In this document: one piece after another, positions 1-64,000 of the stretch
How positions within the stretch are numbered: position 1 is the stretch's first letter
How the letters are laid out: each line of letters starts with the position of its first letter
NCBI GenBank assembly: GCA_019056595.1
Contig: CP036163.1
Location: forward strand, 2,108,001 to 2,172,000
Length of the DNA stretch: 64,000 bases
Origin: Pectobacterium atrosepticum
GTDB taxonomy: Bacteria; Pseudomonadota; Gammaproteobacteria; Enterobacterales; Enterobacteriaceae
Reading direction: 5' to 3'
Program-made: the position numbers and the translations under genes
Notes under the pieces: generated by a model
Seen by the model: only the letters and a program-made list of their open reading frames with translations
What the model was told of the DNA's origin: nothing
Database searches by the model: none

Positions 1-1900
1 CGGTAAAGCGAATCAGCTCATCACCCGCATTCAGCAGATTTTGCAGGTTCTCGATCACCGGCAGACCTGCACCGACGTTGGTGTCATACAGGAAACGACG
101 ACGGGATTTCGATGCGGCGCTACGCAGTTGATGATAATAATTCATCGACCCGGTGTTGGCTTTCTTGTTTGGCGTCACCACGTGGAAGCCGTCGGCCAGG
201 AAATCCACATACTGATCGGCAACAGCCTGATTCGAGGTGCAATCGACAATCACTGGGTTCAGTAGGTGATACTCTTTAACCAGACGAATCAGACGGCCCA
301 GATTGAACGGCTCACGAGCTTTTGCCAGATCTTCACGCCAGGTGTCCATCGAAACGCCGTTAATGTTGGTCAGCATGGCTTTAGAATTGGCGATCCCACA
401 CACACGCAGGTCGATATGCTTGTCTTTCAACCACGGCTGCTGGCGGTGAATTTGCTCCAGCAGTGCACCACCCACGCCGCCGACGCCGATAACAAACACG
501 TCGATCACCTGATCGGTGTTAAACAGCATCTGGTGTGCAACGCGCACGCCAGTCGTGGCGACATCATTGTTGACTACGACAGAGATAGAGCGCTCGGACG
601 AGCCCTGTGCGATAGCCACGATATTGATGTTTGCCGTCGCCAGCGCAGAGAACAGACGAGCAGACAGACCGCGCAACGTGCGCATGCCATCGCCCACCAC
701 AGAGATGATCGCCAGACGTTCCATCACATCCAGCGGCTCCAGCACGCCTTCTTTCAGTTCCAGATAGAACTCGTCTTCCAGCGTTTTTCTGGCACGCGCC
801 AGCTCGTTCTGCGATACGCAGAAGCTGATGCTGTATTCAGAAGATGACTGCGTGATCAGCACCACAGAGATACCCGCACGCGACATCGCGGCAAACACGC
901 GCGCTGCCATGCCGACCATACCTTTCATGCCGGGGCCGGATACGTTAACCATCGCCATGTTGTTCAGGTTGGTAATGCCCTTCACCGGATACTGTGTATC
1001 GGTACTGTCCATGCCGATGAGCGTACCGGGAGCCTGAGGATTTTCAGTGTTTTTGATGAGACAGGGAATCTGGAACTGGGCGATAGGAGCAATGGTGCGA
1101 GGGTGGAGAACTTTGGCGCCGAAATAGGACAGCTCCATCGCCTCCTGATAGGACATTGATTTCAATAATCGGGCATCCGGCACCTGACGAGGATCGCAAG
1201 TATAAACGCCGTCAACATCGGTCCAGATCTCACAACAGTCCGCACGCAGGCACGCAGCCAGCACCGCAGCGGAATAGTCTGAACCGTTGCGGCCCAGCAC
1301 CACCAGCTCGCCTTTGTCGTTGCCAGCAGTAAAGCCTGCCATCAGGATCACATGATCTTTCGGGATCGCGCTTTCAGCGATACGGCGAGTCGACTCAGTG
1401 ATATCGACGGTAGATTCGAGATAATGTCCCTGCGCTAGCAGTTTTTCGACCGGATTGATGACGGATACCCCATAGCCGCGCGCCTGAAAGACCGCTTCCA
1501 TGATGGCAATAGACAGTTTTTCCCCTCGGCAGATGATCGCGGCATTCACGCTGTCAGGACACTGCCCCAGCAGAGCGATACCATGCAAGACGTGTTTCAG
1601 CTGTGCGAATTCCTGTTCCACGAATGCCTTCAGGCGGGCGTGTTCAAAACCCGGCTGGGATGCAGCAAGACCTTGCAGCAGCGAAGAGAAGATAGTTTCG
1701 GCGTCGTTTAAATGAGGCAGGATATCTTGTCCGGCGACGGTTTTCTCAATCATGGCAACCAGATGGTTGGTAATTTTCGCCGGCGCGGACAATACGGTAG
1801 CGACCTGTCCCTGGCGCGCGTTATTTTCGATAATGTCGGCAACGCGGGCAAAGCGCTCCGCATTCGCTACTGAAGTCCCGCCAAATTTCAACACTCGCAT
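1..1900 (-). CDS. thrA: Bifunctional aspartokinase I / homoserine dehydrogenase I (3' end cut by window)
   Basis: First and third steps of threonine synthesis from aspartate: phosphorylation of aspartate, and NADPH reduction of aspartate semialdehyde to homoserine, in the cytoplasm. The reverse strand reads from ATG at 1900 for about 633 codons and runs off the left edge. It opens with the kinase signature [13 protein letters not shown], passes through ACT regulatory segments in the middle, and enters a Rossmann motif ([10 protein letters not shown], about residue 467) that begins the dehydrogenase half. The family is about 820 residues, so roughly 190 C-terminal residues lie outside. It follows the thrL leader and attenuator, so threonine and isoleucine control is expected. 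thrB and thrC should follow beyond the edge. No frameshift seen. Confidence 0.97.
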
Positions 1901-1991
1901 TTTTATCTTTTCTCCTGAATTTCTGCCAACCAAAACGCTAAAAACGTTTTTTGTATGCCGCTTACAGACGACGTTGAGGGATAACCTGCCA

Positions 1992-2029
1992 TAAAAAAAA
2001 AGCCCGCACTGTTCGGTGCGGGCTTTTTC
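1992..2029 (-). terminator. thr operon attenuator (rho-independent terminator)
   Basis: On the reverse strand a 9-bp GC-rich stem (AGCCCGCAC / GTGCGGGCT) with a 6-base loop is followed by nine Ts. It lies between thrL and thrA. The end of the thrL coding sequence contains a copy of GGTGCGGGCT that can pair with the 5' arm, the usual arrangement for an alternative antiterminator. Confidence 0.93.
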
Positions 2030-2046
2030 TGGAATCTTTGTATGCG

Positions 2047-2115
2047 TCAGCCCGCACCGTTACTGGTTGTATCGGTGATGGTAATAATCGTGGTGATTAG
2101 GCTGATAGTGCGCAT
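2047..2115 (-). CDS. thrL: thr operon leader peptide
   Basis: A 22-codon reading frame starts at ATG 2115 and ends at TGA 2047-2049, just before the attenuator. It begins MRTISLITT and ends SNGAG, like the E. coli leader. It contains 7 threonine and 5 isoleucine codons, mostly in one run, so ribosome stalling when charged tRNA-Thr or tRNA-Ile is scarce should favour antitermination into thrA. Too short for automatic gene finders. Confidence 0.95.
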
Positions 2116-2157
2116 GCTAAAATCGAGTCTCATTAGAAGTAGAGTTATCTGCCCTAT

Positions 2158-2186
2158 TAGTTAGGTTAATCGCCCTTTGAAGTCAA
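2158..2186 (-). promoter_or_regulatory. Candidate thr operon promoter
   Basis: On the reverse strand, TTGACT (2181-2186) and TAACTA (2158-2163) are separated by 17 bases and lie about 43 bases upstream of the thrL start. The -35 box is good and the -10 box moderate. Placed by eye only. Confidence 0.5.
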
Positions 2187-2326
2187 CGGATTTCTTTTTT
2201 TTCTTCTCGCTGAACAAAAAACACCCACCGCAGAACACACTACCAAAACAGGGATAATCCGGATAAATCATTGTCAAAAAAAGAAACTCAATATGTTCGA
2301 CCACCCCAAAAACCATCTCTGCTATC

Positions 2327-3013
2327 TTATTTCGGCAATCTTTTTTCAATATCGTGTAGCAACCGATGGAGCATCGCCGTATCGCGTTGCTCTAAGCGTC
2401 CCAGCCGCTGATGCAGCCAGTCCCGCAGCTTTTCGTCGTCCTCAACCGCCAAGTTGACCAATAGCCGATCCAGACGATCGCGCAGCGCCGACAATTGGCC
2501 CGCCACCGCTGGCTGCACCGCTTCCGGTTTGACCTGCATGAATTCTGCCAACTGGTAACAATACACCATCACCGCCTGACCCAGGTTTAACGAAGGGTAA
2601 TCCGCTTTCATCGGCACGCCAGTTAGCACATCTGCCAGTTCGAGTTCATCATTCGTCAGGCCGACATCTTCTCGGCCAAACACCAACGCCGCAGACGCCA
2701 TCCATTGCACCTTCTCCTGCAATACGCCTGTCAGCTCCGCTGGCGTGCAGTAATAACGATATTTAGCCCGACTGCGCGCGGTGGTCGCGACAGTAAAATC
2801 AACATCTACCAATGCTTCAGCCAACGTGGAAAATACCTGTACGTTATCCAGAATATCCCCAGATGCGTGCGCCACCCAACGGGCTGCGGGTTCCTGATGT
2901 ACTGTACTACCGACAATACGCAAACTGCTGAATCCCATCGTTTTCATCGCGCGGGCTGCTGCCCCTACGTTCTCTGCCCGGGCGGGCTCAACCAAAATAA
3001 TATGAAACTGCAT
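2327..3013 (-). CDS. yjtD: SPOUT-family tRNA/rRNA methyltransferase YjtD (LasT)
   Basis: A 228-residue SpoU/TrmH-type (SPOUT) RNA 2'-O-methyltransferase, the protein that lies between arcA and the thr operon in E. coli. Visible family motifs are the N-terminal VEPARAENVGAAARAMKTMG, the middle FGREDVGL, and the C-terminal SLNLGQAVMVYCYQL that builds the cofactor-binding knot. It resembles TrmJ, which methylates position 32 of tRNAs, but its own substrate is not settled. It is transcribed alone toward thrL. An 18-bp imperfect palindrome (TTGAT, 8 bases, ATCAA) lies about 85 bases upstream of the start. No clear terminator is seen before the thr promoter. Confidence 0.9.
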   Translation of the reverse strand: MQFHIILVEPARAENVGAAARAMKTMGFSSLRIVGSTVHQEPAARWVAHASGDILDNVQVFSTLAEALVDVDFTVATTARSRAKYRYYCTPAELTGVLQEKVQWMASAALVFGREDVGLTNDELELADVLTGVPMKADYPSLNLGQAVMVYCYQLAEFMQVKPEAVQPAVAGQLSALRDRLDRLLVNLAVEDDEKLRDWLHQRLGRLEQRDTAMLHRLLHDIEKRLPK

Positions 3014-3760
3014 AGACTCCCCAGTATGGGTTACGTACGCTCTGGCAATATTTTCGCCAGCAGCTAAATAACACGGACGTGTAATCGATCACGATTTGTT
3101 GATAACGGTTCATCAATAGCTATCCTGCCATCACTACCGATGGAAAATTAACAATAAACCAACAGAATTTCTGACATCAACTCAACCTTCGGTAGGAAAC
3201 ATCAGTGATGTCCAAAAATGAACGGGAAGAGAAAACCACAAGAAAGACAAGGTAAATTATTTTATTTCAATAAGTTATAAAAACACCAACATATGTGCAG
3301 CGTCAATTATGATTATTGGCATTTGCTATGCTAAATCGTTCATAAAAAGTGCTAAATTGTGACGTAAACTAGCAATCCTATAAGTGTTTATCACAAAATA
3401 GTTAACGTGCTAAAATGAAATTTGATATATGTCAACAGAACCGTAGATTTATCAGCAGGCAAAATCAGTGCTTACTGTTATGTTGCTGTTAATAAGGTTA
3501 AACTGTGCGCCACTTTGAGCGCAGTTAAATTAGCGCCACACTCACCCGCTAGCAGTACCTCTAAGCGGGTAGAGAATGAACACCAGTAACGCATTTACGT
3601 ACTTGAGTCTGATGTTGAGCGAGAGCGTATATTTACCTCGATAAGCTCCAGGGAAATACCCGGAATAACTGGCGTTGTAGCCAGCGGGCCAGCAGGGTAT
3701 GACAGCGACTTCTGTACTTCCGATTTCTATAATTTAAGTTGGCAATTTTAGGTAGCAAAC
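3014..3760. other. Long yjtD-arcA divergent intergenic region / structured arcA leader
   Basis: 747 bases without a convincing gene. The E. coli small ORF yjjY, expected in the yjtD direction, is not recognisable here: reverse-strand frames close after a few codons. The arcA-proximal part contains hairpins at 3544-3570 (7-bp stem ACCCGCT/AGCGGGT) and 3670-3685 (CTGGC/GCCAG), as well as an FNR-type site at 3422-3435. The likely content is a long 5' untranslated leader plus promoters for arcA. Confidence 0.6.
3422..3435. promoter_or_regulatory. Candidate FNR binding site upstream of arcA
   Basis: The sequence TTGAT-ATAT-GTCAA matches 9 of 10 conserved bases of the FNR box (TTGAT-N4-ATCAA). FNR activates arcA in E. 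coli under anaerobiosis. The site is 325 bases before the arcA start, which fits a long leader. Confidence 0.55.
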
Positions 3761-4477
3761 ATGCAGACGCCGCACATTCTTATTGTTGAAGACGAGTTGG
3801 TAACCCGTAACACCCTCAAAAGTATTTTTGAGGCAGAAGGGTACGTTGTTCACGAAGCCACCGATGGCGCAGAAATGCACCATATTTTGTCCGAGAATGA
3901 CATCAATCTGGTGATCATGGACATCAATCTGCCAGGGAAAAATGGTCTCTTGCTGGCACGTGAACTGCGCGAGCAAGCCACCGTTGCCTTGATGTTCCTC
4001 ACCGGTCGCGACAATGAAGTCGATAAGATCCTCGGTCTGGAAATCGGTGCGGATGATTACATCACCAAACCGTTCAACCCACGTGAACTGACGATCCGCG
4101 CACGTAACCTGCTGTCACGAACCATGAATTTGGGCAGTGGCACTGAAGAACGTCGTCTGGTGGAAAGCTATCGTTTCAACGGCTGGGAACTGGATATCAA
4201 TAGCCGTTCTCTGATCAGCCCGGCTGGCGAGCAATACAAGCTACCGCGTAGTGAATTCCGCGCGATGCTGCACTTCTGCGAAAACCCAGGCAAGATTCAA
4301 TCTCGCGCAGAATTGCTGAAGAAAATGACAGGTCGTGAACTTAAGCCGCATGACCGTACCGTTGACGTCACCATCCGCCGTATCCGCAAGCATTTTGAAT
4401 CGACAGCTGATACGCCGGAAATCATCGCGACGATCCACGGTGAAGGCTACCGCTTCTGTGGCGATCTGGAAAATTAA
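3761..4477 (+). CDS. arcA: Two-component response regulator ArcA (aerobic respiration control)
   Basis: OmpR/PhoB-type regulator of 238 residues, phosphorylated by ArcB when quinones are reduced, that represses aerobic respiration genes. The receiver domain (1-120) has the acidic pair E10/D11, phospho-acceptor D54 in IMDINLPG, T81 and K103 in ITKPFNP. The winged-helix DNA-binding domain (about 135-235) ends in [17 protein letters not shown]. The ATG at 3761 is preceded by TTTTAGGTAGCAAAC, the same context as in E. coli. Monocistronic, with a terminator just downstream shared with the facing creA. An FNR-like site lies upstream. Length and residues are those of a normal functional protein. Confidence 0.98.
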
Positions 4478-4484
4478 TCCCACT

Positions 4485-4517
4485 CAGCCGGAGCAGGCTC
4501 CTGTTCCGGCTGTTTTT
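4485..4517 (+). terminator. arcA rho-independent terminator
   Basis: An imperfect GC-rich hairpin (CAGCCGGAGCAGG paired with CCTGTTCCGGCTG) is followed by TTTTT, eight bases after the arcA stop. Confidence 0.85.
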
Positions 4518-4533
4518 CCCTTCTTACCGCACG

Positions 4534-5016
4534 TTATTCACTCTTTCCCCACGGCATAACTGGCACCGCGCTTAACGCATTCTTCGGCGAACCATCGACC
4601 AATCGATCGGAGTAAGCAAGGTAGATCAGAGAATTGCGCTTTTGATCGTAAAACCGAACAACCTGCAACTTCTTGAAAACCAGCGACGTTCTTTTCTGGA
4701 ATACCACAGATCCGCGGTCACCGCCGTTTTTGATCTTATCGGATAGCGTAACCGGCCCAACCTGCTGGCAAGAGATCGCCGCATCTGACGTGTCTTCCGC
4801 CAACCCTAATCCGCCTTTGATGCCGCCTGTTTTGGCTCGGCTTATGTAACAGGTCACGTTTGATACATCAGGATCGTCAAACGCCTCGACTACGATCTTA
4901 TGATCCGGCCCCAGCAGTTTAAAGACCGTATCGACAGATCCAACCTCTTCCGCACTGGCGGTGCCAACCGCAGATAGCACTAGCAGACCCACACTCATGA
5001 TTCGTTTTATGTTCAT
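4534..5016 (-). CDS. creA: Periplasmic CreA family protein
   Basis: A 160-residue exported protein of unknown biochemical function, found next to rob and arcA in enterobacteria. A signal peptide ends at about residue 22 (TASA/EE). The mature part has the family stretch [20 protein letters not shown] and the motifs [20 protein letters not shown] and QVVRFYD. It converges on arcA, with 56 bp between the stop codons. In E. coli it heads the creABCD group, but creBCD do not follow here: rob lies on the other side. Identity is sure; function is not known. Confidence 0.92.
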
Positions 5017-5222
5017 AATTTCAGGCTCTGTGATAATTCATGACAAACAATTAATAACCACAATTAAAAAGAGGATGTACAAAATAAACCGCCATGATCA
5101 TCCTACTCATCCAAATTACCTGCTGAATATTTTCAAAAATCTTCAGCAGTACCAAAGTGAAAATATTGCTATGATGCGTGATCTCAATACGCTCGCGCTC
5201 AATGTGTTTGATGAGGAAGATT

Positions 5223-6110
5223 ATGGATCAAGCCGGTATCATACGTGACTTGCTTAACTGGCTAGAAAGCCATCTCGACCAACCACTATCACTGGATAAT
5301 GTGGCGGCGAAAGCAGGTTATTCCAAGTGGCATCTGCAAAGAATGTTCAAAGACGTAACGGGCAATGCTATTGGTTCATATATCCGAGCGCGGAGATTGA
5401 CCAAAGCGGCGGTTGCACTTTGTCTGACCAGCCGTCCCATCCTTGATATTGCTCTGCAATACCGTTTTGACTCACAACAAACGTTTACCCGCGCGTTTAA
5501 AAAGCAGTTTTCCCAAACGCCGGCGTCTTATCGTCGTTCCGATAATTGGAATACTTTCGGCATTCGTCCGCCGATTCGGCTCGGTGAATTTACCCTACCA
5601 CAGCCGCAGTTTGTGCAACTGCCAGAAACGCAATTGCTTGGGCTAACGCAAACCTATAACTGTCGACTTGAGCAGATCTGTAACTTCCGTACGGAAATCC
5701 GCGTCCACTACTGGCGCCAATTTTTGGGTGAGACCTGCTCCGTTCCGCCAGTACTTTACGGGCTGCATCATTCGCGCCCAAGCAAAGAGAAAGACGACGA
5801 ACACGAGGTGCTCTACACCACCGCGCTGGAGCCGCAGTACCTGCCCGATGACGTCCACACTGGCGAGCCCATTACGCTACCGGGTGGCGACTACGCGATG
5901 TTTGTTTTTGAAGGGCCAACAGACGAGTTACAGGACTTTATTATCACGCTGTATGACACCTGTCTGCCGACCTTCAAGCTCACACGCCGCAAAGGATTCG
6001 ATGCCGAGCGCTTCCATCCAGACGGCACAGCGCGTGATGATATTCCTGACATCATACGCTGCGAGTATCTCATCCCCATCCAGCATGCAGAGCCGACCTC
6101 AGCGCTGTAA
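5223..6110 (+). CDS. rob: Right oriC-binding transcriptional activator Rob
   Basis: AraC/XylS-type activator, 295 residues, homologous to the mar/sox/rob regulator that turns on efflux and stress genes and was first found bound to the right side of oriC. Two helix-turn-helix units occupy about residues 8-108 (KAGYSKWHLQRMFKDVTG, then FDSQQTFTRAFKKQFSQTPASYR). The rest is a GyrI-like ligand-binding domain. The start ATG at 5223 is chosen because it gives the family N-terminus MDQAGIIRDLL and follows GAGGAAGATT. An upstream in-frame ATG at 5178 would add 15 unrelated residues. Its last 12 bases overlap the end of gpmB on the other strand. Confidence 0.96.
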   Translation: MDQAGIIRDLLNWLESHLDQPLSLDNVAAKAGYSKWHLQRMFKDVTGNAIGSYIRARRLTKAAVALCLTSRPILDIALQYRFDSQQTFTRAFKKQFSQTPASYRRSDNWNTFGIRPPIRLGEFTLPQPQFVQLPETQLLGLTQTYNCRLEQICNFRTEIRVHYWRQFLGETCSVPPVLYGLHHSRPSKEKDDEHEVLYTTALEPQYLPDDVHTGEPITLPGGDYAMFVFEGPTDELQDFIITLYDTCLPTFKLTRRKGFDAERFHPDGTARDDIPDIIRCEYLIPIQHAEPTSAL

Positions 6111-6749
6111 CTCATCCAGTGCCGGGATATCCAAATGAGAAATATCTCCGGCCGTTTCCACCACCCAACCCGATGCCAGCCACGGGCTTTGCTGATGATC
6201 GATGCGCGATAAGGAACAGTTGCGTAGTCGCAGACGCCGCTCAGCCGATGCTGGTAGCCCCAAAACCGTACTGAGTAAACACCCCAGCGCCATGCCGTGA
6301 CTAACCAGCAACGGGCGGCTCCCAGCAGGCAATGCCAGACAATGTTCTAAGACACCGTGCATACGTGATGCGACATCCACCATCGATTCCCCTTCCGGGA
6401 TTCGCCCATTAGGTGTGCCATCCACCAGCCGTTTACGCCACCCTTCTTCCTCGGCGGTCAACGAATCCAGATCGCGAGCTTCCAATACGCCCATGTTCAA
6501 TTCGCGTAAGCCGGGCTCCAGGATTATCTGGCAATCACCACAATATTTAGCGATGATTTCTGTCGTCTGGCGCGTTCTGCCGAGATCGCTGGTAAAAATA
6601 TGCGTAATCCCTAACGTCCCGATTCGTTCAGCAACCTGTTGTGCCTGTTGCTCACCTCTTGGCGTCAGCGCACTATCAGATTGGCCTTGAATACGTCGAG
6701 CCACATTCCATTCTGTTTCGCCGTGGCGAACAAGATATACCTGTAACAT
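6099..6749 (-). CDS. gpmB: Histidine phosphatase family protein GpmB (phosphoglycerate mutase-like)
   Basis: A 216-residue member of the histidine phosphatase superfamily, named as a cofactor-dependent phosphoglycerate mutase homologue. It probably acts as a phosphatase on a small phosphorylated substrate rather than as the main glycolytic mutase. The catalytic motif LVRHGETEWN gives the phospho-accepting H9; a second histidine occurs in LLVSHGMALG near residue 150. It is tail-to-tail with rob, with a 12-bp overlap of coding ends, and head-to-head with yjjX, 50 bp apart. This is the E. coli arrangement. Confidence 0.93.
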   Translation of the reverse strand: MLQVYLVRHGETEWNVARRIQGQSDSALTPRGEQQAQQVAERIGTLGITHIFTSDLGRTRQTTEIIAKYCGDCQIILEPGLRELNMGVLEARDLDSLTAEEEGWRKRLVDGTPNGRIPEGESMVDVASRMHGVLEHCLALPAGSRPLLVSHGMALGCLLSTVLGLPASAERRLRLRNCSLSRIDHQQSPWLASGWVVETAGDISHLDIPALDELQR

Positions 6750-6799
6750 GGTTATTTTCCGTTATACTGCGTCAAATTAACTAAAGGTACGAAACTGTT

Positions 6800-7339
6800 A
6801 TGTATCACGTTGTCGCTGCAACTACCAACCCAGCAAAAATTAAGGCTATTAGCCTGGCATTCATCGATGTCTTTGGTGCAGAAAATTGTCGCATCGAAGG
6901 TGTTGACGTCGATAGCGGCGTCCCACGTCAGCCTCTCGGTTCTATCGAAACCCGTACCGGTGCCAGAAATCGCGTCATGATGGCACGCCAGGTGCGACCA
7001 GAAGCCAATTTTTGGGTCGGTGTAGAAGCGGGCATTGAAGAAAGCATGACTTTCGCCTGGATGGTGATCGAAAATGCCAATCTGCGTGGCGAATCACGTT
7101 CTGCAAGCCTGGTTCTTCCTGAAAGTATATTACATGGTATTCGTGAAGGGCGGGAATTAGGCGATGAAATGGAGCGTTTGACGGGCGTTCAGAATATAAA
7201 ACATAAAGGTGGTGCCATCGGCGTCTTCACCGACGGCAAATTGTCACGTACCAGCGTGTACCATCAGGCGCTGCTGCTGGCGCTTGTACCGTTTCATAAC
7301 CCGATCTATCAGATTTCCGTTCAAACAACGACACAGTAA
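6800..7339 (+). CDS. yjjX: Non-canonical purine NTP phosphatase (ITP/XTP) YjjX
   Basis: A 179-residue inosine/xanthosine triphosphatase that clears deaminated purine nucleotides (house-cleaning) and sits in the NTPase PRRC1/YjjX family. Visible family stretches are [13 protein letters not shown] at the N-terminus, [10 protein letters not shown], and [10 protein letters not shown], which carries acidic metal ligands. The ATG at 6800 follows AAAGGTACGAAACTGTT. It converges on trpR with only 18 bp between stops. It diverges from gpmB. It is slightly longer than the E. coli protein because of extra C-terminal residues. Confidence 0.92.
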
Positions 7340-7357
7340 CGATTACGCGTCGTCACC

Positions 7358-7690
7358 TTACGGTTTATCTGCCGATAGCAACTGCGCTTCCAGCCAGATT
7401 TTCAACGCGGGGGGCGCGGCTTTCAGGCTATTTGAACCGCGCGTAATCGTGGCAATTCCTGCACCTAGCTCGCTTTTTAGCTCACGCTGGCTCATTTCAC
7501 CCCGCATTAACTCTTGCACAATTCGCACCCGCGTTCCCAACGCGGTACGCTCATCCGGCGTAAGAAGCAGTTGAAGCAGCGGCAATTGGAGATCCTCTGC
7601 AATAGACTGCTGTAATAGCGCGACAAAGCGTAACCAATGCTCATTGTCTTGTTCAGAGAGTGCCGGGTCGATAAGCGATAACGGAGTCAT
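7358..7690 (-). CDS. trpR: Trp operon repressor TrpR
   Basis: A 110-residue all-helical repressor that binds tryptophan and then shuts off trp, aroH, mtr and its own gene. The helix-turn-helix section [20 protein letters not shown] (about residues 70-90) is nearly the same as in E. coli, as is the [16 protein letters not shown] segment. The N-terminal 20 residues differ, as is usual. It lies downstream of slt on the same strand with its own operator just upstream of the start, so autoregulation is expected. Confidence 0.97.
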
Positions 7691-7701
7691 AACGGGCTGC
7701 C

Positions 7702-7719
7702 ATACTATTTAACTAGTAC
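7702..7719 (-). promoter_or_regulatory. TrpR operator (autoregulation)
   Basis: On the reverse strand, GTACTAGTTAAATAGTAT matches 16 of 18 bases of the symmetrical trp operator core GTACTAGTTAACTAGTAC. It is centred about 20 bases upstream of the trpR ATG, where the aporepressor controls its own gene. Confidence 0.88.
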
Positions 7720-7762
7720 GGCAGCATAACACAATTTCGGGAAGCAATCGCAACGCCTCGTC

Positions 7763-9706
7763 TCAATAACGCCGCTGCCATTCTGCATCCGTCAGCACAT
7801 TGGCTGGCTGATGAAGGAAGTTGCGATAGAAGACGTCATAGGCCAGCACATTTTTCACGTAACCCCGTGTTTCCGAAAACGGAATACTTTCGATAAACGC
7901 AACGGGATCGATACGCCCAGCGCTGTTTCTCAACCAAGTATTCACGCGCGACGGCCCGGCGTTGTAAGCCGCGGAAGACAGAATGCGGTTACTGCCAAAT
8001 GTCTGGTACACGTACTCCAAATAGCTTGTTCCCAACAGAATGTTGGTCTCAGGATCAAATAGCTGACTGCTGTTCGTGTAGAACGTGATATTGCTCATTT
8101 TAGCGGTATGCTGCGCCGTCGCGGGCATCAGCTGCATTAGGCCCGATGCACCAACAGGGGAACGCGCTTTTGGATTCCATGCGCTCTCCTGACGGGCAAT
8201 CGCCATCGCATAGCTCTGGCTAATCCCTTTCCCCTGCGTTTCACGGCGGAATTCGTCATTCCAGGCGAGCGGGAAACGCTCTTCCAGATGATCCCACAGC
8301 TTCGCAACAATCGTCGCCTGCACGCTCAAATCCGCCCAGCGCTGTTCAAACGCATAGCGAGCCAGCGCTTCCTGCTGCGGTTTGCTACGATTCGCCACCA
8401 GCCCAACCCACTCGCTCCGTGCCAAATTATCCATCTGCCAGAACATTAATTCCCGCACGCGGGTGATTTCCGGTAGCTGAGACAGAGAAGGGTCTGGCTT
8501 CACCGCCGTCATGATAGTAATGGGATAGCGCTCGTTCAGTTTCTGCGCCGCCGCCATAGGGTAGAACCCGCGCTCCTGCATCAGGCCACGTAATATCGTC
8601 TCGCCTTCCTGACGTTTACCTTGATCCAACAGCGCTGTTGCGCGCCAATAGCGCCATTCGTCTTTCTGCAACGCCTCCGCCGGTAAGCGTGCCATCCAGC
8701 TCGTCAGCCCCTGACGATCGCCAGCACCCAACGCCATCCGCACCCGACGCTCCAGCAACGTAGTCGACGTACTTCGCCGCACCACATCATCCCGCCACTC
8801 TGCCTGCTCTGGCGTAGCGTCGTTACCCATCAAACGCCAGGCGATGGTTTCTTCCATATCCTGACGTTCTGCGGCGCTCATCTTCTGCAAACGGGCAATG
8901 ATCGGCAACATCGAACGGGCATTATCCGTATCCTGACGCGCTGTGCGCGTAAAAGCCGACAGCGTGACTTTACGGGTGAAATCTGTGGGCCCCACGGTAC
9001 GGGCGAAGCTCTCCAGCGAATTAGGATCGTTCTGAAGTTTCAGCAGTGCATCGCCCATCGTTTTATAATCGTCAGGTAACTGCTTGATGAGGTAGCTCAC
9101 CAGACTACCGCTGCCTTCATCCATGGCCAGACGCGCGCGCTCCAGCGTCGTCAACGGCGTCTGTTCGCCTGCTTGCTGCCATACAGAGAAGAGTTTATCG
9201 CACACGGTAGGGAGCGAACGCCCGGTCAGCCAGATATCACGCGTGGCTTCCCACACGCCCTGACGCTGGCCGGTTGCCCACTGGGCATAATAAAAGTTAC
9301 AGCGGGCACTGACCGGCTTCGGCGGCTGTGGGCTAAATGCCAGCAGCCCGTTCCAGTCCTGACGGCGCGCCAGTTCATTCACAAAGCTGGTGGTGAGGTT
9401 GCGGGCGGGCGGCAACGTGGGATGGGTGGCTATAAACTGTTTCACCTGCGTCGCACTGACCTGACTCAGATCCTGCGTGAGCGAGCGGTATTCAAGATAA
9501 GGATAAAGTGGGTAACTGCGCAGCGTCGGCATCAGTTGCACTACCGTGTCCATCTGGTTACTGTCCCATGCCTGCTTAACTTGCTGATAGCGCTGACGCT
9601 GCTCGTCTAAAGAATCCGCCAGCACATGACCGGAAGCCCCAGCCAGACAAACCGCCGCAACGGCGTACCACCAATGACCTGCTTTCATCACCTGCATTAA
9701 CCTCAT
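7763..9706 (-). CDS. slt: Soluble lytic murein transglycosylase (Slt70)
   Basis: Periplasmic exo-lytic transglycosylase that cleaves glycan strands of peptidoglycan and leaves 1,6-anhydromuramic acid ends. 647 residues. A signal peptide of about 30 residues (VAAVCLAGASGHVLA) precedes a long alpha-helical superhelical (U-shaped) region. The C-terminal SLT domain carries catalytic E507 in ARQESAWNPKARS, followed by GASGLMQLMPATA and a late AAYNAGPSRV motif. The first ATG is used here; two later in-frame ATGs (residues 4 and 7) are equally possible. It precedes trpR on the same strand, as in E. coli. Confidence 0.96.
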   Translation of the reverse strand: MRLMQVMKAGHWWYAVAAVCLAGASGHVLADSLDEQRQRYQQVKQAWDSNQMDTVVQLMPTLRSYPLYPYLEYRSLTQDLSQVSATQVKQFIATHPTLPPARNLTTSFVNELARRQDWNGLLAFSPQPPKPVSARCNFYYAQWATGQRQGVWEATRDIWLTGRSLPTVCDKLFSVWQQAGEQTPLTTLERARLAMDEGSGSLVSYLIKQLPDDYKTMGDALLKLQNDPNSLESFARTVGPTDFTRKVTLSAFTRTARQDTDNARSMLPIIARLQKMSAAERQDMEETIAWRLMGNDATPEQAEWRDDVVRRSTSTTLLERRVRMALGAGDRQGLTSWMARLPAEALQKDEWRYWRATALLDQGKRQEGETILRGLMQERGFYPMAAAQKLNERYPITIMTAVKPDPSLSQLPEITRVRELMFWQMDNLARSEWVGLVANRSKPQQEALARYAFEQRWADLSVQATIVAKLWDHLEERFPLAWNDEFRRETQGKGISQSYAMAIARQESAWNPKARSPVGASGLMQLMPATAQHTAKMSNITFYTNSSQLFDPETNILLGTSYLEYVYQTFGSNRILSSAAYNAGPSRVNTWLRNSAGRIDPVAFIESIPFSETRGYVKNVLAYDVFYRNFLHQPANVLTDAEWQRRY

Positions 9707-9757
9707 CCGTTATCGAACTTGCTATCGGCATCCTTCATCGTATCGATACCCCTATCC

Positions 9758-9884
<127 letters not shown>

Positions 9885-10165
9885 TCGGGCAGATCTAGTG
9901 TGGCACATCATGCCAGACAACGGTATGCCGATCCGCAAACCGATCCTGAAATTCATCAGACGGGCATACGTCTCAGATCGGCCATGGCAAATCGCCGGAT
10001 AGCTGGGATCGCGGGCTGAAACCCGCTACACTTCGTACTTAGAATAATGTGCTTAGAATAATCGAGCCGCTGCTAAAGCATATCCTTCAGCAGCGCTATT
10101 AATTACCCATGGTCACCCGCTTATGGTGACAAATCATAGAGATAAGAGAGAGGCGAAGTCGCAAC
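9885..10165. other. ettA upstream region
   Basis: No gene is seen in this remainder of the 459-bp slt-ettA gap. It holds a tandem pair of the 11-mer CTTAGAATAAT at 10038-10048 and 10052-10062 (14-bp period) and a hairpin with stem CGCTGCT/AGCAGCG at 10068-10095. A ribosome site AGAGAGGCGA lies ahead of the ettA GTG. The ettA promoter must be here but was not placed. Confidence 0.5.
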
Positions 10166-11833
10166 GTGGCTCAATATGTTTATACCATGCATCGCGTCGG
10201 TAAGGTCGTTCCGCCGAAGCGTCACATTCTGAAAAACATCTCCCTCAGTTTTTTCCCCGGTGCCAAGATCGGCGTACTGGGTCTGAACGGGTCCGGTAAA
10301 TCAACGCTGTTACGTATTATGGCTGGCATTGATACGGACATCGAGGGTGAAGCTCGCCCACAACCTGGAATCAAAATCGGCTATTTGCCGCAGGAACCGC
10401 AGTTAAACACGGAGCACACCGTGCGTGAGTCCGTGGAAGAAGCAGTTTCAGAAGTCGTGACTGCGCTGAAACGTCTTGATGAAGTCTATGCGCTGTACGC
10501 CGACCCGGATGCAAATTTCGATAAACTGGCTGCCGAGCAGGGTCGACTGGAAGAGATCATTCAGTCGCATGACGGCCATAACCTGAATAACCAGTTAGAG
10601 CGCGCGGCGGATGCCCTGCGTCTACCAGAGTGGGATGCGAAAATCGCGACCCTGTCTGGGGGTGAACGTCGCCGCGTTGCGCTGTGCCGTCTGCTGCTGG
10701 AAAAGCCAGACATGCTGCTGCTCGACGAACCAACCAACCACTTGGATGCCGAGTCGGTAGCCTGGCTGGAACGCTTCCTGCACGACTTCGAGGGCACAGT
10801 GGTGGCGATTACCCACGACCGTTACTTCCTCGATAACGTAGCAGGTTGGATTCTGGAGCTGGACCGTGGCGAAGGCATTCCGTGGGAAGGTAACTACTCT
10901 TCCTGGCTGGAGCAAAAAGATCAGCGTCTGGCACAGGAAGCTTCTCAGGAAGCGGCACGCCGTAAATCCATTGAGAAAGAGCTGGAGTGGGTTCGTCAAG
11001 GTGCTAAAGGCCGTCAGTCCAAAGGTAAGGCTCGTCTGGCGCGCTTTGAAGAGCTGAACAGCACGGAATACCAGAAACGTAACGAAACCAACGAACTGTT
11101 TATTCCACCTGGTGCTCGCCTCGGCGATAAAGTGGTGGAAGTCACCAACCTCAGTAAATCTTACGGTGAGCGCCAGTTAATCGACGGGCTTTCTTTCTCC
11201 GTACCGAAGGGCGCGATTGTCGGGATTATCGGCCCGAACGGTGCAGGTAAATCGACGCTGTTCCGCATGATGTCTGGTCAAGAACAGCCAGATGACGGCA
11301 CAATTGAGCTGGGTGAAACGGTGAAACTGGCGTCAGTAGACCAGTTCCGCGACGCGATGGATAACAGCAAAACCGTCTGGGAAGAAGTCTCCGGCGGGCA
11401 AGACATCATGCGTGTCGGCAACACCGAAATGCCTAGCCGTGCCTACGTTGGCCGTTTCAACTTCAAAGGGGTTGATCAGGGCAAACGCGTTGGTGAGCTA
11501 TCTGGTGGTGAGCGTGGTCGTCTGCATCTAGCTAAGCTGTTGCAGGTAGGCGGCAACGTACTGCTGCTCGATGAACCTACCAACGACCTGGATATCGAAA
11601 CCCTGCGCGCGCTGGAAAACGCCCTGCTGGAATTCCCTGGCTGCGCCATGGTGATCTCGCATGACCGTTGGTTCCTCGACCGTATCGCCACGCACATTCT
11701 GGATTATCAGGATGAAGGTAAAGTGGAATTCTTCGAAGGCAACTTTACCGAGTACGAAGAATACAAGAAGCGTACATTGGGCGCAGAGGCGCTGGAGCCT
11801 CACCGCATCAAATACAAGAAGATTACTAAATAA
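10166..11833 (+). CDS. ettA: Energy-dependent translational throttle protein EttA (ABC-F ATPase)
   Basis: Soluble ABC-F protein of 555 residues, as in E. coli, that binds the ribosomal E site and gates the first elongation step according to the ATP/ADP ratio. Two ATPase domains are visible: Walker A GLNGSGKST (about 39-47) with signature LSGGERRR, and Walker A GPNGAGKST (about 355) with LSGGERGR. Both are followed by LLLDEPTNxLD Walker B motifs. The linker (P-site tRNA interaction motif) contains the basic EWVRQGAKGRQSKGKARLARFEEL. Translation starts at GTG 10166, also the start used in E. coli. No transmembrane segment. A strong terminator follows. Confidence 0.97.
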   Translation: MAQYVYTMHRVGKVVPPKRHILKNISLSFFPGAKIGVLGLNGSGKSTLLRIMAGIDTDIEGEARPQPGIKIGYLPQEPQLNTEHTVRESVEEAVSEVVTALKRLDEVYALYADPDANFDKLAAEQGRLEEIIQSHDGHNLNNQLERAADALRLPEWDAKIATLSGGERRRVALCRLLLEKPDMLLLDEPTNHLDAESVAWLERFLHDFEGTVVAITHDRYFLDNVAGWILELDRGEGIPWEGNYSSWLEQKDQRLAQEASQEAARRKSIEKELEWVRQGAKGRQSKGKARLARFEELNSTEYQKRNETNELFIPPGARLGDKVVEVTNLSKSYGERQLIDGLSFSVPKGAIVGIIGPNGAGKSTLFRMMSGQEQPDDGTIELGETVKLASVDQFRDAMDNSKTVWEEVSGGQDIMRVGNTEMPSRAYVGRFNFKGVDQGKRVGELSGGERGRLHLAKLLQVGGNVLLLDEPTNDLDIETLRALENALLEFPGCAMVISHDRWFLDRIATHILDYQDEGKVEFFEGNFTEYEEYKKRTLGAEALEPHRIKYKKITK

Positions 11834-11855
11834 GCCGTCACCAGACGTCATAAAC

Positions 11856-11890
11856 AAATGGCCCGCAATGTATTGCGGGCCATTTTTCTT
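11856..11890 (+). terminator. ettA terminator, probably bidirectional
   Basis: Perfect 14-bp stem (AAATGGCCCGCAAT / ATTGCGGGCCATTT) followed by TTTTC. Flanking As on the other side let it serve the facing chemoreceptor gene as well. Confidence 0.9.
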
Positions 11891-11916
11891 TCCAGTCATG
11901 CTTCATCTACTGGGAA

Positions 11917-13617
11917 TCAGAACGTTTCCCAATTTTGATTACTGTTGCCTTTGCTGCTTCCGGCAATAGCCATCGCTGGCGCTAAACGCGGTTGCGGCGC
12001 AGATTTCGGCAATGATGACCTCACTTGCTGGACTATACCGGACAGCTTGAATACCGCGACAGCCTGCGTCAAACGCGCAGCCTGCTCTTCAAGTGAAACA
12101 GCAGCCGCCGATGCTTCCTGCACTAACGCTGCATTCTGCTGCGTTGCGCTATCCATTTCAGACACGGCCTGACTGACCTGCCCAATACCACGACTCTGTT
12201 CGTCAGAAGCGGAAGCAATTTCCCCCATGATATCAGTCACGCTGACGACCGCACGGACAATCTCGCCCATGGTTGTCCCAGCCTGAGCCACCAGCCCAGA
12301 GCCGGTATTCACCAACCTACCAGATTCGCCAATCAGCGTTTCGATTTCCTTCGCCGCCTGCGCACTACGCTGCGCCAGATTGCGAACTTCACCCGCAACG
12401 ACGGCAAAACCACGCCCTTGTTCGCCTGCCCGCGCCGCCTCTACTGCGGCGTTCAGCGCCAGAATATTGGTCTGGAAGGCGATACTGTTAATAACGGAAG
12501 TGATCTCGGAAATGCGTTTTGAACTAGTGGAAATATCCTGCATCGTGTCCACCACGCCTTGCACAATTTGCCCGCCTCTCTCTGCTTTTTCAGAAGCATT
12601 TTTCGCCAACTGGCTGGCATGATGAGCATTGTCAGAGTTCTGTTTCACCGTTGCGGTCAGCTGTTCCATGCTCGCTGCGGTTTCTTCCAGAGCGGCTGCC
12701 TGCTGCTCGGTACGTGAAGAGAGATCGACGTTACCCGCCGTAATTTCTGACGATCCTTGATAGATCGAATCCGCACCTTCGCGCACGATCGTAACCGTAT
12801 TCGTCAGTTCCGCCTGCATGTTCTGAATATTCGTACCCAGGGTGCCTATCTCATTACGCCCCATCGCCATCGGTGGCAATGTCAGGTCACCTGCTGCAAT
12901 TTTCTGGATACGTTCAACCAGTCTATTGATTGGTGCAAGGATCACATTGCGCACCATGATGTACGCCATGATTGCCATAATGACGGATAAGGCAAACGAG
13001 CCCGCCATCATCCAGTATCCCAGTTGGGCGTTCTGTTCCGCCCGCTGATTGATATCCTGCGCGGCTTTTGTCAGTTCAGTCACTTTTTTACGTACAGGAA
13101 CGCTAAACTCTTCATCTAACGTGCGCGCCAGCGTACTTTCTAACGACACCAGATCTTCAAATTCACCATCACTTGTGGCTTTCTGCATCAAGACAATCGC
13201 ATTATCGCGATAGTTGGTATAAGCCTTGAGGATATCCTCGTCCAAGGCTTTTTCACTCTCCAGTCTGTCGGGACGCGCGAGATATTCATCAAGGCGTTTC
13301 TGTGAGGCTCTGACCCGACCAGAGGCCTGGTCTGAAGCAGCTTTAAATACTTCGTGATCGCTAATACGGTTTGCCGCACCAGCCTGAATGAGCAGCAGCC
13401 TGGCAACACGCAGCTGATCGAGACTACTGCTGATACCCGCGCGAATATCAGACAGCTCATTTGCCTTATCCAGTGAATCATTACTCTGCTTTAAGAAATA
13501 GCTCGCTGTGCCAATAGAAAGCGCAAAGAGAATCAGGATAATTGAAAAAAGAGTAATAAATAACGATACGAGACGTATATTGTTGATGTAACTCAACTTC
13601 TCTTTTTGAACAGACAT
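11917..13617 (-). CDS. Methyl-accepting chemotaxis protein
   Basis: Inner-membrane chemoreceptor of about 566 residues with a Tar/Tsr-like plan. It has a membrane helix near the N-terminus ([20 protein letters not shown]), a periplasmic four-helix-type ligand domain of about 160 residues, a second membrane helix ([14 protein letters not shown]), a HAMP linker and the cytoplasmic coiled coil. The hairpin tip reads [20 protein letters not shown]. The last five residues, NWETF, form the CheR/CheB tethering pentapeptide, so it is a full high-abundance-type receptor. The ligand is unknown. The start is uncertain: in-frame starts lie between 13617 and 13644. Monocistronic, with a FliA-like promoter upstream, and absent from this position in E. 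coli. Confidence 0.93.
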
Positions 13618-13755
13618 CGATTGCATTCTCATTTTCACCATCACTGGTCTACATTATCTCTATCACTAATCAATGTGACAGAGCCCGAATATCACCGTGA
13701 CAAAACGCCACGCAGGACATGCCTTTCATAAAAAAGTCAAAAGGAACCAAGATTG

Positions 13756-13782
13756 TTATCGGCATTCCCAATCTAAAACGCA
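13756..13782 (-). promoter_or_regulatory. Candidate sigma-28 (FliA) promoter of the chemoreceptor gene
   Basis: The reverse strand has a perfect FliA -10 box GCCGATAA (13756-13763). The -35 region about 12 bases further upstream is GTGCGTTT, matching only the GTTT half of TAAAGTTT. It lies about 140 bases before the chemoreceptor start, in keeping with flagellar-regulon control. Confidence 0.5.
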
Positions 13783-13872
13783 CCTAAAATAAGTTGATAG
13801 AAATCACGTTTCAATAAAAATTTACGATTGAACGTAAAAATGAAACAAAAATCTCTGCGCAATATATCACTG

Positions 13873-14781
13873 TTACTTTTTCAAAAGTATTGAGTAATCA
13901 TCTAACGCGCGATGCTGTAAAACGAAGTCGATGAAACACGCTAATGCGGGCGAATTTAACTTGCGGCTGGGGTACACCAGATAAAGCTCATTGGCTTCCG
14001 CCTGCCAATCCGGCAGAACCCTAACCAACTTTCCAGACACAGCTTCATCTCGGCAGAGAAAGTCCGGCAATAGCGTAATCCCAGCCCCCGCAATAGCGCA
14101 CTCGCGGGCGTAAAGCAGATTATCTGTAATGTGTGCGTCAGGTAATAGCCAACGGTAGAGTTCTGAACCGCGATGAAGGAGCCATTCTGTCCAGGCATGA
14201 TGCGCAATACAGCGGTGTTGCTGGAGCTGCTGCGGATGAAGTAATGCCGAATGCCGTGCAAGATAGTCAGGCGATGCCAGCAAATATCGCGGAGTCTGCC
14301 CGAGTGAACGTCCAATGAGTGACGAATCGTGAGGTTTACCGGTGCGAAAAGCGACATCAAAGCCCTCCTGCACCAGATCGATCACCGCATCTGAAATCAG
14401 AACATCCAGCGATACCGCCGGAAAGCGCTGCTGAAACTCAGCGGTGAGTCGCGCCAGCAGTGTGGAACCTAACCCCGCAGGGCTGGTAATACGTAGTCGT
14501 CCGCTGGGGTTATCACGCAAGCGCTGTATGGCGAGATCGGCACGCTCACTGGCTTGTAGCATCTCCTGACAGTGAATCAGGTAACGTTCACCAGCAAACG
14601 TCAGATTTAGCTGGCGCGTCGTTCTGTTAAGCAGTCGCAGGCCGATCTGCTGTTCGAGCTGGCTAATACGCAGGCTCAGGCTGGATTTTGCTAATCCCGC
14701 TTTTCGCGCCGCCTGTGTAAAGCTGCCACACTCGGCCACCAGCGCAAAGAGCGCCATATCCTGCAATTGTTTAAACATCAT
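13873..14781 (-). CDS. LysR-family transcriptional regulator
   Basis: A 302-residue LysR-type regulator. The N-terminal winged helix-turn-helix (FVAECGSFTQAARKAGLAKSS region, residues 13-45) is followed by a linker helix and the periplasmic-binding-like effector domain (about 90-295), with the AFRTGKPHDSSLIGR and LLASPDYLARH stretches common in the DmlR/AaeR-like group. It is divergent from an oxidoreductase gene whose start is 116 bp away. This is the classic LysR arrangement, so it probably controls that gene. The inducer is not known. The fourteen bases before the ATG include GAGATGA. Confidence 0.9.
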   Translation of the reverse strand: MMFKQLQDMALFALVAECGSFTQAARKAGLAKSSLSLRISQLEQQIGLRLLNRTTRQLNLTFAGERYLIHCQEMLQASERADLAIQRLRDNPSGRLRITSPAGLGSTLLARLTAEFQQRFPAVSLDVLISDAVIDLVQEGFDVAFRTGKPHDSSLIGRSLGQTPRYLLASPDYLARHSALLHPQQLQQHRCIAHHAWTEWLLHRGSELYRWLLPDAHITDNLLYARECAIAGAGITLLPDFLCRDEAVSGKLVRVLPDWQAEANELYLVYPSRKLNSPALACFIDFVLQHRALDDYSILLKK

Positions 14782-14897
14782 TGTTCATCTCAGCCGAACA
14801 CTTCATTATTTATTGTCCATCTTATCAGCCCTATCTCAGTGTTCTACACTTTGTCCTATTCACAAGACCCTATTCTGAAAATAATGAGGAACACACC

Positions 14898-15899
14898 ATG
14901 ACCGCTCATGCGATAGCCGTTGATCCACAACAGCCAGAAAATTTCATCACCATCACGCAGGACATTCCCGAGCCCGGTGAATACGATCTGTTGATCGGCG
15001 TAAAAGCTATTTCCGTCAACCCGGTTGATACCAAAGTTCATGCTGGGTTACGTCAAAATGGGTTACAGCAACCCAGAATTCTCGGCTGGGATGCCAGCGG
15101 TATCGTGCTGAAAACCGGCAGCGCCGTTAGCCACCTTCAGGTAGGTGATGAAGTCTGGTACGCTGGCGATATCACCCGACCCGGCAGCAATACTACCCAT
15201 CAATTGATTGATTCACGTATCGTGGCGCGTAAGCCTGTTTCTCTGGACTGGTCGGCTGCGGCCGCACTGCCGCTTACGGCACTGACCGCGTGGGAAGGGC
15301 TTTTCGAGCATCTGAAAATACAGCAGGCCGATAGCGAGAAAACGTTGCTGATTATCGGCGGCGCGGGTGGCGTAGGTTCGCTCGCGATTTCTCTGGCGGC
15401 ATTACGCAGTTCGGTGAACATCATCGCCACTGCGTCACAGCCTGACTCGGCAGAGTGGTGCCGCCAGCGCGGCGCACATAAAGTCGTGGATTATCGTAAT
15501 CTGGTCGAGGAACTGGCAAAGGAAGGGATCAAACAGGTCGATTATATTTTCTGCCTGAACGACACCGACGGACACTGGGACGCCATCAGCAAACTGATCG
15601 CGCCAATGGGCCACATTTGCACTATCGTGGAAAACAAAACCCCGCTCGACCAAACGGCGCTAAAACTCAAAAGTGCGGCGCTGCATTGGGAACTCATGTT
15701 TACCCGCAGCATGTTCACCACACCGGATATCGCGGAACAGGGGAACATTCTGCACGAAGTCGCACAGCTGGTTGATGCAGGAAAACTTCAGGGTACCGCC
15801 AGCGAAACGCTGCAAGGGTTAACGGTAGAAACGCTGAAGCAGGCTCATGATAAAGTGCTGGAAGGGCATATGCGCGGTAAGATCGTTATCGCGCTTTAA
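14898..15899 (+). CDS. Zinc-independent alcohol dehydrogenase / quinone oxidoreductase (MDR superfamily)
   Basis: A 333-residue medium-chain reductase, NADP-dependent quinone oxidoreductase (zeta-crystallin/ZADH) type. Typical stretches are SVNPVDTKVHAG and ILGWDASGIV near the N-terminus, ALPLTALTAWEGLFE, and the nucleotide-binding LLIIGGAGGVGSLAI at about residues 150-165. The cysteine clusters of zinc alcohol dehydrogenases are absent. The start at ATG 14898 is chosen over an upstream in-frame ATG at 14781 because it follows ATGAGGAACACACC and gives the family N-terminus. It diverges from a LysR gene that likely regulates it. Its terminator contains repeat copy A. Substrate unknown. Confidence 0.9.
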   Translation: MTAHAIAVDPQQPENFITITQDIPEPGEYDLLIGVKAISVNPVDTKVHAGLRQNGLQQPRILGWDASGIVLKTGSAVSHLQVGDEVWYAGDITRPGSNTTHQLIDSRIVARKPVSLDWSAAAALPLTALTAWEGLFEHLKIQQADSEKTLLIIGGAGGVGSLAISLAALRSSVNIIATASQPDSAEWCRQRGAHKVVDYRNLVEELAKEGIKQVDYIFCLNDTDGHWDAISKLIAPMGHICTIVENKTPLDQTALKLKSAALHWELMFTRSMFTTPDIAEQGNILHEVAQLVDAGKLQGTASETLQGLTVETLKQAHDKVLEGHMRGKIVIAL

Positions 15900-15905
15900 T
15901 AACGC

Positions 15906-16116
15906 AATCAGCCCCTTTCGGGGCTGATGCAGACCATTGACAAACCTATTTACTGAATGAAAACGGGAGTAACGGAATAGAAGAGTAAAGCGCTTGCGCC
16001 AGGGATGGCGCAAGCCGAGCGTACAAGGATGTATTCACAGCGTCTTTACGATCTATCCGTTACTCTCGCTCTACGGACTTTGTCAGCAGCCTCAACCAGC
16101 CCCTTTCAGGGCTGAT
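15906..16116. repeat. Palindromic intergenic element, copy A, flanked by duplicated terminator hairpins
   Basis: A 165-bp core (15929-16093) lies between two near-identical 23-bp direct repeats (15906-15928 and 16094-16116), each containing the hairpin CAGCCCC-TTTC-GGGGCTG or its one-base variant. The core folds on itself: TTGACAAA pairs with TTTGTCA at the ends, GAGTAACGGA (15967-15976) with TCCGTTACTC (16056-16065), GTAAAG with CTTTAC, and a central perfect 9-bp stem CTTGCGCCA/TGGCGCAAG (15993-16014). A second copy lies at 35865-36061. Neither contains a protein-coding frame. It sits between the convergent oxidoreductase and serA genes. Confidence 0.85.
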
Positions 16117-16153
16117 TATTTATCGATCAATTGACTCACTGATCAATCAGACA

Positions 16154-17386
16154 TCAGAACAGCAGACGGGCACGAATAGTGCCGGGAATCGCCTTCATCA
16201 GTTGCAGTGCCGTTTGCGCACCGTCGGTTTCTACATCAATCACCACATAACCAATTTCAGGTGTCGTTTGCAGATACTGCGCAGCAATGTTAATGCCCTG
16301 CTCAGCAAAGATCTGGTTAATTTTGGTAATCATGCCAGGACGGTTTTCATGGATGTGCAGCAGGCGGCTAGCGCGTGCGCCATGAACGGGCAGCGACACT
16401 TCTGGGAAATTCACCGCAGACAGCGTAGAGCCGTTGTCTGAATATTTCGCCAGTTTCCCTGCAACTTCATCACCGATATTTTCCTGTGCTTCCTGCGTGG
16501 ATCCACCGATATGCGGCGTCAACAGCACGTTATCAAACTCGCACAGCGGCGACAGGAATGGCTCGCTGTTAGTTGCCGGCTCCTGTGGGAATACGTCAAT
16601 CGCTGCACCGGACAAATGCTTGCTGCTTAGCACTTCACACAGCGCGGGAATATCAACCACCGTACCGCGAGCGGCGTTAATCAGGATTGCACCTGGTTTC
16701 ATCAGTGCCAGTTCTTCCGCGCCCATCATATTATGCGTACTTTCATTTTCCGGCACATGCAGGCTCACCACGTCGCTCATATTCAGCAAATCGGACAGGT
16801 GGCGCACCTGCTGAGCATTGCCCAGCGGCAATTTGCTTTCAATATCATAGAAATAAACGTGCATACCCAGGCTTTCAGCCAAAATACCCAACTGCATACC
16901 GATATGGCCGTAGCCGATGATTCCGAGCTTTTTGCCGCGAGCTTCAAACGATCCCACAGCCAGTTTGTGCCAGATACCGCGGTGCGCTTTCGCGTTCGCT
17001 GCCGGGATACCACGCAGCATCAGCAGCATTTCGCCGATCACCATTTCTGCCACGGAGCGGGTATTGGAAAAAGGGGCATTAAACACTGGGATACCGCGTT
17101 TGGTCGCGGCCGACAGTTCAACCTGATTAGTCCCGATACAGAAACACCCTACCGCGATCAGTTTTTCCGCAGCAGCAAAAATCTCTTCTGTCAGATGGGT
17201 ACGCGAGCGGATCCCCACAAAATGCGCGTCGCGGATAGAAGCTTTCAATGCTTCAGGATCCAGCGCCCCTTTGTGGAACTCGATGTTGGTGTAACCCGCT
17301 GCACGCAGGTTATCCAGCGCGCTCTGGTGCACGCCTTCCACTAACAGAAACTTAATCTTGTCTTTTTCCAGTGATACCTTTGCCAT
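16154..17386 (-). CDS. serA: D-3-phosphoglycerate dehydrogenase
   Basis: First step of serine synthesis: NAD-dependent oxidation of 3-phosphoglycerate to 3-phosphohydroxypyruvate, feedback-inhibited by serine. 410 residues, the E. coli length. The Rossmann motif is GYGHIGMQLG (about 159-168). Active-site arginine is in AARGTVVD, glutamate in the QEPATNSEPF stretch and histidine in TPHIGGSTQEAQ. A C-terminal ACT domain (about 338-410) with HENRPGMITKINQIF binds serine. It lies downstream of rpiA on the same strand with a 294-bp gap, so it has its own promoter. In E. coli Lrp activates it; no Lrp site was assigned here. Confidence 0.97.
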   Translation of the reverse strand: MAKVSLEKDKIKFLLVEGVHQSALDNLRAAGYTNIEFHKGALDPEALKASIRDAHFVGIRSRTHLTEEIFAAAEKLIAVGCFCIGTNQVELSAATKRGIPVFNAPFSNTRSVAEMVIGEMLLMLRGIPAANAKAHRGIWHKLAVGSFEARGKKLGIIGYGHIGMQLGILAESLGMHVYFYDIESKLPLGNAQQVRHLSDLLNMSDVVSLHVPENESTHNMMGAEELALMKPGAILINAARGTVVDIPALCEVLSSKHLSGAAIDVFPQEPATNSEPFLSPLCEFDNVLLTPHIGGSTQEAQENIGDEVAGKLAKYSDNGSTLSAVNFPEVSLPVHGARASRLLHIHENRPGMITKINQIFAEQGINIAAQYLQTTPEIGYVVIDVETDGAQTALQLMKAIPGTIRARLLF

Positions 17387-17680
17387 TTCCCGACCTTATT
17401 TTCAGACTTCAAATGTGACAGAGTGCTAAATAGCCTCTGCCAACATAACAAAAATTACGCAGTCAGCAATACAAACGATTGCTTCGCCCAAATCGCGCCA
17501 CAGAGAAGCGCACCTGATTTATGGCAAAAAATATTGCCAAAGATGTGCATCGCCATATCGGCGATAAACAAAATAAGAAAATGTGATATTAAGTACCAAA
17601 AATGAGCCGTTAACTAAATAGATTTTTTTAGCTAAAAAATTTCTGACATGACCGTCCACCACGTCAGAACGATCATACAC

Positions 17681-18340
17681 TCATTTAGTGACGGTTTTTA
17701 CACCATCAGCCGTACCGACTAACGCCACATCCGCACCGCGGTTGGCAAACAGCCCAACGGTCACGACGCCAGCGATACCATTAATGTGGTTTTCTACCGC
17801 GACCGCATCCATGATATTCAGGTTGTGTACATCCAGAATGACGTTGCCATTATCCGTCACTACACCTTGACGATATTCCGGCTGACCACCCAGCTTCACC
17901 AGTTCACGCGCCACGTAAGACCGCGCCATTGGAATGACTTCAACTGGCAACGGGAATTTACCCAGTACATCAACCTGCTTTGACGCATCAACAATGCAGA
18001 TGAACTGGCGCGACAGTGCCGAAATGATTTTCTCACGGGTCAGAGCAGCACCACCGCCTTTGATCATCTGCATATGACCGTTGATTTCATCCGCGCCATC
18101 CACATAAACATCCAGCGAATCAACATCATTGGCATCAAAAACGGGAATGCCCAGACTTTTCAATTTTTCCGTTGAAGCATCCGAACTGGAAACCGCGCCT
18201 TTGATTTGATGTTTTATCGAACCCAGCGCATCAATAAAGTGTGCTGCCGTCGATCCGGTTCCTACTCCCACGATGGTGTCAGGGCGAACATAGTCAAGCG
18301 CTGCCCATCCCACTGCTTTTTTCAGTTCATCTTGCGTCAT
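17681..18340 (-). CDS. rpiA: Ribose-5-phosphate isomerase A
   Basis: Interconverts ribose-5-phosphate and ribulose-5-phosphate in the non-oxidative pentose phosphate pathway. 219 residues from ATG 18340, exactly the E. coli length. This start is preferred to an in-frame codon at 18424 because it gives [15 protein letters not shown]. Family motifs seen: [15 protein letters not shown] (phosphate loop), [16 protein letters not shown] with catalytic acid, and [12 protein letters not shown]. Divergent from argP with 239 bp between starts. It works with tktA, also in this window, to feed nucleotide synthesis. Confidence 0.97.
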
Positions 18341-18579
18341 AATCTGCTTTTGGCCTGTAGAATCGATATACGAAAACGTGTGCGTATTATAGAACATGCG
18401 CGTTGGGGAAAGCGTGCAATTCACCTCACCACCGATGCATTATTTCACGCGTGCAATGTCACACGTACCGTGCTGAATCGTGATTTCACACGATAGCCAA
18501 AATAAGATTTCTGCATGGCAAACCAGCAAAATGTGGCATAGTGAAAAAAAACAGACTCATTCAGGGGATTTTGACTTTC

Positions 18580-19473
18580 ATGAAACGCCCGGACTATCGA
18601 ACGCTTCAGGCTCTGGATGCCGTCATCCGCGAACGTGGTTTTGAACGCGCTGCCCAAAAATTGTGTATTACCCAATCTGCCGTTTCGCAGCGTATTAAAC
18701 AGTTGGAAAATCTGTTCGGCCAACCGCTGTTGGTCAGAACCATCCCGCCCCGCCCAACGGAACAAGGGCAGAAGCTCTTGGCTCTGCTTCATCAGGTAGA
18801 ATTACTGGAAGAAGAGTGGCTGGGTAATGAAACCAACAGCGATATTCCACTGCTGCTGTCGTTGGCGGTGAACGCCGACAGTCTGGCGACCTGGCTGTTG
18901 CCAGCGTTACAGTCGGTGTTGGTGGATTCTCCCATTCGTCTTAATTTGCAGGTCGAGGATGAAACGCGCACCCAGGAAAGATTGCGTCGGGGTGAAGTGG
19001 TCGGTGCGGTGAGTATTCAGTCTCAGCCGCTACCAAGTTGTCTGGTGGATAAACTGGGTGCGCTGGATTATCTGTTCGTTGCGTCGCCAGCGTTCGCCGC
19101 CCGCTATTTCCCGAATGGTGTGACGCGCTCTGCGCTGCTGCGTGCCCCTGCGGTTGCCTTCGACCATCTGGACGATATGCATCAGGCTTTTTTACAGCAG
19201 AACTTTGATTTGTCGCCGGGCAGTGTTCCCTGCCATATTGTGAATTCATCGGAAGCCTTCGTACAGCTGGCACGACAGGGCACGACCTGCTGCATGATCC
19301 CGCATCTGCAAATCGAGAGAGAGCTTGCCAACAACGAATTAGTCGATCTGACGCCGGGGCTGTTTCAGCGCCGGATGCTCTACTGGCATCGCTTCGCGCC
19401 GGAAAGTCGGATGATGAGAAAAGTGACGGATGCCCTGCTATCACACGGCCATCAGGTACTGAGACAGTCATAA
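18580..19473 (+). CDS. argP: LysR-type regulator ArgP (IciA)
   Basis: 297-residue LysR regulator that in E. coli activates the arginine exporter argO when arginine is present and represses or fails to activate it with lysine. It was first described as an inhibitor of oriC opening. The start [16 protein letters not shown] at 18580 matches the family; an in-frame GTG at 18541 would add 13 unrelated residues. The helix-turn-helix is about residues 18-37 ([20 protein letters not shown]). The effector domain follows. Its target argO lies 1 kb downstream on the opposite strand, separated by yggE. Confidence 0.96.
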
Positions 19474-19508
19474 CGTACTGAGAAAGTGATATTGATGTCG
19501 TTATAAAA

Positions 19509-19540
19509 ACCAACAGGCCTGTCTAAACAGGCCTGTTGGT
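19509..19540. terminator. Perfect hairpin between argP and yggE (bidirectional terminator)
   Basis: A 14-bp perfect stem ACCAACAGGCCTGT/ACAGGCCTGTTGGT with a CTAA loop lies between the convergent argP and yggE. A run of As on the left (TATAAAA) provides Us for reverse transcripts. No T-run follows on the forward side. Confidence 0.7.
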
Positions 19541-19564
19541 ACGATCAACTCGCTAGCACATTTC

Positions 19565-20290
19565 TTATTGCGTGCGCTGCAACTCAAATACGACATCCAC
19601 CTGATCGTCAAAGTGAATGGTTTGTTGTTCATACGTTTGCGCTGCTTCGCTTTGTGCTGCCGCATCTGCTGTTTTAAACATCCGTGCCATTGGCATCGGC
19701 TGATAGTTGGCAACATGGTAGCGAACGCTGTAGATCGGTCCCAGCTTGGCGTTGAAGCCCTGTGCTAGCGATGCAGCCTGACTCGTCGCCTGTTCGATGG
19801 CTTTCTTACGCGCTTCATCACGATACGTTTCCGGGTTAGCAACGCCCAGTTCTACCGTGCGAATTTCATTCAGCCCTGATTTCAGCGCACCATCCAGCAG
19901 TTCGTTCAGTTTATCTAACTGACGCAGCGTCACTTCCACCTGACGCACCGCACGATAGCCTTTCAGCACTGAACCACCCGTTTTCAGATAATCATATTCT
20001 GGCTGCGTGCGTAAATTTGCAGCATTAATATCTTTTTTCTCAATGCCGTTTTTACCTAGAAAATCAAAATATTGTGCAACGCGAGCATCGACCTGCTTTT
20101 TCGCGTCCGCCGCATCCTTTGATGACACACTCACTTCAATTGCCAGACGCGCAATATCGGGTGTCGCGTCTACGCTGGATGTCCCCGACGTCACGATATG
20201 CGGGCCATCCGGCAGTTCCGCAGCCTGTGCGGCAATCGACACGCCACCAAACCCTACTGCGGCGGCCAGCGCCAGTGCATTGAGCTTCAT
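19565..20290 (-). CDS. yggE: SIMPL-domain periplasmic protein, oxidative stress defence (YggE)
   Basis: Exported protein of 241 residues with one SIMPL (DUF541) domain, linked in E. coli to lower reactive oxygen levels. Its biochemical role is unknown. A signal peptide (MKLNALALAAAVGFGGVSIAAQA) ends near residue 23. The domain begins PDGPHIVTSGTSSVDATPDIARL and includes the KKDINAANLRTQPEYDY and GYRAVRQVEVTLR stretches. The start at 20290 is used because it matches the family. Three in-frame starts lie just upstream, up to 20305. Same strand as argO but with a 190-bp gap upstream. Confidence 0.93.
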   Translation of the reverse strand: MKLNALALAAAVGFGGVSIAAQAAELPDGPHIVTSGTSSVDATPDIARLAIEVSVSSKDAADAKKQVDARVAQYFDFLGKNGIEKKDINAANLRTQPEYDYLKTGGSVLKGYRAVRQVEVTLRQLDKLNELLDGALKSGLNEIRTVELGVANPETYRDEARKKAIEQATSQAASLAQGFNAKLGPIYSVRYHVANYQPMPMARMFKTADAAAQSEAAQTYEQQTIHFDDQVDVVFELQRTQ

Positions 20291-20495
20291 CATACCTCGC
20301 TTCACACTCTCTCCTTACTTATGTTTCGTCACGCATGTGGCTCAGCGGATTTATCCTGCTTCGGCACAGCATGTTCCAGAATGAAAGATACAAGAAGGGT
20401 ATCTTTTACCAGACAACATAACGTATTACTGACTCCACACAATATAGGTGAATTTCTGAAACGCAGCGTAAAGCGGTGTTATTTATTTCTAACCA

Positions 20496-21110
20496 CTATT
20501 GCCAGCCGTGACGCGCCAGCTGCAAAGCGATTCCCCACATCACCACACCGACAAAAAAGTTGATAACTCGCTGTACCCGAGGTGTATTCAGCCACGGTGC
20601 CAGCCAAGCTGCCAATAACGCCAGCGCAAAGAACCAAGTGAAGGAAGCGGTCATCGTCCCCAGCGCAAACCAGCGTCGGGCGTCATCCGCAAACTGGCTC
20701 CCCAAACTCCCCAAGACCACGAAAGTATCCAGATAAACATGGGGGTTAAGCCAGGTCACTGCCAACATAGTGGCAATAATCCGCCAGCGGCTCTGCTTCA
20801 TCACGTCAGCACTGGTTAGCGTAATATTCTTGCTGAAGGCCGTTTTCATTGCTCCCCAGCCGAACCAGAGCAAAAACGCAACGCCGCCCCAAGTCACCGC
20901 TCCTAACAATAACGAAGACTGGTTGAGCAACGCGCTACCGCCAAAAATACCCGCGCTAATCAACACCATGTCACTCACGGCACATAGCAGCGCCACCATC
21001 AGGTGATACTGTCGGCGAATTCCCTGATTCATTACGAATGCATTCTGTGGACCCAGTGGCAGAATCATCGCTGCCCCTAACAGAACGCCCTGTAAATAGA
21101 CCGCCCACAT
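20496..21110 (-). CDS. argO: Arginine exporter ArgO (LysE family)
   Basis: Inner-membrane L-arginine exporter of 204 residues, LysE superfamily, with about six hydrophobic helices. The N-terminal [23 protein letters not shown] is diagnostic, and [21 protein letters not shown] carries the second conserved loop. It is regulated by ArgP with arginine as coactivator in E. coli, and argP is encoded 1 kb away. A 206-bp gap separates it from mscS on the same strand. About seven residues shorter than E. coli at the C-terminus. Confidence 0.95.
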
Positions 21111-21316
21111 ACTTCTCTCCTACGCTATTTATTGTTGTCGCGAGGAGTTTATGAAAGCCGATTAAATAAGTGAAATTGAATATTCTAACGCTACATTAGG
21201 TACGCTAATGTGCTGAGGATGGAGGGGAGGAAATGTTAGTTGAGAGGACGATTTCTGACGATGCACCATGCCAATATCGGGACATGGTGCATACCTAGAG
21301 GCTTTTGTCAGCGAGT

Positions 21317-22177
21317 TTATTCTGGCTGTTTCGCTGCGGATTGTATGCTGTGCAGGTGCACATCCATCTGCGGATAAGGAATGCCAATACGGTGCTCATC
21401 CAGCACGCGTTTAAAGCTTTCTAACAGATCCCAGTACACCGCCTGCGCATTGCCGTTGGTCGTCCATACCCACACCACAAAATTCAGCGATGACGCCGCC
21501 ATTTCATTCAGGCGAATAGTGACGCCTTTGTCATGCTGGATACGCTCATCCGCCGCAACAATATCGCCCAATAGCTTTTTCACTACGTCAATATCGGCAT
21601 CATACGCCACGCCAACAATAATTTCGGTACGGCGATCCGGCTCACGCGAGCTGTTGATGATGTTGCCAGCGATGATCTTGCCATTTGGAACCACGATAAT
21701 TTTGCCATCAGACGTGCGCAGCGTTGTCGAGAAGATCTGCACCTGCGTGACCGTACCGGACACGCCGCCCAAATCCACCCATTCCCCAGTACGGAAAGGC
21801 CGGAAAATCACCAATAAAACGCCTGCGGCAAAGTTGGCTAACGACCCCTGTAATGCCAGACCAATAGCCAAGCCCGCAGCACCCAGCACGGCAATCACCG
21901 ATGCCGTCTGTACACCAACCCGACTCAATACTGCAATCAGTGTGAACGCGATAATGCCATAGCGAACCAGCGCAGACAGGAAATCTGCCACGGTTGAATC
22001 GATAGAACGGTTAATCATCAGTTTATTAATGGTGCCGGAGACTATCCGTGCGATCACCAGACCAACGATGAGGATCACTAATGCTGCAACAATATTCACG
22101 GCATACTGCAAAAACAAGTCCTGATGAGTCACCAACCAGTTCCCTGCCTGATCCAAACCCGTATTAAGTTCTTCCAT
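21317..22177 (-). CDS. mscS: Small-conductance mechanosensitive channel MscS
   Basis: Inner-membrane channel, homoheptamer, that opens on hypo-osmotic shock to release solutes. 286 residues, as in E. coli. Three membrane helices (about 28-55, 65-88 and 96-128). The pore-lining TM3 is [21 protein letters not shown] with its alternating small residues, followed by the beta domain start [18 protein letters not shown]. The C-terminal cage domain ends near HLHSIQ. It is 122 bp upstream of the fbaA terminator on the same strand. No oddity. Confidence 0.96.
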
Positions 22178-22245
22178 TTAAAAGCTCCTGTTTTTTAATC
22201 ACTGGGAAAGCATAACGTCCACCACTGAAACCGCAACATCGCCCC

Positions 22246-22273
22246 AAAAATTAAGGCTCCCGCAGGAGCCTTA
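22246..22273 (-). terminator. fbaA terminator
   Basis: Reverse-strand stem TAAGGCTCC/GGAGCCTTA (9 bp, loop TGCG) followed by ATTTTTGG, 26 bases after the fbaA stop. Confidence 0.88.
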
Positions 22274-22299
22274 GCATCAAACTATGTCTGTCGTCTTAC

Positions 22300-23376
22300 T
22301 CAGAGCACATCAACAGCATTGAGCTCTTTGAAGGCTTGTTCCAGACGAGCAACCATGCTTGTCTGGGCGGAACGCAGCCACACACGTGGATCATAGTATT
22401 TCTTGTTCGGCTGATCGTCGCCTTTCGGGTTGCCCAATTGAGCTTGCAGATAGGCTTCGTTTTCTTTGTAGTATTTCAGGATACCTTCCCACGTTGCCCA
22501 CTGGGTGTCGGTATCAATGTTCATTTTCACTACGCCGTAGCTGACCGAATCTTTGATTTCCTGAGCGCTGGAACCAGAACCACCGTGGAACACGAAATCC
22601 AGGCTGTTGTGTGGCAGGTTATGTTTCTTGGAAACATATTCCTGAGAATCACGCAGGATGGTCGGGGTCAGCTTCACGTTACCTGGCTTGTATACGCCAT
22701 GCACGTTACCGAAAGAGGCGGCGATAGTGAAACGTGGGCTAATCGCGTTCAGTTTGGTGTACGCGTAATCAACATCTTCTGGCTGGGTGTACAGAGCAGA
22801 AGCGTCCATGTGGCTGTTATCCACGCCGTCTTCTTCACCACCAGTGCAACCCAGTTCGATTTCCAGGGTCATATCGATTTTGGCCATACGCGCCAAATAT
22901 TTAGAACAAATTTCGATGTTCTCTTCCAGAGACTCTTCAGACAGGTCAATCATGTGAGAAGAGAACAGCGGTTTGCCGGTAGCAGCAAAGTGTTTTTCAC
23001 CCGCGTCCAGCAGGCCATCGATCCACGGCAGCAGTTTTTTCGCACAATGGTCAGTGTGAAGAATTACCGGAATGCCGTAATGCTCAGCCATTTGGTGCAC
23101 ATGATGAGCGCCAGAAATCGCACCCAAAATTGCCGCCTGCTGGCCTTCTGCTTTCAGACCTTTACCCGCGGTGAATGCTGCGCCGCCGTTAGAGAACTGA
23201 ACGATTACCGGCGCGCGCACTTTGGCTGCAGCTTCCAGCACAGCATTGATTGAGTCGGTACCGACACAGTTCACTGCTGGCAAAGCGAATTTGTTTTCTT
23301 TTGCTACTGCGAAAACTTTCTGAACGTCATCACCAGTGATGACACCGGGTTTTACGAAATCAAAAATTTTAGACAT
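22300..23376 (-). CDS. fbaA: Class II fructose-bisphosphate aldolase
   Basis: Zinc-dependent aldolase of glycolysis and gluconeogenesis, splitting fructose-1,6-bisphosphate into the two triose phosphates. 358 residues. Zinc ligands are in VILHTDHCAKKLLPW (His and Asp near 108-110) and LDFVFHGGSGSS, and a further histidine is in FGNVHGVYKPG. It is the last gene of the epd-pgk-fbaA cluster. The 137-bp gap to pgk contains a stem (23431-23472) that could be a processing site or a separate leader. Terminator downstream. G+C by hand over 22801-22980 is 86/180. Confidence 0.97.
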   Translation of the reverse strand: MSKIFDFVKPGVITGDDVQKVFAVAKENKFALPAVNCVGTDSINAVLEAAAKVRAPVIVQFSNGGAAFTAGKGLKAEGQQAAILGAISGAHHVHQMAEHYGIPVILHTDHCAKKLLPWIDGLLDAGEKHFAATGKPLFSSHMIDLSEESLEENIEICSKYLARMAKIDMTLEIELGCTGGEEDGVDNSHMDASALYTQPEDVDYAYTKLNAISPRFTIAASFGNVHGVYKPGNVKLTPTILRDSQEYVSKKHNLPHNSLDFVFHGGSGSSAQEIKDSVSYGVVKMNIDTDTQWATWEGILKYYKENEAYLQAQLGNPKGDDQPNKKYYDPRVWLRSAQTSMVARLEQAFKELNAVDVL

Positions 23377-23430
23377 GTTACGTGTCCCGTTTCGTTGGCC
23401 GTGGAGGGGTTAAAGAAATCGATGTTAAAT

Positions 23431-23479
23431 CGACAGGTTGTCCCAACACGATATTGTGATAACTACCTGTCGAGACAAC
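23431..23479 (-). other. Stem-loop in the pgk-fbaA intergenic region
   Basis: CGACAGGT (23431-23438) can pair with ACCTGTCG (23465-23472), and the neighbouring GTTGTC with GACAAC, giving alternative stems around a 26-base loop. It lies in the leader of fbaA. In E. coli this intergenic region is an mRNA processing and promoter site, so a role in differential expression is plausible but inferred. Confidence 0.45.
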
Positions 23480-23513
23480 CACAGGAAAGGGAAAAAGCAC
23501 CCCTTACCTTAAA

Positions 23514-24677
23514 TTACTGCTTGGCGCGTTCTTCCAGCATAACGACTGCTGGCAGTTTTTTCCCTTCAACGAACTCCAGGAATGCGCCACCACCAGTAGA
23601 AATGTAGGAGATCTTGTCTGCAATACCAAACAGATCGATCGCAGCTAGCGTATCGCCGCCACCTGCGATAGAGAATGCGTCGCTATCCGCGATAGCACGA
23701 GCGATAATCTCGGTTCCTTTACGGAAATTCGGGAATTCGAAGACGCCAACTGGGCCATTCCACAGGATGGTTTTGGCATTCTTCAGAATTTCAGCCAAAC
23801 GCTCAGCGGAAACATCTCCCAGATCAAGAATCTGCTCTTCGTCTTTAATTTCCGTAACAGACTTCAGCGTTGCAGCAGCAGTTTCAGAGAACTCTGACGC
23901 TACACGCACATCGCTCGGAACAGGAATATCACACGTTTCCAGCAGCTTTTTCGCTTCAGAAATCAGGTCTGCTTCATACAGGGACTTACCTACATTGTGG
24001 CCTTGTGCGGCAACAAAGGTATTGGCGATACCGCCACCCACGATCAGCTGATCGGCGATTTTAGACAGTGAATCCAGTACGGTCAGTTTGGTAGAAACTT
24101 TAGAACCGCCCACAATGGCGACCATCGGACGGGCTGGTTTGCTCAGTGCTTTACCCAGCGCTTCCAGCTCACCAAACAGCAGCGGGCCCGCACAAGCGAT
24201 AGTGGCAAATTTACCTACGCCGTGGGTTGAAGCCTGTGCACGGTGCGCCGTACCGAAGGCGTCCATCACGAACACATCGCACAGTGCCGCGTATTTCTTG
24301 GAGAGCACTTCGTCGTCTTTCTTCTCGCCTTTGTTAAAGCGGACGTTTTCCAGTACAACCAGCTCGCCTTCGGCGACATCAACACCATCTAGGTAGTCTT
24401 TCGCCAGACGTACGGGAGAAGAGAGTTTCTCTTTCAGGTAGTCAACAACAGGCAGCAGAGAAAAATCTTCGTTGTACTCGCCTTCGGTCGGACGTCCCAA
24501 GTGGGAAGTGACCATAACGCGAGCGCCTTGTTTCAGAGCGATTTCGATGGTCGGCAGAGAGGCACGGATGCGCGCATCAGACGTCACTTTCCCTTCTTTT
24601 ACTGGTACGTTCAGATCCGCACGAATAAGAACACGTTTACCAGCCAGATCCAGATCGGTCATCTTAATTACAGACAT
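23514..24677 (-). CDS. pgk: Phosphoglycerate kinase
   Basis: Glycolytic kinase transferring phosphate from 1,3-bisphosphoglycerate to ADP. 387 residues, the E. coli length. The N-terminal substrate domain has [12 protein letters not shown] and the basic patch [12 protein letters not shown]. The nucleotide domain has [16 protein letters not shown] and the C-terminal [16 protein letters not shown]. Preceded by epd with a 72-bp gap and followed by fbaA: the standard enterobacterial glycolytic operon. Expected control by Cra from the site upstream of epd plus internal promoters. Confidence 0.97.
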
Positions 24678-24749
24678 GGTGAATCCTCTTGTTGATTCTC
24701 TTTTAAAGTTGCTTGAGCGAGATAGCGACCCCTGATCGCCACCGTCGTA

Positions 24750-25766
24750 CTAGAAACCGCAGGCCGCCATCGCACGTGTTGTATCCAACATCCGGTTGGC
24801 AAAGCCCCATTCGTTATCGCACCAGACCAATGTTTTAATCAGATGCTGACCACTGACCCGTGTCTGCGTGCCATCGACAATGGCACTGTGCGGATCGTGG
24901 TTAAAATCAGCTGACACTAATGGCAACTCAGTATAATCAACTATACCACGAAACGACTCATGCGCTGATTTTTGCAATAGTGCATTAATTTCATTCACAT
25001 TTACGGCTTTCCTGACGCTGACGCTCAGGTCAATTGCCGTGACGTTAATCGTCGGCACCCGCACCGAGATCGCCTCAAAGCGATCAACAAACTGTGGAAA
25101 AATACGGGTGATCCCCGCCGACAGTTTAGTATCTACCGGAATGATCGACTGGCTGGCAGCGCGAGTACGCCGCAGATCGTGATGATAAGCATCGATCACC
25201 GGTTGATCGTTCATCGATGAGTGAATCGTCGTCACCGTACCATTCTCAATACCGAAGGCATCATCCAGCAGCTTGATCACCGGGATAATACAGTTGGTTG
25301 TGCAGGACGCATTGGAAACAATGCGATGTCCGCTTTCCAACCGATCGTGATTGACGCCAAACACCACCGTGGCATCCAAATCCGTCGTTCCCGGATGAGA
25401 AAACAGCACTTTCTTCGCACCTGCCGCCAGATGGGCTTCCCCATCTTCTCGGCTACCGTAGACACCACTGCAATCCAGTACGATATCTACACCGAGTTCT
25501 CGCCAGGGCAACTGCTGGATCTCTACCTGATGCAACAGGCGAATATCGTCATCACCGACATAAAGCTGATCGCACTCCTGACGAACATCCCACGAAAAAC
25601 GGCCGTGACTGGAGTCATACTTGAGCAAATGCGCCATGCCTTCCGCGCTCGCTAGCTCGTTAATCGCCACCACGGTAATCTCGGCTCGGCGGCCCGATTC
25701 ATACAATGCACGTAAAACACTGCGGCCTATGCGGCCAAAACCGTTTATCGCAATACGGATCGTCAT
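24750..25766 (-). CDS. epd: Erythrose-4-phosphate dehydrogenase
   Basis: GAPDH-like enzyme oxidising erythrose-4-phosphate to 4-phosphoerythronate, feeding pyridoxal phosphate synthesis. 338 residues. The NAD-binding start is [23 protein letters not shown]. The catalytic cysteine is in SNASCTTNC (about residue 155) and the catalytic histidine lies about 25 residues later. The residue pattern around the nucleotide site follows Epd rather than GapA, and it sits at the head of epd-pgk-fbaA. A near-perfect Cra palindrome lies about 107 bp upstream. Confidence 0.95.
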
Positions 25767-25871
25767 GGCGTTCCTTGTGGTTCCTTATGTCATGGCAGGT
25801 ATACCCAACGCATAGAATATACCCTTCTTAGACACCAGAGAACCCCTGGAAAAACGCCGTCAGCACAACAA

Positions 25872-25885
25872 CTGAAACGCTTCAG
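25872..25885. promoter_or_regulatory. Cra (FruR) binding site upstream of epd-pgk-fbaA
   Basis: CTGAAACGCTTCAG is a 14-bp near-perfect palindrome and contains TGAAACGCTTCA, 11 of 12 matching the Cra palindrome TGAAACGTTTCA. Cra represses epd/pgk in E. coli when fructose-1-phosphate is absent. The remaining bases of this 313-bp gap (25767-26079) hold the epd promoter region and the tktA terminator. Confidence 0.75.
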
Positions 25886-26023
25886 CTAGAATAAACGAAT
25901 TAACGCATAAAAGAAATATTCTCGTCTGGCACACGCGAGAAGAGTGACCTGCGTCATAAAAATAAAAAATCTGGACTTGGGGATCTAACAAAATGTGTCG
26001 AGCGGTAGGGACAAATTAAAGAT

Positions 26024-26054
26024 GAAAAAAAGCCGCCAATGTTAGCTGACGGCT
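26024..26054 (-). terminator. tktA terminator
   Basis: Reverse-strand hairpin AGCCGTCAGC-TAAC-ATTGGCGGCT followed by seven Ts, about 25 bases after the tktA stop. Confidence 0.85.
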
Positions 26055-26079
26055 TCTCATATCAGGATTAGAGGCGTGA

Positions 26080-28074
26080 TTACTTAAGCAGCGCCTGCGC
26101 TTTTTCGACCACGTTATCGACAGTGAAGCCAAACGCTTCGAACAGCAGCTCAGCCGGCGCAGATTCACCGAAGCTTGTCATACCGACAATCGCGCCGTTC
26201 AGGCCGACGTACTTGAACCAGTAGTCTGCGATACCCGCTTCAATGGCCACGCGCGCCGATACCGCTTTCGGCAGCACAGCTTCACGATAGGCCGCGTCCT
26301 GCTTGTCGAACGCATCCGTTGACGGCATGGACACCACGCGCACCTTGCGGCCAGCGGCTGTCAGCTTGTCATACGCACCGACAGCCAGTTCGACTTCAGA
26401 ACCGGTGGCAATCAGGATGAGTTCCGGCTGGCCGTCGCTGTCTTTCAGCACGTACCCGCCTTTCACCACGTTCGCCAGCTGTTCAGCGGTACGCGTCTGC
26501 TGCGCCAGATTCTGACGCGACAGGATAAGTGACGTCGGGCCGTCCTGACGCTCAATCGCGTATTTCCACGCCACCGCGGTTTCCACCTGGTCTGCCGGAC
26601 GCCAGTTGCTCATGTTCGGCGTTACGCGCAGGCTGGCCAGCTGTTCAACCGGCTGGTGCGTCGGGCCGTCTTCGCCCAGACCGATGGAGTCGTGGGTGTA
26701 GACGTAGATGCTGCGGATTTTCATCAGCGCCGCCATACGCACGGCGTTACGCGCGTATTCCACAAACATCAGGAAAGTCGCGGTGTACGGCACAAAGCCA
26801 CCGTGCAGCGCAATCCCGTTGGCAATGGCGGTCATACCGAACTCGCGCACACCGTAGTGGATATAGTTACCCGCGTGGTCTTTATCCAGCGATACCGAGC
26901 CGGACCAGATGGTCAGGTTGCTCGGGGCCAGGTCGGCAGAGCCGCCCAGGAATTCCGGCAGCAGTTTGCCGTAGGCTTCCAGCGCGTTCTGTGACGCTTT
27001 ACGGCTGGCGATTTTCGCCGGATTGGCCTGCAAATCCTCGATAAATTTCTGTGCATCTGCCTGCCAGTGGGTCGGCAGTTCACCGCCGGTACGGCGTGTG
27101 AATTCGGCAGCCAGTTCAGGGTACGCGCTGGCGTAGGCAGCAAATGCCTCATCCCAGGCCGCTTCCTTACGCTGACCGGCCGGTTTGGCGTCCCAGGCGG
27201 CATAAATATCCGCCGGAATATCAAACGGCGCGTGCGTCCAGCCCAGCTGTTCGCGGGAAGCCGCGACTTCCGCCTCGCCCAGCGGTGCACCGTGCGAGTC
27301 GTGCGTGCCGGCCTTGTTCGGTGAACCGAAGCCAATCACGGTTTTGCACATCAGCAGCGACGGTTTATCGGTCACCAACTGAGCTTCGCCGATAGCGCGT
27401 TTGATGGCGTCCGCATCGTGACCGTCCACGCCGCGCACCACGTGCCAGCCGTAGGCTTCAAAGCGGGCGGCGGTATCGTCGGTAAACCAGCCTTCTACGT
27501 GACCGTCGATGGAGATGCCGTTGTCATCATAAAACGCGGTCAGTTTGCCGAGCTTCATGGTGCCTGCCAGCGAGCAGACTTCGTGAGAAATCCCTTCCAT
27601 CATGCAGCCGTCACCGAGGAAGGTGTAGGTGTGATGGTTAACAATGTCGTGGCCCGGGCGGTTGAACTGCGCCGCCAGCGTGCGCTCGGCAATCGCCATA
27701 CCGACCGCATTGGCAACACCCTGACCCAGCGGGCCGGTGGTGGTTTCAACGCCGGCGGTGTAGCCGTATTCAGGGTGACCCGGAGTTTTGGAATGCATCT
27801 GACGGAAGTTTTTCAGTTCTTCAATCGGCAGGTCGTAGCCGGAGAGATGCAGCAGGCTGTAAATCAGCATGGACGCATGACCGTTGGACAGCACGAAGCG
27901 GTCGCGGTTGGCCCAGTTGGGGTTGGCCGGATTATGGTTAAGATAATCACGCCACAGCACTTCGGCGATATCGGCCATGCCCATCGGTGCGCCCGGGTGA
28001 CCGGATTTGGCTTTCTGCACCCCATCCATGCTCAGCGCGCGGATAGCATTGGCAAGTTCTTTACGAGAGGACAT
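26080..28074 (-). CDS. tktA: Transketolase
   Basis: Thiamine diphosphate enzyme of the non-oxidative pentose phosphate pathway, moving two-carbon units between sugar phosphates. 664 residues from ATG 28074, the start that gives [20 protein letters not shown]. Longer in-frame extension to 28197 is not family-like. Visible: [15 protein letters not shown], the ThDP motif [13 protein letters not shown] with the later DDNG, and [22 protein letters not shown]+C is high in the middle: 119/180 by hand over 27121-27300, against 86/180 for part of fbaA, while the ends look average. Divergent from loiP; the 410-bp gap shows no gene. Confidence 0.96.
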
Positions 28075-28484
28075 GCTTGACTCCAGATCGGATTGAACGA
28101 ATGCCATTCCTGTATAATCCATATTATTCAACAAGTTAAACAGGAATGACAAAATAAATATGATTACAAATGTACATGAAAAATGTAGCGAATGCACATG
28201 GAACCGTGAGCAAAAAACAGGGATTTATCGGCTAACAAGTCAATGGCGGTTCTTTTATCAATTGTGCAGTTGATTGCAGCGCCATACGCCATGTTTTCCA
28301 GTGGGTTCACCTTTATCTACCGTACTTTTTTGGAACGCACGAAAACAAAACTCATTGCCTGTTGGCTATTGAAAAGAGTACAAATCAGATCTTCAGATCT
28401 ATTTCTCAATGCTGTTTTCGGGTAGTTTATAGCCGCTTTTCTTTCGTATTAAAAAACAAACACAATCGTAGGGAGATGATTTTT
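28075..28484. other. tktA-loiP divergent promoter region
   Basis: 410 bases with no supportable gene. It must contain the promoters of both flanking genes. A ribosome site GTAGGGAGATG precedes loiP. I could not place operators with confidence. Confidence 0.4.
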
Positions 28485-29237
28485 ATGGCAATTCGTTCTT
28501 CTGTACTGGCCCTGTGTGTAGCAACCTTGCTGACCGGCTGCCAGAATTTAAACACCAATACCTTAATGCAATCCGGCGCACAGGCTTTCCAAGCTGCAAC
28601 ACTCAGCGATGCTCAGGTTAAAGCGCTCAGCGACCAGTCCTGTGAACAAATGGATAAAGAAGCAAAGATTGCCCCTGCCGATAGCAAATACACGCAGCGC
28701 CTGAATAAAATTGCGGATGCGCTGGGCCACGATATCAACGGCACGCCAGCAAACTACAAAGTCTATCTAGAGAAGGATGTTAACGCCTGGGCAATGGCTA
28801 ACGGTTGCATCCGAGTATATAGCGGTCTGATGGACATGATGAACGACAATGAAGTGGAAGGCGTACTCGGCCACGAAATGGGCCACGTTGCGCTGGGACA
28901 CACGCGTAAAGCGATGCAGGTTGCCTATGCTGCGACTGCCGCACGGACCGCAATCGCCTCCGCTGGCGGCGTAGCAGCGTCATTATCGCAATCACAGTTA
29001 GCCGATCTGGGGGAAAAACTGGTTAATTCTCAATTCTCTCAATCCCAGGAAAGTCAGGCTGATGACTATTCCTTTGATTTGCTGAAGAAACGCGGCATCA
29101 ACCGGGAAGGTCTGGCGAGCAGCTTTGAGAAACTCGCCAAATTGGATGCTAGCCATGAGAGTAGCATGTTTGATTCCCACCCTTCCTCTGAAGGGCGCGC
29201 CAAACACATCCGTGAACGCATTACTGCCGAGAAATAA
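28485..29237 (+). CDS. loiP: M48-family metalloprotease lipoprotein LoiP (YggG)
   Basis: Outer-membrane lipoprotein metalloprotease of 250 residues, induced at low osmolarity in E. coli and working with the chaperone-like protease BepA. The signal sequence ends in the lipobox LLTGC (Cys19). The zinc site is GHEMGHVALGHTRKAM (HExxH near residue 130) with a downstream ESQADDYSFDLL third ligand. The start at ATG 28485 follows a good ribosome site; the upstream in-frame region from 28362 lacks family similarity. In E. coli speB lies between loiP and speA; it is missing here. Confidence 0.94.
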   Translation: MAIRSSVLALCVATLLTGCQNLNTNTLMQSGAQAFQAATLSDAQVKALSDQSCEQMDKEAKIAPADSKYTQRLNKIADALGHDINGTPANYKVYLEKDVNAWAMANGCIRVYSGLMDMMNDNEVEGVLGHEMGHVALGHTRKAMQVAYAATAARTAIASAGGVAASLSQSQLADLGEKLVNSQFSQSQESQADDYSFDLLKKRGINREGLASSFEKLAKLDASHESSMFDSHPSSEGRAKHIRERITAEK

Positions 29238-29842
29238 TCTCACACGCTGATTATTCGCAAAAAATGCGCACTGGGGCAATTGAAAAAATCTCAATTGCCC
29301 GCTAGTCATCCGACCACTATCATCCCCGTCATATTCGCTGTAAGCTGTTAAAAAACAGCGACCTTCAATCACCGCCATCATCACTATGATAGGATTTAAG
29401 AATTAATAGATATAAATAGATAGCTATTTTCAATCATATTTACCCTCCGTTCTCTTTTTAAGAAACGATACTCAGCAGATTTCCAGATGTAGGAACGCAA
29501 CTGAGAGAATGAATGCGGCGGTATACGGAAAAACAGGCAACCACGATTAACGCAGACATACACGTCGTAATAACAGTAAGGATGGATAACCCCATGTATT
29601 TAAAGATAGAAACAAACCAGTAAATCAAGCATACTATGTTAAACCAATAAAATTTCTTCCAGTTTAATCATATAGATATATGATAAAACCTGTTGCCGCT
29701 CCCGCAGGTTTCTCTAGAGGCTCCATCTTTTAGCGATTTAAATGCATTTCAGGATCGCAATTTCTTAATAACTGGATAACATCAGCAACGATTATTGGTT
29801 TGTGGCCACTTTCAGACAATAAACTCATATGTGTTAAAAATC
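29238..29842. other. AT-rich intergenic region downstream of loiP
   Basis: About 600 bases with no supportable gene. A hairpin GGGCAATTGA/TCAATTGCCC at 29274-29300 probably ends loiP, although no T-run follows. A second small stem (AACCTG/CAGGTT, 29689-29711) lies before the LuxR-type gene. I looked for remnants of speB here and saw none. Confidence 0.5.
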
Positions 29843-30460
29843 ATGGATGTGAGAATTTTCAGTAAATGCAATTTTACCACGGTAGGATTACGGGAAATCC
29901 TATCGAGTATTCCTATACTCTCGATAAAGCCCGTCAACAGGTTTACGCTGCAACAAGGAAAGAAAAAATGTATTTTCATCATTGACGGCAGTAGCGAGGG
30001 CTTTGAGGAATACTATGAGTCGATAAGAACTCACTTTTATAATATGGCGTCATCGTTCGTTATCATCAATAATTCCCCCAATCACCCCCCCGTGTGCATT
30101 GACGAAAAAACGATTCTTATTTCAAAGTCAGCAGCCATCGATTCGTTTTATAAATTACTCGATTTCGTCCACCTCCACGACCGCCGTTTATTCAGTCCCG
30201 TCAGGCTATCAAAATCTGAATATGCCGTATTCCAGTATTGGTGTGCGGGCTACACAGCGGAAGCGATTGCCGATCTCATCGGGTTAAATAAGAAATCAGT
30301 ACTGAACAGTAAATCAAGATTACTGAATAAATATGGCGTTCAGGATAAAAACTCTTTACTGCTTATTGCTAAAATTATCTTCAAAGACAACGTCATTGAA
30401 GAATTTGATTCCCTTCCAAAACCAGCAGCCGATATCAATATGATTAATTCGCTTATCTGA
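29843..30460 (+). CDS. LuxR-type helix-turn-helix regulator, function unknown
   Basis: About 205 residues from ATG 29843; an in-frame TTG start at 29795 would add 16. The C-terminal 65 residues are a GerE/LuxR DNA-binding domain: LSKSEYAVFQYWCAGYTAEA, then IGLNKKSVLNSKSRLLNKYG. The N-terminal part (MDVRIFSKCNFTTVGLREIL) resembles the degenerate receiver of RcsA/BglJ/FimZ-like regulators, with no complete phosphorylation site visible. Over 30301-30420 G+C is 37/120, far below its neighbours. It lies in the place of speB, between loiP and speA, and ends at a terminator shared with the facing speA. No good ribosome site. Target genes unknown. Confidence 0.75.
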   Translation: MDVRIFSKCNFTTVGLREILSSIPILSIKPVNRFTLQQGKKKCIFIIDGSSEGFEEYYESIRTHFYNMASSFVIINNSPNHPPVCIDEKTILISKSAAIDSFYKLLDFVHLHDRRLFSPVRLSKSEYAVFQYWCAGYTAEAIADLIGLNKKSVLNSKSRLLNKYGVQDKNSLLLIAKIIFKDNVIEEFDSLPKPAADINMINSLI

Positions 30461-30473
30461 TCGATAGACGAAA

Positions 30474-30501
30474 AAAAGGGATGCACACTCGCATCCCTTT
30501 T
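30474..30501. terminator. Bidirectional terminator between the LuxR-type gene and speA
   Basis: Stem AAAAGGGATGC/GCATCCCTTTT (11 bp) with a 6-base loop; A-run on one side and T-run on the other serve both convergent genes. Confidence 0.9.
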
Positions 30502-30518
30502 CACTTAGTCAATCACAC

Positions 30519-32498
30519 TTACTCATCTTCCAAATAAGTATAACCGTACAGCCCGGTTTCAAACTCTTCCATGAACTGCGCCTGAAGTTCAGCATCCAGG
30601 TCGGTTTCTTTAACCTGATCGCGGAAACGAGTCATCAGTACTTTAGGGTCAAGTTGCACATATTCCAGCATGTCAGCAACCGTATTCCCTTCGTCAGACT
30701 CTTCAATCTCAACGGTACCGTCCTGGAAGACAAACACGTCAACGGTCGACGTATCGCCAAACAGGTTATGCATGTTACCCAGAATTTCCTGATAGGCACC
30801 GACCATAAAGAAGCCCAGCAGCGGCGGGTTTTCTGGATCGTAAGGCGGCATCGGCATCGTCGTCGCGATTCCGTCACCATCGACATAATGATCGATCGTG
30901 CCATCAGAATCACAGGTGATGTCCAGCAGTACAGCACGACGCTCAGGCGGTTTATCCAGCCCTTCCAGCGGCATTACTGGGAACAGCTGATCGATACCCC
31001 ATGCATCCGGCATAGATTGGAACAGAGAGAAGTTGACATACAGCTTGTCAGCCATCCGCTCTTGTAATTCATCAATCACTGGCCGATGCGCACGATTGCT
31101 CGGGTCCAACTGTTCCTGAATCAACTGACAGATGCTCAGATAAAGCTGCTCTGCCTTCGCACGCTGTGTCAGATCCAACATGCCGTGCGTGTACTGGGTA
31201 TGCACATCGTGCAAGTCCATCTGGCTGTCATGCAACCACTCACGCAGCGAACGGCGTTTCCCTGGTTGCTTGATTTCCTTCCAGGTTGACCACAGGCTTT
31301 CCAACGCACGCGGGGCATCCTCTTCCGGCTCAGTAGGTTCGCTGAACTCGTTACGCTCAACCCCGATAATATTGGAAACTAACACGGTATGGTGCGCGGT
31401 GACCGCTCGGCCGGATTCAGTAATCACCGTTGGATGCGGTAACCCGTGTTCATTACAGGCATCGCCGATACCCCAAATCACGTTATTGGCGTATTCGTTC
31501 AGGCCATAGTTGACTGAACAGTCGGACTGAGAACGAGTTCCTTCATAATCCACGCCCAAACCGCCACCAACGTCAAAGCACTGGATATTCACACCCAGTT
31601 TATGCAGCTCGACATAGAAGCGCGCGGATTCACGCACGCCCGTCGCGATATCACGGATATTTGCCAACTGTGATCCCAGATGGAAATGCAGCAGTTGCAG
31701 GCTATCCAGCTTTCCAGCTTCACGTAGCATCTCAACCAGTTGCAGAACCTGAATCGCCGCCAAGCCAAACTTGGATTTTTCGCCGCCGCTGGATTGCCAC
31801 TTGCCCGATCCCTGAGAGGCCAGACGCGCACGGACGCCGAGGCGCGGCACCACATTCAAGCGCTCAGCTTCTTCCAGCACCAGCCGGATTTCGGACATCT
31901 TCTCGATGACCAAATAAACCTTGTGGCCCAGCTTTTCGCCAATCAGCGCCAGACGGATGTATTCACGGTCTTTGTAGCCGTTACACACAATCACAGTGCG
32001 GGTCATGCCGGCATGACCCAGTACCGCCATCAGCTCAGCTTTTGAACCGGCTTCCAGACCCAGCGGCTCACCGGAATTGGCCAGTGACTCAATGACGCGA
32101 CGATGCTGGTTAACCTTGATCGGATACACCAGAAAGTAGCCGCCTTCATAGCCAAACGATTCGCGAGCCTGTTTAAACGCAGCGTTAATAGAACGCAGGC
32201 GATGCTGAAGAATTTGCGGAAAGCAGAACAGCGCAGGCAGGCGCTGATGGTTCTCTTTCTGCATATCTTTGACCAGTCTGGCCAGATCGACGCGCGCTTC
32301 TGGGACGTCGGGATCCGGGCACACGCTAATGTGGCCAAGTTCATTGACGTCATAGTAATTATTGCCCCACCAGGCAATATTGTAGGTACGAAGCATTTCG
32401 CTGGCATTACGGTCATTCATGGCAACCTCCTGCATAGAGCGCAAATTTTCATGTTTACCCGTCGCTGACGAGCCGTGATGAATCATGTCGTCAGACAT
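30519..32498 (-). CDS. speA: Biosynthetic arginine decarboxylase
   Basis: PLP- and magnesium-dependent decarboxylase converting arginine to agmatine, the first step of the agmatine route to putrescine. 659 residues, one more than E. coli. The PLP lysine lies in [19 protein letters not shown]. Also seen are [22 protein letters not shown], and the C-terminal [22 protein letters not shown] with the substrate aspartates. It has a long N-terminal leader ([20 protein letters not shown]) as in E. coli. No agmatinase gene follows, so agmatine must be handled elsewhere or exported. A 700-bp upstream region contains a candidate leader ORF. Confidence 0.97.
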
Positions 32499-32755
32499 AA
32501 CGAACCTCTTCTTTTTCTAGACTGCTGATCACATCAGTACCTGAATAAACAGCCCACATGAGCATACCTGCAACATGCGGCATCGACAGTGAAAAAACCG
32601 GCGTAGTGAAGTATGCCGTCACTTTATTACTCTTATTAGTGTAAAACACGTTGTCGGGCTCCGTGTTACGGGTCGATAAAACTCGTTGTGAAAATCACCG
32701 GGCGAACGTGACCAGAAAGATGTAAACGCTTCTGGCAGAAAGAATAACAGGCAGA

Positions 32756-32893
32756 TTAACCAGCCCTGGAGTCCTGTGTCGAATTTAACGACAGACTACG
32801 TCTGGAAACGGAAAAGAAGGGTTGAGTCGCTGACGCGATGGCGTCAAAAGGGACGTATTGCGAAGGCAATACACTCAGTAAACAACGGATCAT
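32756..32893 (-). CDS. Candidate leader ORF upstream of speA (45 codons)
   Basis: Reverse-strand ATG at 32893 opens a 45-codon frame (MIRCLLSVLPSQYVPFDAI at its start) ending at TAA 32756. It is preceded by GGAGGTGA (32902-32909), a perfect 8-base match to the anti-Shine-Dalgarno, eight bases from the ATG. The frame overlaps two strong hairpins: GTATTGC/GCAATAC (32855-32872) and TGACGC/GCGTCA (32831-32846). It ends 257 bp before speA. E. coli has the small gene yqgB in a similar place, but no similarity to it is seen. Real translation is not proven. Confidence 0.35.
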   Translation of the reverse strand: MIRCLLSVLPSQYVPFDAIASATQPFFSVSRRSLSLNSTQDSRAG

Positions 32894-33143
32894 TAATCCA
32901 ATCACCTCCACGTGCGCCGCAGGCTGTGCGGTTAGCTATCAATAAGACATTCACATGTCGCAGCATATACCCTATACGCTACAGTTCGCCGTTTATACCT
33001 ACATGCTACTGGAAAAGCAAAATGAAAATTACTGCCAGTCATCTCTTGTAAAAGAAAAAACGGCCGATGATAAAAGGACGATGGCGAGCTAATGCGAAAA
33101 ACTACTGGCACTGAGACCAAAAGGTGACCTAGAATAGCCATCC

Positions 33144-33159
33144 AGATGTTAATCCGTCT
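33144..33159 (+). promoter_or_regulatory. MetJ operator (two met boxes) upstream of metK
   Basis: Two adjacent 8-mers, AGATGTTA and ATCCGTCT, match the met box AGACGTCT at 5 and 6 positions. A TATACT -10-like hexamer follows at once. MetJ with S-adenosylmethionine represses metK in enterobacteria. The site is about 56 bp before the start codon. Confidence 0.6.
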
Positions 33160-33214
33160 ATACTGATTAACTGATACACTGCTTAACGGCTTTGATTTGA
33201 AGGTAAAGAAACTC

Positions 33215-34366
33215 ATGGCTAAACACCTTTTTACGTCCGAGTCAGTCTCTGAAGGACACCCTGATAAAATTGCTGACCAGATTTCTGATGCGGTTCTCGA
33301 CGCCATTCTGGAGCAAGACCCAAAAGCGCGTGTCGCTTGTGAGACTTATGTAAAGACCGGGATGGTGTTAGTCGGTGGTGAAATTACTACCAGCGCCTGG
33401 GTCGACATTGAAGAAATTACCCGTCGTACCGTACGTGATATCGGTTATGTCAATTCTGAAATGGGCTTTGATGCCAACTCCTGTGCCGTACTGAGCGCAA
33501 TTGGCAAGCAGTCTCCTGACATCAATCAGGGCGTTGACCGCCGCGATCCGTTAGAACAAGGCGCAGGCGACCAGGGTCTGATGTTCGGTTACGCGACCAA
33601 CGAAACCGACGTACTGATGCCAGCCCCTGTGACTTATGCACACCGTCTGGTTCATCGCCAGTCAGAAGTCCGCAAGAGCGGTTCTCTGCCGTGGCTGCGT
33701 CCTGATGCGAAAAGCCAGGTTACGTTCCTGTACGACGATGGCAAGATTGCCGGTATTGATGCTGTGGTGCTGTCTACCCAGCATTCAGAAGACGTTAGCC
33801 AGAAAGATCTGCATGAAGCGGTGATGGAAGAGATCATCAAACCGGTTCTGCCTGCAGAGTGGCTGTCTGCCAGCACCAAATATTTCATCAACCCAACTGG
33901 ACGCTTTGTTATCGGCGGCCCAATGGGTGACTGCGGTCTGACGGGTCGTAAAATCATCGTTGATACTTACGGCGGCGCGGCGCGGCACGGCGGCGGTGCA
34001 TTCTCCGGTAAAGATCCGTCTAAAGTAGACCGTTCTGCTGCCTATGCCGCACGCTATGTTGCCAAAAATATCGTTGCTGCTGGCCTGGCCGATCGCTGCG
34101 AGATTCAGGTGTCCTACGCTATCGGCGTGGCGGAACCAACATCCATCATGATCGAAACCTTCGGCACAGAGAAAGTGTCCACCGAGCAACTGACGCTGCT
34201 GGTGCGCGAATTCTTCGATTTGCGTCCTTATGGCTTAATCCAGATGCTGGATCTGCTGCATCCGATTTATCAGGAAACGGCAGCTTATGGTCACTTTGGC
34301 CGTGAGCATTTCCCGTGGGAAAAAACAGACAAAGCCGCGCAGCTGCGTGAAGCTGCTGGTCTGTAA
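33215..34366 (+). CDS. metK: S-adenosylmethionine synthetase
   Basis: Makes S-adenosylmethionine from methionine and ATP; a cytoplasmic tetramer, essential. 383 residues from ATG 33215 ([22 protein letters not shown] would be the N-terminus). An in-frame codon at 33197 would add six unrelated residues. Motifs: [16 protein letters not shown] (methionine/ATP site) and [19 protein letters not shown] (phosphate loop). About one residue shorter than E. coli at the C-terminus. Divergent from speA; S-adenosylmethionine also feeds spermidine synthesis. Met boxes upstream, terminator downstream. Confidence 0.98.
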
Positions 34367-34418
34367 TATTATTCCGAGATAAATACCAGCGCGGTAAATA
34401 TCAGCATGACAAACACCA

Positions 34419-34445
34419 AACGGCGAATGAAAATTCGCCGTTCTT
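34419..34445 (+). terminator. metK terminator
   Basis: Stem AACGGCGAAT/ATTCGCCGTT (10 bp) with a GAAA loop followed by CTTC, 52 bases after metK. The T-run is weak. Confidence 0.75.
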
Positions 34446-34518
34446 CATTCTGGCCTCTCCACATATCCCTCCGCTTCGCCTATTGCGTCTCCCTGCCACT
34501 CAATTTATGCTCACAGAA

Positions 34519-35031
34519 ATGAACACTCCCCGAATTCCCATTGCCAGCCATCAGGCTGTGATGCGCTGTCTGCGTGATAAGTTGCAGCAGGCCAACCTCA
34601 CCTTGCAGACGGACTACACCGAACCCGCGGTAAGTTACCAGCAGCGCGGCGCTACGGCAGGCACGGCGTGGCTACAACACTGGGAAATTCGGCTGAATCC
34701 TGTTTTGTTACAGGAAAACCAGCAAACCTTTATCGATGAAGTCGTTCCTCATGAGCTGGCCCATCTGCTGGTCTACGCGCGTTTTGGTCGTGTAGCTCCC
34801 CACGGCAAAGAGTGGCGTTGGATGATGGAAAACGTCCTGCACGTTCCGGCGAAGCGCACGCATCGGTTTGCAGTGCAATCCGTGCAGGGGAAGACCTTCA
34901 CCTACCTCTGCGATTGCCAACGGCATGAGCTCACGATCCGTCGACACAATCGGGTGCTGCGCGGCGAAACAGAATATCGCTGCCGTCGTTGCGGGAAAAC
35001 CTTACGTCATGATGTAAAAAGTTCTATTTAA
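34519..35031 (+). CDS. sprT: SprT family zinc protein
   Basis: 170-residue SprT-like protein with a zincin-like N-terminal domain ([25 protein letters not shown], an HExxH motif at about 70) and a C-terminal four-cysteine zinc ribbon (CDCQ and CRRCG). Related to Spartan proteases that act on DNA-protein crosslinks; the bacterial role is not well defined. Start ATG 34519 gives [21 protein letters not shown], like E. coli; an in-frame codon at 34483 adds 12 unrelated residues. Followed by endA at 96 bp, the E. coli order. Confidence 0.92.
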
Positions 35032-35127
35032 AAGGAAATTTCCAGTTTTAAAAACTGCTTTTGCATTTGCCTGCCGACGAGACATCCGGTAGTCTGCCAA
35101 CTTTACTGCCTGTGGATTATTTGGAAT

Positions 35128-35826
35128 ATGGTACGCAAAATTCTCGCTATCGCCGCCGTTGGCGCGGGTCTATTTTCAGCTGCCGCGCTGAGCCAAAACA
35201 TCAATAATTTTTCGCAGGCAAAAGCCGCCGCTGTCGAAATTAATCGGGACGCACCGGGTTCGTTCTACTGCGGCTGTAAGATTACGTGGCAGGGCAAGAA
35301 AGGCACACCCGATCTTAAGTCCTGCGGCTATCAGGTCAGAAAGAATGAACAACGTGCCAGCCGTATTGAGTGGGAGCATGTTGTGCCCGCTTGGCAGTTC
35401 GGCCACCAACGCCAATGCTGGCAGGATGGCGGCAGAAAGAACTGTAACAGCGACCCCGTCTACCGAGAGATAGAAACGGATTTGCATAACCTGCAACCCG
35501 CTATCGGCGAGGTCAACGGCGATCGCGGCAATGCCATGTATGGGCAGTGGAACGGCGGTGCATCCCAATATGGTCAATGCGAGATGAAGGTCGACTTCAA
35601 AAACAATCTGGCAGAACCGCCAGCTCGCGCCCGCGGCCAGATCGCTCGTACCTATTTCTACATGCGCGACCGCTATCAGTTACGCCTTTCCAGCCAGCAG
35701 ACTCAGCTGTTCGAAGCCTGGGATAAGCAATACCCCGTCACGCAGTGGGAATGTACCCGCAATCAACGCATCGCCGCAAAGCAGGGAAACCCAAATCCCT
35801 ACGTTCAACAGGCTTGCCAGCGCTAG
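35128..35826 (+). CDS. endA: DNA-specific endonuclease I
   Basis: Periplasmic endonuclease that makes double-strand cuts in DNA. 232 residues with a signal peptide of about 22 residues ([13 protein letters not shown]). The metal and catalytic histidine are in [16 protein letters not shown] (His near 90), with [18 protein letters not shown] downstream as the beta-beta-alpha-metal fold. Several cysteines suggest disulfides. Its terminator region hosts copy B of the palindromic element. Confidence 0.95.
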
Positions 35827-35864
35827 TTCGTCTACCTACTATAGCGAATCAGTTTCCAGCGTAA

Positions 35865-36061
35865 CCACCGTCAAATGACGGTGGTTCAGACTGTTGACAA
35901 ATCTATTTATGGAACGAGAACGGGGGTAATGGGGTTGAAGAGTAAAGCGTTTGCGCCATGGATGGCGCAATCCGAGCTTACAGGGACGTACTTGCAGCGT
36001 CTTTACGATCTACCCATTATCACCGCTCAGCGTACTCGGCCACTATTAAATGACGGTGGTT
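35865..36061. repeat. Palindromic intergenic element, copy B, flanked by duplicated terminator hairpin
   Basis: A ~153-bp core (35887-36039), roughly 80-85% identical by eye to copy A over its first 125 bases, lies between two 22-bp direct repeats at 35865-35886 and 36040-36061 (19 of 22 identical, with 14 identical in a row: AAATGACGGTGGTT). The left one is the endA terminator hairpin CCACCGTCAAATGACGGTGG. Arms GGGTAATGGG (35924-35933) and CCCATTATCA (36013-36022) pair like those in copy A but with different bases. Central stem TTGCGCCA/TGGCGCAA. No coding frame of note. Confidence 0.85.
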
Positions 36062-36121
36062 TTACCTATTTCTGGCGTTACTACTGTGCCGATTAATTTC
36101 ATTCAAAGGTCTTAATTCAGT

Positions 36122-36856
36122 ATGCGAGTACCACGCATTTTTCATCCCGAGACGCTCCCCCTTAACGGCGGTGAAGCCGAACTAAGCGACGATGCCGCCA
36201 ACCATATTGGTCGCGTGTTACGCATGAATACCGGTCAGTCATTGCAGCTGTTTGATGGCAGCAACCATGTCTTTGATGCAGAAATCATCGCGGCTGGAAA
36301 AAAGAGTGTGCGCGTTAGCTTCACAGCAGGTAAGTTGGAAGATAAAGAATCGCCTCTACATTTGCATCTGGGACAGGTGATGTCGCGCGGCGAAAAGATG
36401 GAGTTTACCATTCAGAAATCCATCGAACTGGGCGTCAATGTTATTACTCCACTGCTTTCTGAACGCTGTGGCGTCAAACTGGATGCAGACCGTATGGAGA
36501 AAAAAATTAGCCAGTGGCAAAAAATCGCGGTTGCCGCCTGTGAACAATCTGGCCGTAACTGTGTGCCGCTGGTTCGGCCAGCGATGACGCTGGAAGCCTG
36601 GTGTGCAGAGCAAGACAACGCGCTGAAATTAAATTTGCATCCGCGCGCCACACAAAGCATCAATACGCTGCCGCTGCCGATAGATCGGGTCAGACTACTG
36701 ATCGGCCCGGAAGGCGGGCTCACCGCCACTGAAATTACCATGACCTCAGAACATGGATTCACTGATATCCTGTTGGGGCCACGCGTTTTGCGCACAGAAA
36801 CCACTGCACTCACCGCCATGACCGCCTTACAGGTACGTTTCGGCGATTTGGGGTAA
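36122..36856 (+). CDS. rsmE: 16S rRNA (uridine 1498-N3)-methyltransferase RsmE
   Basis: SPOUT methyltransferase for U1498 in the decoding region of 16S rRNA, using S-adenosylmethionine. 244 residues. An N-terminal PUA-like part ([26 protein letters not shown]) and a C-terminal knot with [14 protein letters not shown] and the final [16 protein letters not shown]. The ATG at 36122 lies 60 bp beyond element copy B. gshB starts 11 bp after the stop, so the two are probably cotranscribed, as in E. coli. Confidence 0.96.
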
Positions 36857-36867
36857 AGGAGAAAAGA

Positions 36868-37827
36868 ATGATCAAACTCGGTATCGTGATGGACCCGATT
36901 GACACCATCAATATCAAGAAAGACACCAGCTTTGCCATGCTGCTGGAAGCACAGCGCCGTGGTTGGGAACTGCATTATATGGAGATGAACGATCTTTATA
37001 TGCACGCTGGCGTCGCGCGTGCAACAACACGTCGCCTGAGCGTCCAGTACGATTACGACGGCTGGTACGATTTCTCCGGCGAGCAGGATATTGCACTGGA
37101 AGAGTTGGATGTAGTGTTGATGCGTAAAGATCCACCGTTCGATACGGAGTTCATCTACGCCACCTATATTCTGGAACGCGCGGAAGAGAAAGGCACGCTG
37201 ATCGTCAACAAGCCGCAAAGCCTGCGCGATTGCAATGAGAAGATCTTCACCGCCTGGTTCCCACATCTAACACCCGATACGCTCGTTACGCGTCGCGCAG
37301 ACAAACTGCGTCAGTTCCATGAAAAACACGGCGACGTTATTCTCAAACCGCTCGACGGCATGGGCGGCGCATCTATTTTTCGTTTGAAGCAGGATGACGC
37401 CAACGTCTCAGTCATCATCGAAACCCTGACTGAACACGCCAGCCGCTACTGCATGGCGCAAAACTACCTGCCTGCGATTAAAGATGGCGACAAGCGCGTG
37501 CTGGTAGTCGATGGCGAACCCGTTCCTTATTGTCTGGCACGTATCCCTAAAAGCGGTGAGACACGCGGTAATCTGGCCGCCGGTGGTCGCGGTGAAGCGC
37601 GTCCGCTGACCGAAAGCGACTGGAAAATTGCCCGCGACGTCGCCCCGACGTTAAAGGCGAAAGGCCTGATTTTCGTCGGTCTGGACATCATCGGTGACCG
37701 TCTAACAGAAATTAACGTCACTAGCCCGACCTGCGTGCGTGAAATCGAAGCTGCCTACCCGGATGTTTCTATCACCGGCATGCTGATGGACGCCATTGAA
37801 AAACGTCTGGCTGCACGTACTCACTAA
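36868..37827 (+). CDS. gshB: Glutathione synthetase
   Basis: ATP-grasp ligase joining gamma-glutamylcysteine and glycine into glutathione, in the cytoplasm. 319 residues. N-terminal MIKLGIVMDPI, RKDPPFDTEFIYATYILE and the ATP-grasp loop KPLDGMGGASIFRL (about 155-170) with downstream FVGLDIIGDRLTEINVTSPT metal ligands. Starts after AAAGGAGAAAAGA, a strong ribosome site, 11 bp from rsmE. Terminator at 37853. With ahpCF and yggE it forms part of the redox defence in this window. Confidence 0.97.
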   Translation: MIKLGIVMDPIDTINIKKDTSFAMLLEAQRRGWELHYMEMNDLYMHAGVARATTRRLSVQYDYDGWYDFSGEQDIALEELDVVLMRKDPPFDTEFIYATYILERAEEKGTLIVNKPQSLRDCNEKIFTAWFPHLTPDTLVTRRADKLRQFHEKHGDVILKPLDGMGGASIFRLKQDDANVSVIIETLTEHASRYCMAQNYLPAIKDGDKRVLVVDGEPVPYCLARIPKSGETRGNLAAGGRGEARPLTESDWKIARDVAPTLKAKGLIFVGLDIIGDRLTEINVTSPTCVREIEAAYPDVSITGMLMDAIEKRLAARTH

Positions 37828-37852
37828 TACAAAAGACACCAGATACGCCATC

Positions 37853-37876
37853 CGGCCCGTGCAACACGGGCCGTTT
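37853..37876 (+). terminator. gshB terminator
   Basis: Stem CGGCCCGTG/CACGGGCCG with a CAA loop, followed by TTTC, 25 bases after the gshB stop. Confidence 0.82.
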
Positions 37877-37910
37877 CTCCAACGCTGACGAATATCGATA
37901 AAAATACACA

Positions 37911-38474
37911 ATGAATTTACAGCATCACTTCCTCATTGCTATGCCAGCACTACAGGACTCTGTATTTAAACGTTCGGTGGTCTATATCTGCGAACATAAT
38001 GAAGACGGAGCCATGGGGCTGATCATCAACAAACCGATGGATCAGTTTTCTGTGGAGAATGTGCTGGAAAAGCTAAAAATAGATCCAACACCGCGCGATC
38101 CTGCCATACGGTTAGATAAGCCCGTTTTTATCGGTGGCCCACTGGCGGATGACCGTGGCTTTATCCTGCATACGCCCTGCTCCGACTTTGGTTCCAGCAT
38201 CAGTATTTCTGAGGACACCATGATCACCACCTCAAAAGACGTGCTGGAAACGTTAGGCACCCTCAAACAGCCGAAAAATACGCTGGTCGCCTTAGGCTAT
38301 TCCGCCTGGGAGAACGGGCAGTTGGAAGAAGAGCTGCTAGAGAATGCCTGGCTGACGACGCCGGCCGATAAAGATATTCTGTTCCACACGCCCATTGCAG
38401 AACGCTGGCGAGCGGCTGCCAGAAAGTTGGGCATCGATATTCATAATATCTCCACCGAAGCAGGACATGCCTGA
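37911..38474 (+). CDS. yqgE: YqgE/AlgH family protein
   Basis: 187-residue UPF0301 (DUF179) protein. The name AlgH comes from Pseudomonas, where it was linked to alginate regulation; biochemical function is unknown. The N-terminus [21 protein letters not shown] and the stretches [26 protein letters not shown] and [16 protein letters not shown] are all family hallmarks. No signal or membrane segment. Its stop overlaps the start of yqgF (TGATG), so the two are translationally coupled, as is common in gammaproteobacteria. Confidence 0.95.
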
Positions 38475-38893
38475 TGAGCAACAGAACCCTTCTTGCCTTT
38501 GATTTTGGGACAAAAAGTATCGGCGTGGCAATCGGTCAGGAAATTACCGGGACGGCACGTGCACTGACATCGTTCAAAGCGCAGGAAGGGATACCCGACT
38601 GGCAAAAAGTGGAGAAGCTGTTGTCAGAATGGCAGCCAGATCTGGTCGTCGTCGGCCTGCCGCTTAACATGGATGGCACCGAGCAACCGCTGACGGCACG
38701 GGCGCGGAAATTTGCTAATCGACTGCATGGTCGTTTCGGCGTCGCTATTGAGCTACACGATGAACGGCTGAGTACAGTGGAAGCACGTGCCGATCTCTTC
38801 GAACGCGGCGGCTTTAAAGCGCTGGATAAAGGTAGCGTAGATGCGGCTTCTGCGGTGATTATTCTGGAAAGCTGGTTCGAAGCACAACATTAA
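38474..38893 (+). CDS. yqgF: YqgF (RuvX) pre-16S rRNA nuclease / RNase H-fold protein
   Basis: 139-residue RNase H-fold nuclease, first annotated as a putative Holliday junction resolvase and shown in E. coli to take part in maturing the 5' end of 16S rRNA. Acidic active-site positions are in [30 protein letters not shown], the DERLSTVEA stretch and the DAASAVIIL helix near the end. Overlaps yqgE by one base. In E. coli yggR/yggS follow; here fbp comes next in the opposite direction, so this is a synteny breakpoint. Confidence 0.95.
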
Positions 38894-38996
38894 AAAACGC
38901 GGTTTGCGATGGACCACAAAGATGGCGTACTGGGCAGCACGCCATAAGAAGTCATCCCGCGTTGGCAGATAACCCGACAACACGGAATAGTGCTAA

Positions 38997-40001
38997 TTAA
39001 GCATCTGGAAATTCACGGATGAAACGTTCGACGTCATCAACCATGGATTCTGTTCCCACGAAGAACGGTGAGCGCTGATGCAGTTTCTCTGGCGTGATAT
39101 CCAGAATGCGGTGTTTACCGTCGCTAGCCTTACCACCCGCCTGCTCCGCCAGAAATGCCATCGGGTTGCATTCGTACAGCAAACGCAGTTTGCCTTTCGG
39201 ATAGCTCGCCGTGCTCGGATACAGGTAAATCCCGCCTTTCAGCAGGTTACGATGGAAATCCGCTACCAGTGAACCGATATAACGCGACGTATAAGGACGC
39301 TGCGTCTCTTCATCCTGCTCCTGACAGTATTTGATGTATTTCTTCACGCCGGAAGGAAACTTGATGTAGTTTCCTTCGTTGATGGAATACATATTCCCTT
39401 TTTCTGGGAAGCAAACTTTTTCATGCGAGAGGCAGAATACACCGAGCGACGGATCGTAGGTAAAAGCGTGAACGCCGTGACCCGTGGTGTACACCAGCAT
39501 GGTGGAAGAACCGTAAACGATGTAGCCCGCAGCAACCTGCTGGCTACCCGGCTGCAAGAAGTCAGCTTCCGTGACGGAGGTTCCCAGCGGCGTAATACGG
39601 CGATAAATAGAGAAAATCGTACCGACAGAGACGTTCACATCAATATTCGACGAGCCGTCCAGCGGGTCCATCAGAACCACATATTTAGCGTTTTCTGCCT
39701 TATCACCTTCAAAGATGACGATTTCGTCTTCTTCTTCAGAAGCGATACCTGCTACTTCACCACGCGCTTTTAATGCAGCTTTCAGTTTCTCATTGGCATA
39801 CAGATCGAGCTTCATCTGCACTTCGCCCTGAACATTAGAAATACCGCTGGCACCCAAGATATCAACCAAACCTGCTTTATTGATATCACGGTGAATAATC
39901 TTGGCGCCCAGTTTAATAGCAGACAGCAGCGCGGTAAGCTCACCTGTGGCGTGAGAGAAATCGTGCTGTTTTTCGACGATAAATTCGCCTAACGTTTTCA
40001 T
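38997..40001 (-). CDS. fbp: Fructose-1,6-bisphosphatase, class I
   Basis: Gluconeogenic phosphatase removing the 1-phosphate of fructose-1,6-bisphosphate; magnesium-dependent and AMP-inhibited. 334 residues from ATG 40001 ([15 protein letters not shown]). An in-frame codon at 40079 would add 26 residues not seen in the family. The metal site [20 protein letters not shown] is intact, as are [25 protein letters not shown] and the lysine/arginine substrate residues. Divergent from mpl; the 169-bp spacer carries a PurR-like palindrome. This pair is adjacent in E. coli too. Confidence 0.97.
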
Positions 40002-40047
40002 AACACTATTCCAAAATCTACGGATGAAAAGCGGTTTCATTTCTGCA

Positions 40048-40063
40048 CCGCCAACGTTTGCGC
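40048..40063. promoter_or_regulatory. PurR-like palindrome between fbp and mpl
   Basis: CCGCCAACGTTTGCGC matches 13 of 16 positions of the PurR box ACGCAAACGTTTGCGT, and the central 12-mer GCCAACGTTTGC matches 11 of 12. It lies 47 bp upstream of fbp and 108 bp upstream of mpl. I know of no established PurR control of either gene. Confidence 0.45.
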
Positions 40064-40170
40064 ATGCAGTGTAGCCCAAAGAGAAAGTGAGTACCTAGTC
40101 AAATCCATTTCTTATGGCGGATTCATAGCGTTAGAATGTGACGCAGACTCACAGTGAAGATGGAAAATGT

Positions 40171-41562
40171 ATGCGTATTCATATTTTAGGTATCTGCGGC
40201 ACCTTTATGGGTGGCCTTGCCCTACTCGCACGCTCGCTGGGGCATGACGTCACGGGCTCAGATGCGAATGTTTATCCTCCCATGAGTACCTTACTTGAAG
40301 AGCAGGGAATCATACTGATTCAGGGATACGACCCCGCACAACTTTCTCCCGCCCCCGACCTAGTCATCATCGGTAATGCGATGACGCGCGGAAACCCGTG
40401 CGTCGAAGCCGTACTGGAACAGGGGCTACCCTATGTTTCCGGTCCACAGTGGCTGCATGATTATGTACTGCGCGATCGCTGGGTGATTGCCGTTGCGGGA
40501 ACGCATGGCAAAACAACCACGGCAGGGATGGTCACCTGGATTCTGGAAGATTGCGGTTACCAGCCCGGCTTTGTGATCGGCGGCGTTCCCGGCAACTTCA
40601 CCGTTTCCGCACGATTGGGTGACAGCCCGTTCATGGTGCTTGAAGCCGATGAATACGACTGTGCCTTCTTCGACAAACGCTCCAAATTCGTCCATTACTG
40701 TCCAAGAACGCTGGTACTCAACAACCTTGAGTTCGATCACGCCGACATCTTTGACGATCTGAAAGCCATTCAGAAACAATTCCACCATCTTGTTCGACTG
40801 GTGCCCGGCAGCGGGAAGATCATCCTGCCAACCAACGACATTACTCTCAAACAGGTGATGGCGATGGGATGCTGGAGTGAACAGGAACTGGTCGGCGAAG
40901 AAGGCGTTTGGCGGGCACAGAAAGTGGCCATCGATGCCAGCCAATATCAGGTTTACCTGAACAATGAACTCGTCGGTGAAGTCCACTGGAAATTGGTGGG
41001 TGAACACAACATGCACAACGGGCTGATGGCCATCGCTGCCGCACATCACGTCGGCGTACTACCCGCAGATGCCTGCCGCGCGCTGGGTGGATTTATCAAC
41101 GCGCGCCGTCGCCTTGAGTTACGCGGTACGGAGCATGGCGTCACAGTTTATGACGATTTTGCACACCACCCTACCGCAATTCTGGCTACGCTGTCGGCAC
41201 TACGCAGCAAAGTGGGTGGTACAGCCCGTATTTTGGCCGTACTGGAACCTCGTTCGAACACCATGAAATTGGGGATGTGCAAAAACGAACTGGCTCCATC
41301 ATTAGGCCGTGCCGATGAAGTATTCCTCTTTCAGCCGACGCATATTCCGTGGCAGGTCGTAGAAGTCGCGGAAGCCTGCGTACAGCCCGCTCACTGGAGC
41401 GCGGATATTGATACGCTGGTAGAAAACATCGTCAAGACTGCACAGCCAGGCGACCATATTCTGGTCATGAGCAACGGCGGGTTCAGTAACATTCACAATA
41501 AACTGCTGGAAGGCCTGAAGAAAAAAGAGCAGAAGGTGAAAGACGCTCAAGAATCACTGTAA
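40171..41562 (+). CDS. mpl: UDP-N-acetylmuramate:L-Ala-gamma-D-Glu-meso-DAP ligase
   Basis: Murein-recycling ligase that attaches the reclaimed tripeptide to UDP-MurNAc, returning it to peptidoglycan synthesis. Mur ligase family, 463 residues. N-terminal nucleotide motif RIHILGICGTFMGGLALLAR, ATP P-loop VAGTHGKTTTAGMV (about 110-124), and central VLEADEYDCAFFDKRSKF. Start ATG 40171 matches the family; a GTG in frame at 40138 would add 11 residues. Convergent with purA through a strong terminator. Fits with slt and amiB, which release and process muropeptides. Confidence 0.96.
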   Translation: MRIHILGICGTFMGGLALLARSLGHDVTGSDANVYPPMSTLLEEQGIILIQGYDPAQLSPAPDLVIIGNAMTRGNPCVEAVLEQGLPYVSGPQWLHDYVLRDRWVIAVAGTHGKTTTAGMVTWILEDCGYQPGFVIGGVPGNFTVSARLGDSPFMVLEADEYDCAFFDKRSKFVHYCPRTLVLNNLEFDHADIFDDLKAIQKQFHHLVRLVPGSGKIILPTNDITLKQVMAMGCWSEQELVGEEGVWRAQKVAIDASQYQVYLNNELVGEVHWKLVGEHNMHNGLMAIAAAHHVGVLPADACRALGGFINARRRLELRGTEHGVTVYDDFAHHPTAILATLSALRSKVGGTARILAVLEPRSNTMKLGMCKNELAPSLGRADEVFLFQPTHIPWQVVEVAEACVQPAHWSADIDTLVENIVKTAQPGDHILVMSNGGFSNIHNKLLEGLKKKEQKVKDAQESL

Positions 41563-41602
41563 GAAACCGTCACTGCTCTACGACGGCTAAACGGTAGATA
41601 GC

Positions 41603-41629
41603 AAAAAGGACGGGATTCCCGTCCTTTTT
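41603..41629. terminator. Bidirectional terminator between mpl and purA
   Basis: Stem AAAAAGGACGGG/CCCGTCCTTTTT (12 bp) with a 3-base loop; A- and T-runs are part of the stem, so it can act both ways. A second hairpin, CATCACCC/GGGTGATG at 41638-41658, lies just before the purA stop. Confidence 0.92.
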
Positions 41630-41661
41630 CATATGCGCATCACCCGTTAAGGGTGATGAAA

Positions 41662-42993
<1,332 letters not shown>

Positions 42994-43025
42994 CTACCAT
43001 CTCATTTGGATGCTTTCAGTACTTT

Positions 43026-43041
43026 TAGCACACGGTTGCGC
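43026..43041. promoter_or_regulatory. PurR box upstream of purA
   Basis: On the reverse strand GCAACCGTGTGC matches 10 of 12 central positions of the PurR palindrome GCAAACGTTTGC. It lies in the 99-bp gap between yjeT and purA, about 70 bp before the purA start. purA is a known PurR target in E. coli. Confidence 0.65.
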
Positions 43042-43059
43042 ACATTTTTCAGCTTAATT

Positions 43060-43260
43060 TTAGCCACCCATCCGGCTACGCAACATGTAGTAGATCACGC
43101 ACCCTGCAACGACTATTCCGCCGCCAAAACGGCGCAAAATAGTATCCGGTAACTGTGCTATTCCCAAAATCATACGCCGCCAGAGACGAGGAAACAGTAA
43201 CGGCCCCAGCCCTTCAAGTACCAAAACCAGCCCGAGCGCCAGCCAAATCGTTGAATTCAT
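43060..43260 (-). CDS. yjeT: DUF2065 family small membrane protein YjeT
   Basis: 66-residue protein of unknown function with two hydrophobic helices: MNSTIWLALGLVLVLEGLGP near the N-terminus and FGGGIVVAGCVIYYMLRS at the C-terminus, joined by LLFPRLWRRMI. The start at ATG 43260 gives the family N-terminus; a longer in-frame extension to 43332 would run through the hflC terminator and is rejected. Always found between hflC and purA in enterobacteria. Confidence 0.88.
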   Translation of the reverse strand: MNSTIWLALGLVLVLEGLGPLLFPRLWRRMILGIAQLPDTILRRFGGGIVVAGCVIYYMLRSRMGG

Positions 43261-43330
43261 AACAGCCCCTTTTCCTGCTTCGAGTACGAGCAGAACCAAA
43301 CCCTTTGAGTGATCTCTGCCAGAAAATGAC

Positions 43331-43361
43331 AAAAAAAAGCCCGGAGAAATAACCCGGGCTT
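43331..43361 (-). terminator. hflC terminator
   Basis: Reverse-strand stem AAGCCCGG/CCGGGCTT (8 bp, 9-base loop) running into eight Ts, 26 bases after the hflC stop. It separates the hfl operon from yjeT. Confidence 0.85.
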
Positions 43362-43386
43362 GATGAAAGACGTCAGTTAATGACTA

Positions 43387-44382
43387 TCAGCGGCGTGGTG
43401 CCATGCTGCTATCCGGTGACTTCATGTAGCGGAAGAAGTCGCTATCCGGGCTGAGAACCATCACGTCCTGATTATTACTGAAGCTGCTTTCGTACGCGCG
43501 CAGGCTACGAACGAAAGAATAGAAATCAGGATCTTCACTGAATGCGTTCGCAAACAGTTTAGCCGTTTCAGCATCCCCTTCACCACGGGTGATTCGCCCT
43601 TGGCGTTCAGCCTCAGCCAGCGTACGGGTAACTTCATAGTCTGCCGTCGCTTTCAGCTTTTCTGCTTCTTCCTGACCTTGTGAACGGTGGCGACGCGCTA
43701 CCGCTTCACGTTCTGCACGCATACGTTGGTAAATTGCGTCAGATACTTCGGTTGGCAGGTTGATTTGCTTAATCCGCACATCGATAACCTCAATACCCAG
43801 CGCAGCCATGCTGTTAGGGTTGATGTGAGGTTCGTTGGTCGTCGTCTCTTTCTCAACACGCGCAGCGGCAGAAGCAATCGCATTATCGGCTTCGGTGGTT
43901 TCACCGGTACCGGTATTCAGCGCTTCACGCACGTCAGACATCAGTTGACCACGTGAGTCGGTCACAATGCCTTTCACATCCAGACGACCAATCTCAGAAC
44001 GCAGACGGTCACTGAATTTACGTTTCAGCAGCACTTCAGCTTGAGAGATGTCACCACCGCCCGTTGCCAGATAGTAGCGGCTGAAATCGCTGATACGCCA
44101 TTTGAGGTAAGAATCGACAATCAGGTCTTTCTGCTCTTTAGTGATAAAGCGGTCAGCCTGATTTTCCATAGTCTGGATACGTGCATCCAGCATTTTCACT
44201 GAGTCGATAAACGGAACCTTGAACTGCAATCCCGGTACATAAATCAGCGGCTTGTTTTCGTCATCACGCAATACTTTGCCAAAACGCATCACAATGCCGC
44301 GCTGGCCTTCCTGCACCACAAACAGTGACGCATAGACCACCATCAGTACCAGGATCAGGATAAATAGTAAGGGCTTACGCAT
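43387..44382 (-). CDS. hflC: FtsH modulator HflC (SPFH/band 7)
   Basis: 331-residue inner-membrane protein that with HflK forms a large periplasmic cage around the protease FtsH and moderates its action. One N-terminal membrane helix (LLFILILVLMVVYASLFVV), then an SPFH/band 7 domain (QRGIVMRFGKVL to about 190) and a long charged coiled coil (RMRAEREAVARRHRSQGQEEAEKL). Only 3 bp separate it from the hflK stop, so the two are translated together. Confidence 0.96.
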   Translation of the reverse strand: MRKPLLFILILVLMVVYASLFVVQEGQRGIVMRFGKVLRDDENKPLIYVPGLQFKVPFIDSVKMLDARIQTMENQADRFITKEQKDLIVDSYLKWRISDFSRYYLATGGGDISQAEVLLKRKFSDRLRSEIGRLDVKGIVTDSRGQLMSDVREALNTGTGETTEADNAIASAAARVEKETTTNEPHINPNSMAALGIEVIDVRIKQINLPTEVSDAIYQRMRAEREAVARRHRSQGQEEAEKLKATADYEVTRTLAEAERQGRITRGEGDAETAKLFANAFSEDPDFYSFVRSLRAYESSFSNNQDVMVLSPDSDFFRYMKSPDSSMAPRR

Positions 44383-44385
44383 CGA

Positions 44386-45639
44386 TTATTCTCTCCCTAC
44401 TCGAGTGAAGTCATCACGCTGCGCATTTGCTTTGCGCTGATCCATGATATTTCCATTGTTACTGCTGCGCGTTTGGGTGCTATTCGCTGCACCGGTGCTG
44501 TTACTAGGCAAACGCAGTGGGTTAGCGCTGCTGTTGCTTTGCGTATTTTCACCGCCTTGCCCGCGTAGCATCTGATCCAACGGCAGCACCATCAGGTTAC
44601 TCCCCTTGTCATTGACCAGAACCTTACGAGTATGGCTCAGCACGCGTTCCATCGTTTCGATATACAAACGCTCGCGGGTAATTTCCGGTGCCGCTTTATA
44701 TTCCGGTAATACTCTGGCAAAACGGGCGACTTCACCCTGAGCTTCCAGAACGGTACGGGTTTTATAAGCGCGAGACTCTTCCAGAATACGTTGGGCCTGA
44801 CCGTTGGCACGCGGTTGTACTTCGTTCGCGTACGCTTCCGCTTCACGAATATATTGCTGTTCATTTTCACGCGCAGCAATCGCATCATCAAACGCGGCCT
44901 TCACTTCTTCCGGCGGACGTGCGGTCTGGAAGTTGACGTCCAGCAGCGTGATCCCCATGTTGTACGGACGAACGGTCTCTTCCAGTACACGTTGGGTATC
45001 CGTACGCACAATGGTACGGCCTTCCGTCAAAATTTTGTCCATCGTGTACTTACCAATAACGCCGCGCAGCGCACTGTCAGTTGCCTGACGCAGGCTGTCA
45101 TCAGCATTGGTTACGCTGAACAGATATTGTTCAGGCTGTGTGACACGATACTGTACGTTCATTTCAACGCGTACGACGTTTTCATCCGATGTCAACATCA
45201 CACCCGACGTCGCCAGTTCGCGTACCGACTCAACGTTCACCGCGCGAACAGAGTCGATAAAGGTTGGTTTCCAGTTAAGACCTGGCCCAACCAAATGGCT
45301 GAACTTACCAAAGCGTGTTACGACACCGCGTTCGGCTTCTTTAATGGTATAGAAACCAGTAGCGGCCCAGATGACAACCGCAGCGACGGCAGCGATACCG
45401 ACGATCCGGCCACCCAGTGCTGGGCCGCCAGAATTTCCGCTATTGCTTGAGCCAGAACCTTTTCCACCACCCAGTTCGCTGAGTTTTTTGCTCAACTTAC
45501 GGAAGATGTCGTCCAGATCCGGTGGCCCCTGATCTCGGCCACCTTTATTGTTATTTCCGCCAGAGTTGCCGCCATTATTGCTGCTGCTCCCCCACGGGTC
45601 GCGGTCTTGTCCGTTATTACCGGGCTGATTCCACGCCAT
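44386..45639 (-). CDS. hflK: FtsH modulator HflK (SPFH/band 7)
   Basis: Partner of HflC; 417 residues. A cytoplasmic N-terminal tail rich in Gly, Asn and Asp (about 1-80) precedes a single membrane helix (IVGIAAVAAVVIWAATGFYTI), then the SPFH domain (ERGVVTRFGKFSHLVGPGLN) and coiled coil. The C-terminal 60 residues are rich in Asn, Ser and Gln, low complexity. It follows hflX with a 92-bp gap. The repeated Gly-Asn stretches explain the DNA low complexity here; no frameshift. Confidence 0.96.
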   Translation of the reverse strand: MAWNQPGNNGQDRDPWGSSSNNGGNSGGNNNKGGRDQGPPDLDDIFRKLSKKLSELGGGKGSGSSNSGNSGGPALGGRIVGIAAVAAVVIWAATGFYTIKEAERGVVTRFGKFSHLVGPGLNWKPTFIDSVRAVNVESVRELATSGVMLTSDENVVRVEMNVQYRVTQPEQYLFSVTNADDSLRQATDSALRGVIGKYTMDKILTEGRTIVRTDTQRVLEETVRPYNMGITLLDVNFQTARPPEEVKAAFDDAIAARENEQQYIREAEAYANEVQPRANGQAQRILEESRAYKTRTVLEAQGEVARFARVLPEYKAAPEITRERLYIETMERVLSHTRKVLVNDKGSNLMVLPLDQMLRGQGGENTQSNSSANPLRLPSNSTGAANSTQTRSSNNGNIMDQRKANAQRDDFTRVGRE

Positions 45640-45731
45640 GTTTTAGCTCCATTCTTTATGATAGGTGTTCTTCAGGTTCAATATCCCAGAGTCCGTCAAA
45701 CTATTTCGCCGTTCAGACTGTTTTTTGCCAG

Positions 45732-47012
45732 TCAGGCAATATAGTCCATCAGTTCCTGCTCTTTTTTGCAGAGGCGGCGCCAGTCAGCAATCGGCATACG
45801 AATAACCAGACCAATTTGCCCATCCTCTTCAATCCATTCTTTTTCTATTGCCTGAAGCTGGTAAAAACGACTACGCAAGCGTCCTGCCTGCGGGGGAAGG
45901 TGCAAGGTATATTGTGCGATTTCCCCGGAAAGCCGCTCAGTCAATGCCTGAAATAGCAACGGAATACCGTCACCTGTCTGTGCTGAAAGCCAGACACGTA
46001 TCGGTAGATTCTCTTCGTTGCGATCGATACGCGGAACGAAATCATCCAGCATATCAATCTTGTTCATTACCAACAGCGCAGGTATTTCATCCGCCTCGAT
46101 TTCCGCCAGCACGTCATTAACCGCGTCGATATTCTCGTCAAGACGAGGATCGGCGGCATCAACAACGTGCAGTAGCAGTGAGGCCTGACGTGTTTCCTGT
46201 AATGTAGCCTTAAACGCAGCCACCAAATCGTGGGGTAACTGTCGGATAAAACCTACGGTATCCGCCAGCACTGTATCACCGACATCATCCACTTGAATGC
46301 GGCGCAATGTTGGATCCAGTGTGGCAAATAACTGATCGGCGACATAGACGCCCGCCGATGTAATCTTGTTAAACAGCGTGGATTTACCCGCGTTGGTATA
46401 GCCCACCAGCGAAACAGTGGGAACATCGGCGCGAACTCGTGACCGGCGCCCCTGTTCACGCTGTTTTTCTACCCGTTCGAGACGCAACAGTATCTGACTG
46501 ATTCGATTACGCAATAAACGACGGTCGGTTTCAAGCTGGGTTTCACCTGGGCCACGCAAACCGATACCGCCTTTCTGGCGTTCAAGGTGCGTCCAACCGC
46601 GAACCAGTCGGGTTGCAAGGTGGCGCAACTGTGCAAGCTCTACCTGTAATTTCCCCTCGTGAGTACGCGCACGCTGGGCAAAAATATCTAAAATCAATCC
46701 GGTACGATCGATCACTCGGCACTCGCACAAACGCTCTAGATTACGTTCTTGAGCAGGCGTCAGCGCATGATTAAACAGCACGACAAACGCGCCAGTTTCT
46801 TTTACTGCCTGAGCAATTTCTTCGGCTTTGCCTTCCCCGACAAAATACTTGGGGTGAGGAGCCTTACGGCTACCAGTAACAACCTGCAAGGACTCAATAC
46901 CGGCAGAAGAAACCAGAGATTCAAACTCCAGCAGATCGTCAGTATCTCTATCTTGCGAGAAAAAAACATGAACTAATATGGCCCGTTCACCTGATTCATA
47001 ACGGTCAAACAA
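45732..47012 (-). CDS. hflX: Ribosome-associated GTPase HflX
   Basis: 426-residue GTPase that splits stalled ribosomes, notably under heat stress. N-terminal HflX domain (about 1-180) with [13 protein letters not shown] and [21 protein letters not shown] domain motifs: GYTNAGKST (G1, about 205), [10 protein letters not shown] (G3), and NKIDMLDD (G4). The start at ATG 47012 gives [16 protein letters not shown] as in E. coli. hfq lies 94 bp upstream. Part of the amiB-mutL-miaA-hfq-hflX-hflK-hflC superoperon. Confidence 0.97.
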
Positions 47013-47106
47013 GCGAGTAACCTCTCAAACGAGCAAAAAACACCACAGCGAAGGAGCCGAGCGATGCGTCCAGCTCTCCCGCGCCGTGGTGAATTGACAA
47101 TACGCC

Positions 47107-47406
47107 TTATTCGGCGTCATCAGCATCCTGCGACTGCTGCTGAGCAGTCGTGTTACTACCGTGATAGTTGTTGCTGCCGCCTGGATTATTGCTATGGTGA
47201 GAGACTGGGCGAGAGGGAACAACTGTAGAGATGGCGTGCTTATAAACCATCTGACTTACCGTGTTTTTCAACAAAATCACGAACTGATCAAAAGACTCGA
47301 TCTGACCTTGCAACTTAATACCGTTCACCAAATAAATCGAAACCGGAACACGTTCACGACGCAAAGCGTTCAAGAACGGATCTTGCAAAGATTGCCCCTT
47401 AGCCAT
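47107..47406 (-). CDS. hfq: RNA chaperone Hfq
   Basis: 99-residue hexameric Sm-like RNA-binding protein that pairs small RNAs with mRNAs. Sm1 and Sm2 motifs occupy residues about 8-66 ([35 protein letters not shown], and [12 protein letters not shown]), near identical to E. coli. The disordered C-terminal tail is a little shorter and rich in Asn, Ser and Gln, ending in DADDAE. ATG 47406 follows AAGGAAAATATAGA. 112 bp separates it from miaA, where further promoters are known in E. coli. Confidence 0.98.
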
Positions 47407-47518
47407 TCTATATTTTCCTTATTTGTATGTTGTTTGTAACAAAGAGCCCAACGGCTCTAAAATAACGGTGTAAAAAACTTGCACGCTGAGACTCACCGAT
47501 TGTACACAATCACTCAAC

Positions 47519-48460
47519 CTATGCACTAACAACCTGTATTACCTTGTCCAGTGCCTCAGTCGGGTTTTCGCTATCCAGCCAGCAGACATCATCCCAACCG
47601 CGCAGCCAGGTCATTTGCCGCTTCGCCAACTGACGCGTCGCACAAACTCCCCGATAAACCATCTCATCGTAATCAATTTCACCGGATAAATATGACCACA
47701 TCTGGCGATAACCCACGCAACGAATAGAGGGCATATCCGTATGAAGGTCGTGCCGGGCAAACAATGCCCGGGCTTCTGTCTCAAAACCCGCCGCCAACAT
47801 CTGGTGAAAACGCTGTTCAATTCGCTGATGCAACAATTCACGCATCGCCGGAGCGATAGCAAACTGATGAACCTGATAGGGCAGCGCGTCGCCAGACGTT
47901 TTTGTCAGTTCAGTTAAAGTGTTACCTGAAATGAAAAAAACTTCCAGTGCTCGCGAGAGTCTCTGCGGATCATTTGGATGAATCCGAATTGCCGCTGTCG
48001 GATCGATCTCACTAAGCTGCCGATGCATCGCTTCCCAACCGATTTCTTTTGCCTGCTCTTCAATGCGCTGGCGCACTGCGGCATCGGCTGGTGGCAGAGG
48101 AGAAAGCCCCTCTAGCAGCGCCTTGAAATACAGCATCGTCCCCCCCACCAAGAGGGGAATGCGCCCGGCAGCGGTAATGTCCGCCATTTCACGTAGCGCA
48201 TCGCGGCGAAAATCGGCCGCAGAATAGGACTCCGTCGGATCGAGAATGTCGATTAGCCGATGCGGTGCCCGTGCCAGCTCATCCGCACTCGGTTTCGCCG
48301 TCCCAATATCCATATCTTTATAGATGAGGGCGGAATCTACGCTAATCAACTCTACCGGCAAATATTCTCGTAGCGTCATCGCCAATGCCGTTTTTCCTGA
48401 CGCCGTCGGCCCCATGATAAAAATGGCGGGCGGCAACGACGCGTTTTCTACATCACTCAT
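47519..48460 (-). CDS. miaA: tRNA dimethylallyltransferase MiaA
   Basis: Transfers dimethylallyl to A37 of tRNAs reading UNN codons. 313 residues. P-loop [17 protein letters not shown] (about 13-29), then [17 protein letters not shown], and the tRNA-binding WLRGWDD near the C-terminus. Its start overlaps the mutL stop by 8 bp, so the two are coupled. In E. coli heat-shock promoters within miaA drive hfq and hflX; none was placed here. Confidence 0.97.
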
Positions 48461-50408
48461 GCTTTAAAGCCTTGATGGCATCATGGATGTCCATCATATA
48501 TAAAAGTTCAGACGGCGGCGTTTTCGCCAACTGCGGACAAAGCCGCTCGACATCCGCCAGTAATTGTATGGCCTGAGAATGGCTCCAGTTTTCCTGCTCG
48601 CTCTGCAATCGCGTTGCCATCCACGACGCCAACGCGTCAGGTTCCACTTGTTGTGTCTCAACCGTCTGATAGTCGGCCAGATAGCCTATCAGTTCAGAGA
48701 TCAAGTTTTGTAAATTTTGTTGGCGTAATGGTAAAGGTACGGCACGCAATGTGGCTCGCTGTGACTCAACGAATACATCAATACCAAAACGCGTCAGCAA
48801 AGTGTGATGAGTAGACAAGACGTTCAGTTCAGATTTACTCAGCGTCAGGCGCTGCGGAATCAGTAACGGCTGTGCCCGCAGGCCCTCTTCGGATGGCGTC
48901 AACTGCACGACTTTTAGATAGCGTTCAGCAACGGGAAGCGACAGTATCGCTAACCCCTTATGGTACTCCAACAGCGCGTAGCACGGTGGATAAACCGTGA
49001 GTACTCGCCCAAACCCAGTCGATTGACTTTCCAGCGGTGACTCAACCAGCGCGCGTTGCTTATTATTGCTGGCTGCTGTGTTCGTCGCGGTTCGATTCGG
49101 GCACGAATCATGTAATACCGTGGATGGCGCAGCAATGCCAGACGGCGGTGTACTTGCTCCATTATCCGTCGGTTGCAGCAGTGCTTTATACAACTCATCC
49201 TGCTTTTTCTGATACGGATTCTCCGGCTGGTAGCCCGAATTCGCGGATTCTCGCGCCTGACCTGTGCGCGGTGCTTTCCCGCTATACGACGGCGAATTAG
49301 TGGTACGCGGCGGCTGGGCAAAATGGTTTTCGCCTGCGGCAGGACGATTTTCCTGCTGCCATTGCACGGGCTTTCCGGTCTCTGGTTCTGTCATATCAAG
49401 CCGTGGCGCAGAGGCCTGCTGTAGAACGGACATCACGGCCTGATAGATGAAATCATGCACCAATCGCGCCTGATGGAACCGCACCTCCTGCTTGGCAGGA
49501 TGAACATTGACATCAACCTGATGCGGGTCAATTTCCAGATACAAAACATAGGCGGGCTGCTGCTCGTCGCTAAGCTGATCCTGATAAGCCTGCCGGATAG
49601 CATGATTAATGAGCCGATCGCGCATCATGCGCTGGTTCACGTAGCAATACTGCATATCAGGCAGCTGTTTCGCTCCAACCGGATCGGCAACCCAGCCATG
49701 AATGGTGAGATCGCCGTGTTGCCATGACACCGCGAGCGCATGCTGTAAGAAGGTCGCACCGCAGATACTGCCTAAACGGCGTTCATACTGATTTTTATCC
49801 GGTGCTGCACGATACTGCCGCATCAGCTTACCGTTATGATGCAGCGTGATGGCGACATCGAAACGTGCCAGTGCAATGCGGCGCACGACCTCATCAATAT
49901 GGGTGAATTCGGTTTTTTCCGTGCGCATAAATTTACGGCGGGCGGGCGTGTTGTAAAACAGATCCAGCACTTCCAGCGTGGTGCCCACAGGATGAGCTGC
50001 TGGCTTGACCGTCACCGCCATATCGCGCCCTTCGGCGTAGGCCTGCCAGGCCTCGGATTGTTCGGCTGTACGTGATGTGAGGGTTAAACGGGAGACGGAA
50101 CTGATACTCGCCAGCGCTTCGCCACGAAACCCCATGCTAACGATCGCTTCCAGATCGTCGAGCGTGGCAATTTTACTGGTCGCATGACGCGCCAGCGCTA
50201 GCGTTAATTCATCCTTTCCGATGCCCGAACCATTGTCACGAATGCGGATCAGTTTCGCACCGCCGCGTTCTATGTCGATATCAATTCGGGTCGCCCCTGC
50301 ATCCAGACTGTTTTCCACCAGCTCCTTCACGACCGAAGCCGGACGCTCAACCACTTCTCCGGCGGCAATCTGGTTAGCCAACTGCGGTGGCAGCACCTGA
50401 ATCGGCAT
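48453..50408 (-). CDS. mutL: DNA mismatch repair protein MutL
   Basis: 651-residue GHKL ATPase that links MutS to MutH and UvrD. N-terminal ATPase motifs: [20 protein letters not shown] (motif I), [13 protein letters not shown] (motif II), [12 protein letters not shown] (motif III). A variable Ser/Gln/Pro-rich linker (about 335-455) is followed by the C-terminal dimerisation domain. Longer than E. coli (615), the extra length being in the linker. No endonuclease DQHAxxER motif, as expected for an organism with MutH. 51 bp after amiB. Confidence 0.97.
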
Positions 50409-50459
50409 GGCGTATCCCTCTTACTATCCTCAATCTATCGACATCGCCAGCATGAAGAA

Positions 50460-52145
50460 TCAGGCGGACGGTATAATCAGCGTTTGCCCCAGTTGTACCG
50501 AACCGGAGCGCATATTATTCGCCTGCTGGATCTCTTTCATGCTGACACCGTAACGCGCAGCAATCGCACTCAGGCTATCACCCTTTATGACCTTATGCTT
50601 CACCGGTGCTGCCTTTTTGGGAACAGGCGTTGATGCCGTCTGCTTCGACCCTGTCGCCGGAATATTCAAACGCTGTCCAACCCAGACGATGTCTTTATTC
50701 AGCTTATTCACATCACGCATAGCCGCGAGACTGACGCTATAACGCCGGGCAATGGAAGAAAGTGTTTCGCCACGTGCGACGGTATGACGCGTGCTGCCCG
50801 CACTCGTTTTCGCCACCGTTACGCTGCTGTCCGATGCCGCTGTATCATTTGCCGCCGGCTGTAGAGGCCGGCTTTCCTGCTTTGGGAGAGCGTTTTTGGG
50901 AACAGATTGCATCGGATGCGTCTGGAAGTACCCCCTCAGCCCCTGATAAATCGCATTGGCGATTTTTTCCTGATAGTCGTTACTCCCCAACAGTCGCTCT
51001 TCCGAGACATTGGTGATAAACCCGGTTTCCACCAGCAGAGAAGGAATATCTGGCGAGCGCAATACGCCCAGACTGGCGTGCTCAGGGCGTCGTTTATGCA
51101 GCCCCCCGACGCGCTGGAGCTCACGCAGCACCTTGGTCGCGACGTCATATCCGACCCGCTGGGAGTGGCCAAATTGCAGATCCAGCACCGCCTGACTGAG
51201 ATAAGGATCCGCGCTGCTGTTCGCTAGCAGATCGCCCGCCCCACCCAACAGTTCAGACTGTTTCTCATGTTGTTCCAGCCAGTTTGCCATTTCGCTGTTC
51301 GCCCGGCGGTTGGACAACACCCAAACAGACGCGCCTTTGGCATTACGGTTCGGCGCGGCATCCGCATGAATCGACACTAACAGGTTCGCACCCTGCTTAC
51401 GCGCCACATCTGAACGCCCCATGACGGAGATAAAGTAGTCACCGTCGCGCGTTAATACGCCTTTAAAGGCAGGATCGTTATTCAGTAAAGTTTGTAACTT
51501 ACGAGCGATAGAAATGGTGACATTTTTCTCCCGCAGCCCGTTCGTGCCAATCGCACCAGGATCTTGTCCCCCGTGACCGGCATCAATCGCCACAACGATC
51601 CGTTCATTACTCTGTCGGGCTGGTACTCGGGTAGACGACGAACTGCTATTTACGACAACAGTCGGTTTGTTGATAAACGGGTTTTTTGCAGGTTCTGCTG
51701 GCGCGCTATTTTGCTGCCGTGTAGCAGGAGGCGCTGAAGCTTGTACCGTTTTCGCTTTATCACCGGTGATGGTGAAAACAACAACGTATCCAGCCCCTTC
51801 TTTTTGCGTAACCGCTCGTGTCTTGGCTGCCTGAGTCAAATCCAGTACCAGACGCAGGCTTTCTGCGTCCTGAGCATTACTGGTACGCACACGCTTAATC
51901 AGATTTTGCCCGCTGAAATCCAACGGCAACCCCTGAATAACGCCGGTCTGGCGAATATCGATGACCACTCTGGCCGGGTTGCTGAGCGGGAAAAAAGCAT
52001 AAATAGGCTGACCGCTAAAGCTCAGACGCACCGTGGCCTGACCTGACGCATTGTCCACCTTGATATCCGACAAATTGGCCGCCCACGCCGATCCTGCTAG
52101 CAACAGCCATACGCCGATGAACAGCTTAACCATACGACTCATCAT
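50460..52145 (-). CDS. amiB: N-acetylmuramoyl-L-alanine amidase AmiB with two LysM repeats
   Basis: Periplasmic zinc amidase that splits septal peptidoglycan for daughter-cell separation, activated by EnvC in E. coli. 561 residues: signal peptide (to about 24), AMIN domain (about 25-120), Pro/Ala/Ser linker, Amidase_3 domain ([17 protein letters not shown] at about 190, [20 protein letters not shown]). Then two LysM modules: [18 protein letters not shown] and [19 protein letters not shown]. coli AmiB is 445 residues, so this form is longer, mainly in the linkers and LysM tail. Starts overlapping the tsaE stop (ATGA). Confidence 0.96.
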
Positions 52146-52624
52146 GATTCTGTTGTTCCTGGCTGAAGAGAAAAACGTTGTAACATCGCGTCTCCCGTCG
52201 CGGAGACCGCAGACAGCTCAGCCTGTCGGCCCTCATCCTGATAGCGCAAATGCAGCTCGATATCCGCATCGGGCAGCACGCCTGCCCCCTGCTGCGGCCA
52301 TTCAATCAGACAAATAGCATCTCGCGTCAGATAATCGCGGATCCCCATAAACTCCAACTCTTCCGGGTCAGCCAGTCGATAGAGATCGAAGTGATAGACG
52401 GTCAGTGGCGATAACGCATAAGGCTCTACCAGCGTATAAGTGGGGCTTTTGACATTGCCCTGATGACCGCGCGCCTGTAGGAATCCACGACTAAACGTCG
52501 TTTTCCCGGCACCGAGATCGCCATAAAGATGGATAACACAAGCACCATCGCAGGCTTTCGCCAGCGCCGTGCCTAATGAAATGGTTGCTGCCTCATCAGG
52601 CAGAAGTAAGACTATTTTTTTCAT
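52142..52624 (-). CDS. tsaE: tRNA threonylcarbamoyladenosine biosynthesis ATPase TsaE
   Basis: 160-residue ATPase of the TsaBDE complex that makes t6A37 in tRNAs reading ANN codons. Essential in E. coli. Walker [21 protein letters not shown] (about 33-50), and the family stretches [27 protein letters not shown] and [13 protein letters not shown]. Its stop overlaps the amiB start by 4 bp and the nnr stop is 19 bp upstream, giving a tightly packed operon. Confidence 0.96.
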
Positions 52625-52643
52625 TCTATTGTTCTAAGAATAT

Positions 52644-54200
52644 CTACTGTTCTAAAAATATCGGCTCTGGAAACATCCGCTCGGGATTCACATAACGGAA
52701 CAACACAGGCAGTAAATCGGTTGCCAGCATACCTCGGGTGCCACGTCGCGTCGCCAGCCAGTCGGCCGCCGCACCGTGTACGACACACCCAGCACAAGCA
52801 GCATCATACAGCGAGAGCTTTTGCGCCAGCAAACCACCAACGATACCTGACAGCACATCACCCATGCCACCTGTCGCCATGCCGGGGTTTCCCACATCAG
52901 CAATAGCGACCTCTTCGTTCTCGCTGGCAATCACCGTTCCCGCACCTTTTAATACGACAACACCACCATAGCGTTTTACCAGCTTTGTGGCCGCAAGTAA
53001 GCGATCACTTTCAATATCAGACACGCGGCAATTCAGTAAACGAGCCGCCTCGCCGGGGTGAGGTGTCAGCACGCGATTCTGCCGCTTATGCGGATTGATT
53101 GCCAGCAGGTTGAGTGCATCCGCATCCCATAACATGGGTTTGTTACAATTTTCTGCCAAACGTAGCGCGTTTTTAGCCCATTCATCCTGCCCTAAACCCG
53201 GCCCAATCACCACGACATCAGCCCATTCGAGCCCTTTCCGCAGCGTATCTGTCGTCAATTCTTGCACCATCAACTCGGGTCGAACCGTCAGAAACGCCGA
53301 TTGGTACTGTTTGTGAGTAAGTACTCGCACTAAGCCTGCGCCGCTGTGTAGCGCCGCATCGGCAGCCATCAATACCGCACCACCTAAACCCGCATTTCCC
53401 CCCACCACCAGCAACCTGCCGTTATCCCCTTTATGTTGTCCGGCTGAACGCGGCGTCAGCCATTCGGGAAGCTGCGCCGCAGTTAGTCGCCGTATCGGCG
53501 CGGTTTGATCGTTCAGCCACGCTTGCAATCCCAGAGAGTGATAATGAAGTTTCCCAACCTGTTCACGGGCACGACCAGTCAGTAGCCCCGGTTTCAGCGC
53601 GATAAACGTCACCGTCTGCGACGCACAGATCGCGATGCCAGCGCAGGCGCCGGTTTCAGCATGTAAGCCTGAGGGAATATCCAGTGAAACAATGGGCGCA
53701 AGATAGATATTTGCCTGAGAAATTAACGCCGCATAGGGTGCACGCGGTGCAGCAGAAAGGCCTGTTCCCAGTAAACCATCAATAATGAGATCGATCCCTT
53801 CCGGCCACAGCGTATCAACATCATCCTGCGCACGAACTTCTTCAACACGGCCACCTTGATCCAACCAGCGCTGCCGAGCAAGATTGGCATCATCAGGCAG
53901 CGGTTTATCGCTGGCGCAGGCAACAACATCCACGGCCATGCCCGCCGCCAGCGCCAAACTGGCAACCACATATCCATCGCCGCCGTTATTGCCGTGTCCA
54001 GCCAGCACCCGCCAACGTCGGGCCGAGGGGTAGCACTGGCGAGCCACCAAAAATGCAGCTTCTCCCGCACGTTGCATGAGTTCCCACAGCGAAATCCCTG
54101 ATTCGCGGGCTGCCCTAGCCTCTTCACGGCGCACCCATTCGGCGTAAAACACCGAGTCAGGCAAATCACCCTCTCGCTTCCGATCGTGACCCTTCATCAT
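52644..54200 (-). CDS. nnr: Bifunctional NAD(P)H-hydrate repair enzyme (epimerase + ADP-dependent dehydratase)
   Basis: Repairs damaged NADHX and NADPHX. 518 residues with two domains. An N-terminal YjeF_N epimerase (about 15-220; GHGNNGGDGYVVA and DGLLGTGLSAAPR) and a C-terminal ribokinase-like dehydratase (about 230-500; GRLLVVGGNAGLGGAVLMA, WDADALNLLA, TPHPGEAARLL, and ATGGMGDVLSGIVGGLLAQK). Start at 54200 or the next codon. Divergent from queG, 142 bp apart, the E. coli arrangement. It heads the long hfl superoperon. Confidence 0.96.
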   Translation of the reverse strand: MMKGHDRKREGDLPDSVFYAEWVRREEARAARESGISLWELMQRAGEAAFLVARQCYPSARRWRVLAGHGNNGGDGYVVASLALAAGMAVDVVACASDKPLPDDANLARQRWLDQGGRVEEVRAQDDVDTLWPEGIDLIIDGLLGTGLSAAPRAPYAALISQANIYLAPIVSLDIPSGLHAETGACAGIAICASQTVTFIALKPGLLTGRAREQVGKLHYHSLGLQAWLNDQTAPIRRLTAAQLPEWLTPRSAGQHKGDNGRLLVVGGNAGLGGAVLMAADAALHSGAGLVRVLTHKQYQSAFLTVRPELMVQELTTDTLRKGLEWADVVVIGPGLGQDEWAKNALRLAENCNKPMLWDADALNLLAINPHKRQNRVLTPHPGEAARLLNCRVSDIESDRLLAATKLVKRYGGVVVLKGAGTVIASENEEVAIADVGNPGMATGGMGDVLSGIVGGLLAQKLSLYDAACAGCVVHGAAADWLATRRGTRGMLATDLLPVLFRYVNPERMFPEPIFLEQ

Positions 54201-54342
54201 TTGCTCTTAGTTTTCATGACAATGACTTAAAATTAGCAAGCAACCTAAACGACCGCCAGCATTCCGCGCATCTCAGCAAGCATCGGCTCTGCGACGCGAA
54301 TATGGTAACATCAGCGCGTCTTGTTTATTTCTGTGGCCCATC

Positions 54343-55482
54343 ATGTCATACCCCTACGATCTCAATGAATTAGCGCAACACATCAAACAATGGGGACAGG
54401 CATTGGGATTCCAGCAGGTCGGCATCTGCGACACCGATCTGTCCGTAGAAGAGCCTCGGCTTCAGGCTTGGCTAGATAAGCAGTACCACGGAGAAATGGA
54501 CTGGATGGCACGCCATGGCATGCTGCGGGCGCGTCCGCACGAACTGCTGCCCGGTACGCTACGCGTCATCAGCGTTCGTATGAATTATTTGCCCGCCAAA
54601 GCGGCATTTGCGAGTACCTTAAAGAACCCAGAGCTCGGCTACGTTAGCCGTTATGCGCTGGGTCGCGATTACCACAAGCTATTACGTCAGCGCCTGAAAA
54701 AGCTCGGCGACCAGATTCAGGAATACTGCGGTGAATTGAATTTTCGCCCATTTGTCGATTCTGCTCCCATTATGGAGCGTCCTTTAGCCGCAAAAGCCGG
54801 GCTTGGCTGGGTTGGTAAACACTCACTAATTCTAAATAGAGAAGCAGGCTCCTGGTTCTTTCTCGGTGAACTGCTGATCGATTTACCTCTGCCCGTTGAT
54901 CGGCCACAGGAAGAACAGTGTGGCCGATGTGTCGCTTGCATGACGACCTGCCCAACCGGCGCGATTGTCGCACCTTATACTGTTGATGCCCGCCGCTGCA
55001 TTTCCTATCTGACCATCGAATTGGAAGGTTCGATTCCCGAAGAGTTCCGTCCGCTGATGGGCAACCGCATCTATGGTTGCGACGACTGTCAGCTTATTTG
55101 TCCGTGGAACCGATTTTCACAGCTCACCGATGAGGCCGACTTCAGCCCACGTGCCGTGCTGCATACGCCGGAGCTGCTGGCATTATTTGGCTGGAATGAA
55201 GAGAAATTTCTGCGAATTACGGAAGGATCGCCGATCCGGCGCATCGGACATCTCCGCTGGCTACGCAATATTGCCGTCGCACTGGGAAATGCACCCTATC
55301 AGGATAGAATCGTGCTGGCACTACAAACCCGTCTGGGTGAAAGCGAACTGTTGGATGAACATATCCATTGGGCGATTCACCAGCAGTTGGAACGCCGCGC
55401 GTCACTGGAAATTGACGTCCAATCCACGCAGAAAAAGCGACTTATTCGTGCAGTAGAGAAAGGATTACCGCGCGATGCGTGA
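54343..55482 (+). CDS. queG: Epoxyqueuosine reductase QueG
   Basis: Last step of queuosine synthesis in tRNA: reduction of epoxyqueuosine with cobalamin and two 4Fe-4S clusters. 379 residues, as in E. coli. Cluster motifs CGRCVACMTTCPTGAI (about 190) and CDDCQLICPWN (about 245) are intact, and the C-terminus has HEAT-like helices. Start ATG 54343 gives MSYPYDLNELAQHIKQWGQ. It is followed by a 520-bp AT-rich, gene-free gap that holds DnaA boxes. Confidence 0.96.
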   Translation: MSYPYDLNELAQHIKQWGQALGFQQVGICDTDLSVEEPRLQAWLDKQYHGEMDWMARHGMLRARPHELLPGTLRVISVRMNYLPAKAAFASTLKNPELGYVSRYALGRDYHKLLRQRLKKLGDQIQEYCGELNFRPFVDSAPIMERPLAAKAGLGWVGKHSLILNREAGSWFFLGELLIDLPLPVDRPQEEQCGRCVACMTTCPTGAIVAPYTVDARRCISYLTIELEGSIPEEFRPLMGNRIYGCDDCQLICPWNRFSQLTDEADFSPRAVLHTPELLALFGWNEEKFLRITEGSPIRRIGHLRWLRNIAVALGNAPYQDRIVLALQTRLGESELLDEHIHWAIHQQLERRASLEIDVQSTQKKRLIRAVEKGLPRDA

Positions 55483-55896
55483 GTGGCTCAAAGGATTGTC
55501 ATCAGTTTGTCGTACGCGCTGTGCATAAATAAAAAAAACCGTTGCCAATCAACTGTCACAAAAAGTACAAGTGATCGTTATAACGTTTTATAGGTAAAAT
55601 TTATGGATAAATATCAATAAGATATTCTATAGCATTTTATCAATAATATAGCGTGATTAATAAATAACCAACAAACAATCTGTGGATAAGTCTGTTAAGA
55701 AGAATATTATTTTTTGTATTAATTGATAAAAAATGATGTGAATTGAGGTAACGCTAGCGCTCGAAATACGGTGTTATGTAGAGAGTAAAAACAGACAACA
55801 ACACAGAGCGGCCAGCATTATGAATTTCTTATTGTCCCTTGGCAAGGGTTGAGCTCTACTTTTTACGATCAAAAGAAAAATTCTACGATGAAAAGC
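55483..55896. other. AT-rich gap with DnaA boxes; candidate datA-like locus
   Basis: Gene-free and AT-rich. Reverse-strand DnaA boxes: perfect TTATCCACA (55681-55689), TTATGCACA (55520-55528) within the relaxed consensus TTWTNCACA, and one-mismatch TTATCCATA (55602-55610). Two IHF-like TATCAATAA sequences lie at about 55613 and 55639. In E. coli the DnaA-titrating datA locus lies beside queG on the side of the glyVXY tRNAs; here the position is the same, though the tRNA is 5.5 kb further. A 20-bp direct repeat (TACGATxAAAAGxAAAA) occurs twice at 55861-55900. Confidence 0.45.
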
Positions 55897-55937
55897 AAAA
55901 AAACGCGGCGATGTCTCTTTTATGAGACATCGCCGCG
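55897..55937 (-). terminator. ahpF terminator
   Basis: Perfect 14-bp stem CGCGGCGATGTCTC/GAGACATCGCCGCG with a 6-base loop; seven Ts follow on the reverse strand. It lies 69 bases after the ahpF stop. Confidence 0.92.
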
Positions 55938-56005
55938 CGGAAAGTAAAGATCGTCGTCAGAGCAGCAGGAGAGAGGCGAATGTGCCCCTCTCTCATAGTC
56001 CGATA

Positions 56006-57586
56006 TTACGCACGAGTTCTGATGAGGTAATCAAATGCGCTCAAGGACGCTTTTGCTCCTTCACCCGTCGCGATGATGATCTGTTTATACGGCACAGTCG
56101 TACAGTCGCCAGCAGCAAAGACACCTTTCACACTGGTTTCACACTTGGCATCGATCTCAATTTCACCGATGCGGTTTCTGGCTACGGTACCTTCCAGCCA
56201 GTGGGTGTTAGGCAACAGGCCTATTTGCACGAAGATCCCTTCCAGCGGTAAATCGTGTACCGTATCGGTAATACGATCTTTGTAGCTCAGACCCGTCACT
56301 TTCTGTCCATCGCCTTTCACTTCTGTGGTTTGCGCATTCAGGATGATGTCAACGTTCGGCAGGCTACGTACTTTCTCCTGCAATACCGAATCCGCTTTCA
56401 GTTCCGGTGCAAACTCAAGCAGCGTGACATGTTTCACCACACCAGCCAGATCGATAGCCGCTTCTACACCGGAGTTTCCGCCACCAATCACCGCGACGTG
56501 CTTGCCTTTAAACAACGGTCCATCACAGTGTGGGCAGTACGTTACGCCACGCGTACGATACTGATCTTCGCCAGGGACATTCATGTTTCTCCAGCGCGCG
56601 CCAGTCGCAATGATCACGCTACGCGCTTTCAGCGTCGCGCCGGATACGGTGATCACCTGATGCGGTTTACCCGGTTCGCCGCCGGGAATTAAGGCTTCTG
56701 CACTCTGCGCGTCGATAACATCGACATCATAGTCGTCAACATGGCTCTTCAACGCGGTCGCCAGTTTGGCACCTTCCGTTTTCGGGACGGAAATATAGTT
56801 TTCGATATCAACGGTATCCAGCACCTGACCGCCAAAGCGTTCGCCGACTAACCCAGTGCGGATGCCTTTACGCGCCGAATAGACCGCCGCAGCCGCGCCT
56901 GCTGGGCCGCTACCGATGATTAACACATCATAGACATCACGCTGGTTCAGCTTATCAACCTGCTTAGCGCCCGCGCCGGTATCGATTTTAGTCACAATCT
57001 CTGCGAGGCTTGTCCGCCCCTGACTGAAGTGTTCGCCGTTCAGGAAAATGGTGGGGACGCCCATGACATTACGGCTTTGAATCTCATCCTGGAACACGCC
57101 ACCGTCTATTGCGGTATGGGTGATATTTGGGTTCAAAACCGCCATTAAATTCAGCGCCTGCACCACGTCCGGGCAGTTGTGGCAGGACAGCGAGTAATAC
57201 GTTTCAAAATGGAACGAACCGTCAAGATTACGGATTTGATCGAGTAATTCTTTCGCTTCTTTCGACGGATGTCCACCCACCTGCAATAACGCCAGAATCA
57301 GGGAGGTAAATTCGTGTCCCATCGGTGCACCGGCAAAACGCGGGCCGCTTTGGGAGCCTGGATTAGTAATCAAAAAAGAAGGCTTACGTGCTGGCTGGCC
57401 ATTCTTTTCAACCACTGTATTATTTTCAATAAAGCTTACCTGATTAGACAACTCGGCGATCTCGGTCAGCAAGGTTCTGACTTCAGCAGATTGAGCGGAA
57501 TCATCCAGAGTCGCAATTAACTCAACAGGTTTGGTTAATTTTTCCAGATAGGCTTTCAACTGGACTTTCATCGTATTGTCGAGCAT
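56006..57586 (-). CDS. ahpF: Alkyl hydroperoxide reductase subunit F (NADH:peroxiredoxin disulfide reductase)
   Basis: Flavoprotein that passes electrons from NADH to AhpC. 526 residues. The N-terminal tandem thioredoxin-like part has [11 protein letters not shown] (redox CxxC near 129). The C-terminal thioredoxin-reductase-like part has the FAD motif [18 protein letters not shown], the active disulfide [11 protein letters not shown] and NADH motif [17 protein letters not shown]. Both cysteine pairs are present. About five residues longer than E. coli. It follows ahpC at 130 bp with a hairpin terminator between, so subunit amounts probably differ. Confidence 0.97.
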
Positions 57587-57640
57587 CGGTCGTCCTTAAT
57601 TAGGCAAATTGGTACAAAGGCAAAATCATGCAGGGTGCTG

Positions 57641-57687
57641 GCCCGAAAAGGAGCCGGGCCATAAAAGTCGGGTGCAATGCACCCGAC
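57641..57687 (-). terminator. ahpC-ahpF intergenic hairpins (partial terminator)
   Basis: Reading from ahpC, a 9-bp stem GTCGGGTGC/GCACCCGAC (57667-57687, loop ATT) is followed by TTTTAT, then by a second hairpin TGGCCCG..CGGGCCA (57641-57662). The first is placed like an attenuating terminator, so most transcripts may end after ahpC. Confidence 0.65.
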
Positions 57688-57716
57688 AAAACAGCTATGT
57701 TTTCCGTGGTGTTAGC

Positions 57717-58280
57717 TTAGATTTTGCCAACCAGATCCAGAGAAGGAGCCAGCGTAGCCTCGCCCTCTTTCCACTTGGCTGGGCACACTTCGCCTGGGTG
57801 AGAAGCAACGTACTGAGCCGCTTTCACTTTGCGCAGCAGGTCAGAGGCATCGCGACCAATACCTTCAGCCGTGATTTCTACTGCCTGGATGATGCCCTGT
57901 GGGTCAACGATGAACGTACCGCGATCGGCCAGACCTTCTGCTTCGCGCATGTTTTCAAAGTTACGCGTCAGTTGACCCGTTGGGTCACCGATCATGGTGT
58001 ATTTAATTTTACCAATGGTTTCAGAGGTGCTGTGCCACGCTTTGTGCGTGAAGTGGGTGTCGGTGGAAACAGAGTAAATTTCCACGCCACGCTGTTGGAA
58101 TTCGTCGTAGTAGTCAGCGACATCACCCAGTTCGGTCGGACAGACAAACGTAAAGTCAGCCGGATAGAAGAAGAACACGCTCCATTTGCCTTCGATGTTC
58201 TTCTCAGTCACTTCGATGAATTGACCGTCTTTGAAAGACATATTTTTGAATGGTTTAACTTGGGTATTAATTACTGACAT
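57717..58280 (-). CDS. ahpC: Alkyl hydroperoxide reductase subunit C (peroxiredoxin)
   Basis: Typical 2-Cys peroxiredoxin of 187 residues, main scavenger of endogenous hydrogen peroxide. Peroxidatic cysteine in [13 protein letters not shown] (about 47), resolving cysteine in [13 protein letters not shown] (about 166). The start at 58280 is preferred over the codon just upstream (58283) as in E. coli ([11 protein letters not shown]). OxyR control is expected from other enterobacteria, but I could not place a convincing OxyR site; a CRP-like palindrome is present upstream. Confidence 0.98.
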
Positions 58281-58324
58281 CACTTTATCCTCATGTGTTT
58301 TCGCATGTGACTAAAGTACAGAAA

Positions 58325-58340
58325 TGTGATCGCTATCACC
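58325..58340. promoter_or_regulatory. CRP-like palindrome in the ahpC promoter region
   Basis: AAATGTGATCGCTATCACC contains TGTGA-N6-TCACC, 9 of 10 core bases of the CRP site TGTGA-N6-TCACA. It lies 45-60 bases before the ahpC start, between possible -35 (TTGGTG) and -10 (TACTTT) hexamers, a position that would suit repression rather than activation. Confidence 0.45.
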
Positions 58341-58390
58341 AATCCGTTGTCTTTATCGAATCAATAAGTAATACCTAACTTGACGCCGAA

Positions 58391-60040
58391 TCAGGGATAC
58401 GTGATCTCCATATTCTGGTCGCCGATTCTGACGGTTTTGAAGCGTGGCGTAACAACCTCAACCTCACCGTCCTTAATCAGCTCAATCAGCTGCTGCGTAC
58501 CTATGGTGCCAAACAGGTTGGCTGCAATCTGCCACTGTCCTTTTTCATCGCGAGCAAGGATCTTGCCACCGCCTCCCCAGCCAGCCCGAGGAAAAATGAG
58601 CACTTCGTTATGGCCATCACCCGTCAAATCAATCGCAAAGAGCAGGCAAGCTTCCTCTCTGCATCGGTTACCCAGATTATTGCTCTGCAACATGCTTTCA
58701 ACCCCGTCTTCCAACGGACCCACCCATTCAACCTGAACAGGACGAACTTTTGCTGCTCGCCCCTGCAACCGATCGCGCAGTGCCTGACGCCCTGTAGCAT
58801 CCAGTATTCGGTCTTGCTCCAATTCTTTATTCAGCCAGATAAACTGCTTCCTGCCCGCAGTTCCCAGCTCATCGCGCAGCGCCCATAGATCGAACTCATC
58901 GACCGGCGTTTTTCCACTAAGCAGGCGCTGAACCTGATTTCTCGCGCTAAACGCCTCTGGGTTTAACAACGGCGTATGCAGCAATATCACCAGAACGCAG
59001 ATGACGGCAGCGAGCAGCGGATTGCTCATGCGCAAATGTCCCAACCAGACATCTGAGCGACGAATGACAGCCCACACCATCGCCAGACTGTAAAGCATCA
59101 CAACTGCCACCACGAAGATCGACTGAAAGCGGAAAGGCGTTAGGCCATACTGCTCGATGCGCAGCCAGCTGGAATAGCCCGCTAACGCGACCAAAACAGG
59201 CAGACACAGCACACTGACACTAACCAGCCCGCGTAGCAGCGTCGGATAAGTTCGCCCTTCGTTATCATCCTGAGACGTGCAGTTGATCAAAAAGAGGTTC
59301 ACGCCCACCAAGCACAGCAGAATGACGGTGGAACGACCGGTATTCCATATCGGTTCAAGGCCGCTAAAAGGCAGCGTTAAGGTAAAAACCACCGTGATCA
59401 ACGCACTAAACGGCAACAAGAAACGGCACGCCGATAACAGGATCCCACGCAACAACCCAATCACCGCTTCCTTGCTCATTCCGATATACATGCCGATAGA
59501 AAACACCACCGGCAAGAGCAGCATATAGAATCGATAATGACCGAATACTTTATTAACCTGCGGGAAACCCAACATGTTAAACAGCATGCCGCACAGTACG
59601 AGCAGCAGCACGACTACCAGCACTAATAGCCAGGCCAATAGCACAGTAAAAATAGCGATCCAAGCGTGTTTACAGAGTGCTTCATAGGACGGCCATCGCC
59701 CTTCCTGGGTTGGCCAACAGCAAATAAACGTACAGGCGATATAACCGAGGAGAGTGCCACACAATATCCAAGAATCCAGCAGCCGGAATAATCCACTTTC
59801 AGAAAGGACCCAGCCGCTGATTGCAGTCATCAGCACGGTTAGCACGCTGGCCAATAGCCACGTCTTTTTCAAGAAGAGCGTACGCTCCAGCCATTGCAGA
59901 CTGATTCCGCCAACCGTCGCCATCGTTATCAACATTGCCTGAAGAACGCCTTCTTTCATTTCGAGCGCGGCAACAAGCAAAAGTCCCTGAAGCAGGCCAA
60001 TAACCAGATAAAACCTTAACGATGGGGAACGAACAGGCAT
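58391..60040 (-). CDS. DUF4153 domain-containing membrane protein
   Basis: About 549 residues from ATG 60040, which follows AAGGATTTTCC; an in-frame codon at 60142 would add 34 residues without hydrophobic character. Residues about 5-390 are strongly hydrophobic with roughly ten to twelve membrane helices (for example FYLVIGLLQGLLLVAALEM). The C-terminal ~150 residues are soluble, with an FG-GAP-like LTGDGHNEVLIFPRAGWGGG. DUF4153 proteins have no established function. It is 107 bp upstream of ahpC on the same strand. Not found next to ahpC in E. coli. Confidence 0.85.
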   Translation of the reverse strand: MPVRSPSLRFYLVIGLLQGLLLVAALEMKEGVLQAMLITMATVGGISLQWLERTLFLKKTWLLASVLTVLMTAISGWVLSESGLFRLLDSWILCGTLLGYIACTFICCWPTQEGRWPSYEALCKHAWIAIFTVLLAWLLVLVVVLLLVLCGMLFNMLGFPQVNKVFGHYRFYMLLLPVVFSIGMYIGMSKEAVIGLLRGILLSACRFLLPFSALITVVFTLTLPFSGLEPIWNTGRSTVILLCLVGVNLFLINCTSQDDNEGRTYPTLLRGLVSVSVLCLPVLVALAGYSSWLRIEQYGLTPFRFQSIFVVAVVMLYSLAMVWAVIRRSDVWLGHLRMSNPLLAAVICVLVILLHTPLLNPEAFSARNQVQRLLSGKTPVDEFDLWALRDELGTAGRKQFIWLNKELEQDRILDATGRQALRDRLQGRAAKVRPVQVEWVGPLEDGVESMLQSNNLGNRCREEACLLFAIDLTGDGHNEVLIFPRAGWGGGGKILARDEKGQWQIAANLFGTIGTQQLIELIKDGEVEVVTPRFKTVRIGDQNMEITYP

Positions 60041-60395
60041 GGAAAATCCTTTTATCGATGAACTCGTCATGTACCGAGCTATTGGTGTACTGCTTTTTTC
60101 ACCGCTCGAATGATGCGAGGTAGAGAGATAAATACAATTCAAATAATAACAAAATTTTCTACACTTACCACATTAAACGGCACTGATAATTGAGAAAATG
60201 TTGAAGCTGGCATGTCGTTAATATATTCTTTCCCACAATAAAGGATATTTACAGTGCTCGTCAGAGATATGTAGATACACATAAAAAAGCGATGATAATT
60301 AAAAAATAACACTACGAATAGTAGTGAGCATTTATCTTTTATCAGCATCTCCCATTAATATGGAAAACCATGTAATCACATAAAAAAGTGAACTT
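60041..60395. other. AT-rich gap
   Basis: 355 bases, strongly AT-rich, between the divergent DUF4153 and orphan genes. No gene or recognisable repeat seen; promoters for both neighbours presumably lie here. Confidence 0.4.
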
Positions 60396-60905
60396 ATGTC
60401 AAAAACAGAAATTGCTACATTTGTATCAGAACTTTTAGCGGCAGCAGCGATAGTTGTATCTGCTGGAGCTTATTGCTGGGATTATTTCTATGCCAGCAAT
60501 AAGGTTTCGGTGTCATTATCTACCGTTTCTAGCACATCATCTGATATGTCATTGCTTATTTCTAATACAGGGCAGATCGATATTGCAATAAAAAGAATTT
60601 TTATAACCGTACCTGATTATAAAGACATCAATAATGAAGTAGTTATAGAAAAAGGGGGGATATTTCTTCCTAAACAATCATCCATTCTTCTCAAATCACA
60701 AAAATCTAACTTAAGTAGTTCAGTTCGTTATGAGAAAAAAAGCTCAGAACCATCGGTTTATAATATTCAAACGGCGACAACTGATTGTTTAGTTAACGTT
60801 GAAATTGTAGCATCAAGTGAAAAATCAACCACTACTCCATCGACCAAGATGGAATGCATTGCAGCATCAGTCGTTGATTGGGAACAAATGGTGTTGAGTA
60901 AATAA
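60396..60905 (+). CDS. Orphan AT-rich membrane-anchored protein
   Basis: 169 residues, not recognised. One N-terminal membrane helix (about 8-30: FVSELLAAAAIVVSAGAYCW), then a probably extracytoplasmic or cytoplasmic beta-rich domain with many Ser and Thr, including SVSLSTVSSTSSDMSLLISN and YKDINNEVVIEKGG. Two cysteines in the last 50 residues. G+C over 60661-60780 is 38/120 by hand, well under the core average, as for horizontally acquired DNA. Lies on the 3' side of a tRNA-Gly gene. No operon partner. Could be a phage- or island-derived immunity or effector-associated protein, but nothing supports a role. Confidence 0.6.
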   Translation: MSKTEIATFVSELLAAAAIVVSAGAYCWDYFYASNKVSVSLSTVSSTSSDMSLLISNTGQIDIAIKRIFITVPDYKDINNEVVIEKGGIFLPKQSSILLKSQKSNLSSSVRYEKKSSEPSVYNIQTATTDCLVNVEIVASSEKSTTTPSTKMECIAASVVDWEQMVLSK

Positions 60906-61206
60906 CTACACTTTATATCGTGTATGCATAATCCACATGATTTTTCATGGTAATAGTTGTCGATTATCTTTATTGACACCATGCCCGAATCGGGGCTCTA
61001 GAGGTCACGGACAGTGTAACGCGCACAGGGAAGGGGCTCAGCAAACGCCCCAACCCATAACCGTCTGACTTTATTGTAGTAATTTTTTAGTACTTCGGCG
61101 TGCTTGACGGTGGTTTTAAGCGGACTTTGCTGGATGCTAAAGGAGCGATTATCTTGTTGAATCGGAGAGCTACAGACTTTCATGGACGTCTATAGTACAA
61201 AAACTT
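60906..61206. other. Gap between orphan gene and tRNA-Gly
   Basis: 301 bases. A 61-codon reverse frame (60998-61183) shows no recognisable family and poor translation signals and is not called. No integrase, and no copy of the tRNA 3' end (attachment site), was seen. The run TTTTTGT just past the tRNA may end its transcript. Confidence 0.4.
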
Positions 61207-61282
<76 letters not shown>

Positions 61283-61584
61283 ATAGAATCGGATTTATTA
61301 TCTTTTACTTTCAGCAAAAAGCAAACCCTGCTGAAACCAAAACTAATTAACCCTGCCAAATCGCATGTAACTAAATGAATTACATCACTATTTACTGACA
61401 TAGCGATTCAACGGTCAGCATTATGTACCAATCAACCTAACGTGGCAACCCCCTTTTCACTGAAAAACATTGCCGTACACGTACAGCCTCAACCAACTCA
61501 GTGCTATGGAGGCAAAACCATAAGCCCGCCTCCACAACCAGACCGCCTAAAGTAAGGCGGCCCGATCTTTCATTTGCTTGCGTA
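61283..61584. other. Gap between tRNA-Gly and secreted protein gene
   Basis: 302 bases. No gene. A small stem CCGCCT/AGGCGG at 61543-61560 precedes the end of the secreted protein gene and may terminate it, though no T-run is clear. The tRNA promoter should be here. Confidence 0.4.
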
Positions 61585-63063
61585 TCAAGATTTTACGCTT
61601 TTCAACAAAGTTTGCTTGCAGATATGCCCAAATGTGACGTGAGTTGAGTTATTGCCACCCACACCAACGCCACTCTGATCTGGGATTTCAATGCGCCATC
61701 CACCCACATCGTAGGTTGTTCTCCACGTATTGATGTAGCCCTGACTGTAGTCCTGGAACTGTGTAGTGTAATCGGCATAACAGTTATCCAATTTCACAGA
61801 TCCCGAAGCACTCCCGTTTGCACCCGTTATTATCCCGTGGTCAGTGTTCGGGCCAAAGTCCAGAATTCCATTATTTTCTCGTTGATTGAGTCTAAGAATT
61901 ACAACAATATTTGGAATACCAGCCCCGGTTGAATCAGCCAGTGTAACTTGCCAGGTAACATCCCGATAGGCTTGCGTGGTCATAAAACCATAAGCCGTTG
62001 GTGCTGCATTTGGAATACGCAGAACGGTGCTTTCCCCCGAAACAGAATGGCTAAACCTGGCAATTTTGGAGCCTAAAGTCAGCTTATATTTCTGAGAAAC
62101 GGTCGGTAATCGTGATGGATTAGGCAATACTCTAACCAAAATCTTTTCATTCAGTTGAGATGGAGTGATGGTAATTTCCTGTCCGGTATTACGGGTTGTC
62201 CAGGTGTTCCCTCCATCAGCGGAAGACGCCAGTAACCAGTTGTTATTGGTTCCGCTCGTCAATCCATTCAAGCTAAGTAAAACTTGCTGGCCACGTATTG
62301 CAGTAAATACATAGTAATCCGCATCAGAATCGCTATCAGAATTAGCTTCAATTTTATTCAGGTTATCAGGCAGCGGGAAGGCCAGAGAGGGAATATCATT
62401 TAACTCATACGCATCGACATCTGTATTAACGATGGCACCAAAATTAAAACCAGAACCATCTGCTGTCTTGGCCTCCATGAACCAATAATAGTGTCCCGGT
62501 TGTGTTAAATCCAGCGTAGCCTCATCAGCATTCCCTTCTTGATCAGAATAATTAATTGCCGTCACATTATTCTGGCCATCGTCCCGCATCAAACTGAGCG
62601 CAATATCTGTTTCAGGACTCATTCCTACGACGAAAGCGGTTGTTTTAGAACGCTGGGTAATTTCAAAATGATAACAAGCGCTACCCCCACTTTGCAGCCC
62701 ATCCAGCGTATAAATTGAGTTTACTGAAAGTGTCGGACACAGAGGAGTGAATGAACTGTCATTGGCCAGAGCCTGATTGCTTGATAATGACTTTTTTTGT
62801 GCGCTTTTGGCATCAGTCTGTGCACTTGATGCATTAGGGGTAATAACGACAACCCCCTCATTTTCGGCTTTGTGAAACTTATAATAACTTCCGGCATCCG
62901 CTTGCATACTATTTGGTGCATCAAAGAGAGAAACTGTGCCTTTTTTTTGCAGTTTCCCGATATCCTTCACTTCCACGGAAACGCTGGTTTCTGCAAACGC
63001 AGAACCCATGCAGAATACCAATCCGGCTGCCGCGAGGTATAAATTTAAACGATGATATTTCAT
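61585..63063 (-). CDS. Large secreted protein with PPC-like and Ig-like domains, function unknown
   Basis: 492 residues. Signal peptide MKYHRLNLYLAAAGLVFCMG... cleaved near residue 24 (AFA/ET). After a Ser/Ala-rich linker (about 75-105) come two beta-domains similar to bacterial pre-peptidase C-terminal (PPC) domains: SIYTLDGLQSGGSACYHFEI (about 115-215) and DAYELNDIPSLAFPLP (about 218-330). A C-terminal Ig-like part (about 350-490) has WQVTLADSTGAGIPNIVVIL. Four cysteines may form two disulfides. PPC domains usually accompany secreted proteases, but no catalytic domain is seen here. Monocistronic and AT-rich. A surface or export-linked role is inferred. Confidence 0.7.
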   Translation of the reverse strand: MKYHRLNLYLAAAGLVFCMGSAFAETSVSVEVKDIGKLQKKGTVSLFDAPNSMQADAGSYYKFHKAENEGVVVITPNASSAQTDAKSAQKKSLSSNQALANDSSFTPLCPTLSVNSIYTLDGLQSGGSACYHFEITQRSKTTAFVVGMSPETDIALSLMRDDGQNNVTAINYSDQEGNADEATLDLTQPGHYYWFMEAKTADGSGFNFGAIVNTDVDAYELNDIPSLAFPLPDNLNKIEANSDSDSDADYYVFTAIRGQQVLLSLNGLTSGTNNNWLLASSADGGNTWTTRNTGQEITITPSQLNEKILVRVLPNPSRLPTVSQKYKLTLGSKIARFSHSVSGESTVLRIPNAAPTAYGFMTTQAYRDVTWQVTLADSTGAGIPNIVVILRLNQRENNGILDFGPNTDHGIITGANGSASGSVKLDNCYADYTTQFQDYSQGYINTWRTTYDVGGWRIEIPDQSGVGVGGNNSTHVTFGHICKQTLLKSVKS

Positions 63064-63223
63064 CCCAATATTTCCTTATTTTTGAGTATTTTCAAATAAA
63101 AAGCAGACTTATTATTTATAAATTAACAAACATTGGATTTTAAGCGAGCATAGTATTGCATCGACATGAAAAATAATCTCAATGAATTTTTACAAAAATA
63201 TTTAAAATGAAATTATTTTAAAT

Positions 63224-63262
63224 GAGTGAATTACAATTATTATTAAGGTAATTAATTCACTC
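63224..63262. terminator. Inverted repeat after the 2-hydroxyacid dehydrogenase gene
   Basis: GAGTGAATTA (63224-63233) pairs with TAATTCACTC (63253-63262), 10 bp with a 19-base loop. It lies 24 bases past the stop of the dehydrogenase gene; AT-rich flanks follow. Confidence 0.55.
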
Positions 63263-63285
63263 GTTTTAATTTTCCAGATAATCAT

Positions 63286-64000
63286 TTAATACTCACGACT
63301 AAAATCTACCTCTCCACGCAGCGTATTATCAGCATGGAAGCGAGAGAAATTATCGAGAAATAACCTTCCCATCAGCCCCGGCACCATCGGTCCGGCAATG
63401 TGTGCCGTTAACGTCAGGTTCGGTGTTTTCCAGAACGGGTGGCTGTAAGGCAACGGCTCTTGCCTGAATACATCCAGTACCGCGCCTGCAATCTGCGCAT
63501 CACGTAGCGCCGATCGCAAATCATCATCAACGACAGCACTACCGCGCCCGACATTGATAAACAGTGCCGAAGGCTTCATGGCCGCAAAAAAATTAGCATC
63601 ATAGATATCGGTAGTCGCCGAGGTATCTGGCAGAAGGTTGATGACATAATCAGCCTCCGGCACCGCGGCGGGCAGTTCCGCAAGGCTCATGATCCGTTTA
63701 AAATCAGGCCGCAGTCTTGGCGTACTAACAATGCCGTATAGCTCGACGCCAAAAGGCCGTAGAAAACCTGCGACTTCACAGCCGATCTCCCCTGCACCAA
63801 CAATCAGCACGTTTTTATCTGCCAGCGAGCCCGGCAAGCGATGATCCCAGCGCCGTTCTTCCTGACTGACTTGCCGTTCCCCCAGACGCAACTCATGTCT
63901 GAGCATATAGGCAATCACATATTCGGCTATCGGTTGCCCAAACACGCCAACAGCGCGGCTTAAACGATAATCTCGCGGTAGCCCATCAGCCAACAACGGC
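63286..64000 (-). CDS. D-2-hydroxyacid dehydrogenase family protein (5' part cut by window)
   Basis: The C-terminal ~238 residues of an NAD(P)-dependent D-2-hydroxyacid dehydrogenase (2-oxoacid reductase); the N-terminus lies beyond the right edge. Cofactor motif IVGAGEIGCEVAGFL, active-site arginine in INVGRGSAVVDDD, acid in VFRQEPLP, and histidine in LTAHIAGPM. The last motif has TAHIAG in place of the usual TPHI. Closest in pattern to the GhrA/GhrB-like and related uncharacterised subgroup; substrate unknown. An inverted repeat follows. Confidence 0.88.
   Translation of the reverse strand, partial: PLLADGLPRDYRLSRAVGVFGQPIAEYVIAYMLRHELRLGERQVSQEERRWDHRLPGSLADKNVLIVGAGEIGCEVAGFLRPFGVELYGIVSTPRLRPDFKRIMSLAELPAAVPEADYVINLLPDTSATTDIYDANFFAAMKPSALFINVGRGSAVVDDDLRSALRDAQIAGAVLDVFRQEPLPYSHPFWKTPNLTLTAHIAGPMVPGLMGRLFLDNFSRFHADNTLRGEVDFSREY

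Follow-up and report, generated by a model that had tools for sequence, protein, structure and literature searches.

The window, a 64,000-nucleotide stretch of the Pectobacterium atrosepticum contig CP036163.1, contains two copies, A and B, of a small repeat, each lying between directly repeated transcription terminator hairpins (Table 1). Their cores are 82.7% identical across 133 bp, in line with the 80-85% over 125 bases that the original prediction had estimated by eye. Both elements were found in place with slightly shifted boundaries, as A extends to about 16094 (not 16093) and B begins at 35886 (not 35887). The hairpin repeats of 22-23 bp noted earlier at each copy were confirmed, measuring 24 nt (92% identity) beside A and 22 nt (86%) beside B. 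The hairpins of the two sites are unlike in sequence, and the view that they derive from the target holds, given that the flanks are site-specific and empty sites carry one hairpin. The two ends of A share 10 of 16 letters. The right inverted repeat of B misses 13 bp compared with the same insertion in two relatives (L069 and L077), and because of this loss the ends of B are no longer alike (1 of 16 letters identical). The RNA fold of B had a z score of -1.40, and 17 of 200 shuffled sequences folded equally well.

Table 1. Features of the two element copies and their flanks (positions in the window)
Feature	Position	Strand	Remarks
YPAL/RU-2 copy A	15929..16094	+	166 bp; end-to-end alignment with RU-2 of PMC2759123, BLAST E 3e-20
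Left hairpin copy of A	15905..15928	.	stem-loop 15909-15926; direct repeat 92%; same as the hairpin present once at empty sites
Right hairpin copy of A	16093..16116	.	stem-loop 16097-16114; 2 nt in common with the element end
Left inverted end of A	15929..15944	+	1 mismatch to TNAGNYYRYTGACAAA
Right inverted end of A	16079..16094	-	exact match to the TNAGNYYRYTGACAAA pattern; contig 2124079-2124094
Rfam RF02770 Ysr224 match in A	15987..16093	-	104.4 bits (cut-off 70)
YPAL/RU-2 copy B	35886..36039	+	RU-2 alignment; right end 13 bp short compared with relatives
Left hairpin copy of B	35865..35886	.	direct repeat; comparison with empty sites
Right hairpin copy of B	36040..36061	.	5' arm decayed; 86% to left copy
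Left inverted end of B	35886..35901	+	exact match to the TNAGNYYRYTGACAAA pattern; contig 2143886-2143901
Rfam RF02770 Ysr224 match in B	35944..36050	-	72.9 bits (cut-off 70)

Judged by sequence similarity, A and B are copies of YPAL/RU-2, a known small enterobacterial repeat of about 167 bp that may stabilise upstream transcripts and was reportedly described by De Gregorio in 2006; the suspicion that the element had been described under another name was thus correct. RU-2 aligned with A at positions 53-168 (BLAST E 3e-20) and with B at positions 54-142 (E 2e-16). YPAL/RU-2 is known from intergenic regions of Yersinia and Erwinia carotovora, and 3-26 bp target duplications at dyad symmetry in E. 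carotovora have already been published (Delihas 2007 and 2008; PMC2759123, PMC2229807); the element itself is not new. Copies A and B agree with it in sequence, length, intergenic position and variable-length target duplication at dyad symmetry (here the 24- and 22-nt hairpin repeats), and copy B differs in lacking its right end. A table in PMC2229807 lists YPAL without terminal inverted repeats, against the 10 of 16 letters for A, and stabilisation of upstream transcripts is hinted at in the same paper. Long YPAL copies with an inner module are absent from the descriptions of YPAL in PMC2759123 and PMC2229807. ERIC, REP and CGTC repeats are likewise intergenic and palindromic, and the inner module resembles REP-type repeats, but the sequence and ends of YPAL match RU-2 instead; the pertinent part of PMC3733652 gives no description of CGTC REPs from enterobacteria. 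The Rfam family RF02770 (Ysr224), catalogued as a Yersinia sRNA and not as part of a transposon, matched 107 nt of the minus strand above cut-off in both A and B. Within the inner module and a 142-bp family no above-cut-off Rfam match was obtained.

The original prediction further implied many copies as well as sister-strain sites with a single terminator, and both were observed. In the genome itself, 28 BLAST pieces of A were joined by position into 23 places, and counts per genome ranged from 6 to 46 pieces across 25 members of the genus. At the A site, 23 of 24 relatives lacked the element and had a single hairpin, and the B site was empty in 19 of 25 genomes, with one hairpin at all 19. 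Empty sites of sister genomes thus hold one hairpin and filled sites two, which supports the predicted insertion into terminators with duplication of about 22 bp; neither a double terminator without the core nor a family of only two copies, the outcomes named as contrary, was found. Left out of the 23 empty A sites is locus L048 of relative G006, where a different YPAL, reversed and long, occupies the site and the terminator is gone. This looks like stem-loop replacement, later deletion being an alternative, and duplication is not the sole outcome because L048 holds a YPAL without a remaining terminator. The phage records searched gave no match to YPAL.

When independent YPAL insertions were analyzed, the duplication exceeded the 99% level of a flank-swap null in 33 of 51; the remaining 18 were not above the null, which counts against the explanation favored below. 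In 24 of the 33, the midpoint of the duplication lay no more than 2 nt from the hairpin axis (null 11%), and the hairpin differs at nearly every insertion. From 120 element matches, 27 had been left out, 1 at an edge and 26 with unclear ends; copy B of the window was among those left out and is represented by the same insertion in L077. Duplication length was not significantly related to stem span for YPAL (r 0.27, n 22, permutation p 0.10), and the relation was weak in the 142-bp family (Spearman 0.41, Pearson 0.28, p 0.12, n 31). Altogether 88 natural insertions (33 + 31 + 13 + 11) carry a hairpin duplication.

The TNAGNYYRYTGACAAA ends are also found at both sides of mini-elements whose interiors are of four unrelated kinds, and derivatives of 52-65 bp retain hardly more than the two ends. 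A search with the end pattern gave 94 matches against 9 in the control. In 19 of 21 IS1182 loci such ends were present at both sides with at most 2 mismatches, compared with 0 of 21 for the reversed control. IS1182 transposases (NF033551, E 1e-116 and 3e-142) were found within elements of 1694 and 1523 bp bearing these ends and flanked by perfect hairpin copies. The whole hairpin was duplicated at 12 of 19 distinct IS1182 sites (13 of 21 rows), and duplication length (18-32 bp) tracks hairpin length (r 0.92, n 13 including L383). Counting against this, the hairpins on the two sides are unlike at 4 of the 21 loci and at some mini-elements (L321, L415). One partial locus (L518) was dropped from three viral IS1182 loci. 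In Y. pestis, the left end of RU-2 contains the 16-mer TCAGACTGCTGACAAA, which recurs in one end of the Salmonella, Providencia, Sphingobium and Aminobacter plasmid copies, and the Aminobacter and Sphingobium IS1182 ends read TCAGACTGCTGACAAACC. The IS1182 family (ISBspe1, plasmid copies) shares with YPAL the TCAG...TGACAAA ends at both sides, the terminator hairpin target and duplication of the whole hairpin; YPAL differs in having no transposase gene and less similar ends (10/16 for A). A link between IS1182 and YPAL was not found in the literature searched, and the YPAL descriptions in PMC2759123 and PMC2229807 name no transposase.

Searches for a partner by its ends were negative. With the full end pattern, no two ends spaced as in an insertion sequence were found in the genome itself, and no partner with YPAL ends in three Pectobacterium genomes; likewise, no inverted TNAGNYYRYTGACAAA pair at that length was seen by eye in the match listings of the 21 genomes, including 3 from the genus, that had exact matches. 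Solo ends in G302 (L337, L338, L347, L351) had no partner element, and none of the ORFs at L337 and L347 was recognisable as a transposase. An end match at position 1052318 of the own genome lacks a second end and seems fortuitous. Further inverted pairs occur at L357, L469 and L472.

YPAL identity, the empty sites and the duplicated hairpins were all observed, as were ends and a target in common with IS1182; building on these, we consider it very probable that A and B are YPAL/RU-2 MITEs with IS1182-type ends, moved in trans into terminator hairpins by an IS1182-type DDE transposase. YPAL would be a non-autonomous MITE whose imperfect inverted ends are those of IS1182-family insertion sequences, and since it bears such ends, an IS1182-type enzyme is its probable mover. 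Acting in trans, this transposase would excise YPAL and join its 3' ends to the feet of the terminator hairpin, the latter probably in the form of an extruded cruciform; both the cruciform target and the order of strand transfers are what we infer. Gap repair would then duplicate the whole stem-loop, so that the hairpin, instead of a fixed stagger, would dictate how long the duplication is. A terminator would be left on either side of the insertion, both hairpins presumably still terminating, and little cost to the neighbours is expected because of this.

Alternatively, YPAL could be the MITE of a different DDE transposase, its likeness to IS1182 in ends and target reflecting convergence or old common descent, as the missing partner in three genomes of the genus would allow. 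We regard this as unlikely in view of the sixteen-letter end identity and because IS1182 copies within the same order duplicate the hairpin in this unusual way too. Moreover, rve-type transposases were rejected as mover, since their 12 loci in three genomes had no end pair at 2 or fewer mismatches; three of these loci have end pairs at 3 mismatches each, taken as chance. The IS1202 family, known for long duplications, was ruled out by its 5'-TGT ends (PMC10132070) versus TCAG/TGAG here. That the flanking hairpins are two pre-existing terminators, or arose when the surroundings of an old repeat were duplicated in tandem, might be suspected from the imperfect copies (92% at A, 86% at B), but the single-hairpin empty sites (23/24 and 19/19) refute this at both A and B; since, in addition, nearly every insertion has its own hairpin and the copies beside IS1182 elements are perfect, the idea is highly improbable.

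Group IIC introns insert at terminators by target-primed reverse transcription. A similar RNA route for YPAL would use the same kind of target and fit some short duplications, in which the left junction keeps close to the stem's 3' foot and the right one is variable; against it stand the inverted ends common to YPAL and a DDE insertion sequence, the complete duplication of the hairpin and the 52-65-bp derivatives with little besides two ends, and we give it almost no weight. Hairpin or terminator targeting without sequence specificity is known for IS1272 and TnSha1 of the IS1182 family, which reportedly remove the stem-loop or take its place and do not duplicate it (PMC4923244, PMC5678879), although the legend of Fig. 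13 in PMC5678879 draws a duplicating branch too. Their target is that of YPAL, but A and B duplicate the stem-loop instead and both keep two hairpins, so that IS1272-type replacement was rejected for them. The IS1182-linked ISMac2 MITEs of Methanosarcina acetivorans (160-169 bp) are near YPAL in kind, but differ in direct repeats given as 4 or 0 and in their archaeal host (PMC3852290).

More broadly, transposition by an IS1182-type enzyme would likely extend beyond YPAL: together with four further families of mini-elements whose interiors are unrelated, from Enterobacterales and Firmicutes, YPAL may well be a passenger of one IS1182-type machinery that gauges its target by DNA secondary structure and copies exactly the stem-loop found, with no fixed duplication length and each neighbour left with a terminator. 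The 88 natural hairpin-duplicating insertions are material for studying hairpin recognition by a DDE transposase, and the coincidence of the catalogued sRNA family Ysr224 with a transposon calls for caution. What is new is the likely mover, IS1182, which makes the point directly testable and would explain why YPAL does little damage in its positions at the ends of genes.

Both elements are copies of a family that is already known, YPAL/RU-2. The RU-2 sequence given in PMC2759123 aligned to A over its full length, both ends included, and to B everywhere except the right end of B, and each of the two had a match to Rfam RF02770 (Ysr224); the original suspicion that they are described under another name thus proved right. 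The name was reached through sections of PMC2229807, PMC2759123, PMC2267715 and PMC2847712, and passages of the first give Yersinia and Erwinia carotovora as hosts and describe duplications, 3-26 bp in length, lying across or next to regions of dyad symmetry. The positions proposed for A and B were confirmed, the claimed similarity of their cores was measured as 82.7% over 133 bp, and each was flanked by a pair of hairpins whose sequence differed between the two sites.

Positions in the window and surroundings of the two YPAL/RU-2 copies
Element	Position	RF02770 strand	Location
A	15929-16094	minus	gap between two convergent genes, one of the zinc-binding alcohol dehydrogenase family and one for phosphoglycerate dehydrogenase (presumably serA)
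B	35886-36039	minus	gap between a deoxyribonuclease I gene (presumably endA) and rsmE

Insertion into a terminator with duplication, the mechanism originally predicted, was borne out by related genomes. At the A site, 23 of 24 relatives lacked the element and carried one hairpin; at the B site, 19 of 25 genomes were empty with one hairpin and 6, including the own genome, were filled. None of these element-free loci had two terminators. Terminators are reportedly named as targets in the original YPAL paper (De Gregorio 2006). In the remaining relative, genome G006 (locus L048), the A site was occupied by a long YPAL of opposite orientation, and the hairpin was absent, which looks like hairpin replacement. 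In three of the six filled B sites (L069, L071, L077) the same insertion had an extra module of ~77 bp in its apical loop. At another locus, L011, the left end of the YPAL and its flank recurred just after the element, which would fit the loss of one tandem copy through recombination.

The 120 element hits in the fetched loci gave 93 with clear ends, which clustered into 51 insertions. Measured against a null made by swapping flanks, 33 of these had a duplication above the 99% level; in 24/33 its centre was no more than 2 nt from the hairpin axis (null 11%), and the hairpins were above the 95% level of shuffled sequence in 28/33. Duplication length was not significantly correlated with the span of the GC stem (Pearson 0.27, n=22, permutation p 0.10).

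The search for more copies in the own genome, as originally proposed, returned 28 BLAST pieces, which joined by position into 23 places, five of them long copies (L017, L020, L026, L027, L028). YPAL occurred in 25/25 genomes of the genus and, with at most 12 candidates scored per genome and strict filters, in 26/295 genomes and 16/154 genera of the family, against 0/14 control genomes; the Rfam cut-off was exceeded in 10 genomes of this survey. It was found in 5/5426 E. coli genomes, in none of the phage records searched and in 15 plasmid records at 73-74% identity, the single one examined being IncN. The copy at L355, ~74% identical to A, belongs to conjugative plasmids from Escherichia, Klebsiella, Citrobacter and Shigella. 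The apical loop of long YPALs contains a multi-hairpin module of 76-78 bp (the five own copies, the three B-site loci, L168-L191 and L193-L198), matched in 25/25 genus and 18/119 family genomes. Related modules outside YPAL were observed in other genera, in tandem in L200 and L212; in L204 and L209 module-like sequence outside YPAL lies near what we take to be a 5S rRNA end.

The end pattern TNAGNYYRYTGACAAA gave 66 matches in 6 genomes and 0 with the backward control. In 15 further genomes there were 94 matches vs 9 in the control and 46 of the 94 came from one genome, G302, so that many matches in YPAL-poor genomes may be due to chance. The pattern exposed mini-elements of 52-65 bp (L249, L252, L271, L331), of 121 and 179 bp in genome G138 (L266-L268) and a 142-bp family in another genus, g94; none of their interiors matched YPAL, and between families only those of the two G138 types matched each other. 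Copies of the 142-bp family (L315-L354; G302 and G229) are near-identical. Duplication, with duplicated terminators as flanks, was found in 31/33 insertions of this family (mean 21.4 bp), in 30/31 with its centre no more than 2 nt from the hairpin axis, and its length followed stem span with Spearman 0.41 (p 0.02) and Pearson 0.28 (p 0.12). Scans of genome contigs (at least 118 stretches) and viral contigs (37 stretches) added mini-elements of 193 and 152 bp in Firmicutes assemblies, and by eye 11 of 12 flanks shown were duplicated terminators, L415 having two different hairpins.

The two hairpin copies of the 142-bp family differed at 12/112 loop (10.7%) and 7/500 stem positions (1.4%), about 8-fold, with pairing kept at 6 of the 7 changed stem positions (29 hairpins, Fisher p 1e-5). 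For YPAL, 7/93 loop and 9/380 stem positions differed, with the pair kept in only 2 (23 hairpins, p 0.02). Against the 3.7% pairwise difference between element copies (19 copies), stems change less and loops more, as if selection had continued to keep both flanking terminators. The excess of loop differences could also stem from a process that alters loops.

Two elements, of 1694 and 1523 bp, encode IS1182-family transposases and have perfect hairpin copies on both sides. We compared 21 IS1182 loci, namely two of three viral loci and 19 regions picked by hand from two sets of plasmid matches (1226 and 317 records) and a single E. coli record. The end pattern was present at both ends with at most 2 mismatches in 19/21, the reversed pattern in 0/21. 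The whole hairpin was duplicated in 13/21 rows (12/19 distinct sites), 4/21 had two different hairpins (L513, L517, L527, L528) and the remaining rows were of neither kind. With locus L383 included, duplications were 18-32 bp long, equalled the paired span in 12/13 and correlated with hairpin length as measured only in the right-hand copy (r 0.92, permutation p 1e-4). The 16-mer TCAGACTGCTGACAAA from the left end of RU-2 in Y. pestis was present in the copies L511, L519, L520, L522 and L523 (Salmonella, Providencia, Sphingobium and Aminobacter plasmids). Unlike hairpins on two sides of one element, observed also at L321 besides L415 and the four IS1182 loci, would fit either the joining of the two ends to separate hairpins or recombination between copies.

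According to passages of PMC4923244, IS1272 of the IS1182 family inserts into hairpins, among them several terminators; part of the stem is lost and nothing is duplicated. Part of PMC5678879 proposes stem-loop replacement, and its Fig. 13 legend also draws a branch that duplicates the stem-loop. IS1182-linked MITEs of Methanosarcina acetivorans are tabulated in a section of PMC3852290. The parts searched of a 2024 review of prokaryotic MITEs (PMC10969869) contain no match to IS1182. Among the texts that searches of an open-licence library listed, none was found to link YPAL to IS1182. IS1182 as the likely mover of YPAL is the new part of this work, and it is testable.
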